A stretch of 64,000 nucleotides of DNA from Heterotrichella gracilis (lineage: Eukaryota > Sar > Xanthophyceae > Tribonematales > Xanthonemataceae), in NCBI GenBank assembly GCA_032358255.1, contig JAULBX010002224.1, positions 124,001 through 188,000 on the forward strand. Direction: 5' to 3'. The notes beneath the pieces are model-generated. The model had not been told where the DNA came from. It did not search any database and worked only from the letters and a program-made list of their open reading frames with translations. The translations under genes and the position numbers were made by a program. Of this stretch, positions 1 through 64,000 are shown one piece after another; within the stretch, counting starts at the first letter, position 1; every line of letters begins with the position of its first letter.

Positions 1-206
1 TCCCCCCGATACCTAATGCCAAAGCAACCTCACACTGGTTCCTTAAGGTTTTTGGTCTACACCGGCATTGTGATACACCGCCCACCCCCACAACCCCTCC
101 CTTCACACCCACCTTCCTCCTGTTCCACACGACTATTCATATGGTTCATAGGGTTTTTATCGCCTTCTAAAGGTTTTATAGGGTTTCCTGCCATCATCCC
201 ACCCAC
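1..206 (-). other. Intron of RPOT running off the window edge
   Basis: The donor GTGGGT follows the last visible RPOT exon at 207. The stretch contains a second copy of the exon 3' edge and donor at 107-123, matching 201-217. No further RPOT coding block was recognised here. Confidence 0.6.
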
Positions 207-3200
207 CTTCCTCCTGTATGGCTGCACCACCGGCAGGCCCAGCGGCGTGCTCCACATGACTGCCTGGTCCGCGTGTGCAATGCGGCGCGCGCAGTCCGCC
301 AGCCAGTGCATGATGTGCTTGGCGCTCTGGAACATCTCGTGGAGGCTGGTCAAGGTGACCTGGGGGGTAGGGGAGGGGGTGAGCGGGTGGCGGGTGGGAA
401 TGGGCGGGGGTTGCAAGGAGTGGGTGAGGTGGTTATTGGGTATGACTTGCGGGGGGAGGTAGATGGTAGCGCGGTGGAGATGAGGGGTACAGCTGGCATG
501 AGGGTTGTAGATTAGGGTTTTTAGTTCCAACTGCCTCACAGCACCATGTGCAGTACTGCAACATGCCATCCTCCCTCCCCTCCTCAACTAACCCTCCGGC
601 CCCCTCCTTCACCTTCTTCACCAGCCCGAGCATCACAGCACAACACCAATCCACCCAATCAACCCCCACCCCCACTCACCCTGGCACCGTAGCACGATGT
701 CCGGTACAGTGAGATGTCGTCCTCCCACCCGCGCTCCCTCAGCCGGTTGCCGATCTGCGTGCGCGCCCCCACAAAGGTGACGCCGTACACCGAGGTCATC
801 ACCGTTTGCTTCACAAGCTTGCGATCCACGTGGGGCAGCAGCAGCTGGGCGTATTGGCTGCCCTTCTCGGCGTCTGCCCTCACGCGCTCCAGCACCTGCA
901 GGGGAGAGGATGGTTGGGGAGCTTTTTAAGGGTTTTAGGGTGGCTGGTAGAGGGGCACAGGAGAAGGTGGGTTGGGATGCAATGCAACTGGTTCACAGCC
1001 TAGTCGGATCGCATGCATTGCCAAAAACCGGAAGCAGCTGCGCATTGCTGCAGATTAAATCACAGCTCTTGCAATCCGGTCCCATCCGTTCCTCTGTATT
1101 TCCACACGCTACAGCGCTGCAAAGTATCCAAACTCATAGGGCATACGCAAAGACCCTACACCTTAGCCACCCACCAGCGCTGCGACCCCATTAAACACCT
1201 CCTGTGGCCCCTCTGCACATAACCCTAAACCCTGACCCTAGCCACCCACCAGCGCTGCAATGCCGTTGTACACGTCCTGCGGCCTCTCGGCCGGCCTCAG
1301 GTTGACTGCCGCCCCCCCCAGCGAGTCCCTGCCCAGCGCCGCATAGTGCTGCAGCCCGTTGCAGGACCCGTCCTGGTGCACCGGCAGGTGGCTCATGAAC
1401 TGCTGGGGGTCGTCGCACTGCAGCAAGGGGATAGAAGAACATCAGTTGGATGATGTGAGGTGATACAATGCATTTAATTCTCTGCAGTTTTGATGCAACA
1501 GCAATACAAATATGGCTTTCGCCCGTGGTACTAGGGTCATCCCTTCCCCAATTTAATTTACAAGTATTTTGACAGTGGTACAAAATACCATTCCAGTTGG
1601 TTACGTTTCCCTTGTACCCTAATCCCTCAAAAGCCTTGTACCCTGATCCTCAAAACCCTACACCCCCCTACCATACCCACCCGGCCCCTCACCTGCAGCG
1701 CGTTGCGCATCTCAATGCAGGCCGCCAGGCACTGCCAGGGCGAGTCCGCCTCCAGCCACCAGGAGTGCTCGGGGCGCGATTCAGAGCCGTTGAGCGGGTC
1801 GTCTGCGCTGGCCAGCACCAGGTGCAAGCGGTCATCCACAAACTGGCGCCGGTCCTCGAAGGACAGCTTGTCAGCGCCGCGACCATAGAGATTGGCCACC
1901 TGCGGTGGGTGGGGTGGGGAATTAGGTGCAGGAAATTAGGTCCATTTTGGTCTAGGTTTTCTCTCGTGTTGTATTGAAACAAACGGTTTGCTACGCCAAG
2001 AGGGAGAAGCTCTGCCAGACGGAATGTCCTTCCCTTCCACTCAAGCAGGCTACTTGTACTACTCCTTTTGTCAAGCCACAAAAGTCACGTTCCAATAATG
2101 GATAGTAAGTGGCACCCACCTGTACTTTGAGCCAGTCCAGCCCCCGAGGCCCCAGCGGCCGTGCCTCTGAGAATTGCAGCAGCCCGCGGCACACGTCCGA
2201 CCCCAGATGGTTCAGGTGCGGGTGCATGGGGTAGGCGCGCCCCCTGAGACAAGGTTAAAAAAGGTCAGCCACTGGGTAATCCACAGGAGAAGACTTCATC
2301 CCATTGCACGCCTGAAAGTATAGGACTGCAGGAGGGATGCAGGAGATTCTGGCCGTATATTATGTAAGTGCAGGAATGGATATGCATCCATACAGGAAGT
2401 CTGCAGAAAATGGAATTCTGCAAAACAATCAGGTACATGTGAAATGCAGGTACATGTGAAATGCAACTACATCCCCTTTGCCTAAAGTCCAGGTTGTGTG
2501 GGAAGTAGAACGCACAAACCCTAAACCCTTGCCTGAAGTCCAGGTTGTGTGGGAAGTAGAACGCCTCCTCGTCTCGGTAGTCCCGCGCCACCCTGAGCTT
2601 GTACTCCAGGTCGCACCGCAGGCTGTGCATCTCAGCGTTGATCTTCTTGGTCTTCAGGGCAGCCTGCTGGCGCAGACGCTCCTCCGTGGGGCTCTCGCCC
2701 TTGAGCTGCAGAGGGGAATTGAACATTAGAAGAGGGCAAAAATGATCGCAAACACACAGTAATTTGTTCTTGCTTATTCACATACAAATATACGATAATG
2801 TCGATATTTACTTTGGGTTCAGCCCAGCCTGCTGCCGCAGGCGCTCCCCGGTGGGCCTCTCGCCCTTGAGCTACACAGCCGTGCACAGTACAAGACGAAT
2901 TTATGCATTCACCTTCCAACCCCCCACCCGCCCCTGCCACCTACCGACACAGTGAACAGCTTGCTCCCCTGGTGGTACCCCGTCCTGAACCGGGGCTTGG
3001 CGGGGCGAGGCATGGGCATGTTGGCCACTGGGGGGAGGTCGGCTATGTCTCCCCCCCTGCGCCAGGCCTCCTCCACCACATCCAGCAACCCGCCGTTGAT
3101 CTGCCACCCTGTTTCGCCTAGCGCGTTCAGGGCGTGGAACACCTGTGGTGATGGGGATGGGGATGGCGATGGTGGTGATGGGGATGAGGATGCAAAGGGA

Positions 3201-6200
3201 GGTGGTGCTGTAAGCGCATTAATCCTGACTGATGCACTGTCACTGTCGCAAGCCAGCCATCTTCCCAAGTTGCACCCGGTGTGGTTTGTGCTATCAGATT
3301 ATACAGCTTTTTATGTGCCAAGCTACCTATTCCACAGCTCCATGCCCAATGCCCAAACCATGTCAACCCCCCTCCGCGGCCCCCCACCCTCCATCCGCCG
3401 CCAGCTTTCGTTCCCATCCCACATACCCCTCCCCTGCCCCCACCCACAACCCCCCCCCGTTCCCTGCCCCCCACGGGGCACCTTCCCCATGCTCCTCTAC
3501 CACCACTAATCCCACCCCCCCCCTTCCACAGCCCCCACCCCCCTCCCCCCACCACAACCCCTAAACCACCACGTACCTTGCCCATCCTGTGCTCCTCCGA
3601 CGCCAGCTTGAGCTCCCGATGCTGCAGCTGCGTCCCCCGCATGCGCATGACTGTGGTCCTCAGCGTGAGGTAGCCGCCCTCCTCGGGGCCGCGCCAGGGG
3701 AAGGGGGGCACCAGCATGGGCATGTAGCGGGGCATGAAGGTCTCGCGGGCCTGCGGGGGGTGGAGGTGTAACAAGGGGTGTATGAAGGTGTCGCGGGCCT
3801 GGGGGGTGTAAAAGGGGGCCATGGGGGTCTCAAACATGTGCAGGGAGTTGAGGGACCAAAGAGGGCAGGCATCAGCATGACAGCCCTTTCACCACAGAGT
3901 GCGCCTCGACCTGCCTAAGCACTTGCTCGCAGCATGTCATGATTCACTGTTTGCTAAAAATTCAAGATTTGAGGTTCACAGCAAGCGCCCCCTCTCATCT
4001 CAGGTTAGGATTTAGGGTTTCACAGCAAGCGCCCGCTCATCGTCTCAGGTTAGAGTTTAGGGTTTTCACAGCAACGTCCCCGCTCACCTCAGACTGCGCC
4101 TCTATCTGCTTGAGCACCTGCTCGTGGCAAAACAGGGTTCCAAAGCGCTTCCAGAAACCCTTGGTGATGGGCTCATACCCTAGCTGGATGTCGTGGTGGA
4201 AGGCGGGCACCACGCGCCTGCCCCGAGGGGTGTCCACCTCGATGGTGGCGGTCTTGATCAGCAGGCTCACAAGCACAGTGCCAACCTGCGGGTTAGGGTT
4301 TAGGGTTAAGGGTTTAGGGTTTCAGTGGCGGCCTTGATCAGCAGGCTCACAAGCACGGTGCCAACGTGCGGGCGGCGGGTGGGTGATGGGTGGGTGGGGG
4401 GTTTCTTTTTGGGGGATGGATGGGGAAGGGATGCGATGGGGACAAGGGAAAGTGGGTGGCTGTGGATGCTTTGCATGAATGCGTTGCCAATAATGCCAAA
4501 GGTTTCGACCTGCTACCAGCATTGCCGAGCGTCACACCTGCGTGCATTACTCCACACCAACCTTTCCACTCAACCCCATGCAAACCTGTGCCCCCCCTTA
4601 CCTTAGCCAGCACCATGTTCGACCAGCTGCCCTCATTGTTGAGCGTCTTGCGTGCATGCTTGTTGGTCATGGAGGAAGCCACACCAGGGCGGGACCAGCG
4701 GTTCTGGATGAGGCGCAGCCGCTGCTCAAACTGCGACTTGTCCTGCGGGGAGGCGAGGGGGGTGCGGGTGGGTATGGTGGGTGGGTGGTGGGTGGTGGGC
4801 GTTGGTAACGATGGAAGGAAAACTTGACTGGGAGACGTGCCATGCGTTACACAATTCCCATCTAGCCAGTCATGATACCCTAGGCGTGCGCACGTTTGGT
4901 GCATTAGGGTCCCAGCGCTGCCCGCATGCACACACAAGGGAGCGCCGAGTGGCACCACCGCGGCCAGGCACCCCCCGTCGGGTGAGCATCCATTGCATGC
5001 AAAGCCATGCCATTGCATTGGCATGCGTTCCCGCACACGGCGCCAGCCAAGCACCACAGCACCCTGCCTTGCCCTGCCCAATCCAACCTTTATCCAGTCC
5101 TCGAGCTCCTCCGGGCCCTAAACCCTAAACCCTACACCCCACCTTTATCCAGTCCTCCACCTCCTCCAAAGTGATGTTGTCCCCAAGGTTGCGCCAGCCA
5201 ACACCAAAATGGCCCCTGCCCGGACCCTAAACCCTAAAACCTGAACCCCACCTTTATCCAGTCCTCCAGCTCCTCGGGGGTGATGTTGTCCCCAAAGTCG
5301 CGCAGCTTGTCGGCCACCCGCTGCTTCCTGTCTGGGGACAGCGTCAGTCCCTGCCACGGCGACGCCTCGCCCACCTCCTCCCCCACCTCCTCCAGTGCGC
5401 GGGTCACCAGGCTGCGCCGCTTGTTCTCCTTGCGCACCTCAAGCTTCAGGTGCTCCAGGTTCACCTGGGACTGGGCGGCCTGCGCGGGGAGGCCGTGGTT
5501 GGGAAGTCAGGGCTTTTTTCGAAAGAAAAGATAATCTTTCGAGATAAAAAATGTAAATCGGATATCCTTGTATGCTCCAAGTCACCAGGGACTGGGCGGC
5601 CTGCGGGGGGATGCCGCGATTGGAAAGTAAGGTAATTAAAATTGCAGGTAAATATTTTTTTACCTACAATTTTTAATTACATCTTTTTGTAGTTTACGGG
5701 ATATTTGTTACATACAGGGACACACTTTGTTGGACCGATTGTGACTAGTATGGACCATTACCTTGCCGATGTGCAGCGCCACCTTGGTGAGTCGGATCTG
5801 TCCAGCAAACTCAGTGTCCCCCAGCATCAGCATCCCCAAAGCACCTGCACCGCCAGCCCATGGAAATTAAACAGGGAACGAACCATGCGCCTGGAGTTTC
5901 AGGCAACTGCATTATTCTTCGTGCAACATGATGAGCAATAGACGGCTCGGCACGGTTTGGTGGAATGACCGGCACCTTTACGTAGGCAATATTTCCAATC
6001 CTGGGGGAGGCTACTTTGACAGGTCGCTGTGGTTCTACCGATATTACCCTAGAGGGTTCTAGAGAATTGCAAGCTTCACTACTGAGGGGCCTTACCGCAG
6101 TCTGCACCATGCACTCAACATGCTGTGTGTGGGTTGGGGACTAGGGTTTACGGGTTGGGGTTAGGGTACGCACCGTGCAGCGTCAGCACCGTCAGGTGCT

Positions 6201-7170
6201 CTGGCGACAAAACCCCAAGGTAGGGTCCGTACACCGTCCGGTCAGGCCCGCTCACTCGCGTGAACACCTGCAAGGGGGAAGACAGGCACTAAAATGACGT
6301 GCCCTTGAACGCACAGTGGACAACCATAGCGCCGGGCAGTGCACAGACCATAGTAAACAATGGGTCAATACAACGACCACCTACTGCAAGCACGGTGCAT
6401 TGAAAGAATGCTGTGCGCCCCCGCCACAGCCCAGGCGGGCCAACGGCAACGCTGGGATAGGGGCAGCAGCCCTGATGCCGAGGTGTGGTATGGCAGGCGC
6501 ATATGCATGGATATGCATTTCTGTTTGAACCACTAGGCAGTGCACCCCAGGGATCACGGCTTTCCACCCTACGAGCCCTTGCCCCACCCACCTTGTTTTG
6601 CTCCTCGGCTATGGCAGCCACCAGGGGCCCATACCACCTGTGCAGCAGGGGCCGGGTGGTCTGCAGGGCAGCCACATCCTTCCGGGACTCGGACGACCGC
6701 CACGTCTTCTGGTAGCGCTCCACCGCATAGTCCAGCGCGCGCGTCTCCTTCATGATCTGGCGGTACCACAGCTCCTTCATCTTGTGGACCTGGGGGTCTT
6801 CAGAGACCGTGGCCTCCCGGTGCAGCTGCTCGTACACGCCCAGGGCCGCTGCCGAGTACTGCACGTCGTCGTACAGGTTGGCGAGGGGTTGCGCGCCCCG
6901 GGACTTGCTGCGGTCCTCCATAACCCGCAGCAGTTGCACCAGTTGGAAGTAGGCCTGCTTCTGGGGCTCCTGCTGCTGCAGCTTGAGGTGGCCATGGTGG
7001 TGGGGGTAGTCGGGCTCTGGAGCGAGCGCTGCCGCCTCGCCTGACAACCACCGAGCGCCGAAGGAGGGCTGGCAGGCCCAGAGCTCGATCCCAAGGGTGG
7101 CGCTGGTGTGCCTTCGTACGGCAGACAAGGGGCCCAAGAGCTGCCTGGCTGCCCGTGCCACTCCTGCCAT
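1..7170 (-). CDS. RPOT: Phage-type (T7-like) organellar DNA-directed RNA polymerase, 3' end off the window
   Basis: This single-subunit RNA polymerase transcribes mitochondrial or plastid DNA. Fourteen exons are visible: 7170-6592, 6267-6174, 5844-5762, 5479-5252, 4742-4602, 4285-4088, 3750-3577, 3142-2945, 2705-2533, 2243-2120, 1899-1693, 1417-1250, 895-680 and 359-207. They encode 912 residues in one frame; plant RPOTs have about 1000. The palm motif [16 protein letters not shown] holds the first catalytic Asp (about residue 749). The O-helix motif [14 protein letters not shown] supplies R814, K818 and Y826, spaced as in T7 R627, K631 and Y639. The block around [14 protein letters not shown] is also conserved. 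The second catalytic Asp (HDS motif) should lie left of base 1. I chose ATG 7170 because it opens an Arg/Ala-rich presequence-like N-terminus; mitochondrial versus plastid targeting is undecided. The intron 2532-2244 has a GC donor, required to restore FRGRAYP. Introns carry exon-edge duplications. Confidence 0.93.
1164..1284. repeat. Exon-edge tandem duplication with telomere-like heptamers (RPOT intron 12)
   Basis: Bases 1164-1209 are a diverged copy of 1239-1284, which spans the exon 12 donor and the last coding bases. The two are 75 bp apart. The joint at about 1220-1238 carries ACCCTAAACCCTGACCCTA. Confidence 0.75.
2480..2564. repeat. Exon-edge tandem duplication (RPOT exon 9 / intron 9)
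   Basis: A 34-bp block at 2480-2513 repeats 2531-2564, the coding end of exon 9 with its GC donor, 51 bp apart. The joint reads ACAAACCCTAAACCCTTG. The outer copy lies inside the intron. Confidence 0.8.
2655..2873. repeat. Exon 9 acceptor-side duplication in RPOT intron 8
   Basis: Bases 2821-2873 copy 2655-2707 (start of exon 9 plus its CAG acceptor) with a few substitutions, 166 bp apart. The copy is intronic in the model. It could in principle be a mutually exclusive alternative exon, since its frame still reads through the duplicated part. Confidence 0.75.
3977..4092. repeat. Triplicated exon 6 donor region with TTTAGGG joints (RPOT)
   Basis: Three consecutive diverged copies begin at 3977, 4021 and 4067, each opening CACAGCAA. 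The third overlaps the true exon 6 donor. The first two end in GGATTTAGGGTTT and GAGTTTAGGGTTTT. Confidence 0.75.
4245..4371. repeat. Exon 6 acceptor-side duplication with heptamer spacer (RPOT)
   Basis: Bases 4325-4371 copy 4245-4291 (start of exon 6 and its acceptor), 80 bp apart. The 33-bp spacer at 4291-4323 is almost purely degenerate TTTAGGG heptamers. Confidence 0.85.
5088..5303. repeat. Triplicated exon 4 3' edge with CCCTAAA joints (RPOT)
   Basis: The end of exon 4 with its donor (5246-5303) is copied at about 5139-5190 and again, shorter, at 5088-5113. CCCTAAACCCTAAA runs occur at both joints, about 5115-5131 and 5223-5238. Only the copy at 5252 keeps the family reading frame into conserved sequence. 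Confidence 0.85.
5577..5611. repeat. Copy of exon 4 5' edge in RPOT intron 3
   Basis: The block containing ACTGGGCGGCCTGCGGGG repeats 5457-5487, the first codons and CAG acceptor of exon 4, about 120 bp upstream in the sense of the gene. Confidence 0.7.
5632..5680. repeat. AT-rich fold-back in RPOT intron 3
   Basis: The left arm 5632-5652 and right arm 5659-5680 pair over about 21 bp with one mismatch and one bulge, separated by a 6-base T-rich loop. It lies next to the duplicated exon 4 edge. It is MITE-like in shape, but too short to assign to a family. Confidence 0.7.
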
Positions 7171-7848
7171 GGCGGGGATCAACACGCGGGAAACATACTG
7201 GCGACACCAGGCCCCTCAGGTGCTGCCTGTGCTGCGCTGCGCGGGGTGCTGCCAGGCGTGGCGCATGCGGTGGCGGGTGTGTGGGTGGTGCGAGGGGCGG
7301 TGAGGGGTGGAGGAGCCGACCGGGTGGCGGTGTGGTGGCGAGCCGTGTGGTTCAGTAACCTGGGCTGTGCCGCCACTGCAAGTGGCGGTTCCTTATCGTA
7401 GCCCGCTGTGTGATATTGCTGGGGTTTAAGCAGTTGTATAGTTCAAGGGTGCAGGGACTGCTACTGAGTGTGAAATGTATATATGCATGCACTGTGGTGG
7501 CTGCGCTTGGAACAGGGATGTGACACAGAAGCGTGCAACAAAGCAGCCCTTTGCGAAGTTACATGGAACGGAGGGCGAGGAGCAGCTTGAAGCAAAGTAT
7601 GCAGAGCTGGAAAGCTTCGTGACTTAACATTCGGCTTTGTTTTTGGCGCTAGCCTCCAGGCCCGCCGCTAGGCGGACATACCGCCGACGGCGCGCCGCCG
7701 TGCAACCATGTCCTGGCCAAAATTTTCTCAGGAAAAAGACACAACCCAGCCAAACATATTCTGTCGTTGCGACGCTTTGCAACAACCTGCTGCAGACCCA
7801 TCTACGCCTTCTTCCACAACCCCTGACCCCACACGGCATGTGACCACC
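7171..7848. promoter_or_regulatory. Divergent promoter region of RPOT and DPH2
   Basis: This spacer of about 680 bp separates two start codons facing outward, so it should hold both promoters and 5' UTRs. I see no clear TATA box at a credible distance. An ATG at 7708 is in frame with DPH2 and could extend it by 47 residues. Confidence 0.5.
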
Positions 7849-10800
7849 ATGGCCACAGACTTCGACACGCTGTGGGACGTACCCGGCACCGTACACTTCG
7901 TGGCTTCCAACCAGTTTACTCGAGTGACACTGCAGTTCCCTGATGAGCTGCTGGGGTCGTGCGCAGAAGTCGCACAAAAGCTGCAGGCAGCTTTAGAAAA
8001 GCAAAACGCCAAGGCAAAGGTGGGTGGATGCATGCATGCATATGCATATGCTTTCGTGAGCGCTTTCAGTGCTAAACCACTTTACAAGAACATCGGTTGG
8101 TTAGTATGAGCTTCCAAAACCCCATTACTATGCAGCTGCTGCCGTACCCTCTACATGAAATTCCCGTTGCCAATATGCATGCATGCATGCAAATCTGGTT
8201 GAAAGGTTGCACCTGATGAACCACATACTGCGTGGTGCAGGTATATGTATTGGCAGACACCACCCACAACCCGCTGGCGGTGGACGAGGTGGCTGCGCGC
8301 CACGTCAACGCCGACTGCGTGGTGCGCAAAACCCTCACAAAAACCCTAGCGAGGTTCTTGGCTATGAGTGAGCAGGCACAAAACCCCCCTCCACACCATC
8401 CGCAAACAGACAGGAAAAACCAACTATGCATAGCGGCTATGGATAGCCAGCATCCACACATATACACAAACGACTTCTATACACTCCTTGCCTGGAGTTG
8501 CCCTATATAGCCTCTACAGTCCCCTCCCACTCACCGTCTGCACAACCCCCCTCTTATCCCCAGGTGCACTATGGGCGCGCCTCCATGACCGCCACCACCA
8601 GCACCCCCGCCTACTTCATATTCGGCCAGGACCCCTTGGACCTGGCCACAGGCAGTGCGGGACTGGCAGAGTGCCGCCAGCTGGCGTCGCGCCAGGGCTC
8701 CGCAGCGGTGGTGGTGCTGGTGGACCAGCCGTTGCTGCATGCGCTGCATGGGCTGGAGGCACGGGTAGCTGAGGGGGCAGAGGAGGTGAGGTAGCGGATA
8801 CTGTGTAGGGAAGGGAAGGCGGGGAGGGGTGGGCGGTGGGCACTGGCTAGGACAATAGCGCGGTAAAAAGGAAATGGTGACAATTTCGAAAAACTTGGGT
8901 GACATCGTGGGCAACTCCCAGGCTGTTGTTCCATGCTTTCCATGTCATCCAGGTGTATGCCCTACAGCATGCATGCCCTGCAGCTGCATGCATGCAAGGG
9001 TGTTTGTATGCCCTAACGACACGATGATTTATACCCCAATCCACACTCGCAGGGCGATGTGCTCCCTCCCCTTGTGTTTGCACATGTGCCTTCCCGAGTG
9101 ATGCTCCCAGAGGCGCCACATGGCGCTGCCAGGCACTGCGGAACACCCACTTGCTGCCAAGGCGCCTCCAGCGCCTGCAGCCAAACAACAGCAGCACCAG
9201 CCACACAAACCGAGCCTGGAACCACCCAGGGACATGCAGCCCAGCCAACAGAGGCGGGGGCCAAATCCACCTCAACCACATCTCCTGAAACACCCTCAGT
9301 AGGGTCTGGCCAGTGCACCACCTGCGGCAAAACTCTTGCCGGGGATCCTTTCCCCATACAGCCACAACCCACCACTTCGGACCAAACCACGCAAACGCGC
9401 CATGCGGCACAACCACCAGAAGCGGGAGGGGAAACCTCCTCGGCCACCAACGCGCACCCCAGCCACCCACAGCACGCCACGTCAGCAGCGGGGTATCGGT
9501 GGGAGCTGCCAAGTGGCGTCTCCCCACAGCAATGCAGCTACGTGTGGTTGGGGCCCGAAGAGGTCCCTGCCCTGCAGCTGCTGCAAATGACTCGAGCCAG
9601 CAGGCATTGGATGGTAGTGGACCCTGGTGTGGGGGGGGTGCGGGAGGGGGTGGCAAGGGGGGTGCAGGCCGCGCTCAAGCGGCGGTACTACCTGGTGGAG
9701 AAAGCAAGGAACGCAAACATAGTGGGTAAGCATGTGGCCTGGACCTTGGCTTTGAACAGTCACAAGCATGTTGTTATATTGCAAGCTTTTTAAAAGGTGC
9801 CATGCAAGAAACCTTGGATAATGTCAGGAGAAGTTAGCAGACCATGCATGTGATTAGATACCCTCCTGGATTACATGGCCACGACCCTACTGCAGAAGCA
9901 ATAAATTGGCTAATTTGGCACCCCAGTACATGCACACACTCCCTTAGCCAAACATCTATGCTTATTCAATTTCCTTCCACCCCATTCCTTTATCCCAGGG
10001 ATTCTGTTGAGCACCCTGGGGGCCAAGGGCTTCCGAGAAGCCGCCACAGTGATGCGCAAGCTGGCGCGGGGGGCGGGCAAGCACACCTATACCCTAGCCA
10101 TAGGCAAGCCAAACCCTGCCAAGCTGGGCAACTTCCCGGAGTGCGAGCTGTTTGTCATGATTGCGGATCCCCAGGTGCGTACAGCCGGATCCCTGGCTTT
10201 GAGTTGTGTGCAACAATAAACGCGCATACCTCAGTTGTCATCTGGTTTGCAACGCAGGCCAAACAGACGCATGTACATTTTGACCTTGACGGCCCCCAAT
10301 TCCCTGTGGTTGCAGGGCGTCATCCTTGACAGCAAGGAGTATATTGCCCCTATCATCACCCCCTGGGAGGCATATCTGGCGTTCACGGGGAGGGAATGGG
10401 ACCCTGAGGCTTACCGCCTGGACTTTGACATGCTGCTGGTGAGTGGGTTGCCTACCATCAAGAATTTGGGGAGGGAGCCAAGGCCTGTGATAACAATGTG
10501 TGTTAAGCCCTGGTCCTACCATGTCGCAACTTTCCAATATCACCAGTGTGGTGCACAGCCTGCTCATGGAACATGAATGACATTCCAATCCCTTGCTGAA
10601 AGTGCATGTACCACCTGGCATTGCTAATCTGGTAGCGACAGGTGGATGGGCATTTTTGCCTGATGCCTGGCACCTTCCGCCCATGTTGCGCTTGATTCCC
10701 TCCCCTCTGATGTTGCTCCAGGACGGATCAGTCCCCCTCACACCTGCGCCTCGTGGGGATGAGCCTCGCTTCTCGCTGCTGGACGGCAGCTACCACGAGG

Positions 10801-11339
10801 ACCTCCCCTCCTCATCACCTGCTACTGCTGCCCCCTTGTCGGGCGGCAGTGACGTGGGTGCCCTGGTGACGCGTGTGGACCACAGCCTGTCTCTGGTCCA
10901 AGGTGAGCCCCGCGCAATGGTGTGCATGGCAAGGGAAAAGTGTACCCTGGTACGAACATTGCTGCATGCCACATGGTAGCTACCAATGTACCACTGGAGT
11001 TGGACTTGCTATTCATTTGTCTACATGTGGCGCTGCTAAGCCTGGGAATTCAAAAAGCTGCATGTCTACAGCCCTCGCTACACCCCTTGCGGAGCGGCTA
11101 CAGCGCAATGAAACCCTTAAGCCTGTACCGCGAACCCTAAACATGATCCCCTTGCCACAGGCCCGCTCAGCCACTTGGTGGAGGCCCGCACCGCGGCGGA
11201 ATTCCATGTGCACAAGCGCTCGTGGAAGGGCCTGGCTGTGCCGGCCACAGGCGCCCCAGTGATTGAGCCGGGCGTGGTGGAGCAGGGGCGCACGGGCAGG
11301 GCGGCGGGGTATACGGACGAACCCTCAATGGGGCAATAA
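7849..11339 (+). CDS. DPH2: Diphthamide biosynthesis protein 2 (DPH2 family)
   Basis: DPH2 partners DPH1 in the first step of diphthamide formation on eEF2, transfer of the SAM aminocarboxypropyl group to a histidine. Exons are 7849-8019, 8241-8321, 8564-8785, 9053-9725, 9999-10174, 10316-10438, 10722-10902 and 11161-11339, giving 601 residues. Family blocks visible in order are RVTLQFPDELL, ADTTHNPLAVDEVAARHVNA, VVHYGRAS, YYLVEKARNANIVG, YTLAIGKPNPAKLGNFPECE and LDSKEYIAPIITPWEAYLAF. The start is ATG 7849 in a strong context (CCACCATGG); ATG 7708 is an alternative. Residues about 194-305 are a Thr/Pro/Gln-rich insert with a CTTC pair. Positions that usually carry cysteines (SCCVDE, RACLS, ACP) read PLAVDE, RASMT and ADP, so an iron-sulfur cluster looks unlikely in this subunit. 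DPH1 itself was considered, but the C-terminal blocks fit DPH2 better. Confidence 0.9.
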
Positions 11340-12144
11340 TTTTTCTGCCAGGCTCAGTGGGCCAATGCACTGCGGCGCAACGTTGCGGCGAGGTTGCAGA
11401 TATGTCCATGTTTACAAAACTTCACATTGAATATTAGGTCCTAAGACTTGTGGTCAACCAATGCCTTGTTTCCCGACATTGTACGGGTAAGATATTTGGA
11501 CATTTTGGCACGTCCACCTGATATCACAGCAAAGACTGTCAACCACCTTGTGTTTGTGACCTAAAAAATACATGATTCGAATGTGAATGAGCCCCACAAC
11601 ACGTCCACAGCACCCGCACCAGTAGATATGATGCACCCACGCCCACAATCGGAACCCTTGTGTCGAATTTCTCTAGAACGTCACCTATGAGCGTTCTCTT
11701 GCGCAATTTCTTTCTTTTCCTACACGCATCCTGCACGCATGGAAACCCATAAAAGCACTGCGCTCTGTGCCCTACACCTACGAAACCCCCCTGAAAGCCC
11801 TGCACAAACATGCCCTACACACACAAAACCCCCCCAATAGTAAATGCCCTGCACAAACATGCCCCACAAAGAAAAAAAGGTAAAGCCCTACGCGAGACGC
11901 GTAATTTTGGGGACGAACCCGAGGAGGCATCAGCCGCAAAGCTGTGCACCCTTTAGCTAAGCAACCCATCCAGAAAGTGACCCTACGTCATTCCCAGGTG
12001 AGCAGTCGAGCGGGTAATCCCCCCGACTATCCCTGAAGGGCCAATTAAATGGCCTTGGTGCTCGTGAACTCGCGCTACGAAGCCCACACAAGACAAAGAA
12101 CCCCCCTAAAAGCCCTGCACAAGCATGCCCCCCACATGCCCAAC
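11340..12144. other. Convergent spacer with dispersed copies of the eIF2B-delta 3' end
   Basis: This lies between two tail-to-tail genes. It holds copies of the last 22-25 coding bases of eIF2B-delta (12145-12167) at 12105-12131, 11791-11814 and 11844-11864, with core GCCCTGCACAAACATGCCC. Otherwise I see no gene. Confidence 0.6.
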
Positions 12145-15100
12145 CTAAAAGCCCTGCACAAACATGTCCATGCGGTACTCTCTGAGAATCACCGCCACGC
12201 TGGTAGCGGGGATGGCGCCAAACTCTGTGAATATGACGCTCACAAACTCTGCCGGCATGGCGTCATACAGCAGGTTGAGAAGGCCTGCACAAGAGGGGGG
12301 GAAAGGAATCAGGGGGTGTGAGTGGCGTGGTGGCAGATTAATCAGGGCATGTGGTTTGCCATGGAAAGGGAATACCAAACCACTAGAGGCACCGACCAAC
12401 CCAGTCGGGTGGGTGGGGTGGGTGGCACATAGGTGCATGTAGCAGCATGGACAATGGGGGACCAAAACGATTGGAGGTGACGCGGAAGTAAGGGGGTAGG
12501 CACCAATTCAAGGGAGGGCGCCTAAGATAGTGTGTGTGGCATTAAGAAGTCAGGGACACATCATATGCGTGTGCCAGGTGCGATATATGCTGCCAACCTT
12601 CCACAACCAGCGCACAAGCTCAGCCGTACCCCGCGCTCGTCTCAAACCGCCACCAGTCATCCATACTTGCCTTCACAATATGCGGTGATTTGGCTCCAGG
12701 CATGCAGCCCAACCCGGTCCCAACACTCAACTTTAGGGTTCAAGCTTAGGGTGTAGGGTTTCAGCGTTTTACCCACCTAGCTGCGGGATGTCCTCCCAGC
12801 CCACCAGGCCCTTCACCGCCCCGTGGCCGGGAACCCTCGCCACCTCATTAGGGTCCCCCAGCTCGTTGGAGGTGATGCTGTCCAGCTGCACCCGCTCGTG
12901 GAACTTGTAGGTCTCGCAGCACACCATGACAGGTATGTGGCAGGCGGAGGCCAGCATGGCCACTGACGCTGAGCCCACGCGTGACACCACGGTGCCGTTG
13001 GACAGAACGGCGGAGGCACCCAGGAACACCTGTGGCGAGTGTGGTGGGGGGTGGGTGTGGGGTATAGAGCAGGCTGTGCAGAGTTTATTGCAAAACGACG
13101 GAGTATATGACATGGATGAAGGCAGCAGTAGCATGGCTTTTGGACGCCTATTGCAGTATCTTGACCACGTTGTTGATGCATCACACCCAAGGTTTTGCGG
13201 CCAGCACCAATGCACATGCATGTCCTCCACATCCCACTGACGTGTGTTGCCTCCACGATGTATGGCACTTCGGGATTTGTATCTCTGGCCCAATCCTCAC
13301 ACTCGCTTCCTCCACCCCTTCCTAACCCAACCCCCCAAACACCCACCTTGGTCACCTCCTTCATGATGTACGACACGGCGTTGATCTGCACAAACACGCA
13401 GCTGATGCCCTCCTGGAGCAGCCTGCGCAGCATGGTCCTGCCCTCGCACCCAGGCCGGGAGTCTGCCACCACCACCCGGAAGGATTTCTTCTCCTGAGGC
13501 AAGCAGGAGGAAGGGTGGGAGGGTCAGCAATCTCAGGGTGCCAGGCGTGACCGTGGCTCAAAGATGTACACAAATGATAGAGGGGTTTCAACATGACCAG
13601 AGGGTCCGGATCCGTCCCAAACGTCAGAAATTAATACAATTCCTCCTGGGACCAACGATCCAACGATCCCACGACGAGTGAGATAATCACAGGCCAGGTA
13701 GATGTCACTGCTGGTGCAGACTATGGAAGGCAGCGTGAGCGCCTGTCCAGCACCACTCCAACTCCACCATCACCCTGACACCCCCACCTCCCACTCGTCC
13801 CCACACACCCCGACCCCCACACCCACACCCTGACACCCCCACCACCCACCTTCTTGGCCTGCACCAGGGTGGAGAACACCACCGAGGAGAACGAGTAGGT
13901 CAGCACCACGTCGCCCTCCTCCACCTTGCTCACTGCGTTCTTGACCAGAACGCTGTCTGCAAACACAATCTTCTCCTGGATGTAGGTACCGATGCGCTCA
14001 CACAGCATGCGCTTGGCCTCTGCTTCCTCGGTGCTGGGGTCAAGCTTGGCAACCTGGGTGGGGGTGGGGGGGTGGGGGTGGTACAGATGCAGGAACTCAT
14101 GGTACATGCTTGGACGCACTCAGCGATTGACATTTCCAAGTAATCCTACCACCCTGAAAAATGGACTTCCCATTGACACAGACAGCGCCCGACACTCAAC
14201 CAGAATCTGGGATCGTGCTGCCACCTCTGACTCAGAAACCCTAACCCTTGCCCGACAACCCTTTGCCTGGCCTGGAACCCACTCCCTAGCCAAACCACTC
14301 CCCCACCCACCTGCAGCTTGATGAACTTGATTGCATTCCCCATGGACACCGACAGCGGCCGGCACTCCACCAGGAACTGGATGGCGCTGTTGAGCTGCAC
14401 CGTCAGGTCCCGCCCCATCACCTTGCCCTCGGGGGTGGAGTAGTCCTGGATGATCTGGCGGAAGGTATCCAGCATGGCCACGCAGCGCCCGTTGCCCCCG
14501 CTGATGGACCCGTCGGCAAACTTGAGGCCAAGCTGGAGCGTGGCGGGGTGCAGCGCGCCCACCTCCTCGCACCTGCGCACAGGGTGTAGAGCTTAGGGCT
14601 AGGACATGGGTGTCCATGGCGCTGGCACTTGGCAGCGGTCCGTAAGAAATCAGGGGTGCATGCGCTTGTTCAATAGCAGGCATAGATGTCTACTCTTGGT
14701 CGTCACCCTCGCACCTGCGCTGGGCCTGGTGCACGTCCCTATCTACTATATAACAGTTATAGGTAATAGGTTTTAGAGTTTAGGGTTGTTTCCGGCGGAA
14801 ACTTTCCGCACCTGCGCTGCGCCTGGTGCACGTCCATGCGCCTGAACTGTGGCAGGTGCGCAAACATCTCGGTGGTCTTGGCCTGCACGGGGAGGGGGAG
14901 GTAAATTAGTGAGCTACATGCATTCAGCCAGAATACCACTCAGTCTTGCACATGCGGTGCCAAGTAGTTTGATGCTCGCACGTTTGCAAAATACCAATTG
15001 GTTGATATTGCGCGATCTGACGTCCTGCTGGGGAGGTGACAAATGCCTCACACATGGCGTGGTTTGCATGCTCATAGCCATGCACCACCATGGGGGCTGC

Positions 15101-17590
15101 AAATGCCCATGCACCTCCACCATGCAGGTTGCTCATTCCTATGTACATACCACTGCGATCCACAGGGGATGCCCATGCCCGTACACATCCCCCATCCCCC
15201 ACCTGCCCCACCAGTATCCTCCCAACCACACCCAGGCCATTGCATCCACCCCCCACCTGCTGAGCTGCGCTCCCCCTGCCCCTCCCCCCTGGCGCCGGCC
15301 CCCTGGCCTGCCCCTTCTGTGCCCCCCCAGCCGCCTGCGCACCCCCTGCGCCGCCTTGCTTGGGTGACGTCGCGGGGATGCCGCTCCCCTGCTTCTCAAC
15401 TACCGGCTCGCTCCTCCCGCCTTCCTGGCCAGACTGCAACGGCAGGGGGAACGGGGGGGTGAGTAGCAGGTATGTGGCGTGGCGCCTGTGATTGCATTGT
15501 GGTTGGGGGGGGTTGGCTGGCTGCTCAAGTGTACGGGAGGCATGCGCCAGGTGCAGCAGGAGTATGTATGCATGCACTGCGGAATCCAAATTAATCCAAA
15601 AATGGTGCAAGCAAGGACCAGGACAGCGGTGGGTGCCACATGCTTGTGCAAGGCTGATTATATCTGGCTGCGCTGCTGGATGCTAAGTAACATTATCAAG
15701 GATGATAGGGACCCGGCCCACCTTTTCCGCCTTGGCTGCCTCCTTCTCCGCCCGCTGCTTCTCCTGCAGAGCCCTGCGCTCAGCCCTGGTGGTGGCCTTC
15801 TTATCACCCTTGGCTTCCTCCCCTTTGCCCCCGCCGGGCGCCTCCCCCTTGGCCCCCTTGGACTCCATTTTTTGCCCCTTGGCCTCCCCTTTCGGAGAGG
15901 CAACAGAGGCAGCAGCGGTTGACCTGGCGGGGGATGCGGTTGCCACACTCGTGGAGAGGGTAATAGAGGACGACTCAGCTCCCCCCACCTTGCAACAGAA
16001 ATGGTGTTCATTACTACAACCCTAAATTAGGGTTTACTAGGGCAGTTTTCAGAACCCTAGAGAGGGGGAAGGTGGCCTGAGAACCCGAATGGAAGTAACT
16101 ACCGTACAACCATCGATGCAGCCATTTGCACAGGAATAGCCCAACCATTCCACGTACGCTGTATCCATGTGTGTGTCTGCAATAAGCAAAAAAAGGCAAT
16201 ATCAGTACCCACCTTGGCCTCGCGGCTGAATCCCGAGCCAGCGGGGGCGCCACTGGTGACCAGGCCGTGCGCGGGCGACACTGGCGGTACCGAGGACGCG
16301 GCGCCTTCTGACTGGATGCTGCTGGAGGGCTCTGTGCCCTCGCTCTCTGCGGTAGGGGGTGGGGAAGGGGTGGGGCGGGAGTGGGTTTAACACAGCTACA
16401 AGCCTTCCGGCAGCACAGATGAGCAGCCTTGCGCCCTTGCACAATCTGCCGCCACCCAGATTTGTATTGGCGCGACTGACAAACTCGAAATACTTGTGCA
16501 TTCAAGGTTCTAGTGACAAGGGAAACCCTAAACAGCAGCAGGGAAACCTGTAGGGTTGAGATCAGGCAGCTCGAGCTGATTGATTGCTGCTGGTTTGCAA
16601 GGTCCCTGTGCAAGAGGTTGCAAGGTTGACACTACTCCCTGGCACATGGTTTAAGGAAGGGTTTGGTATTGCACCAGCACGCACCTGTCACTATCGGCCT
16701 GAGCGTGATGGCCGGGGCAGCGGCTGCAGCAATAGTATTGGTGCTGGGGTCGCTCAAGGTGTCAAAAGTTGCCGGGGCGCTAATGTGACTACAGGTAGTG
16801 GGGAAAGGGTCATGGATTGAAGTGGCTAGCGTAGAACTGTATGGTGGACGCACGGCTGAGCAGTTGCCTAGAACATGGTTGCGTGTGGTTGCACAGCAAT
16901 GCACCTATCAGCTGCGCACCTGACGAGTGACGTCTGATACACTTGCTCTGACTGCTGCAACGCAAACCAGAGGGAGGTGAGCCAGCGACAAGGCACCAGT
17001 TGTGCTGCACCATATACCACAATGCAAGTACCAGTGCAAGGCAAAGTGTGAGGCAGCTGGGGTGCATAGCGAACGCAGGTGTGCACGAGTGGGGTTACCA
17101 GGGAGGCCACGCTTTCCGGCAGGGAGTTTGCGCTCCGTATCGACTGGCCTTCGTCGATAGGAGAGGACACCTCGAGCTGCCTGCCCTTGGCGATGGGAGA
17201 CTCGGTCTGCAGAGGCATACACGAGGTTCAACGTCGTGACGGCTGCTGCTAGCTCCAAAGCGGACAAGCAATATCGGGTCGTTGATATCGCAACCTTGAA
17301 CAGACAGGCCCGAAGGTGCTGAGTAACTGCTTGTGCAGAGCCATGCAAAACCTGGTACCAACTTCATGCCATGCACGGCGTGGCTTGTGTGGCGTGCATA
17401 CCTGAAAAGACGGGGGGATCATAACAGGACTGGGAGACCCCACCCCTGGGTGGTTCCCCAGGTCCGAGTTGGAGGCGAGGAGGTGTGGAGGCGACGGCGA
17501 GGACGCCACACCCTCGACGTGGAATCCCACGATCTTCTTCACAGGCTCTATGCCAGACTCGTTCCGAGCAACCCTCCGCGAGTTGTCCAT
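12145..17590 (-). CDS. Translation initiation factor eIF2B subunit delta
   Basis: A regulatory subunit of the decameric guanine nucleotide exchange factor for eIF2. Thirteen exons: 17590-17402, 17206-17099, 16954-16920, 16788-16685, 16346-16213, 15988-15722, 15433-15257, 14882-14812, 14572-14311, 14053-13850, 13493-13347, 13029-12777 and 12284-12145, giving 696 residues. The first residues (MDNSRRV, SPVMIPPSF) resemble plant delta subunits. Residues 190-340 form a Lys/Ala/Gly-rich, low-complexity arm including RAERRALQEKQRAEKEAAKAEK-type charge. The C-terminal 350 residues hold the Rossmann-like eIF2B alpha/beta/delta fold: SGGNGRCVAMLDTFRQ, ECRPLSVSMGNAIKF, FRVVVADSRPGCEGR, VFLGASAVLSNGTVVSRVGS and IPATSVAVILREYR. 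The stop is TAG at 12147-12145, and the last seven residues come from a locally repeated sequence. The 35-nt exon 3 is the least certain joint. Confidence 0.92.
14152..14380. repeat. Copy of an exon 9 block in eIF2B-delta intron 9
   Basis: Bases about 14160-14206 are a diverged copy of 14338-14382, coding for FLVECRPLSVSMGNA-type sequence. Donor-proximal AAACCCTAACCC lies between them at about 14229. The copy is intronic. Confidence 0.7.
14712..14836. repeat. Copy of the exon 8 donor edge in eIF2B-delta intron 8
   Basis: The block ACCTGCGCTGGGCCTGGTGC at about 14713 repeats the true exon 8 end at about 14810. The spacer contains TTTTAGAGTTTAGGGTT. Confidence 0.75.
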
Positions 17591-18020
17591 GGTGCAGCGA
17601 TAAGCAGCAGATAACGGAGGTGGTTTAGCCCTGGTACAACTGGTCGCTAGGCAAGTCTACGCAAAGCGCAGTGAATCGCTGTGACACCAAGCCACTATAT
17701 GCATGCATACGCTGGCTGCCAGATGTCTGGCTAGTAATTCAGGGAACACGAGTTGCAGAACGCTGCCAAGTTAATAGTGTGTGCAGCAGCGTCTTGACTG
17801 AAGCACATATGTATGGAATGGAACAATGATTGAAATGTGGGTGAATATTGCAAAATAACACAGTTTAATCAATTAAAATGTCATTTTCCTCGAAAACGGA
17901 AAAGAGGGACATTTCCGCAGCCTCCTCCTTCCTTGCGGTATTCACTTTTATGGGTCGCCGCCAGGATGCCCATCCCTCTTTTACGTCTCCATTACGGTGT
18001 GGGCAACGGGGTGAGACACC
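17591..18020. promoter_or_regulatory. Divergent promoter of eIF2B-delta and uL11
   Basis: This 430-bp spacer between outward-facing starts serves two translation genes. A short purine-poor/pyrimidine tract (CCTCCTCCTTCC, about 17921) lies 100 bp before the uL11 ATG. No TATA box is evident. Confidence 0.5.
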
Positions 18021-19477
18021 ATGCCGCCAAAGTTCGACCCCGCCACTCTTATAGAGGTGTACGTGCGCGCCACCGGTGGAGAGGTGGGCGCCGCATCCTC
18101 CTTGGCCCCCAAGATCGGGCCCCTGGGTCTGTCGCCCAAGAAGATTGGTGAGGACATCGCCAAGGAGACAGCCAAGGAGTGGAAGGGTTTGAGGGTGACG
18201 GTGAAGCTGAGCGTGCAGAACAGGCAGGCCAAGGTTTCGGTCGTCCCATCCGCAGCAGCGCTGGTCATCAAGGCGCTCAAGGAGCCCCCCCGTGACAGGA
18301 AGAAGGCGAGTCCATGCATATGTGTGCACATGTATGTGGGCTCCGGGCAGCGAAGGGCACAGCTTGAGGGGCGCAATATGCTGTATTACGCAGCCGTTAT
18401 GCAGTATGGGAGGCGGTGTGGTTGGTGGCCATGCATGGCACCCAGTGGCCCACTTTCCAGGGTCCAGGATGCAAGCAAGTGCTTCCTTTGATACACCAAG
18501 TCCTGTGCACATGAGGCACTTATTGCGTATGTGGACCCTTGTCAACACTATTCTGCTGGGCTGGGTGTGCCTTAAAACTGTGTTCAGGGTACAACATGGC
18601 CCCCACACACACATTACAATTACCTGGTTTCTACCCATATTGCAGGAGAAGCACATCAAGCACAGCGGCAACCTGTCGCTGGACGATGTCATCGAGATTG
18701 CACGGATCATGAGGGACAGGAGTTGCGCCAGGGAGCTGAAGGGGACCGTCAAGGAGATTCTGGGCACATGCGTGTCAGTGGGCTGCCAAGTAGAGCACGA
18801 GGACCCACGCGAAATCCAAAGCAAGGTACAGATATCTTGACGAGGGTTTTCTTATGGCATTGTGGAGTGGCACTAGAGCAGTGAAGACTTGACCCGCTGT
18901 GGGGCAGGTGCATCTTTACTGGACCATAAGTTTGCATTGCACTTGTCGGCTGGGGCAGATTCTCTTGATTGGAACATGACCTTGCATTGCACAGGGCGCA
19001 GCATTGTGTGACTGCATCTATCTCAGGCTTTGGAGTTAACGTACTCAAGAACGAGCAGAGGATATTACCGTACCTCACGCAGATTAGCGTAACATGTGAG
19101 GGGTTTGCAGTTGCTCTAGCTGCATATGTCAGTGTGAGCTGTATGGTCCCTAGTGACGCCACCTGTGTTGGTACCAACTGAAACCGTACTGGGTGATGGT
19201 GGTGGGTTTGGGTGAACCTTGTGGCTTGCACTTGTGTAACTCTTTCCTTCTAATTGGTCGGTACTTGCCCCAGTGGGCGGTTCTGGCGCTCCAGTGGTTT
19301 GTACCGGTTGCCTCGTTGCATGTACAGGCCGGGACCCCGCGTGTCAAGGGACGTGTCAGTTTGGATTTTCTCCCCAGCACCTCACTCCCGTGCACCCTTT
19401 AACGGGTTGTGGACACTGACGCCTCCTGTGTTTCCCTGCAGCTCGATGAGGGTGAGCTGGAGGTCCCTGAGGAATAG
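18021..19477 (+). CDS. RPL12: 60S ribosomal protein uL11 (L12)
   Basis: A cytosolic large-subunit protein at the base of the P-stalk, near the GTPase-associated centre. Exons 18021-18305, 18646-18825 and 19442-19477 give 166 residues, the normal family length. It begins [20 protein letters not shown] and contains [53 protein letters not shown] and the acidic end [11 protein letters not shown]. Intron 1 must use a GC donor (AAG|GCGAGT) to keep the conserved [13 protein letters not shown] junction. The last exon encodes only 11 residues plus the stop. The start has a clean ACACC ATG G-less context, and no upstream in-frame ATG is seen. Confidence 0.97.
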
Positions 19478-19481
19478 AACA

Positions 19482-19605
19482 CGCGCAGCAGGAGGCGCGG
19501 AGGCGTGCTGGGGTCCAGCCTGAGGCATAGATACATGCAGCAGGGGGGGTCGCGGCGTGCTGACGTGCGGCAGGAGGCACTGTGGTGTGCTGACGCGCGG
19601 CCACA
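19482..19605. repeat. Degenerate GC-rich tandem repeat
   Basis: Three to four irregular units of 30-50 bp share the core GCAGCAGGAGGC followed by GGYGTGCTGACG. They lie just after the uL11 stop, probably in its 3' UTR. Confidence 0.5.
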
Positions 19606-19613
19606 GGCTGTTC

Positions 19614-19618
19614 TGTAA
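19614..19618 (+). promoter_or_regulatory. Candidate polyadenylation signal TGTAA for uL11
   Basis: TGTAA is the usual chlorophyte poly(A) signal. This one lies 137 bases after the uL11 stop. The pentamer is short, so the call rests on position. Confidence 0.4.
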
Positions 19619-21656
19619 CACATCATTCCATAGCGGGGTTGACGCTTCAGCTGCAGTTTGGCCAGCGTGCATGGCACGACTGCTGAGGTCCTTTGGGGAG
19701 TAAACCCATCACTTGCATATGCTGCAGCGTGCAAGGCCCTGTGGGCTCCCGTGGCTTCCCAGGGTCGTGCACTGGCCCTGTGGCTTGCAATTGCATCCGC
19801 AGCTGTTGGCCTGTGCAGGGCAGGCAGCCTGTGCATTGGTCATGGTATGACACAGTGCATGCAGTGACCAGCGGATGTGGGTGCCGGGTGACTGCAGGTG
19901 CGGCCCCTCGTACCAGGGGTACTGCATGCTTGCATGGCCGGGTACTGTATTTTGGAATAGTACGGCACCCTGAGGATGGGGTACGGCAGCACACACCAGC
20001 CCCTGGGGCGGTTGTGGCGTTTGCAGCTAACAGTACAAGTGGCCTTGCCAAACGCCTTTTGCACCTTGCCCATTACAGGGACTGCTCACTTCAGGGCTTG
20101 TACATCCCTGTACACAAGTTGCCATGCAAGTGATACCAGGCTGAGAGGAATGTTGTCGTCAAGCGCCGCACTTAGCCCTTTTGCGTTCGTTGCAAGCTGG
20201 CATTCGCCAACGCCACTCGCCATCAGCAAGTTGTTCTGTTGTGAGCCTTCCTTTGTCACCGCTTGGCAATGCTCACATGCTAGCTAGTAATACCCAACCG
20301 CTCTGTCCACCATCAGTGAGTACACAGATACACCTCCTTGCTTTGAGTCGTCAGCAGTGTGGGGTTTGCAGGAGCCAAATTGGGCACAACACCACCGTTC
20401 AGTGCAGCTGGGCCATCTGGATATCTCTAGAGGCATGTTGACCCAACAAAGGTACTGGGTTGTCGCCATTGCTCCTCATGTACCATGTCAGGTACAGAAT
20501 ATCAGGTGGGCGTGTCCTCTTTCCACTTTTCGGCCTGTGGGTGTGCTTCCTCCCATGCTACTGTCCTAACATGCCAACCAATAGTACTAGCTTCCTAGTT
20601 CTGGAAGGTCCTGGGAACTCAAAGTTGATGATATGCCGGCTTGTCTTTGACTGGTCGCACATCCAGTGGAACCTACACAGGGGAAATTTCTGCCTGAACT
20701 TCGACACACTGCTGCATGCATGTGCAGCCCAACACAGACCGGCCACGACACAACCACCGCTGAACGGACAATGTAACGCCCGTTCAGCTCCTCACAATTA
20801 CCACTCTATGCAGGTCACGTTGTGTACCTTTGAGTAAGGTGTTGCCCCTCTATGATAGATTGTTTCCCCTTTTGAAATTCCAGTAGTCACGGGTATGAAG
20901 GCCAAGATATCGTAGATATACGATAGGAAAGCGTAGTATAGGACACACCGTCAGTACTTTGACCATGTTTCGAGACACGAGCCAGGCGTCTGTGTCAATC
21001 TGCTCTTGTAGTACTGTTTGTTTATTGCCAGTCCAATAGCCCATTTCATTACTCTTGTGCATGCATGCACATGACCAACACATTGGGGCCTTAGCTTCTG
21101 TCATGAGAAGCGCCGACCATCAGGTCAATTGGAGATGCAATAGCATATTTTATCTTGTGAAACTTCGGTGATTTTGTCCTGGCCGGTAGGCCTTGTCAGT
21201 GAATTGTTTGTTCTCCACGGTTCTGCACCGCGGCATGTCATGGGTGCAGCAGTTCAGGCCTTAGTTTGAACGACCGCAAGAGCTGTGCGTGTTTAGAGCG
21301 AGATGTACTGTTATTACTAGAACCGTTTAGTTGATCTATGTCACTACCTTGTAGCTGTTAGGCTATTTTGTAACTAGGTCGGGGTGTGGTGCGCGCGGAC
21401 AGAAACCCCTTTGCGAATCCTGGCATATTACTGGGCAGCACGTTGATGGCAAGCAGTGACTGGGGTTTGATATGGTCAGAGACAGCAAACCAAGTGCCTT
21501 GGCCTTTGCCCACCTCGTGTTGTTCGGAATCTTCCTCCATGGTACGTGTGTGCGGTGTTAAGTAAGCGGCATGCCACGCACCCTCACAACACCTTTGACA
21601 CATGTCGTGGCTGTGCGGCGTATTTGTGCAGCGTCACACCACAAGTACACGGCACC

Positions 21657-24600
21657 ATGCAGACTCTTCCTCAACTTCAATGCATTGTTGCATTTACTGG
21701 CGTCCTTGCACTGGCACTATCCCTCCACCCCTTATACCAAACGCATGCAACCACCACAGTTGTTCCTTTCCATGCAGTCGACTCAAAGCAGCTGTCCGAG
21801 TGGCGAGTCGGCCGTGCCACAGTATACGGAGGCTGGTTCGATCACAAAGACCCAGATCTTCCCTCTTATGGCACGTTAGAGGTAAGTTCACCTCACCCTG
21901 TCTCAAGCTACACCATGGCACATCCTTTTTTCTCCACATGCAATAGCTAGTTATGTGTCCACACGCAATAGCTAGCCACTTGGTACTGTTGGCTGCCATG
22001 AATAAGCCAGATTTTTTATGTCAACACCGACATCTACTGAATTACCCCAAACCCAGTGCTAGTTAGCCACCAGTAAGTGCTGTTGGCTGCCATGCAGGGA
22101 AGCTGCGGATACGGAATCATCCCTCGGTACACATATCCTAACTGGAATGTGGCTGCTCTGTCCACCGCCAACAAATTCTTCCTGCAAGGCCCTCGTGAAG
22201 GGTGTGGAGAATGCTTCAAGGTGGTGTGTGCAGACACGCGCAAGGTGACGTCCTGCACAACTCCAAGCACCATACCCCCACACGATACCAACCCAATTGG
22301 ACGCACTTGACTGCTCCACACACTGTATCATGATATCAATATGGCCGTACTGCTTCCTCCGTGCTTGAGCCATATAACCCTGCTCCGTTCTCATGCCAAT
22401 GCTGCATGTGTAAACCCTAACCCGAAACCCTCCATAATTTTACGTGCAGGGCACTTGCGATGGACCTGAGGACAGCCTGACAGTGCAGATCACAGACAAG
22501 TGCCCAGAATGTGAGGCGGACCACCTGGACTTCCCCTGGCGGGCCATGGAGCGCATCCACAACCCAAACCCTATTGGGGACCTCACCATCAACTACACAC
22601 GGGTCAGCTGCAGCCCACCCGCTGGCCTCACCGTCTATGTTGACCAATGGGTGGGGGGCGGCGGTTGGATGCGCGTGTTTATCTTGGTAAGTGCAAAAGC
22701 ACAAGATATATAATTATGAGCTTGGATGTTTTGACCAGTTTTGTAGTTCCATAGCGCGCCATTGCTGGGCAGTCCCTGCAAACGCGGCGTAGGGTTTGGG
22801 GTTTGAACTGGAATCCTGTTCCTCAGCTCGTTCACCCGCATAGCACAGACCCTGCCTATGCTTTTACCTTGATGAGCATCCATTTGCTTGCGAGTTACCA
22901 TGCCTGGTAGTTTGCAGGTTCCTTGCTGTAGGAGGACACATGAGTGGCGCCACTGCCTGTGTTGCTTGCAGGATGTGGGTGGATTTGGGGGGGTGACGCA
23001 GGTCCTTGTCAAGGGGAAGACAGACGCCACCTGGCGGCCCATGGATGCCACATGGGGTGCAGCATGGCAACTAGGGGTTTCGCCAATGGTGCCAATCAGC
23101 TTTCGTGTGGTGGGCGAGGATGGCCAGGTGGTGAGTGGTGCAGTCCATGTTGCATGGATGATCCGCGGAATTCGATTTCTTTTGACGCACATCAACAAGT
23201 AAAGAAGCAACATTGAGTAGACTAAATTTGACATGAGTGTGCCGAAACTGGTGGGAAGGCTTGACCATGTTCCTTGCAGTATTGCGATGGCCATGTGCCT
23301 ATTGAGGCTCAACAATGCCCCGCAAGCAAACACCTCAATGACCTATCTCACACGCACAAGCACATGTACTTGCAAATGGCACTACCCATCACATGTTCAC
23401 ATGCACGCATGCCAAGGTGTCCTGTGCATCTATTGTGTACGTCATGGGCCCTGGATGCAGGGTATGGTGCTGAACCCTAAAACGGTTCTCTGTGTGCAGG
23501 TTGATGCGCTGAACCTGGTGACAGAGAATGGGCGGAAAGGCAAATACAATACAGACGATAACTTCAAAGTAGTCAAGGTAGGTGCATGCAGCCTATCATG
23601 GATGCATGTGCAACGAAACAACCTAACTTACTATTTTAAGCTGATTTGTTATCTTCCCGATCGGCCATACTGCCTTTCATGCCCTTGGTGCAGCACCTTC
23701 CTGGTGTGGAGTTTGTGCACTGATGGTGGCCAGGCTTTGCCTTGCCCTGTGCTGCTGAGTGTCACAAGAAACAGGGAACAGAATATGGCCAGCCAATGCA
23801 ATGCCTGGATGCTACAAGTGCGGGGGACATGGCCACGCATGATCTTATCATTGATCATTAATCGATAGGGTCGCGCAATAATCAAAATATATACGCTTGT
23901 ATACCAGAATGTACGGTATATACCAGTATATACTAGTATTGGCAAAACCATATGCGCATTTGCACAACCCTATTAATCGATGATCATTGATTGATGATCG
24001 TTCATGTGATTATTGTTCAGCCAGCATGCAGACTCATGCTTGGGTATTGCCACGCTTGTAGGACAGCACCTCCGGCCTGAACACGCATGATCTGATCATT
24101 CATCATTCATGTGATCATTGATCATCGAGCATGCAGACTCACGATCATGCTTGGGTATTGCCATGCTTGTAGGACAGCACCTACGGCCTAAACGCCAGTG
24201 CCAAGCCACCTCCCAAACGCCGGCTGTCCCCCCCACTCCTTGTGCCAGTTGTGTCCCCTGTCAACAGCCCCCCGATTGACGCAGGTGGGTGCACGTTCAG
24301 TTCCTGCAGTAACTGTTTGAAGTGCTCTGATACCAGCAGACTTGCGTACCATTTGTGTCTCTGTAATTTTTACACCCTCGGTAAGGGTTTAAGGACCAGG
24401 GTTTAGGCTGTTGGGAGAGCAACCTGTCTGACGCCTTATCCTACGTATGCTGCAGGCAGGCAATTTGCCCCACAACCACCCCGCAAACGATCACCACCAA
24501 AATCCAAGAAATCACCGCCACCTAAGGGGTCCCCACCACCACCCAAATTGTCCCCTTCGCCACCCAAGCGATCCCCGCCACCACCAAAAATTTCCCCACC

Positions 24601-27600
24601 ACCCCCAAAGCGGTCCCCGCCACCACCAAGAATTTCCCCACCACCCCCAAGGCGGTCCCCACCACCTCCGACCTTTTCCCCGCCACCCCCAAGGTGGTCC
24701 CCATCACCACCAAGAAACAAATCGCCACCTCCGCAGCGGTCCCCTCCGCAGCCCAAGCGATCTTCACATCCACCAAAGCGATCCCCACCGCCACCAAAGG
24801 TCTTCCCACCACCACCCAAACCACCACCAACCCAGCACCACCCACCACCGCCTCAAAAGTCACCTCCGCCTACAATCTCCCCACAGCCACCCAAGCGGTC
24901 CCCACCGCCTCCCAAGCGATTACCGCCACCAGCAGCACACTCACCACCACCCCATCAATTGCCACCACCACTCAAGCAGCCGCCACCACCAGCAAAAAGC
25001 CCACCACCACCTCATCAGTCTCGACCACCACCCAAGAGACTGCCACCACCACAACCGCAACTATCACCCAAGCCACCACCACGGCCGAAGCCATTATCAT
25101 CTAAGCTGCCACCTACCCACCACCGCCCACCACTGCTTCAAAAGTCACCTCTGGCTAAACTCTCCCCACCACCGCCCAAGCGGTCCCTACCGCCACCCAA
25201 ACGATCCCCTCCATCGCCTCCCAACCGATTGCCACCACCAGCAGGACATTCACCACCACCCTCTGAATTGGCACCGCCACTCGAGCAGCCGCCGCCACCA
25301 GCAGATCGCCCACCACCACCACATCCTCAGTCTCGGCCCCCACGCAAGAAACTGCCACCACCATCTGTGATGTCCCCACCACGCCCGTCGCCACCACCAC
25401 GACCGCCGCACTCACCACAGCCGCCACCATCACCCAAACCACCACCCACCCACCACCGCCCACCACCCCGTAAGCCACCACCATCATCACTCAAGCCACC
25501 ACCCACCCACCACCACCCACCACCGCTTCGGAAGTCGCCCCCGCCCCCAATCCGCCTCCCGCCGCCACCACTCCTTGGGAGGCCACCCCCTGCTAAGTCA
25601 TCACCGCCTCCATTGGAGTCCCCACCATTGCCACCATCCCCGCCCTCACCACCACAGGCGCCATCCGCATCAGGTACTCCCTCGCGCATTGGACACGTGT
25701 CCACATTCCAGCATGCCCTTGAGTGGCGCTGCTGATGCACATGCTGGTTCATGGGCTGCTGGTGCGCGTGGTGTGGCATGTAGGTAGGAAACAAGCTTCA
25801 AATGTGCGAGTCTGACCCCAATCCCATTGTGCAGGTGGCCCAGAAGTGCAGCTGTCAGGATGGCGTGTGGGCCGAGGGACTGCGTATGGAGGCTGGTCTG
25901 AGGGCAAAGATCCGGATGCACCATCACATGGCTTATCAAAGGTGAGCTTTTCATCAGCTTTCCAGATGTACATGGGCTGTTTAAAGTTGGTTCTGGTGAC
26001 CATATGATTGCAACATGCGTGATTACACGAAAAATTGCAGCCAAATGCAGCGTACACGCCTTGCGGCGCCGGCGCAGTTCAACTACGGTAGGTTCCCTTG
26101 CATTCTGCCACCCGCATGCGGTTGGTCTGCACCCTGTTCTTCATTCGCAACAGCATTCATCATGCCCTTTGGATGTAAAAATGAGGATAAAGAACAAGAA
26201 TAAATAATGATAAGTACCCGCCGCCTTGTGCAGGGGAGCTGCGGCTATGGCCCCATCCCCCGCTACGATTACCCTTACTGGGGTGTGGCTGCTGTGTCCG
26301 CTGCCAATATCTTCTTCAAGCTTGGACCCCATGAGGCGTGTGGCCAATGCGTCAAGGTGGTGTGTGCAGACACGCGCAAGGTATTGCGCAGGCACAAAAC
26401 CAACAAAATAAACACATTAGTTAATAAGTCAGATAAAAGTTGATACAATGTACAAACTAGTATTCAATTCAACTTGAAATGTTCACCTCGCAGTGTCTGC
26501 AACCAACTACCGCCCTCCCTTGAACTGCATCAGTGGTGTTGCACAGAGTGTTCAGGGCCCTTTTTCGATGACCTCCCGCGGTATGATGTCATTGGGATTT
26601 GCAATGCTGTGCCCATCTGGGTGCACTGCGGAACCCACTTACGAAACGTTACTGCCGAACCACCTGTCTGTAACTGCTCCCTTGTGTGCAGGGCACCTGT
26701 GAAGGCCTGCAGGCCAGCATGACAGTTGTCATCTCAGACACCTGCTCTGATTGTGCACCAGACCAGCTCTCCCTCCCCTTTAGAGCCATGGAGCGCATAC
26801 ACAACCCTGACCCCATTGGGGACATAGCCATCAACTACACGCGGGTCAGCTGCAGCCCACCTGCTGGCATGACAGTCAATGTGGAGTCGTGGGTTGGAGG
26901 CGGCGGCTGGATGCGCGTGTTCATCACGGTAATCACCCTAGGGGGCTCCTCTTCTCGTGCCCTTCCTGTGGTGGATGTTGCAGATGTACATTCTGTATTT
27001 GCCGTTTGTTGAAAAGGACATGGAATGTGCATTGCATGACATTGCCTTGTGCATCATGAGCCGTGGACTACCCTTAGGGTTTAGGATTTATGGCTACATG
27101 CAGCCTGAGCTGTGGACTACCCCCCTGGATGCCGATTAGAATAACTTGCATGCAGAATGTGGGTGAATCTGGGGCTGTGAAGCAGGTCCTGGCGAAGGGG
27201 CAGTATGATGAAGACTGGCAGCCCATGTCGGCCACATGGGGAGCGGCTTGGGAGATGGGGAAATCGCCGTATGTGCCAATCAGCTTCCGAGTGGTGGGAG
27301 AGGATGGGCAGGTGGTGAGTGGTGCACTATGCATGTCTTGTAACAAAAGGTAGTTTGCATGGCCGTGTGATGATGCATGGCTCGCTATAGCATGCACAAT
27401 CTGTGAGTGCTAGGAGTGGCTGGAGAGGTTCACCAATCATGTACAAGTGCACCCTCCTGTGGAGGGCCTAATGGACAGGTCTTGGCTCACACCAACCCCA
27501 TGTGCAGGTTGAGTCTCCAAGCCTGGTGAGTATCAATGGCCTGAAAGGCAAGTATGTGACGCAGCAGAACTTTGAAGCAAGAGCAACCGTGGTAGGTGCT

Positions 27601-27950
27601 GTCAATCTGGTTGGCAAATCCATGCATGTCATGTGGACGGCACAATGAGTGCTTCTAGGGGTCATCTGTGCACATCCACGGTATTTCCTCCGGTTAGGCT
27701 TTTATTTTTTGATGCCATTGGTTTGTTGTAATGCATTATACTGATGATAGCCATGCAGAAGCATGTCCCTGAACACAGCCTCATACAGGCCTTTTCAATG
27801 TGGCCTCAGATTGTCTTGCACCTGTCCACATCGTCTGAACGTCTCTTTTGCACAACCTCACTGCGTGCCATAGGCATCACATCTTTCCTTACAACCCAAC
27901 AACGCACACGCGTAGGGCGCCAACTCAGCCAAGCTGCCTCTCAGCACTAA
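21657..27950 (+). CDS. Secreted double expansin with Ser-Pro-rich linker
   Basis: A predicted secreted wall protein of 1033 residues. Exons: 21657-21881, 22098-22244, 22450-22686, 22972-23130, 23500-23577, 24173-24284, 24456-25673, 25835-25941, 26234-26380, 26692-26928, 27156-27314, 27508-27591 and 27759-27950. Residues 1-31 form a signal peptide. Module 1 (about 35-282) has a six-stranded double-psi barrel (GSCGYG, ECFKVVCADTRKGTC, HLDFPWRAM) and a CBM63-like domain (GGGGWMRVFILDVGG, ISFRVVGEDGQVV). A linker of about 400 residues rich in SPPPPK follows. Module 2 (about 727-970) repeats the whole architecture, and three exons have identical lengths in both modules (147, 237, 159), so it arose by internal duplication including introns. 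The HLDF acidic residue (D151), equivalent to the functional Asp of expansins, is QLSL in module 2. The last 64 residues (final exon) are unlike the rest and least certain. Confidence 0.9.
21964..22097. repeat. Acceptor-side duplication in expansin intron 1
   Basis: About 35 bp ending GTTGGCTGCCATG occurs at 21970-22001 and again at 22062-22095, where it forms the true acceptor of exon 2. Confidence 0.65.
23852..23990. mobile_element. MITE-like inverted-repeat element (uncertain)
   Basis: The arms ATCGATAGGGTCGCGCAA (23861-23878) and TTGCACAACCCTATTAATCGAT-like sequence (23960-23981) are imperfect inverted repeats around an AT-rich core of about 80 bp. TGATCATTGAT runs flank both sides. It lies in expansin intron 5 and codes for nothing. 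It could be a short non-autonomous DNA transposon or a simple palindrome cluster. Confidence 0.45.
24027..24200. repeat. Tandem duplication spanning the exon 6 acceptor of the expansin gene
   Basis: A block from GCATGCAGACTC through TTGTAGGACAGCACCT occurs at 24027-24080 and again at 24130-24183 (about 105 bp apart), separated by TGATCATT repeats. Only the second copy leads into an open exon (GACAGCACCTACGGC). Confidence 0.8.
24456..25673 (+). repeat. Low-complexity coding repeat: SPPPPK/R linker of the double expansin
   Basis: A single exon of 1218 bases encodes about 400 residues built on SPPPPKRSPPPPKIS-like units with His, Arg and Leu scattered in the second half. This is the extensin/pherophorin type of hydroxyproline-rich linker. 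The opposite strand and other frames read as Gly-rich or His-rich shadows. Confidence 0.9.
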
Positions 27951-29206
27951 GACTCCAGCATCAGTTGGCTACAACATCCAAAGTCTGCCCGCCCAAGAGA
28001 TGATTACCTCCCATGCTGATTAACCGCGGACACAACCCATCACCATCACAGCCACCAGGGAGTCATAATCATCACAGTCCAAAACCCATTTGACAGCACA
28101 GCTTGCAACCAGTGCCACTACCGGGTATATCCGGCTTGGTCCCTGCAATTAACGCGCATCCGAGCAGAGCGCCAGTGCCCACATGACACGGTACCATTGA
28201 GGTCACCCATGTCGAGACGCATCTGATGATGACGCAAAGCTGAGTATCCATCACCACCCCATTTGATTCGAATCCTTCCTTTGCAAGGGAGTGGATTCCG
28301 CACGCCCAGTGAGCTGTTCACAACGATGTTGTTTTGCCCTGAATTAGCAATTTCATGCAGTCCTGACTGATTAGGTCACCCTTGATAGCCTTAGAAATCC
28401 GAGGTTTCTCGAAAGTAGATGCTTGTTCACTTTTTTCTGCATAATATGCCCTCACCAACAGATGCCCTCACCATCAGACTTTGATTCCACTTACGAATGT
28501 TTCATATTGATAGATGATCGTGAAATCACTATTCCCTGAAAAATCGTTTGAATTATGTCAAATGTCTTTGAAGGTTGTCCATAGCCGTAATGATCCCACA
28601 CACCTTAGACCAGTTTTATCATTTTGTTGAGTGTGAGGTTTTTGCAGTCGCTGTACGTACACATTGAGTATCTCTGACAGTTTCAAAATTTAGGGCTAAT
28701 TTTGGCTCCTGGACCAGGTATGCGCATTCTGAGGTACCTTGTTTTGGTAGGAAAAAGAGGTGTGCTACAAGCACGTGCATGCCAATGGCATTGCAAAATT
28801 TAGCCATGCCCGTTGTCAGAATTAGAATTCCTGCATGAACTACAGCAGCATTATCCCCTAGGCTGAGCTGTGCCTTTTCCATGGTTGCCAAGGGTGGGGA
28901 CTCTGCTAAGACTTTGGGCATATTATGTGATTATTAATCCACGGACCACGGTCAAGTATACCTTTAGGTAGCAGGGTCACGATGCAACATTTTCATGCCA
29001 GAGAGTTAATCACATGTGAACGCACAGGATTGGATGCTGATAGGCTAAATGTATAGAAAGCTTTTTTGCAGCAGGTTTCAATACATTTTTCGCACTGCAC
29101 TGTGCTTTCCTGTCGATGCCAGGCGGCTGCTGATGTACTCATCTTGGTGCACTAGACTAGATGAGCTCGTGAACTCTTTGCAAGTTATGGACTACAGCTG
29201 TGCAGC

Positions 29207-29278
29207 GCTAATGTTGCATCGTAAACTGGACACTGAAGTTTTTGGACTGCTAATATTGCACGATGAACTGAATACTGA
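29207..29278. repeat. 30-bp direct repeat
   Basis: Copies at 29207-29236 and 29249-29278 share GCTAATRTTGCAYSRTRAAC with the same ending ACTGA, 42 bp apart. No gene covers them in the model. Confidence 0.65.
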
Positions 29279-29711
29279 CAAACTAGTCCCTTTTCAAAAT
29301 TGGCAGGCATTTTAATGCATCACTGGTATACCGAACTCAATTCACATGGTTTCATTCAAGTTTTGAGGGTGCATAGGTCCTGAGGAGTCCTGGAGCCTCT
29401 GGCCCTTGGAAATGCTTGTAGGAACACACTTTCTGAATATCATACCGAATTGTTACTCTAATTCAGTACGGTACACAATATGTCATTTTTACTACTGATG
29501 GAATTTCAACTCCTGGACCAGAACATGTGATAAAGTTGTAAAATATGTGGACCAGGCAGAAGTCTTAGAAGAAGAAGAAAAACTGATGAAGTAATAAGAC
29601 AGAGGCCGCTGGCTCGCACCAGAACAACGACCAGCTAGAATGGCTGGCCAAGTATAGGCCCTAGCCAATGCCAGCAGGCATGGCATGCAAAAGGGTTGGC
29701 AGGCATGGCAG

Positions 29712-29766
29712 GCAATTGCAATGACTGCGGCAGGCACAATAAAACTGCCGCAGCCGTTGCAATTGC
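29712..29766. repeat. Near-perfect fold-back 1
   Basis: The arms GCAATTGCAATGACTGCGGC... (29712-29733) and 29745-29766 pair over 22 bp with two mismatches around an 11-base loop. The hairpin lies outside any gene model. Confidence 0.8.
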
Positions 29767-29834
29767 AATTGAGGCGAGAGTGCGGGCGAGAGTGGCAACA
29801 GATTACACCAGGTGGTGCTGCAAACGTCTGGCCA

Positions 29835-29893
29835 CAATTTCATCCGATGCTTGAAATTGTAGGGTCCACGATTTCAAGCCTCGGATGAAATTG
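29835..29893. repeat. Near-perfect fold-back 2
   Basis: The arms 29835-29857 and 29871-29893 (core AATTTCATCCGA, GCTTGAAAT) pair over 23 bp with one mismatch around a 13-base loop. It lies 70 bp after fold-back 1. Confidence 0.8.
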
Positions 29894-30929
29894 TTGGCTG
29901 AGCGGACAACATGCTGGCAGCACTGCGATTGCTGAGGGTGTGGAGGGGCAACCTCGAAAACCCTAAACCCTAACATGACTGCTCAAGGTCTAGGGACGTG
30001 GATGAAATGTCACAGAAGTACAATCATACCCTGCCAGGCATGCTTTGCATGCAAAGTGCAGTGCATGCATGCATATGCACACAGTGCGTTGCGTTGCGCG
30101 GGGTGGGACGTGACGAAGGCTGCAATTTGTTAGTATTTCAATTGCTAATATCGCGTAACCTTACCCTTCAGCGTACAGACTGGGCACTGTGGCCTCGCGT
30201 ATGTATGCATCCATGCATGCGTGGTTGCGAAGTTGTGCTCTGCCGGAACCCCTGTTGCTTTTTGACGTGTTCAGAAGCGGGTTTTATACCTGTTACGTTT
30301 GTACCTACTCCAGATGTCTTTCGGGAGTGTCTTACAACTGCTTATTATGATGAACCTAGTACTAGTATTGTACTGGTACTGGCTAGCCACGACAGGTCGC
30401 GAGGTTTTGCGGGAGCAGTATGACAAGCTGTGTGACTGCGAGGTGACCTCAAGGTGACCTCCCTGGCTGCCAGAAAGGAAACTCGGTCTTTTGACGTCAC
30501 CATTCACGTCAAAATCAGGAACGATTATCGTCTATCTCGAGGTAGATCTGCCTATCTGTCGACTGCCAATGGTGGACCGGTATGCTGCAGCTGGTCGGCC
30601 GGCCGTGAGGACACCTGGTACGTTGCCCACTGGTGGAAACCATGCCGCAGCGCACAACAATAGCCCAGCTGCCCTGTACCTCTACCAAACACATACAGTC
30701 AAGAATCCAATTGTGGCATCCACCCGTTCAACTCATCGACACTGTGAACCACAGTGTGAGTCACAACAATGTCACTCCTGTACTTGGCTCTCTTCTGCAG
30801 GTGGAAGCCAACCCGACTAAAACCACTCTGTTGAACACTATACTGCAGCATTGACATCCAGGCAGCAGAGCGCATTGTCTAACAGGAAACCCACCTCCTT
30901 CTCCAAGGCGTGCTGATCCAGAGAGCACC

Positions 30930-31934
30930 ATGCTCACAGCAAAGGTGCATGTTCCACTGCTGCAGCTGCTGCTCCTTGTACAGCAGGCAGCGCGGGGAAG
31001 TGCCGTGGCACATACCACGGAGGGCATACGGGAGTACCAGCTCAAGGTGATTGCAGACTGTGAGCAGTTCAGACCCCCCAAATGGAGGGTTGCATATCAA
31101 GGCTACTCAGGGCCATGGCTAGAGGATTATTTCTTCCAGTACTTCCTCAACCACACTGAGGTGACCAGCCACCTGCAAGCAGTCTACATCCCAATCTACT
31201 TCACATTGTTGATATTCAACGACATTAGCAGGCGGGCACTGAGAAGGCAGTTGGAAGAGATTGAAGGCTACCTCCAGACCCTGGACCGCAGCTACAGCTA
31301 CTTCATGGTTGCACAGGTTGACCAGGGCATTGGGCGCAGTCACCGGGTACACCCCCTGGCCATTCCTGAGGACCTGGATGTCACGGGGTTCATGGCTGGG
31401 GGTTGCTCCAGATGCGACAATTTCACACGCATATTTGCTGTCCCCCTGCTGAAGCAAGAGCTGCTGCCTCCACACCCGCAGCCGCCAAGGGACCTCCCCG
31501 CCGTGTTCCAAGGGAGGGTCAAAACGTACAGGGAGCGCAGGCAGCTCCAAGCGATGTATGCATCAGACCCCATGTTCCGGTTCCTGGAGTCAAACGCAAG
31601 CTGGCAAGGGATCCTGTCGCGAACAGAGTTCACGCTTTGCCCTAGGGGGTTTGGGGAAACCTCCTTCCGCCTGTATGAAGCCATCCAGTTGCTCAGCATC
31701 CCAATCTACTTGTGGAAGGGGCAGAAGTGGCTGGCGTTTGAAGATATGGTGAATTGGGATGAATTTGCAATTGTGATGCCATTTGCTGAGGCGCTGGAGG
31801 GCGACAGGCTGAGGCAGCGGGTGCAGCAGGCAATGGAGGCAAAGCACGTGATGCGACAGCGGCTGCGCAGCGTGCGGCACCTGTTCACATATGAGCACAC
31901 CTCCAGGTACATCCTGGAGAAGATGATGCAGTGA
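30930..31934 (+). CDS. Exostosin-family (GT47-like) glycosyltransferase, intronless
   Basis: A single open frame of 334 residues. A hydrophobic N-terminus (VPLLQLLLLVQQA) suggests a signal anchor and a Golgi or secretory location. The C-terminal half carries the exostosin signature FTLCPRGFGETSFRLYEAIQ followed by SIPIYLW and a WDEFAIVMPF block. The family transfers sugars to glycans; the donor and acceptor here cannot be told. It is shorter than animal exostosins and matches compact algal members. It is the only multi-kilobase-free, intronless gene among intron-dense neighbours, which suggests retroposition or transfer. The start at ATG 30930 is the first Met before the hydrophobic stretch. 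Confidence 0.85.
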   Translation: MLTAKVHVPLLQLLLLVQQAARGSAVAHTTEGIREYQLKVIADCEQFRPPKWRVAYQGYSGPWLEDYFFQYFLNHTEVTSHLQAVYIPIYFTLLIFNDISRRALRRQLEEIEGYLQTLDRSYSYFMVAQVDQGIGRSHRVHPLAIPEDLDVTGFMAGGCSRCDNFTRIFAVPLLKQELLPPHPQPPRDLPAVFQGRVKTYRERRQLQAMYASDPMFRFLESNASWQGILSRTEFTLCPRGFGETSFRLYEAIQLLSIPIYLWKGQKWLAFEDMVNWDEFAIVMPFAEALEGDRLRQRVQQAMEAKHVMRQRLRSVRHLFTYEHTSRYILEKMMQ

Positions 31935-33084
31935 ATATGGTGCAAGGGGCACAACAGTATCATGATTATTCAGTGCCTTACTTAGGCCAGAGTCTCCATG
32001 ATGGACTGAGTCTTTCAACTTCACTCAGCCTGAGATAGACGTTTGCCAGCCTCCGGTTATGTTTCAAACTGATCAATCCAATTTGGCGTTTGTACACAAT
32101 ACAGAGTGACTCCTCTGAGGTGCTAGAGTTCATGTCATGCGTAATAAAACGGCACGCTGATTATCATGATGTGGTGCTAGTGGATCCAGTGAGTTTTTAG
32201 CCTGATGAGGATGATAATCGCTTCCTGTGACACTTAAATTTCCTCAACCTTTGGCCTTTGTTTTCTTTCCTTTTTTTTTACTCAACCGCAATGGTTACCC
32301 CAGAGTCCGCACTAACGTTCAACGTCATTTCACAAAAGTTTAACTGTACCCACACTGTCAGACCGACTTAACATTCCTTGGTTTTGTTTACTCAGTGCTT
32401 GGTTTACACAGTCTGTGAAAATCATAATTGCAGATTGCAGACGGTCAATTTTCTTGGTGAGATTCAATCTGGTTTGCTGTCAGTTTTCAAAACATTTCAA
32501 TCACCCACAATCAAATGACATAGTGATGCAGGCAGCGCTTACAATTCATCTGTGTTAGCTGAGCAACAAATTGCAAATTTCATAACAGTTCATAGCACAT
32601 CCATTGGTCCAAGAGTTGAATGCGTGATTGCAACACATTCTGCCCTAGACCGAGCCCTTGATTTAGGATTTGCTGATTTGTAAACCATGACAAATGCAGC
32701 TGGTGCATTTATAGCACATTATCAACGCAGATGGCTGTATCACACGACAGCCGCTGCCATCGATGCCTGATCAGGTTGCAGGCAGTACCATCCCGTAGCA
32801 AAAGCGGATCACGCCCCCCGGCAACCAAGCATCATGACATACCTGGCCTGATGGCTGTGTGTCACGCACTGTCTGAAATTGGGGTCACGTGCACAGTACT
32901 TGCAGCAGTTGCTATTGACCGGCTGTGAGATTGTGGCTGGTACAGTGACTGCGATGGCGCCTGCCAGATATGGTAAAATTACTGCGGGCTTGTCCACCCT
33001 AATTTGTGCAATCTTCAAAATAGCCTGCGTCATCAAGATTGCCGCCATCCCCATTTCAGCGGCCGCTGTGTTGCCAGTGGGGGC
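31935..33084. other. Convergent spacer between exostosin and SAM carrier genes
   Basis: AT-richer than the surroundings, with no gene-like frame. It must hold both 3' UTRs. Nothing else was recognised. Confidence 0.5.
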
Positions 33085-35679
33085 CTATAATTGTCCTACG
33101 GGCAGTGGTTTGGGCGCGTACAGCTTCTTGGCCTCCTCCAGCGCTGTGAAGAACACCATGCCACCGATGCCGATCCACAGCACGCGCGGCTCCCAGCCCT
33201 GGGGCAGCACAATGGTGGTTAGGCATCATGTTGAGTGCAAAGGGCTGTGTGTGAAGTGGCATGTGTCCATGCGTCCACATGCAACATTGTCTAGGCAGCA
33301 TTGTGAATATGGGTTGCTGGGTGATTGAGCAACAGATGCCATGACATCGCGTGCCTATGCTGCAGTGGCGCGACAGCGTGCTGGGTGGTGGATGAGTTGA
33401 TGTAGGGCTACGTGGAAACTAGACAGCTTGACAGGGCCAGTTGTTCAGTTGTTCACTTACCCTGAACAATGTGCCCACGCCCTCCTCGCGGGCCACCTTG
33501 GCTGCGCAATCAAACGCATTTGCATACACCTTGTTGGCCCCCTGGGTCATCAGTCGCGTCTTGATCAGGTCCAATGGAGTGGTCACAAACCCAGTGACAG
33601 CCCCCGAAACAGCCCCGCAGGTGGATGTCTCAACAGGGTTCAGCTCGCGCTTGACGCTCTTCTTGTACGCGGTCTTCATTTGCTCGTAGGTGAAGAACTC
33701 AATGGCGTCAAAGGGGAGGTCGCGCAGGAGGAAGGAGCCGTAGCCTGCAAAGAGCCCCTTCACACCCTCGCGACCAATAATCCCCTTGATGGCTTGCCCT
33801 GCCTTGAGGAACTCGCCTGCGCATGGCACCAATAAAAGCAAATAAGAAAATACTCCCCACTAAATTACTCCCTGTAATCACAAAATTAAACATATCCAGT
33901 GCAAGCCAGTTATGTAATAGCCTGCATGTGGCACTAATGCAGATTAATTGTGCGAGCCAGTTCTGTAACCGCCACACACATGCAAAGCACCTTTTAAGGT
34001 GACCGCATATCGCATGAAAGCACGGCATGCATTCAACATCATGGCATGGAGATGCAGATGTGATGTGGTGGATGTGGCCCCATGTGCATCTACCTGCCAC
34101 AAGCCATGCAAGATGAGCAAAGCACCCTGCTCGTGCCACGCTCATGCACATGGGTCACAGTGCACCTACAGCATCAACACCCTATTTAGTCGGGTATGTG
34201 CAGGGGAAGTCAGTGTCCCCATCTGTTTGCATGCGCTGCTTGGTGACCCCAGCTGGAAGGGTATAGGCGGGGGAAAACGAGGGATAAGGCAGTGTCCCCA
34301 CCTGTCTGCATGCGCTGCTTGATGACCTCAGTGGGGACCCGCACAATGGAGGCGGCCAAGCCTGCAGTGGCACCCGCAGCCAGTGGGGCTAGGTGGGCCT
34401 GCTCAGCAGACGAGCGCCGGCTCACCTGCGCACACCAGCGCCGCAGCCAGTCACAGGTCTGATAACCCCCGGTACAACACGGTGCAGTTGGACACCCCAG
34501 GAGGGAATGCCAATGCATTGCAGTATCTCTCTGACTTGCACCATCCTTCTCCCCCGTCCCAACCAATGCAAACCCTCCAACTCCATGAGTGCACTTCAAA
34601 ATCTATCCAATTGCCAGTGCACGATTCAAACTATCCAGTTTTGCTCTCATCCCACCCATCCCAAGTGGAAGCCTCAACATGAAGCCAACACAAAAGTAAA
34701 TGCCAAGAGCACCCACCTCTGCCTTCACTGGCTCATATACTGCCATGAAGATGGCGGACGCAGGCGCCACCCCCACCAGGTTGCCGAAGATGCCTGCGTA
34801 CAGCGCCTTGCCACCTCCGGCCTGCAGCAGGGCGCGCAGCCCACCTCCCGAGCGCATAGATTGCAGCCGCGTCTTGATGGTGTCAATAGGGTACAGGGCT
34901 GCAAGGGCAGGGAGGGCACAACAGTTGGGGAGGTTGGCGACCAGTGGTACCTTGGCCTGTCAGCAATGCGCCTGAGCATGTGCTTATATAGCACTGCAGC
35001 AAAGCTGTGCAAGGGAGCGGTACTCTGACTGTATCCTGCCACACAGGCACACCCCTTGGTGTGAGCTTGGTTTTTCTCCTGTTTTGCTGTAAAGCTGCGT
35101 TCAGTGCCGGTGAGCTGCTTTACCTGCTTCTACAGCACATCCCGCTGTTGCTCCAGCAGCAACGTTGCCCAGCACTGTCCTCCATTGGGGTGCGCCAGTA
35201 GGCGCCGGTACTGGCTTCGCTGATGCTACCATGAACTGCTCTGATGCCCTCTTCTTGGGCTTATCTGTACAGTGTAATGGCGTTGAAAATGAGTGCACTA
35301 TAAACAGCCAACAATATCAAGTATCAGCTAGTGATAGGTGTAGATGAAGTGCACAGATGGTCTTCAGAAGGGTGAGTTGCACAAGTGTTGTAGAAGTGAG
35401 ATATGTCCTGATGGCGCGAACAGTGCTGAGTCGTGCACAGTACGTACCTTCGTCTGCAGCGGCTGAGGCTGTTGGTAGTGAGAATGTGATGGCTGCGAAA
35501 GGGAGGGCTGAGGCAGCTGCACGTCTGCCTTTGCTTTGCCTTGCCCCTCTGGCACGACCCAATGTCACTGCCCGAGTGCTGCTGCTGGTGGCCCTCAGTA
35601 GGTCCAAGCTAGGTTCAGACAGAAGCCCACCACTCTGCTGCTGACTAGCTACCAGTCTTCTGCGAGCAGAGAAAGCCAT
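33085..35679 (-). CDS. Mitochondrial carrier family protein, S-adenosylmethionine carrier-like
   Basis: Six exons, 35679-35448, 35264-35124, 34898-34717, 34425-34302, 33816-33461 and 33198-33085, give 382 residues. Three carrier repeats are visible, each with the PX[DE]XX[KR] signature: PIDTIK (about 128), PTEVIK (about 216) and PLDLIK (about 307). The sequence between them and the end (EPRVLWIGIGGMVFFTALEE) resembles plant SAM carriers, which exchange SAM for SAH across organelle inner membranes. The first 77 residues are Ser/Arg/Ala-rich with few acidic residues, a likely plastid or mitochondrial transit peptide, so a plastid location is plausible. The SAM substrate is inferred from overall resemblance and not from a diagnostic residue. 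The last introns use ordinary GT-AG sites. Confidence 0.88.
34194..34335. repeat. Copy of exon 4 3' edge in the SAM carrier intron 4
   Basis: The block GTCAGTGTCCCCATCTGTTT...GCTTGGTGACC at about 34209-34246 copies the true exon 4 edge and donor at 34290-34328. The two are about 80 bp apart. Confidence 0.75.
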
Positions 35680-37372
35680 GGCACCTGGGCTGCGGTGGGG
35701 GGGATGTCTATATTGGGCGCCGCACCAATGACCAGCTGTATGTAAGGTGCTAAGGCTGCTGCTGCTGCTGCTGCTGCTAACAAGCGGGTACTATGGACAA
35801 GAAGTACACGTATAAAAACACACGTAAGTAAAGAGCTGATGAGTTTTGTATAATCCACCCTGAAAGGCAACCTTATCTCACTTTACGTGACTCGCTCAGC
35901 AGAGACCCTAACCTAGGGTGGTGAAACAAACCCCAGGGACCGTAATGATGAGGGACGCCTTGACGATGAATCGTGCAAGCAGACTACGCACTGCATATCA
36001 TGATAGTCTAATGCGTCAGTTTTCGCATCGGAATTCTACAAGGCTTAATGAGGGGACGCAGCCGATGTGATGCATGCATGTGCAACCACTGGGTACAGAC
36101 GGTGCCGACTGGCAAACAAACACGAGGTGTGTCCCTGCGATCAAAGGTTCAAAATAGTGATAACCAAATAACTGCTGAACTCGTTAGGCCTGCGATTAAG
36201 GAAGGTATACATATAGGGTAGGATCGGGCAACAAAACCCTAATAGGGTACCTTCAGGGGCAGCCTCCTGATCAGGCCTGGGCCCTTAACTCCGCCTTTGT
36301 GCGTCCCCTTTTTTTCTTTCCTTTCTTTCCTGGTCACATCATGGATGTGACATATTACAGGCCTCGAGGATCTGGAAGGAAGGTACCTTGTGGCGCCTGA
36401 GGGCAGCTGGCCAATATTTTGACACTCATTGTGATGCGTAAATCTTTGAACATATTATCATAAATTGCTAAGCCTTGAATAACGCCAATTGGCAACTGTA
36501 GTGCGTGGAGCGGCAGCAGAGTTTTGAAGCCATTCAGCAAACCAACCCAGAGCTTGTGAGGTGAAAGGAAAGAAAAAGTAAAATCAGAAGGCCCTTAGAG
36601 CATGGGGTAGTGGAAAATGGAGGGTTTTCAAGCGCTGCTGCTGAAATGGCAGGGGTTCTCATATATTTGGAGTATGAAACACTGATTCAATAGACTCTTG
36701 CAAAGTCCTAATGGAAAATATCAGCTTGCTTTTAAACGATCAGCACTGTATTATACCCTATGGCAACACAGTAACGTAAATGGGCCTCGATGCCGTAAAC
36801 ACATCGCCATGCCAATGCAATGCAATCAGCGCACGTTATGGTACCGATGCACCCTACATTTTGGCCATTGTCTTGTAACCCTGCCTGGTGCTGCCAAAAC
36901 GACCTCATGATAAACCACCATGATCATTTGCAGCATAAATTGCACATAATGAATGTGCTGAAAATCACGAACAACATCAACACCTCACGAGAAAAGACTG
37001 TCTTGTAACTCCTCTGCTGCCTGGCAATGGAAACATCATAAATGATTCTAAGGATACACCTCAGAGGGGCTCCATTTTGTTGCAATTGCTTCCGAGCACA
37101 CCAAAGCGGCAGCATGGTATCTGACACCGATTCACTGTGCCTTCATAACGGAGCCCAAACACATTGTTTCTTCACGACAGTTGAACACCATCAAGCATAC
37201 ACCAGCCCACAATACAGCTGCATTCTACACCCAACCTATCTGAGGCTTACCAATCAGCAATGCCAATAAGAAGTTGGCAGTTTCTGCAATCGTACACAGC
37301 TGTTCACTTTGTCCGGTCCCCACAGCTGTTCCCCTTCACCGCACCCACACCACCCCACATCTAAACCTACTT
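35680..37372. other. Spacer between SAM carrier start and receptor kinase end
   Basis: About 1.7 kb. The left end should contain the SAM carrier promoter, and the right end the kinase 3' UTR. No gene-like frame was recognised between them. Confidence 0.5.
35755..35778. repeat. (GCT)8 microsatellite
   Basis: Eight GCT units, about 76-99 bp upstream of the SAM carrier start codon. Confidence 0.9.
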
Positions 37373-40300
37373 CTACTCTGGCCCCGGCCCAGGCGGCACA
37401 TGCGTCTGCTCCGTTTTTACCGGCGCAGAGTGCAGCTCGGGAGGCAGCGATGTGCTGTCAACCTCCGCGTGCGCCGCGTCCCCAGCCACAGGCGCAGAAG
37501 CAGGCGCAGGCACGCCAGCCTGGGACTGCATCCTCACTGGCCCGCTGTGGCGCACCTCCATGCTTGGTATAGCTCCAGAGATGTTCGGGCTGCTAGAGGC
37601 CATGTTTTCGGAGTTGGTGCGCCGCGCCTCTGCCTCTGGCCCCGAGGAGGGCGGCAGGGCTTTGCCGCTGCCTATCGCCATGAAGCGGGCGGCTGAGGTG
37701 CCGTCCGCTTGCGCGGCGTTGAAGGGCGACATGGACACGCGGCGGGCGGCCTCGCCGGTTTTAACGCGGGAGGCGCGCGCCTGCGATGGGCAGAGTGCAT
37801 GGGGGTGAGGATCGTAGCATGCAAGTGGTGAACTAGCGATTCTGGCTGCAATGGATGTGGAGGTGATGAGCGGTTCCGAGACAACCATCCACGTCTCATC
37901 CCACCCCCAGGGACGCAAGGGCAGGGCACCAGTCAAGCAAAACAGGCTACAGGGTTTCAATGCTTTATTCTCCATGCACTCTTGACTGCTCTGCGGCCCA
38001 AGGGAGAGTAACATGGCCCAGATGTGCGGCCCTGAAGAACAATACGGTGCATTTCAGTGCACATGTATTTGCACCATGCTGTGTGTGGCTGCACGCACCT
38101 GCATCAGCATCTTCTGCAGCTGGTTCACCACATCCTTGGCGCTGGGACGCTCCGCGGGGTCATGTGTGAGGCACTGGTTGATGAGGTCACTCACGGCCTG
38201 CGGGCCCTCCTCGGGAACCCTGCAGGGTGGGGAAGGGGTCAGGAGGCAGACTGAGGGACAGGGTACGAGTGGGTGGCATGGGGGGATTGCCATTGGCATG
38301 CGGCATGCTATGTGTATGACAGCCCTTGCATTATGTTGGTACCACACCCCACCGCATGCACCAGCAAGCACCAAGCACCGTCTGGCAAAACCAGTGGGCT
38401 TGAGCATTATCCCACCCAACACCCTTCAGCACAGCCATCTCCCAGCGCCTTACTTGACAGGCCTCAGCTTGCCCTTTGAGGGTATCTCCCTGCAGCATAT
38501 CTCCCACAGCACCACCCCAAAGCTGTACACGTCGCTCTTGGTGCTCACGCCCAGCCCCGTCAGCACCTCAGGGGCGGTCCAGGCCACGGTGCCCAGCGGC
38601 AGGTTCTTGTTGTTGTACTCGCTGCCGATCATGACGCGCGCAAAGCCCACGTCGGCGATCTTGGCCACACCTTCCGCGGTGAGCAGGATGTTTGAGGACT
38701 TCAGGTCAAAGTGGATAACTTTCCGAGAGTGGAGGTAGTTGAGGCCGCGGCCGACGTCCAGCGCCACCTTCTGGCCCCTGCACAGCCAGAGGAGGGAGGG
38801 CGGTCAGCGAGGTGACTGACTGTGGTGGTGGGGGATCCAGGTGTGCATGTGCTGCCCTCGCATGCCTCCTGGAGTTTTGAGAACGCTCCTCCCAAAAGTT
38901 ACCTATGGCTCTATCCACATGCGGTGGGCCTGACAGACCAGCATTATGTAGTCTGTATAGTGTTCAGTGTATCAGCAGTAGGGCACCCCAGGCACTGGGC
39001 AGTGGGTGCACCAAGTGCCCCTCATGCCTGTCCAGATTGCACAGCAATCATGGAGCCAAGCCCTTGCCACCACCATCACTGCATGCACTGGCAGCCACCA
39101 CATATGCACATGCCCCACCACTCGTGCCCCCACCCGTGTCATGCCCCCCCCGCCCAGCCCCACACCCACCTGTTATTCCACGAGTACTTGTCGGTGTATC
39201 GGTCCTGCAGCACGTGGAACAGGTCGCCCCCCACCATGTACTCCGTCACCAGCATCTGCTCCCCCTCGCGCTGCACCAGGCCCAGGAACTGCACGATGTT
39301 GGGGTGGTGCAGGGACTTGAGCAGCGTGATTTCGTCCATGAACTGGTTGAGCTGCGTGGTGTTGCCCATGTCGCGCACCACCTTGGCGGCAACGGGGTCC
39401 ACACCGTCGCGGAGCGCTTTGTACACCTGAGGGGGGGGAGGTTGCGCTGTTAATTCCTCCTTGTAGAAATATCACTCACTCATCCATTCTCAGAAGCATT
39501 TAAACATAAAAAAATGCGTAGCAAATAAGCAACAACAAAAAAACTGATCAATAATTGAATCAATTTATAAATATCGATAAATATGTATTTTGCTTAGACT
39601 ATACATGCATCCATGCACATACCGCTCCAAATGCGCCCTTGCCCAGCAGCCACAGGGTGCCATCCGGCCGGGTGGCGATCCTGATGTCCTCATTGGCGAT
39701 CAACCCCTGGAGCCACTGCTGCTCGGTCCCTGCTGTGCCATCGATGTTGGCAAATATCGACATGTCCATGCTGGCCCCCTTGTGCATGCTCTGCCTGCTG
39801 AAGTGGAAGTCGGAGCCGCTCATGCGGCTGCCGTTGTTGCTCAGGTTGCCGTCCAGGGAGCCGCGTTTATCGATGCTCTCGACGGACTTGTCATCAGCTC
39901 CGGGGGCCAGCGCGTTGGTGCTGTGCGTGCGCCGCCTGTGGGGTGGGGCAGGTTGGTGGCAGGGGTGGAGGGCACGGCCCCGGGCTCATGTTGCACATGC
40001 GCCATGCACATGATCATGAAAATGCACACAAACTTGGCACTTGTTACCTGAGACCATGCACATGCCACCACTGGTACTCACTGAGGTTGTGCTCCCATAC
40101 AATGCATATCATGCTGCCACATGCATGTGCTACCATGCACCAATGCACCATGCCATGCTACAACTACACCAAGCACATGCCGCCAGTCTAAATAACTATG
40201 ATGCCCATGCCATGCACATGCAAGCCCATGCATGTACTGCCTGTTGCACAGATCATCGGCGCCCTCTTGCCCACCTCCATGCCTACAGGCTCTCCTGCAA

Positions 40301-43300
40301 CGCACAGCGCACACCGCATGGACGCATGGATGCACACTAGGGCACCACAACGTGCAAAACAAATTGAAGCCCCCTTCCCCCTCCCCTTCCCCACACTTAC
40401 TTCTTCACATACAGCCACGCAACCACCGCCAGCACCGCCACCGCCACCACGCCCACCACCACCCCCACGATGATGCCCGTGCTGCTTGACCCGCCGCTTG
40501 ACCCGCTGCTGCTGCTGTTTTCTCCGCCGCCATTTTGCACATACGTGGCATATGCTGCTGGGCTGTTAAGCTGTGTGTAGCCTACTGGAAATACCTACGA
40601 GGGGGGGCAACGGCAGGTTGGCATGCGATCCACATCAACAGCGTACATGGTACATAATGCATGATACATACTATGATACGCATGGTAGTGCACATGCACA
40701 GGGGGAACAGGATCATGAACAGGCAAAACTCAGTGCATTGATGTGATTAGCAATGCAAGAAGGGGCCCTGCAAGCCCATGCAAGTGTACAGCCAACATGA
40801 CAGGCCCGCGACATGCAGCCAACCACACCCAATCCACACCCTGCCGGGGCATTGAAAATGTCCTGGTGTCACTCACGCACCTGCACCACCGGCAGCCCCG
40901 CCGTCGCAAACACCGTGGTGCACGCCGCAGCCAGCTGGTACAGCGTAGCCGAGGTGAAGCTCACGTTGGGCGGCAGCGCCACATCCGCGAGCACGTGCGT
41001 GACGGCGATGGTCAGGTTCTGAGTCAGCAACCCAGCTGCGTTGTCCAGGGCCTTGCTGGGCGCAGGGGCGGCGGCGGCGGGCAGCTGGAGCAGGCGGCGG
41101 CGCGCCATCATGCGGCGGCGGCGGGCCTGCGTCTGGTCAAAGTCAAAGCCTCCTGTGTGCGCCTCAAGGGTCACGTTGACTTGGCTGTTGACCACGGAAC
41201 CCTCCTGCACATGGGGCCGGTGGGTCAGGGTATAGAGGTAACAGGGGGAGTTCTGAGTGGTAGTAGGTTGACCGTATTCTTTATTTTACAATCTAAATTC
41301 ACATGCAGTTGATAATTAAAATATGAGGGTTAAAATATCAGTTTATTCATAAATATGAGGACTAAAATATCATTATATTCATATGTTTACATCTACGAGA
41401 TGAACAGGGTCAGCTGTTTGGTGCTGCTGAAGGGACGCTGACTACTCATTGTGCTTTTCCCCACAAAAAGCATGTAACTGAGGACCACTGAAACATCGCC
41501 AGCAGCCTTAACCAGCACGCACCGGCAGCCCAACCGCCTTGGAATGCAGCGCAACCAGGAAAGCATCCGCCACCTGGCCAGTCAGCTCCGCAGGCACCGT
41601 GGAGTTGCCGATCATGTCCAACACTATTTGCACCAGCTGCGTGGCGCCTGGCGTGGGCAGCACAGGCGGCATGCTTTCCTCGGCAACCCCGCTTGCCGCC
41701 AGCAGCTGGATCATGGACACAGCGATGGCCTGCACCGGCAGGGCGTTGGCCAGGGTCTTCTGCAGGATGGTGGTGTCCAGGGGCTGAGTCAGCACGCCAG
41801 GCCATTGCTGCGCACAAGGGAATGAGGAGGGTTACGTGCCGCGTCCAGAGGGTGAGAGGTAGTGCACACGGGCGATACAGGTGAAGCCAAGGCCATTGGC
41901 GGGCGCCCACCCACCGCACCCCCCAAACACAACATGACAGCGTGCACACCACCACTGGGCCACTCAACAGCACTTGCTGCAACCAGTGAGCACCACTGCG
42001 ACGGATGGCCTCCGTACCTTGACCGACACAGTGCTGTTGGCTGCAATGTAGTTCCCCACGGGGGCCGCAAACGCAGTCACCAGCTGCGACTTGGCCTCGG
42101 CCCAGTTGGAGAAGCCCGGCCCCAGCCACGTCTGCATGGCGATGTTGTAGGTGTTCTGCTGGTCAGGCGTGAAGGGCGGGGTGTTGGGCACCAGCTGCAT
42201 GTCCATGCGCAGCAGCATGTCCCGGGACTTCACGAGCGAGAAGCGGTAGCGGGTCACCGAGTCGACTCCCTTGGGGAAGGTGACTGCGGGGGCGGAGGGA
42301 CACAGCACAATCAGCCAATTTCCCTAAGCCTAGCTCGGGAGGTACATGCCTGTGAGGCTCCCATGCATAGTGCTGGGCCCAGGCCAGTGCAGATGCAGAG
42401 GGCAGCTTAGGTAGCAAAGCCATGCACAGTGCCAGTGACCTTGCAAGGCAAGCTTTGCCAGCCCTGATGCAAGCGCCAAGGACAATGCCAGGCTTACGAG
42501 CCACTGGCCCATTAGCTTGGTAACAATATAAGGGTATGCACAGGCTACTTTTGGCGCTAACCAACATGACGCACAGGATGCCATGAGGACATGCCGTTGA
42601 TGCATGCGTTGCGGACACAACACCTAGCTGATATCCACATGGTCTCGCTCGCATGCAGCGCCACCCACACCCATTCCCCACCCATCCCCCCCCATTCCCG
42701 CCGCGCAGCTACTCACCCACTTCACTCAGCAGAGTGCCAAAATCCGGCAGCGCGCCCTCGTCGTCGCTGGGCCATGTGCCTGGCGACCTGTCCAGCCCCC
42801 CCAACTGCAGCTCCAGCAGCACGGTGTCATACCCTACCACAGGGTTGTCGGCGTACCCCACCAGGGTGATGGTTGGGAAGGACGCAGCCGGGAAGGTCTT
42901 GCTGAACCACGCCAGCATGACCATGTTGAAGGCGGTGGTTTTGTTGGAGGCGCCGCTGGCGGGCGCCCAGGGCACCAGCGATGCCTCCGGGCCCTTGATC
43001 AGCAGCCACACGTTGTAGGTGTCCAGGCCCACCTGCGGGCGGCGGGCGAGCGGTTGGTATTGCGCACCGGCGCCATCAAGTACAGGTATGTAAGCACCCA
43101 AGCAAGGGAATTGCCTGGTGAAGTGCAGCGCTGTAGGGGTGCAACCGGCGGCTACCAGGAGAATTAGCTCCGTTGCTGCCCAAGGTAGTTCTGGCACAGG
43201 CACATGCACACACACACTTGGTGCTGGTGCTGGGGTTGAGCTGCAAAAGCAGAAGTTATCACAGGTACCTTGATAGCGCTGCCGCCCGTGTTGAGGCTGT

Positions 43301-45322
43301 TACCATACAAATTCGCTTGCGGTCCCACCATGTTGTTTATCCAGTTGTACTGAATCGCATCCACGCTCACGTTGTACCCTGTGCCAACCACAGTCTGGCA
43401 CTCAGGGGCACTGCAACGGGTAGCTAGCGATGCAGCGACATATGGCTGTGCAAGCACAGCTGGAATTTTCAGTGGCAAACAATATTTAGGGTTTCCAGTG
43501 GGCAAATTACCCTAATCAGGTCGTAGTATGCGTCAAGTGAATCAAGCAACTGCACCCAGGTGCCCAACCCACCCAGCTCTAGAAGTGCGTCCTCCAGAGC
43601 AGGGCTGAGGTCCCCTTGCAGTATCATGCCAAACCAGTCGGTCTGGTTGGTGGTCACGTTGAGCCCAACGATCATCACCGCACGCCACGCTTTCTCCCCA
43701 GGCTCGCCCACAAAGCTGGTGTCTGCAGAGCCAGGCAAACATTGCAGTTACACACTGCACCAGCCCCTAGAAGAGGCTACAGCGTGCATACCCTAAGGGT
43801 GAGCTGGAGTTAGGCCAATATTCTCTTGCAGCCCCATGCCGCAGTGCCATGTGCAGAGGTACCTTCAGTGAAGTTCCCTGTCCAGTTGGCCACAAAGAAG
43901 CCCTTCACGCCCGCGTCCAAAAAGGCCCCCTTGATGGTTGCGTTCTTGCCGTCCACGTGCCGTTTGTACTTCTCCTTGTTCAGGCGCTCAGCGTCTGGCC
44001 CCTTGATGCGCAGCGTGAGCTCGCAGTGCTCGTGGCCCACGTGCAGCAAGTGCACCTTCAGCAGGGAGGTCTCTGAGGCGGTGGTGAGGTAGGAGGGCAG
44101 CTTGGGCACCAAGCTAACCGACAGGATCTGCGGGTCATAGCCAGCACCTGCAGGGGGTATTATAAGCGGGTCAGCGTAGTGGCATGACATGTGTTGTCAG
44201 TCTTGACGTCAGCAAGCTGTTCTAGCAGCAGTGCCAGCATCAGCCAGTTTTTGGTACCTCGCCACGCTGCTGGGCACTGATGGTGCTGTGACACAGGACA
44301 CTGAATGGGCATGGTCCGAGTGCCATCGGTGAATACATCCTGCGGTACATCCCATGTATGTAACTGTACACGTGCAAATGACCCACCACTATATGGGACT
44401 CTAAGTGGTCCCACTGTGCAAGCAACAAGTACCTGTGTTGAGCTGCGCTTCAGAGATGCCTGCCAGCTCCTCATATGACTCCAAGCCACTGACTTCCACA
44501 GGCACGTCAGCGGTGTAGACCCCGTCGATGTTCAGCGGCTGGCCCCAGGCAGCATAGAAAGACGAGGTGAGGGAGAGGCTGTCGTTAGAGTTTGCTTGGG
44601 TTGCAGGCAACTTGACCAGGTTGACCCCAGCGCCTGGTGCCTTTGTGTGTACCCAGCCTGTGACGAGCTTCAAGAAGGAAGCCTAGCAAAGCACAGCAGT
44701 TTCAGGCCCAGAGGATGAGGATGAGGGTCTGGCCGGTGCACAAAAGCAAACAAATGCACTTCAGCATGGAGGCTGGATGACAGCAAGCAAAGGTCCATGT
44801 CAACCACAGCCACAGTCCAGTGGTCTTACCCGTTGCGGGCAGTTGTTCGCAGCCCAAAAAGCGAAAGCAGGGTCTGTTGAAACCAGTCTGAACACGATGA
44901 CAAAGCTGTCAGGAGCCTGAGGGACACACAGTCAGAGAGGGTCAGGACCGGCATGCTACACAACAAGCAAGACTTGCCAATCAGGCAGGGGGTCCAACCA
45001 GTACCCTATCTCCCACCACTTACAGGGGCAAGCTGCAAGGTCGGGCAAGCTGCTGGTTTCGGCCCTGCAAACAGTGCATGTTACCGGTTAGTGCTCAAGC
45101 CACAACGGCTAGGGCTGCACACAGCTGTGGTGACCAGTGCAGTGCTCAACCCGATGCATGTGTACCATACAACCACTACCCCAGTTGTCAATGCCAATTC
45201 GATCATAACAATATACAAAGTTGCATACCTGCTGGAGCTGAGAACGCCTGACACAGAAGTAAACCGAGAACCACAAGCCTGCAAAGTTGAGGGCCCAGCA
45301 GGCCCTTTCCCTTTGCATGCAT
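37373..45322 (-). CDS. Receptor-like protein kinase (TKL-type) with a large unassigned ectodomain
   Basis: Seventeen exons: 45322-45229, 45064-45024, 44916-44830, 44682-44433, 44147-43863, 43722-43511, 43445-43269, 43032-42717, 42283-42018, 41807-41523, 41204-40881, 40594-40401, 39935-39623, 39426-39170, 38777-38454, 38219-38099 and 37780-37373, giving 1317 residues. A signal peptide (residues 1-31) is followed by an ectodomain of about 790 residues with at least ten N-X-S/T sites and no family I recognise. A transmembrane helix (about 820-841, GIIVGVVVGVVAVAVLAVV) follows, then a kinase domain: GKGAFGA, VAAK (K963), HFDLKSSN (D1058), ADVGFA (D1076) and TAPEVLTG. The tail of 135 residues is Ser/Pro/Ala-rich. 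HRD is HFD (non-RD) and DFG is DVG, but the catalytic and metal-binding Asp are kept. The ectodomain has a polybasic RRRRMMARRR at about 699-708, a possible cleavage site. Confidence 0.85.
39480..39600. other. AT-rich intronic patch in the receptor kinase
   Basis: An unusually A/T-rich stretch (AAAAAAATG, AATCAATTTATAAATATCG) within the intron between the ATP-loop exon and the VAAK exon. No coding or repeat structure was recognised. Confidence 0.4.
41319..41382. repeat. 32-bp AT-rich tandem duplication in a receptor kinase intron
   Basis: Two adjacent copies, 41319-41350 and 41351-41382, share AAATATGAGG and TAAAATATCA with five or six differences. They lie in the intron 41522-41205. Confidence 0.8.
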
Positions 45323-46730
45323 TGCAAAGGTTTATGTGTGCTGGTTCCTAGGCTTCCGGTTTACCCTCCTGTCATGCCTCCGGGGGTGCCAGCTATTCAA
45401 CCACTTAGCTTAAGGCCATGTTCATAGCAACAGTAGCTATGTAGAGGTGGTCGGCTCCTAGCTGTGCACCGGTGCTGTTGTTTTCAAACTCGCTGCTATT
45501 GGTACATTTAACCCTGAACCCTGTACTGCTACGCCAATAAAAGGGGTTGGATTTGCGCCATTAACTCTAAGGGTTGAGCATAGGGTGGTGAGATCAAACG
45601 ACTGCTACTGACAACAGCTGTTTGCATGCACTAGTACAGCAAACTAGTGTAGTGCCAGCTGTTCGTCGTTGCATGGACTACAGGGTTCCTGATGCGAGAA
45701 TTCGAAGTTCCAGACACACAGCACGGGCAGTTGTCACAGCGGGCTTCGTTCAGTGGACCGCTCGGGCGCATAAAGTTTCTGCAACTTCCACCGTACTGCT
45801 TTATCTGTGCGAGACAAAAACACTTGACAAAACACACTGAACGCAGACCGAACGGTAAATATCTCGCTGCCCGCCCAACTCGCGTTACCCCCCTTGCATC
45901 AAAACCCTACGTTAGGGCCTGACCATTACGAATTTTGACTTCAAGTTGCCCGGGCAAGCAACGTGCAAGCACCATTAAGCAGCTGATATTTTGCCAACCA
46001 ACTTGCAAACTCGCCAATGGTAGTTCTTAGCCGTGTTGCTTCAAATGGGTTTCCAGCTGTGAGGGAGGAAAAGTCTCAACGGTTAGTGGAACTTGGGTGC
46101 ATGCATGGGTGTTGGCCCAGTGTTGCCACACACTGGGTAGTACTGTGACTCACACAGTGTGAGGGAAGTTCGCCCAATGCAGTGATACCCTCCAATTTTA
46201 CTATATCTGGGACGTCAATATCAGCTGATGTACCCTGTTACTGTTGTTCTTTTGTCAGACTGGTGCATGCCTTGAACTGTTGGTAAACCATTTTGAAGCC
46301 CTTATCTGGAGGTTTCAACAGTACTTGTAATCAAAGGTATGCTTTCATGTACTTAAATCATTACATGGGTATCCGATTTGATATGCTCTGAACAGTAGGT
46401 TGCGTGATATCACTAGCTTTAATGGGAGTCAAAAACAGTGCACGGTGTAAGCTAGTAGCTTACAGTATGGGCACAAGTTAACCTCCTTCCATACTCATCT
46501 CAGTAGTTTATTTCACAATGAGTCTTCAATACCCATCAGAGATTATCTATGGTGCTACCTTTCTGCCTATACCATACCCATAGCCCTTTGGCAAGGGCTG
46601 TCACCAGTGCTTGCCCTGGTTGCTGCCCAGATTTCCAGCCCTGGGCCTGGTGCCAGCCCTTGCCCATGATCACCAGGAGTATGCACTGCGCTGACCCAAT
46701 GATTGCTTCATGTGGTCACAGCAGGCAGCC
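45323..46730. other. Divergent spacer of receptor kinase and RBR
   Basis: About 1.4 kb between outward-facing genes. The 5' UTRs and promoters should be here. RBR proteins normally have a further N-terminal domain; I could not find coding blocks for it here, but unrecognised short upstream exons are possible. Confidence 0.5.
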
Positions 46731-48934
46731 ATGGAAGTGTATGATGAGACTTCGCAAAATGCTGCCCTGCAGTGGCTCCAAAATATCCATGACAGCATGC
46801 AGAAGATCCCACAAACTGAGCTGTTCAAGATGCTCCGAGGACAGGGCAAGAAATCAGACATGACGGTGAGCACCTGCTACCATTGTCACTCTGCAATGTT
46901 ATATACCCTAGTATAAGCCTCCTGAATTAGTCATACCCCAGGAACATTGGCTGAGCAAATTGAGGGTCAGCTGGGGTCAGCAAGGTTCCAATTGTCAGTA
47001 GCATCAGCCATGGCGCATGGCATTTAATTTAGCTGGCATTAGCCATGGCATCGGCACAGAAAATAGGCATGGTTTTCACAGCATCACAACAGTATGCATG
47101 CAGTTTTCGAGGCTCCCAGCTAAACCTCAGTGGGGATTACAGACTAAATAGAATATGGGCCATAGTCTATTGGCATGACACTGCTTAGGGTTTGGGGTTT
47201 AGGGTTTGGCACAAGAAAGGAAAAAAGGAAAAGGCATGTCCTTCCCACACCCCTGCTAGGACACGCCACAGTTTGCGCTGGGTCTGCTTTCACTGACAAC
47301 ACGAATGCTCTCTTGATGCAGGTTCACATCGTAAATCAAGCCCAACAGATAATCAAGAGCATCTTTCCATGGCACCACAAGCAGTCCCTGCAACCCACGG
47401 GCCCCCATCTCATGGACGAGGTTGCAAGTGAATTGAAATCGGCAATGGATGATGGGGATCACAGTGAAGCTGTTGACATCATCAGTGGGCATGACATTTT
47501 GTGCACACTTCTTGGCAGTGGCCACAATTCATCTGGTTCGGAGTTTCAAACTAGCACGGCTGCTGCAGCCGCTGGGGTAAATAGCATTGGCAAGCTCAAC
47601 ACAGACCTTCTTTATGCAGCGCAGGCATGCCTCCACATGTACTATAGGTGGGTTCTTATCTGCGATCAGACACCACGGGTGATAGGTTACGCTACAAGTT
47701 GCTCCCGCCGATGTAAATTTATAGTTCATAATGATTAAGTAGTGCATCATATGCGGGTTATCGTAAGGCTCCTGGCATCCAGGGCAGTTGCATTCAACAC
47801 TGCGTAACCTAGCAATGCCAAAGCATGCTGTTCAGAATTGTACTCCAAAATAATGGATACGCTCTTAGTGTTACAGTTTCAATATTCCAGTTCAAAGAAA
47901 AACACCCTGAATACCCATGCCTGTCGCTGCCTGACCATGGTGCAACTGTGCAATGCAGGGTGCTCCAAAACATCATGCCTGACCTCCAATCGATGCAGAC
48001 AAATTCCAAGCCAAGCCCCATCCAATCATTCCTCGCCAACGCTTCTCTACAGAAGGCTCTGCTGAACGTGGTGTTGGAGGTTGTGTCCCACATACTAGCT
48101 ACAGACGTCACCTTCCCAGCAGTGACCAGTCAGCTCAACAACCTCCACAATGTGTTCGAGCTCTGGCAGGCCATCGACATGTTCCGATACAGCTTTGCTT
48201 CAACGTCAGACGCTATGCCACTGATCGTCCAGGAGTACCTCCAGGGCATGGAGGCACGCATAGAGGAGCACGCGGCGTTTGCCCAAGACAGCTCCCTGTT
48301 CTCTGCAATGCTGGATGCTGGCAAGGTGCAGGCTGCTGGCGAGGAACCCGTGCTACTCAAGCGATTTCTGACAGCAGTGGCCAGAAGGTGCACAGCGTAC
48401 ACAGCCACCGTGTGCCACAAGCTGATAGCTGACGCGCCAGAGCTGGCCACTTCAACGCTGCTGCAGGACAGCCTGGGCACGCTGGATGAGGCGCTCTTCT
48501 CCCACCTGGATTTGCTGTTTGGGGGGCATTTGCTCACGCTGGCATGCTGCTGCATATATGGCGCAGCCAAAGCGGTCAAAGTCAAGCTGACGTTCAAGCG
48601 GATCATTGCAGCTATCCTCTCAGAGCTTCCAGTGCCAGGCAACCAGCTGCTGGAAATCCAAGCGCAAAATGGTGGACCTGCGGAAGTTCGCAATCAGTTA
48701 GTTGCCAGCTGTGTGGATGCAACGAGGCAATTCTACAATGACTCGTTTCTGAGCAAAATGGAGCAACATCTCACAAGTATTCGTGAGCAGCGGGAGGCAG
48801 CACCTGAAGCCAGCAACCCCAAAGCACAAGCAGAGCTGGGCAGAACGCCACTAAAAAACATCAGTTCCAGCGGCAACTGTGCAGCAAACAGCAGCTCATT
48901 CAGCGGCTACACTCCGTACAGCAAGCTGCGCTAG
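46731..48934 (+). CDS. RBR: Retinoblastoma-related protein (pocket protein), N-terminus uncertain
   Basis: RBR restrains E2F/DP transcription and couples size to division in algae (MAT3 in Chlamydomonas). Exons 46731-46865, 47322-47647 and 47959-48934 give 478 residues. Pocket A is recognised from LLYAAQACLHMYYR joined to VLQNIMPDLQ (compare YYRVMESML) and NASLQKALLNVVLEVV. Pocket B runs over RRCTAYTATVCHKL, LFSHLDLLFGGHLLTLACCC and LTFKRIIAAI, and ends in RQFYNDSFLSKME, keeping the FYN whose Asn contacts LxCxE ligands in human RB. GRTPLKN near the end is a CDK-type site. Canonical RBRs have 900 or more residues, so either the N-terminal RB_N domain lies in unrecognised upstream exons or this is a short form. 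ATG 46731 (GCCATGG context) is chosen, but splicing into CAG at about 46719-46721 is an alternative. Confidence 0.82.
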
Positions 48935-48996
48935 ATTGTCACACTTACTTGTTCATGATTTGCGCCATAATCCCCAATTTCAACGGTTGCTCACAC
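48935..48996. other. 62-bp convergent gap between RBR and DEAD helicase stops
   Basis: The stop codons of the two genes lie 62 bases apart, so their 3' UTRs must overlap or be extremely short. Confidence 0.7.
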
Positions 48997-51900
48997 TCAT
49001 CCAACTTGGCCACGTGGAACAAAGCGACCATACTTCTTGTACTTCTTTGCAAATGAACGTTTTCTGCTGAATGCGCCTTCCACAGGCTCGTTTGCTTCAA
49101 CCGCTGCTTTGATCGCTTCCACCAGGTTTGCATTATCTTTTTGGTACAAGGAGGTAACCGTGCCCGATCGGCCAGCCCTTGCAGTCCGGCCAACCTGGAA
49201 ATATGCTTAGTCAGCGCATTTCCAGTGAACAGCATTCAATAATTCCAATCACAATGGTCCAGCAAAAACTACTTACCCGGTGCAGAAAGTCAACTGCAGT
49301 CATCGCAAATTGGGCTTGCACAACATGCGTGACATTTGGAATGTCGATCCCTCGCGCAGCCGAATCAGTGCAGACCAAAATTCCACCTTCCCTGCATAAT
49401 AAGCAACGGCTCTTGTGTCAGAAATTGACACCATGACTGTAATATTTTTGATTTGGAAAAAAACTGTGTTGGTGACTTGCCTGATCATGGTGGCCAGAGC
49501 AGCTGCTCGTTCATCCTTGGGGACACCTCTGTGGTACCTGTACACATGAGGTACCCCCTGCAAAGCTTCTGCAGCTTCATCAACAGAAGGCACATCCGTG
49601 GCAAAAACAAGCACGCGGCCAGGCCCATCCGTGGCCTCCTTGTCTTCTGTTACAACTTGTCGCAATGCTTCTTGCCATCCTCCATCCGCAACCCGTATCC
49701 ATCTAAATCAACAGCATGGACTGCTTATTGTGATGGACTTGGGAAATCAGGCTGGTAGCAGGGGCATTGTTTGTTCTTGAAACTTGTAGATCCCTTCTAA
49801 AGCAATCATACCTGTGACTGAGGAGGGGATTGGAGTAATGCAGCTGCTGGCTGTTGAGCCACACGGCATCTGGAACCATGGTCTTGATGTCGGTTGCCAC
49901 CGATCGCCCACCCTCAGATGGCATTGTTGCTGCCACAAACACATATTGCCGCCTCCAAAACCTGCATCAAAGTCTTAGTCAGGGCACCTCGGCGTACATA
50001 TTTTTGGATCACATCGAGTATAAGCACATGCACGCTCACACGCAGGTGCTGACTAAACCTGTCGTTTCATTTTTACTTGATAAGACGATCAACTTGAATC
50101 TCTTGAAAACTCTCTTAGATGGCTTAGCCAAACAGTGTAATATAATATCATGCAGAAGCACACCTTGATACATCCACCTCTCGACCACTGGTGCTTGACT
50201 CCATGTTTACTGGGGGAGTGTAGCCCGCAGCAATCATGGCCTCAGCACCCCCGTGGCTTGCAGCCTGGCGCATGAGCCTCGGCAGGTCATAGAACTGCTC
50301 ACGACTCAGGCCCAATTGAATGGATGCCTGGCGCGAGTTGCGGAACTTGTCGCCCATGCGCATGAACTGCACCCCACACATGGCACACCAATTATCGCAT
50401 TGCATTTGCACTCAACCACTACATGACATGAGATTGTCACATGCTGCATACAGTCCATTACATTATCCACCCATGCCAGCATGTGGTTTTGCTAGATCTC
50501 GTTCATCATACCTCGTCCAGCACTGACCTAAATGGGTGGTTGATTACCTCACAATGCAAATGCAAGTCCTGGTTATATCACCAGCGAATTCTGAATATTG
50601 CCAGCTGATGCACTTGCTGCCAGTGGAAAGAGCAAGTGTGCATGCACTTCCAAAAGGCAAGCAGCTTGCTGCATGCATGCCTACCTCCATGATCAGCTGG
50701 CTGGGCTTTGCGTATCCGCCTGTGAGCATGAGGTCCGCCTCATCAAACACCACGTGGCGCATGCGGGCGGACAGGCCCTCATCAGACCACTCCTCACCGT
50801 AGCTGGCATCATCCCCGTGCGTCATGCCCGCCTGCAGCGCAAGTGCAGCATATCTTCATGCAGGGTGCCCAAGTGTGACATGCAAAAATGGAGATTGCCG
50901 CGACATGAAAGCTGTGCAAGTCCTCATTACAGGCATGCATTGCTTTTGGTATAGTTCCATCACGCATGAGTGTGATCTGCATCAGCATTCCTTTGGCCCC
51001 CATGCTGGCTGCCGGCCATGCAGTGGCTGGTACCACATGTACATCACTAGCACCACAAACACCACTAACACCACCACCCACCAGTGCGCCAGGCGTGGTG
51101 ATGACAATGTCTGGCAGCTGGAATGGCGGTGGCTGCCCAGCCGACAGGTGCTCAGTGTGCAGCAGCGGCTTGCCCTCATCATCGGTGAGTGAGTCAGCCA
51201 CTGCTTTTGCCTGGGCGCACAGCGCTGCATTGGGGCACAGCAGCAGCGCACCAGGCCGCAACCTGCGCCGGGGAGCACAGGGTGTCAGACTAGGCAAATC
51301 TGATTGACACTTGCTGGATTGTATCACCCCTGCACCATGAACACTGCATGCACGAATCTCTCCCATATGCTGCCGTAATCCCTGTTTCTTGCCTGTGGTT
51401 TGGGTCGTAGTTGGGCAGCAGCTGCTGCTGCTCCCGGAGAGCCAGGAGGGACTGGACGATGGGGAGAAGGTACGACAGCGTTTTGCCACTGCCCGTCTCC
51501 GCCGCCAGCACAATACTCTTGCCCTCTAGCAATGGTGGCAGCGCCAGCTCCTGCGTAGCACAGCACAATGTTGAAGGTTGCCTCAGCCTAGTAGGGCGTT
51601 TGTTGCCACCCGAACACAGGCGAGAGTAGGCATGCCATGGGTGAGCCAGCCCTCAGTGCTCATGCCGCAGCACCAGGCAAGCATTACAAATGCATACACT
51701 ACTGCAATGCAATTCAATTGCCTGGGAAGCTAATTATGTGCAGGCAACTACCTGTACTGCTGCTGGCCGGGAGTAGCCGCTGCACACCACTGCAGCCAGG
51801 ACCACACCGGAGATGCCCAGCTCGCCAAAGCTTCCATGCCTCTTTGCGAAAAACTCCTCGCTGGCACTTTCAGAGGCTTGTGGTGCCACACTCTGCGAGG

Positions 51901-52126
51901 CCACCTGGACACCTCTGTGTGGTGTGGTACTGACACAGCCCTTGCGGGTGTACAAGCTAGGCTGTGGCACTGTACACCTCACCCAACTGGCTGGAAAGAA
52001 TCCAGGTGAGTGCAGAGCCGCTTGTGGGCGAAGAGCAAGCCTCAAAAGCCTTGCAGCGTGCATACTGGGAAGGCGGTGGTCGTGTGTGGATGCTGCAGAA
52101 CTTGTTTGCAGCTGTTGGTAGCGCAT
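48997..52126 (-). CDS. DEAD-box ATP-dependent RNA helicase, probably organellar
   Basis: Nine exons, 52126-51752, 51550-51393, 51262-51082, 50831-50685, 50366-50164, 49961-49812, 49702-49481, 49391-49277 and 49194-48997, give 582 residues. Motifs in order are a Q motif (GYSRPAAVQ), I AETGSGKT (about 142-149), TPGAL (Ib), II DEAD (about 268-271), III AATMPSEG in place of SAT, the CTDSAARGIDIP block (motif V) and VI HRVGRTARAGRSG. The C-terminal tail is basic (FSRKRSFAKKYKKYGRF). The Arg/Ala/Leu-rich N-terminus suggests import into plastid or mitochondrion; plant RH22-like helicases in ribosome assembly are the nearest resemblance. Two introns need GC donors (51392-51263 and 49480-49392). ATG 52063 (MHAARLLRLALRP) is an alternative start. 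Confidence 0.92.
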
Positions 52127-52474
52127 TGTTCGTTATGTAGCAGCGTGGTCCAGTTTGACCAACCTAGAACACCGTGAATTGGTTTTAATAAAGTGGCCGT
52201 AGTGATTATTAGCAGCGCATTGTTGTTCTCAGTCGCCTATAACCTGTGCACGCCGCCAGCATATGCATGCGTTTACTATGCATGCATGCGTTTATGCCCA
52301 CCAACAACAACCCGTGTAGTGTGCAGCAGTTGGTTCGAGAACGTACATATAATTATCACCCTACGTGATAAAAAGCGTGTGTTGCTGAGCGTCGCTGTGT
52401 TTACGTGCTGGGCGCGCAGACTGTCAGCAGAAACCGCGGGACCAAAACCGCGGGAAGGGAAAAAATAAGGAGTC
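52127..52474. other. Upstream region of the DEAD helicase
   Basis: About 350 bp that should hold the helicase promoter. It contains ATATGCATGCG and TATGCATGCATGCG palindromes at about 52260-52290. No gene was recognised. Confidence 0.4.
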
Positions 52475-52768
52475 CTACCAGGACGTCGAGTGCATATCTT
52501 CATGCAACGGGACAGCTTTGCAACAAACCACTGCGTGCTGCTGAACACCCAAACCGCAATTGCAACAAAGAATCGGCTTGGGCTGTGTCTTTGAACTCGT
52601 GGTTGTGCTCGTCATCGCAGATGTTAGCATGCATGCATTCAATGCACCTGTGAACCCGGCAATGGCAATCAAACCCAGCAATATGTATTTGATGAAAGCC
52701 TTGCGCAAACGCAAGACTCTGTCTTGCGCCTCTGTGCTGTAACCCAACATACCAGTCTCGTGGGCCAT
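52475..52768 (-). CDS. Possible small membrane protein
   Basis: An open frame of 97 residues from ATG 52768 has a basic stretch (RLRKAFIKY) followed by one hydrophobic segment of about 20 residues (ILLGLIAIAGFTGALNA) and a Cys-rich tail. No family was recognised. It sits head-to-head with the PP2C gene, whose alternative start ATG 52767 overlaps it in a CATG palindrome. It may instead be the opposite-strand shadow of the PP2C leader, and the tail after the hydrophobic segment may be intronic. Confidence 0.35.
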   Translation of the reverse strand: MAHETGMLGYSTEAQDRVLRLRKAFIKYILLGLIAIAGFTGALNACMLTSAMTSTTTSSKTQPKPILCCNCGLGVQQHAVVCCKAVPLHEDMHSTSW

Positions 52769-52880
52769 GCTTCTCACTGGTCCGCTGGAAGTTCCAGCCC
52801 AAGCATGTTGCCCAACAGGCAGTGGGCGTTTCTTTGCTAGACCAGCGGCTTCACGGCACCCCGTGAGCAAGGCCTATGCG

Positions 52881-55395
52881 ATGATCGACTGTGGGACCTT
52901 CACAGACCCTGGTACACGATATGGGAGCTTGAATCAGGACTTTGTGGTAAGGCATGATGTTGGGGTTGTCAGTGTTGGGGAGTTGTGGGTGTTGTTGGTG
53001 TTGGGGTATTTAGGGTATTGGGTTGTTGTGGGTGTTGGGGTGTTGTGGGTATTGGGGTGTTGTGGGTGTTGGGGTTAGGGGTGTCACTGCCGACCTATGC
53101 AGGTTGGAACGTTGTGGTAACACTGACCAAAAACCCACATGCCCACCCTCCTGCAACCCCGTAGCCCCATACCTCACCGGGCTGAATTAGGGCAAAAATG
53201 CAAGCAAGCAATGCAGTAGCACTCAAGCGGTGCGGCCCTTCCCCTTAGGCCCTGGAGGAGCTGCATGACCACAACCACCTCAAGGAAGTGGGCGGCTACC
53301 AGTGCCTGCTGGCTGTGGTGTGCGACGGTAGGTTACCCTACACCTGGCATTGCGTTGCTGTGCAAAGGGCAGGGGAGGTTCGACCAGCTGCACCAGATGT
53401 CACACCTGTGCAGCCGTAACCTGCGACCTCAAATGTGCCTCATGCGGTGCCTACCACGCCACTTCCAACCTGCTGTGCCACTTGCAGGGCATGGGTTTAT
53501 GGGGGAGGTGTGTGCGGAGACTGCGGGAAAGCAGGTCCTGAAAACCCTACTCAAGGATCAACGGATACTGCACAAACCCCTCTGGGAGATCGAAGAGGCC
53601 ACTCTGCAATCTGTTCTTGCGGTGCGACCCTTTGGTTCCTACTGTCGTGCTTGCAAGCTAATTTTAATAAACGCAAATGTAAAAGTTGATCGTGTGGCTA
53701 GTTTCTGCGCTGATATAGTGGTTGCTGGTATGGTGCAGGATGCGTTTGCTGCAGGGGACAAGGCAGCGCTGCAGCTATATGCACAGCCACCCGCTGAATA
53801 CTACTCACCAACCACGGATGGGTGCGTTCCCTGCCTTCCGACCTTGAAGCTAGCCATTTGTTGCCCTACCATGCATGTGTCTATCAGCTTGTGGCCTGCA
53901 CGCAAACCCTAACCATGCCACCTGTGTTTAGGGATTTTCCAAACTGAGCCCTCAGCAAATTCTATTCCACCGTTGCATATTCATATTGACCGCTCAGCAG
54001 GGGTTACGCCACTCTGGCGTCTGCATATAATTCCCTCAGCAAGAGAGTGCCACGCTATGACCCTCAGCAAGACACTCTTAATACCCTCATAAATACCCTC
54101 AGCAAACCCTTCAGCAAACCCTAAGCAATGTCAGTGCCATGCGTGCAGCACGCCAGAAAAGTGGCTCCTGAAGCAGTCTGCGCGCGCGCCCTTCTACACG
54201 AATGAAGCCACAGGGGTGCGTCGCATCATGGAGTTTGGGGCGACGTGCACGGTGGCGCTGGTCCAGCACATGACCATTGTGGTGGCCAACGTGGGTGACT
54301 CCTCAGCGGTCCTTGGCAGGTGCGCAGGAAAAAAAGGCTCACGCCAATGCTCTCCTGTAGCTCAGGACCATGTAATCGACCCTATGCAGACGAGCGCTGG
54401 CAAATTCTGCCTCAAAATATCCGATCTGGACAATGCTGCATCCCGGTTCCACAGCGGACCAGCTGCATCCCGGTGCAGAATAAGGGAGATTGGCTCTAGA
54501 TTTCCCACCGTGGCTCAAACCTGGTTGCAAAGGGTCCTGATTTGCGCTCATGCAGGGAGATGCCCGATGGCACATTTGAGGGGATCACGTTATCAGTGCG
54601 ACACTGGGGAGGTGACAGCGGGGAGCGGCATCGGGTGCTAAGGGAGCACAACACATGGGTATCGTTTGGCAACGACGATGAGGATCTTAACTACTTCAAA
54701 ATTGTACAGGGCACGTGGAAGGTGAGCAGAGGCGTCACACTAGATGATGGGCTTGCCAGATGAAGGGCATAATGTGTGTGCTCAGCTGCACTAGTGCGCA
54801 CGTAAGTATCAGGCCAGACGGCAACAGGCAGCGGGGACAGCGGCATGATCACCTGAGGCAATGCTATCAGGACATGTCCTCACCGCACAGCCCATGGCCC
54901 ACATGCCCCACCATACCACCTGCATGCGCCGCATGCCAGGAGAGCCATGCACCTGCAGCCGCCATCCATTACGGACCCTGCATGCGAGCGCACCCACCAG
55001 CCCCATCAACCGTGCTGCACGGCTATGAGCTCGATCCTAAACCTGCCTGCAAGCACACCCATCAGTCCCACCACACCCTGCTGCAGGGCTACGAGCTGGC
55101 CATGACCCGCTCGCTAGGCCACCGCATACTGGCCTCCTACGGCATCATCCACACGCCCCACGTCTGCCGCCGCACACTCTGCCACGAGGATGTGTGCCTC
55201 ATAGTGGCCAGCGATGGGGTGTGGGATGCCTTCGAGCCCAGTGAGGCGGTTGGCTTAGTGGTGGATGAGCTAAGGAAGGAGACAGCTGCTGCCGAGGATG
55301 CGGCGCAGGTGCTGGTGAAGGAGGCTATTGCTCAGGGCTTGGAGAGCCCGAGGGGGGAGGCGGATAATACAACGGTGGCATTATTTGTATTCTAG
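52881..55395 (+). CDS. PP2C-family Ser/Thr protein phosphatase
   Basis: A Mg/Mn-dependent phosphatase. Exons 52881-52946, 53249-53327, 53488-53621, 53739-53821, 54149-54319, 54556-54721 and 55087-55395 give 335 residues. Family blocks are VVCDGHGFMGE (metal-binding D48-G49), FGATCTVALVQ, IVVANVGDSSAVLGR, GYELAMTRSLGH, LIVASDGVWDAF (D276) and the final EADNTTVALFVF (D326-N327). GDS is present, while the usual GD after the TRSLG-type motif reads GH. The middle segment (about 178-233, MPDGTFEGITLSVRHWGG) is unlike typical PP2Cs. ATG 52767 would add 38 residues; 52881 is chosen because the conserved part begins soon after. Phases of all introns agree. Confidence 0.88.
52960..53080 (+). repeat. 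G/T-rich minisatellite in PP2C intron 1
   Basis: Irregular GTTGGGG and GTTGTGGGT units over about 120 bp on the sense strand, a candidate G-quadruplex tract. Confidence 0.8.
54985..55105. repeat. 64-bp acceptor-side duplication before the last PP2C exon
   Basis: The block CTGCATGCGAGCGCACCCAC...GGCTATGAGCTCG at about 54979-55034 is repeated at about 55047-55100, where it forms the true CAG acceptor and the first codons (GGCTACGAGCTGG). CCTAAACCTG lies at the joint. Confidence 0.8.
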
Positions 55396-56533
55396 TGTTT
55401 TTTTTGTGCCTTGAGGAAGGGGAGGTGGGGGTGGGGGGTGCCTGGTTTTGTAGCTTTTAGTTTTGAATAACGTGATGGTACATAACAGCGTGCGTTCCTT
55501 TGTATGTGAAATTTTATGCTGGTTTCCACACTGCAGTGACCTTAGACGTGTATACCTGTGCCTTTTGCTGCTACCTTGTACTACTAGGACAATCGTGCCT
55601 CAAGAACGCTAAGATGGCTTGTTCATAGAGTTTATGCAATTAAAATCTCCAATTTAGTTCAACGCTTGAGATAATTCCTCAGGCATAGCTTGCCACCACG
55701 CCATGCAACGGTCTCAAGCCTGATGACTTCTACCAAACCTTATTTTGGCAGCAAGAGCAAATTGGTCAATTGGAGCATGGGGCATTTGGGTAGCTTCAGT
55801 ATATCCAGTGCTTGCTCGGGTCTAGACGGCGGATGTATTTCTTGCGCTTTTGGAAGTCATACGCTCAGCCTGGGACTCGGTCATGACTGAGGGGCTGCAG
55901 GTGCAGTGGCCCAGGGACTAGATCTAGGGGTAATCCAAACCCTGCCCAAACCCTAGCTAAATCCATCCCGTGTGCTGTCATTCCAAATTTCCCCCTGATA
56001 ATTTTGGTCAAACGACCTTTTTCTTCCTGCAACCTTCGTCTGAAGAGCTAAAACGTGTGTTTCGCAAGCCATCCTGCCGGTTACCAGATAGCTGAACTCG
56101 CGAGCGTTGGGGGTGTTGCACGACCTTTGCATTTGTGCCGCGGCGCCTGGCCAAATTTGCGTCAGACTGGGTCCCTTTGACCAGTAACACCAGTCAAGTG
56201 CAGCGTTGCCCTCCCACGCTTTCTTGGGTGCTCAGCGCTGATACTGTTTAGAACGCCCACTTAAAAGTTTCCGTTACCTGAAACCACCTTTCCAGTGGCG
56301 CAACATCCATTGTGGGTTATTGAACGAGGTACTCACCCGTTACAACTGCGAGCAGTACACTGGACCGTGCGAACGGCTTCCCTGGCAGTCCCCGCCATAC
56401 TACGTTGTCAAACTAGCCATATACTTTCTCGCAAACTCGCACAATTGCCTATACGTGCGACTGGATTTGAACTATGCGACTGCAACTGCATGCATATGTG
56501 ATGGTCTAGGACAAGAAAATAGCTCTGGACAGA
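55396..56533. other. Spacer between PP2C and the FH2 protein gene
   Basis: About 1.1 kb. It should hold the PP2C 3' UTR (with a T-run just after the stop) and the promoter of the next gene. No gene was recognised. Confidence 0.5.
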
Positions 56534-59500
56534 ATGGCTGACAACCGGCGAGAACCCTTCGGTGAGGTCACCAACAATCGTGCGGCGCAAGTAGATGCTC
56601 AACGTCAGCGTGACGTGAACCAAAAGAACCCGTCAAATGGCAAGCAGCTGCAGAATCCACCCACCAAGGCAGCACCAGCAAAACGGGGCCCTGCCAGACT
56701 TTCCGTGGCCTTGCCAGGCGACGTCTTGCCCAGCAGCCCTGCAGCCCAGCCTTACAACGTGGTCAAGAAGGTTGTCCACTCAACCGGGCAAGGCGCCAAT
56801 GACGTTGTGGACACAACCACCTCCCACCCAGCAGCAGGGTCAACCTGGGTCACTTGGTGCGTTGCCACACAGCTCCCAAGGATAGTGCACTTGCTGCACC
56901 AGTGCACCGGCTGCAGGTATCGTTGACCTCCCTGGTCCTTCTTTTGCAGGAGGAAGGCAGACCACACAGAGTCAGACGTCACACAAAGCTGCTGCCTCTT
57001 GCAGTTGCACCACCAGAACCACACCCACATCACTGTGAAGGTATGGGCCTACCAAGGCATACTGCACGCACTTGCTTGCATTTGGTTGACAGCAGTGGAT
57101 GATTGAGCACTCTCTGTCGCAGGCCCTGTTTGGGGATTTCCAGTCGGTGCCAGGCGTGGCGCTCTTTGCCCACTCCAACTCGCTGACAGAGGTGTTTGAG
57201 GAGTTGGGCCAGGCAGACATACCTGTCAAGAACAAGCCGCGCTTGAAGCACAACTTCTACCTGCATCCACAACAGCGGATAAAGAGGTTCCTGAAAGTCA
57301 CATTCATTGGCCACCAGGACAAAACCGTCCCCGCAGGTGAGTGCTCTGTGCATGCTTTGACCGGTGCAGCCCAACACCATGCTGCCCTGCGGCACTAACT
57401 GCGACCCATTGTTGTGGCAGATGGGCCAGCCTCTCACTGCCTGAAGAGCTTGAAAGTGTCAGGGCTCCCTTCAAGCCTACACGCAGTGCAGACTTCAGCA
57501 TCCCTGGGACAGACCCTGGCGCAACCTCCAGCGCAGGAGTCTGCCCAGGTATGCTCTTGTGCACGCTGGGCCACCATTCACAACAGCAAATGTGCAACTC
57601 CACGCCAGTGAATAAAAACTGTGCCATCCGCTTTGCATACTGGACCACCATTCACAAATTATGGATGTGCATCTTCATGCCAGTGACTTTCGAATTTTGC
57701 CATGTTCAGGAGAGGCAGCGCAAGGGGCCGGTTGCAAACCTGGAAACCCTGCACACAGACATCACCAATCATGCAAAAACTGTCGACCAGAGTGCAGCGA
57801 TGGTGCGTGTGGCTTGTGAACAAGTGGAAAGCAGCTCCCTATTGGCAAAGACAGTGCTGGTGTCGCAGTCTATGTGCGCTGTTCTGAACCCTGATGCCAA
57901 GGGCACAGCCAGCCAGACGTTCAGCTTGAAGAGTCTGCTCGAGCTGAAGCAAATCACATCAACCAGAGCAAGGTATTGCCTACCACCAGGCCAGTCTATA
58001 GTGCATGTCAATTTATGTGCACATCCACTGAAGTCCCTGTTTGTGCAAACTTCCTACACTCTATGGACGTAGTGCATGACACTGGTGCGCTTACTTCCAT
58101 GGCGCTTAGGATAGCCATTAATGCCAGATGCAATGCCCACAGGAGCAGGACACTGCTGCACTTCCTGGCCAGGGAGCTGCGCAATTCTGAGGCTGGAGCT
58201 ACCTCCCTCAAGTCCCAGGTCCCCGGGTTGCGCGCAGCATCCCAGGTGGATCTGCATGCACTGGTGAAGGAGAATGCAGGGCTGTGCGATGGCCTGGCAA
58301 GCGTGAAAGCCTCCACTGCCAACTTCCTGGCACTCAAAGGCCTGGCGCTGCGCCTGCAGCAATGTTCTTCAACCCTGGCTGAGATGGAGGAGGGATACAG
58401 GTGGGGCAGCAAGTCAGTGCCATACTAGCAATTGCTAAATTGACAGCATTGCTTTTCAGGCACAAGATTCCAGCATCTACCACTGACATGCATCAATTGC
58501 GGCAACGGCAGGGCGATGCTGGGCAAGCTCAACATCAGCATCGACGCCGCTCCATCCGATTTCTTCAGCACGTGGGACATCTTTGCCGAGGACTTGGAGC
58601 AAGCCCAGCTGGACAACGAGGTTGCCGATCTGCAAGCATCTGTGCGGGCGAGCGCTGAGCTGCTGCTGGAAAATGTGGCGCAGAGCACTGCCGCCAAGGT
58701 TGGTGGAGGGTTCTGGGGCGACGTGGTGATCACATGTCAACAACCAAGTGGAATCACGCGTTGCATCATGCTGTGGCAATGCTGCGGTGATTGCGACTGC
58801 ATGCTGACAGTGAGGCTGTGGTGGCATGCAGGAGAAACAGAAGCATGCTCAGGTAGCAGTACCCGTGGAGGCAGTTGAGCAAGTCACAGACCCGGCTGCC
58901 ACTCAGGCAAGTTCCCCTATGCGCCAACTATGATATAGTGCGATAACCATGTAACTGCGATAACTATGCATCGTTTGCATTCCATTTCTTGATCGCCATG
59001 TGCCACAGGGCACATGCACTAGCATAAGCCATTGCATTTGGCCAAGCAATGCGTTTTAGTAATCTGAGTGATCTCCATGCCATGGCATCGCAGGCTGCGA
59101 GTTCCTCAGACAAGGAGAATGCGCTCTCGCTGCCGATCAGTAGTGCGGAGCCAGACGTGCAGGGCAAGGCTGGCGTCCGGAGCAGCACCCAGGCGCTGCG
59201 CATGTCCCGCCGCGACGATGCACCCCTGAGGTACGGCATGATGCTGAACCCCTTGGAGTGGATAATGACAAGCACAGCAGATGCACATAATGGTGAATCT
59301 CAGTGACATAGTATTACTGGATTTTCTGTTTTATTTTTATTTTCTTTTTACAGGTGTATATGTAATATGTACCGTACCTGCAATAACTCATTGCCCCTTA
59401 AATGCTGGAAGTTTTGGGCATGTTATTACCATAAATATAATATTATTGTATTGGTTCTCATGTGCATTTGAGTTGTGGCATGCAGGCTGTCCTACCAGTA

Positions 59501-62500
59501 CATGCAGAGAAAGCCTGGGCGTGTGCAGTACGCCGCGCATAGCAGCATATCCAAGACGCCGGTCATCCACAAGCTGCTCAGGCCCATCCAGGAGCAGAAC
59601 CTGCCTGCAATTGAGGCCGAGGAGGCTCCAGCAGCATCCAGCGAAGAGCAGCCTGCAGAGGGTGATGCGCCTGTGGAACAAGGGGTCTCCTCTCCATCCC
59701 CAGCCCTGCCCGAAGCAGAAGCTGCTGTGTAAGTTGTGCGCCCAATGGGTACTAAATGCTGCATGGTATCTTTTGCGTTGCAATGAGCTGTATTCTAAGT
59801 ATTTCCCATCTTTGTATCTCCGCATGCCTCATCACGCAGAACAGCTGCACTCGCTGGCATGTAAATGTAGTTACATTCTGTGCAGGACGCCCGCCAAGGC
59901 CAAACCGCTGGGTGCTTCTGATGAGGCAGGTGCACAATCCCCTGCATTCCACGATGTGGAGGAGTCGCACTTCTTCACTCCACAGTCTGATGCCTCCCCT
60001 GGAGGTCCGCATGGGAGGACTCGCGCAGCAAGTGCACAAGCGGCACTCAATGTAAATCCCGTGGTGGAAACCATCTCAAGGTGTGTGGCTTCCAGGGCTT
60101 GCACAGATCGATTTTGGGGGTTGCTATTACTGTGGCACGTAGCTCGTCTTGGTGTTGGTTGCTATCCTGCTGTTCCCATGCAGCGTGTCAGCAGCGTTGC
60201 AAGCGCATGTATTCCTGCTGCAGGCCACCTACTGCTGAGAACATCAACAAGCCGCGGCCCGGCTTGAGATCGCCCAAGCGCACGCGCGGCACCCCCATCA
60301 GGCGCAACCTGCCCACCAAGGCCCAGAGCATGGGCAACGTGCACGAGCGCCTGTACCACAGCAAGATCGGGCACACGCGCGGCATGCACATGGGCGCCGA
60401 CAGCCTGCAGGGGTCGCGCGTGCTGGGCAAGCGCAAGGTGGTCAACCGCAGCATGAGCTCGCAGCCCGGCAGCACGGAGCCGCAGCGCAAGGCGCCCAAC
60501 ATCTACCAGCAGCTGGCAGCCACGCAGCAGCAGGGCGCCGCTAGTGCCAGCGCCTTGGACAAGCCTGCAAACGCCGCGGACGCCCTGGCGGCGCATGCGC
60601 GGCTCAACGCCAGCGAGCTGCTGTCGCCCAACGCCACGCCGCAGGCTGCGGCACCCCCCCCACAGGGTCTGGAGACCGGCCTTCCCCTGGATGTCATCCA
60701 TGAGCTGGAGCCAGCCGCGCAGCGCCTGCTGTTCTCCCACGAGGCGCTGCAGGAGTCGGGCGCAGCGCACGACCTGCAGACCTCCTATGCAGCGGACCGC
60801 GACGACGCCGTGCAATTTGGGTCGGTGGTGCAGAGCCCCCGCGGCAACAGGTCCACCAACTCCTCCCTGTACTCCACCTCCTCTCGCGCACCGACAGGCG
60901 CATCCAACCGCGCCCCCACCGCCGCCTCCACCCAGCCCACCATCCCCGAGGATGCCCACGCCTCCCCCAGCACCGACCTGGAGGACCATGCGGGGCCTGT
61001 GGACCCCGAGTATGTCGCTGACGAGGATCTGGGCAGCTTGGACCATTTCCACTCCGCCACAGGGACTGGATCAGGCACGCCAACAGGGGGCGCGCGGTAT
61101 GGTTACCCTGCAGCGGGGGACGTGGAGTTGGAATGCGACAGCCGGTGGGTGCCGGTGGAGGCCAGCCCTGCAGGGTCAGAAGTGTATGATGGCGCAGCTG
61201 CAGGCAGCAGTGGTGAGGGCGCGCATGAACCTGCAGACAGGGCCCGGCCTGTGTCTGAAGCTCCCCAGCCGGTGGCAGCAGCAGCAGCACCTGTGTCCCG
61301 GCCCTACATCCCTCTCCTCAACCTGCAGCAGATTGCGGACGGCTCGCCGCACCAGCGGGGCCCGCGCAAGGTGGTGTCGGCGCGGGGCGAGCCCAGCGAC
61401 CAGGGGGTGCACGCCAGCCAGCGGCCCGCATCGGCGCGCCACACGGCGAGGGGCACTGGGTGAGTTGATGTACTGTGCCTGGTGGCATGAGCACTGTGCA
61501 CATGGCTTTGCTGTGGTGTGGATGGCATCGATTGCATTTTGTATTTTCTGTGGCCAGCAGCGCATGGCCAGGGTTGTGCCAACCAGTGGTTTTGATTTCC
61601 ACATGCATGGATCATGCGCCTCTAAGCAGCCAGTGCACGTGTTCACCCAGTATCGAAACGATGCTTTCGCTCTTCCCTGTACGCTTTTGCACAAGCCTTC
61701 ACAGATAATGGTGCAGCCATGCCGCCGTTCCTGACACCGCCTGGGTCCCCCACTGTTCCAGGCCCGAGCCCCATGACACCGCCCACCTGCTGTCCATGCT
61801 GGCCAGCCTCAAGGCCACCATGCATAGAGCAGAGGCGATGCAGCAGCCAGAGGCCTCAGAATGCACCACCGCCTGGGCATCCGTGTCATCTGGAGACACA
61901 GAGGGCGACAGCGACACGCAGGGCTCACCTGGCTATGTGGCCTCGGTGAGGGGCAAGTTCGAGCATGCTTTGCCAGCAGCAGATGCCGCACAGGTAGGTA
62001 GCATGCACGCCCTGTACTGTAGCAAGCCCACACACATGTTTCATCTTTTGCATGATGCCCTGCCGTTGCTGTCCCTGCGCTATAGCAGCATTGTGACTTG
62101 TTCCAGCTTGATGGCACACCTTTTTGACGATGTACTACCAATGCTGACCCTCCGTGTGCCTCTCGTGCAGTCTGTGACATCAGCAGGACCTGCGGCAGCC
62201 CCACCACTGCAAGCTGATCTCCCCCACTCCAATGGTAAGCCCCGGGTGCTCTGCCACAATATGCCAGCTACAACATCCTACCACATCATGCAGCCCTTAA
62301 CAATGGTGTCGCATGTGCAGCACATGACGAGGAGCAGGACCGCGCGCATGACAAGGATGTGGAAGGCTCCCCTGCGTCGCAAACCTCCACAGACCTGTTG
62401 GACGTTTTTTGCCATGGCATGACCAGCAGCGGGCCCCAGTCCGCCAATCAGCAGCTGCAAGTGGTGGTGGGCAATAAGCCCCGTGCAGCGCCCCGCCTGC

Positions 62501-63151
62501 AGCTGGACATCCCACACTCCACCCCTCAATCCGCCGCCAGCCCCGCCACACCTGAGGACTGGCTGGACCACATCTCCCGCCAGTTTGTGAAGGACAGCAC
62601 GCCGCTGGGTAGGGCACCCATAGCTTCTGTTCTGATGGTTGTGCATGGGTCATGCCGCAGGGCGCCATGTGCTGAGGAGTGCGCCACATCCGTGGCTTGA
62701 GCAACCCTTGTCACTTGCTATACGCTAGCAGGGGTAGAGTACTTAAATAGTTCTTCATGTATCTTTCTACATATCCCTATTGTGGTTATTATAAAGGGGT
62801 ACCACTGACGCCAGCCTTGCTTGATGCACAGCAGCATGGCCTGCCAATGGGCTTGTTACTGATGGAGGCTCAATGCACCATGTTGTTGTTGCAGGGCTTC
62901 CCGGTGCACGCACCGCTGCATCCAGCATGGTGGTCAACCACCAGCCTGCAGATGTGCTGCATGCGTGGGAGTGGGCTGCTGGCCCTGAAATGGCGCAGGG
63001 CGAGGTGGCGCCCTCCCCCCAGCCAGAGCCGCTGTACGATGACAGCAGCGACATCCAAGCCAGGATTCAGGCCATGTGCGCCAAGCATGAGCTCAAGGCT
63101 GAAAAGAAGAAGAAGAAGAAGTCCAAGTGGAGGCGGCTCCTGGGCTTGTAG
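56534..63151 (+). CDS. Formin-like protein with a partial FH2 domain
   Basis: Sixteen exons: 56534-56856, 56950-57040, 57123-57336, 57421-57548, 57710-57972, 58143-58400, 58512-58698, 58832-58906, 59094-59230, 59486-59728, 59886-60080, 60224-61459, 61762-61993, 62171-62234, 62321-62608 and 62895-63151, giving 1396 residues. Residues about 252-488 match the second half of FH2: KGTASQTFSLKSLLELKQI, RSRTLLHFLAREL and LRAASQVDLHALVKEN, then a helical post region. This domain nucleates and caps actin barbed ends. I cannot recognise the first half (lasso and knob) in residues 1-252, nor a proline-rich FH1. The C-terminal 900 residues are low-complexity Ser/Pro/Ala/Gln-rich and end in a basic tail (EKKKKKKSKWRRLLGL) that could bind membrane. 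Intron 8 has a GC donor (CAG|GCAAGT). Actin assembly is therefore plausible but not assured. Confidence 0.78.
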
Positions 63152-64000
63152 GGCGGCGTGTGATTTTGCCAGCATGCGCAGGCCATGGCAATTAGAGCCT
63201 GCCGGTGTGTCTTTAGGAATTTATGAACTTTCTTTAGACGTTGAGTCTCAGGAGTTGATTGATCACCCCTTTTTTTTTTGCATATTGTGTGACTTTGACA
63301 TTGCCGAGAGGGAAGTGGGTGTTTGGCTTTGCGCATTGTAGGGGATTCCTAGGTCTCCAAACCTGAGGGGCCTCACTGAGGCTGCCTCAGTGTTGTGTTG
63401 TTGCCATATGGCGCAAGCCCTGCCATGCAAGGCTGCCTGCACCAAGTTGCCGCGGCTGCGGTTGAGTTGTTGGTACTTGGCAATAGACTAGGTTTGGGTA
63501 CTTTGCTGCTTTTCCTTTTCCTTCCCTAAGCACTACACGCCTCCCAGCATTTTGCCAGAACCAGGAGTTGTGCCCACAGGGCCTGTGTGTGTTGCTGGGA
63601 ATAACTGCAGTATTTACAGCCTCAAAAGTCAGAATTAAATGCCATTTCATTATTTTATTTGAGTGTTTGTCAAGCATGCTGCAAGTCCAGTACATGGTGC
63701 CAGCGGTGTAACTGATTAAAAGGTGCTCACAGGAAGATAATGAGGGCAGTTGCAGTCGCATGCTTGACTATCATACAGCCCTGGCCACAAGCACCCTGGG
63801 AGGGCCACTGCATAAATTCCCTTGAAGTTCCTTTCAAATTCTGACAAAACAATACACTGGGCCATGTTGCTGAAATAACACTGAAGTCACCAACACAGTT
63901 ATGTCAACTGCATAAGAATGGGGCATAGCAGCAAGTGGGGCTACGGTATTCTATAGTCTCCGCAAGTTGTTTCTCAACGACGGCCGTCGCTACAACACCC
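63152..64000. other. Right-hand tail of the window
   Basis: This holds the 3' UTR of the FH2 gene and beyond. A T9 run lies at about 63270 and a candidate TGTAA at 63707-63711. No gene was recognised. Confidence 0.45.

Follow-up and report, generated by a model that had tools for sequence, protein, structure and literature searches.

Introns of this nuclear genome contain direct copies of the edges of neighbouring exons together with runs of the telomere repeat, an association that had been predicted from a single stretch of DNA (the window, i.e. the whole 64,000 nt that were analysed, corresponding to positions 124001-188000 of contig C24) and that proved to be real there and to extend beyond it. 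We consider it probable that the underlying structures are scars of staggered breaks at which telomerase added repeat units before the ends were filled in and sealed by end-joining, and that such scars were tolerated in introns.

Telomere runs and exon-edge copies in the window

The genome comprises 68.5 Mb in 903 contigs. Its telomere repeat is TTTAGGG; perfect 42-mer arrays of this unit start at most 7 nt from the contig start in six contigs (C70, C140, C526, C609, C717 and C770), and a profile search of the genome matched the TERT RNA-binding domain (PF12009) on contig C626 at 4.8e-13. The internal runs are identical to this telomere repeat of the organism itself. Genome-wide, 2845 plus 2784 perfect double heptamers (total 5629) were counted, compared to 2 plus 3 (total 5) for a reversed-pattern control, and subtraction of the 834 21-mers leaves about 4795 separate perfect runs of at least 14 nt, or about 70 per Mb. 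Within the window, TTTAGGG or CCCTAAA occurs 25 times against 5.4 expected, a number that was reached in none of 100 shuffles.

Introns of 60-1500 nt that are flanked by exons of at least 60 nt were regarded as testable for copies of the adjoining exon edge. The original prediction had claimed that introns carry decayed copies of this kind, and, accordingly, 12 of the 96 testable introns in the window were found to harbour 15 copies with a score of at least 14 (Table 1), whereas mispaired controls reached this score in 2 of 3798 comparisons, with a maximum of 15.5. Ten of the copies score at least 20; the other five, at 14-15.5, are individually weaker. As judged from the coordinates, 8 of the 15 copies are separated from the exon by a telomere run, and at 1221, 2516, 4293 and 55036 the copies end 0-4 nt from the run. 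Three of the 12 introns (2706-2944, 5480-5761 and 33817-34301) hold no run of at least 8 nt. Heptamer runs had been cited at about 1220, 2517, 4291-4323, 5115, 5223, 14229 and 14774, and all seven places are indeed telomeric, whereas the estimate of at least a dozen introns in five or more genes stands for the introns only: the 12 introns belong to four genes, with eight in RPOT, two in eIF2B and one each in the mitochondrial carrier and PP2C. In RPOT intron 4743-5251, the same exon end and its donor occur in triplicate, and each of the two joints contains a telomere run. As a separate observation, RPOT intron 2244-2532 (minus strand) has, as modelled, a GC donor (CAG/GCAAGG), and the intronic copy has a GC donor as well.

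With regard to gene identity, Pfam searches with single exons supported RNA_pol, IF-2B, Mito_carr and PP2C; of the ten exons searched, six exceeded the family cut-off, one matched DPBB_1 with a score under this limit, and the remaining three gave no match. For three of these genes we use finer names, which we take to be RPOT, eIF2B-delta and SAM carrier. The double expansin, which had also been listed among the genes with exon-edge copies, does not belong there, as zero copies were found for this pair in the intron edge test of the window. The sole copy pair, in the second gene, is situated in mid-intron around a telomere run (Table 1). One exon of the expansin-like pair matched DPBB_1 below the Pfam cut-off, the other exon gave no match, and the paralogous expansin intron was too diverged to be aligned as an empty site. 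Long CCA-rich tandem repeats are present between the two expansin-like genes (24400-25600; strong GC skew of -0.379 in the 24-26 kb bin), and an exon of the ribosomal protein uL11 type (Pfam Ribosomal_L11_N) was observed at 18021-18305.

Table 1. Direct copies and associated telomere runs in the window (positions within the window; identities as matching over aligned positions).
Feature	Position	Strand	Telomere run	Copies and remarks
RPOT exon 3' edge and donor	1160..1291	-	1221-1233	copy 1235-1291, intronic copy 1160-1216, 46/57 identical
RPOT exon 3' edge and GC donor	2475..2564	-	2516-2529	copy 2530-2564, intronic copy 2479-2513, 34/35 identical
RPOT acceptor-edge copy	2660..2878	-	none	exon part 2660-2713, copy 2825-2878
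RPOT acceptor-edge copy	3726..3809	-	none in spacer	spacer 12 nt
RPOT donor-edge copy	3889..4124	-	4005-4020, 4050-4065 (spacer)	44-45 nt tandem unit 3975-4092
RPOT exon 5' edge and acceptor	4245..4372	-	4293-4322	edge 4245-4292, intronic copy 4325-4372, 45/48 identical
RPOT exon 3' edge and donor, three serial copies	5083..5303	-	5116-5139, 5224-5248	runs between copies
RPOT acceptor-edge copy	5451..5632	-	none	
eIF2B weak donor-edge copy	14169..14360	-	14236-14244 (spacer)	score 14.5
eIF2B donor-edge copy	14707..14835	-	14767-14787 (spacer)	score 26.5
Second expansin-like gene, mid-intron direct copies	27050..27122	+	27074-27090	21/24, around run; not exon edge
Mitochondrial (presumed SAM) carrier donor-edge copy	34207..34331	-	none	
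PP2C exon 5' edge copy	54979..55097	+	55036-55043 (at joint)	44/53 over whole flank, edge-test score 15.5

Runs and local duplications beyond the window

The analysis was extended to a readable sample of 250 kb, which includes the window and from which a masked stretch of 14 kb of N (G000:C6:50001-64000) was left out, and to bait loci. Of the latter, 60 were centred on runs taken from the first 100 entries in the list of perfect-14-mer places (C3:160230 was left out), and 20 further loci were taken from a 21-mer listing on contigs C9-C24. Genes were predicted by a two-strand gene finder trained iteratively on the window together with a further 186 kb of readable sequence of the same genome, and the genes obtained were plausible; exons shorter than 35, 50 or 60 nt were dropped, depending on the intron test. 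Flanking direct copies were defined by an alignment score of at least 18 within 200 nt, and a run was assigned to the joint if both copies ended at most 25 nt from it. Runs near the ends of blocks or loci were dropped before these counts.

Flanking copies were detected at 32 of the 80 bait-centred runs (23/60 and 9/20), and the run was at the joint in 16 of the 80 (10/60 and 6/20), compared to 8.0% and 2.4%, respectively, for a local control at positions shifted away from the runs (described below) and 2.7% and 0.9% for random positions (n=5000). Among unbaited runs of at least 13 nt, 8/16 inside the window had flanking copies and 3/16 were at the joint, and the signal outside the window was weaker (5/37 and 2/37). 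Seen from the duplications, the 250 kb sample contains 105 local duplications versus none in one first-order Markov shuffle, and 13 of the 66 close ones (gap of at most 80 nt) carry telomeric 7-mers in the joint, six in the window and seven outside. Heptamers are also more frequent at joints than elsewhere, in line with the original prediction, with a density of telomeric 7-mers of 31 per kb in joints, 4.8 per kb nearby and 3.0 per kb in the sample overall. Two regions of simple repeats, at about 24.4-25.6 kb of the window and at 28.0-28.6 kb of the C2 block, were kept in the duplication and joint-density counts and dropped from the counts of exon-edge pairs and codon positions given below. 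The association of run and duplication is strong, yet neither feature requires the other: flanking copies were not detected at 48 of the 80 bait-centred runs or at 32 of the 37 unbaited runs outside the window, and the joint lacks a telomeric 7-mer in 53 of the 66 close duplications.

At 37 joints, the copies are 26-177 nt in length (middle half 36-67 nt) and have a median identity of 0.90. Copies that typically differ by about 10% argue against an assembly artefact; in a Trebouxia assembly, telomeric repeats over 500 bp away from the ends of contigs have been examined as possible misassembly points (PMC12712428, in the part of the paper at hand). The direct copies that flank the insert would also be produced as target-site duplications of a mobile element with telomere-repeat ends, but the copy length is variable, and the inserts inspected consist of heptamers and variable filler, the 6-mer listing revealing no clear shared sequence. 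Such an element is, thus, an extremely improbable source of the scars.

The runs are clustered; when counted in 5-kb bins (n=49), they give a variance/mean of 2.38, which was matched in none of 5000 multinomial simulations. Five bait loci (L035, L036, L038, L069 and L105) have the appearance of serial copy-run arrays, suggesting that a scar may later be multiplied, and at positions shifted by 230 nt from runs (n=424; flanks of 150 instead of 200 nt) copies are already present in 8.0% of the cases, against the 2.7% at random, and joints in 2.4%. Clustering, serial arrays and the raised level of copies near runs would all fit a sequence of events in which the runs, whatever their route of entry, preceded the copies and, as fragile or slippage-prone sites, provoked local tandem duplication. 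However, in simple cases (such as 2516, 4293, L041, L098 and L099) a run is present at the joint and none in the 12 nt beyond each copy, as expected if the run entered with the joint, and we regard an order with the runs first as unlikely. On a larger scale, clusters of runs and duplications were observed in some genes (window 1-5600; C2 block at about 22 and 36 kb) and both are sparse elsewhere; no telomere run of at least 8 nt occurs between about 16.6 and 22.4 kb of the window. A search with L056 returned L056 itself and 11 partial places.

Exon edges, introns and coding constraint

The duplications show a modest preference for exon edges. In the unbaited 250 kb sample, 20 pairs connect an exon edge with an intron, where 7.9 are expected for the same shapes at random placement, and in the bait loci a predicted exon edge is located inside 21 of 29 joint duplications (16.0 expected). 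Part of this excess is to be expected, since the exonic copy does not decay and such pairs stay visible for longer than mid-intron pairs; together with tolerance, this could explain much of the preference. Among 297 confident introns, ten, four of them in the window, contain an edge copy with a score of at least 16 (none in the mispaired control), and at least six telomeric 7-mers are present in six of these ten introns versus 22 of the other 287. All 53 runs of at least 13 nt lie in predicted introns, in gene models that leave UTRs unannotated and only 7.8% of the sequence intergenic, and none of these 53 lies in a predicted exon, compared to 8 of 124 runs of at least 8 nt.

For the 12 pairs of coding copies that flank a telomere run, the differences between the copies are distributed 13:11:24 over codon positions 1:2:3, close to the pattern to be expected if one copy is constrained and the other free. 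Frames for this test were chosen by best coding score, and 28 of 87 pairs passed; the coding pairs without a telomere run yielded 61:24:28, a distribution dominated by low-complexity repeats of the C6 block. At locus L103 (263-453), the exon end VPFIADLKPSGKYVMEDLHK, presumably of an IlvD-like gene, occurs in two copies and might represent an alternative exon; the scored coding stretch of 63 nt contains four differences, all of them synonymous. This locus raised the idea that both copies are under coding constraint, with a diverged allele or an alternative exon as the source, against which the distribution over the 12 pairs speaks.

The original prediction had also raised the possibility of intron birth, for which tandem duplication across AG/GT is a known route; on this reading, a duplicated segment would turn into a new intron that encloses the telomere run. 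Donor and acceptor are located in matching copies in a single one of the 297 introns (C8 block, 18699-18859), which fits such an origin but is devoid of a telomere run, and at the RPOT joints inspected the copies are intronic beside one edge and not at both ends. Intron birth by this route is, therefore, very improbable as an explanation of the scars, which remodel introns already present and duplicate their splice sites. The 161-nt intron in the C8 block (G000:C8:50001-90000) is in its own right a candidate for intron gain by tandem duplication.

Direction and phase of the runs

A new feature is the polarity of the runs, as the 3' end of the G-strand is locked to T and the 5' start is far less biased. 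For the 53 unbaited runs of at least 13 nt, the start phase gave p=0.34 and the end phase p=1.3e-5, with T as the last base in 39 of 53 (p=6e-6; T3 20, T2 11, T1 8). The respective values for start and end were p=0.03 and p=2.2e-5 for perfect runs of at least 14 nt (n=21), p=3.6e-5 and p=3.1e-14 for perfect runs of at least 9 nt (n=87), and p=0.15 and p=0.0076 for perfect bait-locus runs of at least 20 nt (n=47). Thus, the starts of perfect runs are not wholly phase-free, and the ends are more biased each time. For perfect runs of at least 14 nt genome-wide, the three end phases counted amount to 3383 (GGGTTT), 1610 (GGGT) and 614 (TTTAG), and the two start phases counted to 1406 and 869. This asymmetry points to templated 3' addition; it would be expected of template-directed extension of a 3' end by an enzyme, or of fill-in that has to begin opposite a pyrimidine, and does not obviously follow from slippage or recombination. 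The telomerase-like addition at breaks that had been suggested along with the duplications is, hence, sustained in part, in that the repeats are statistically tied to the joints and the phase-locked 3' end fits a templated enzyme.

Among runs of 8-12 nt, the phase ending in TTT dominates (36/71), which is the phase of the plant telo box AAACCCTA (PMC3022908, as far as the excerpt goes), and among the central bait runs the C-sense is commoner, both in introns (48 vs 29) and at acceptor edges (8 vs 1). Both findings might be taken to indicate that the runs are regulatory or splicing elements under selection, be it telo-box-like elements, pyrimidine tracts or branch points, the duplications being incidental. 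However, copies flanking the run are predicted by no motif function, and the orientation of unbaited intronic runs is balanced (24 vs 29), so that we find a selected motif quite improbable as the explanation. A strand bias of intronic runs as such was dismissed, being absent in the unbaited sample and mild in the bait loci.

Proposed origin of the scars

Returning to break repair with telomerase addition, we envisage that a staggered double-strand break would leave two complementary single-stranded ends, to one 3' end of which telomerase would add a few TTTAGGG units. Filling-in of both ends and sealing by end-joining would then yield the order copy, telomere run, copy, so that run and duplication would have been inserted in a single step. 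Exonic scars would be purged by selection due to the stop codons carried by the run, and scars would be tolerated in introns, or across a splice site as long as one intact edge copy remains; introns might thereby accumulate decayed exon edges and telomere runs. As the filling-in polymerase, CST-Pol alpha-primase is a candidate. In mouse and human cells, according to the portion of that study at hand (PMC8355091), breaks with 3' overhangs give rise to small tandem duplications in a manner dependent on CST and Pol alpha-primase, and, based on this dependence, one enzyme set could make the duplication as well as the C-strand of the run.

Overlaps of at least 2 nt were found at 8 of 24 G-strand 5' junctions (three of them of 5-12 nt and maybe derived from arrays) and at 2 of 19 3' junctions, L035 being left out of this count; they are no more than suggestive of priming by short matches at the G-strand 5' junction. 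A primase that sets both ends predicts a purine as the first base of the second copy, and this variant is not supported, a purine being present in 8 of 23 cases. With respect to a fragment of the telomerase RNA beside the runs, the 6-mer listing showed no clear shared motif.

More tentatively, it might be speculated that staggered intragenic breaks are routinely processed in this lineage by telomerase and then by the telomeric fill-in machinery, an activity that would leave telomere-stamped duplications in thousands of places, doubled splice sites and longer introns as a dated break archive; this wider role is possible, though we lean against it at present. If true, the ...GGGTTT end would mark the point at which the template ends or fill-in halts, and the phase of the land-plant telo box could share this origin. 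As a scar carries strand, phase and two datable copies, break repair would be readable from genome sequence. The scars, moreover, connect the insertion of telomere repeats with the formation of small tandem duplications at breaks, subjects that are usually treated apart, and constitute a concrete source of intron growth and of alternative splice sites.

Comparison with known systems

No report of telomere runs at exon-edge duplications was found among the titles and abstracts listed from the open-licence literature. Similar to our loci, tandem-duplication intron gain involves a duplication across the exon-intron boundary, as in potato RdRp (PMC4974935, PMC3443670, both in excerpt); in contrast to these cases, existing introns are lengthened here and their splice sites doubled, and no new intron is shown. 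For the plant telo box AAACCCTA, the authors propose that telomerase acts on free 3' ends, and the repeat as well as an over-represented phase are in common with the runs described here (PMC3022908). However, telo boxes are 8-9 nt in length and most frequent in 5' UTRs, and no flanking duplications are described in the part of that paper at hand, whereas the present runs comprise at least two units and reside mostly in predicted introns.

The duplications that depend on CST-Pol alpha-primase resemble those at our runs in being small, set by the overhang and filled in before Ku-dependent joining, and they involve the telomeric fill-in machinery (PMC8355091). That system consists of nickase breaks in mouse and human cells, and the portion of the study at hand describes no telomere repeats at the joints.

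In mammals, short interstitial telomeric sequences have been ascribed to break repair, with a proposed role of telomerase (PMC7215372, from which the following is also taken, as far as the excerpt goes). In the horse, a simple target duplication was present at 3 of 66 loci, with two more within complex changes, and deletions were commoner; the target duplications at some horse loci have been ascribed to staggered breaks, and for human no exonic cases are given. The scars analysed here share with these mammalian sequences the short internal telomere runs and a change of the flanks of the break type, namely direct copies. They differ from the horse loci in that flanking copies are present at 32 of 80 bait-centred runs, that about 70 perfect runs per Mb are present, and that many are located at exon edges. 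Thus, they represent a known kind of insertion, which is here denser and more duplication-rich.
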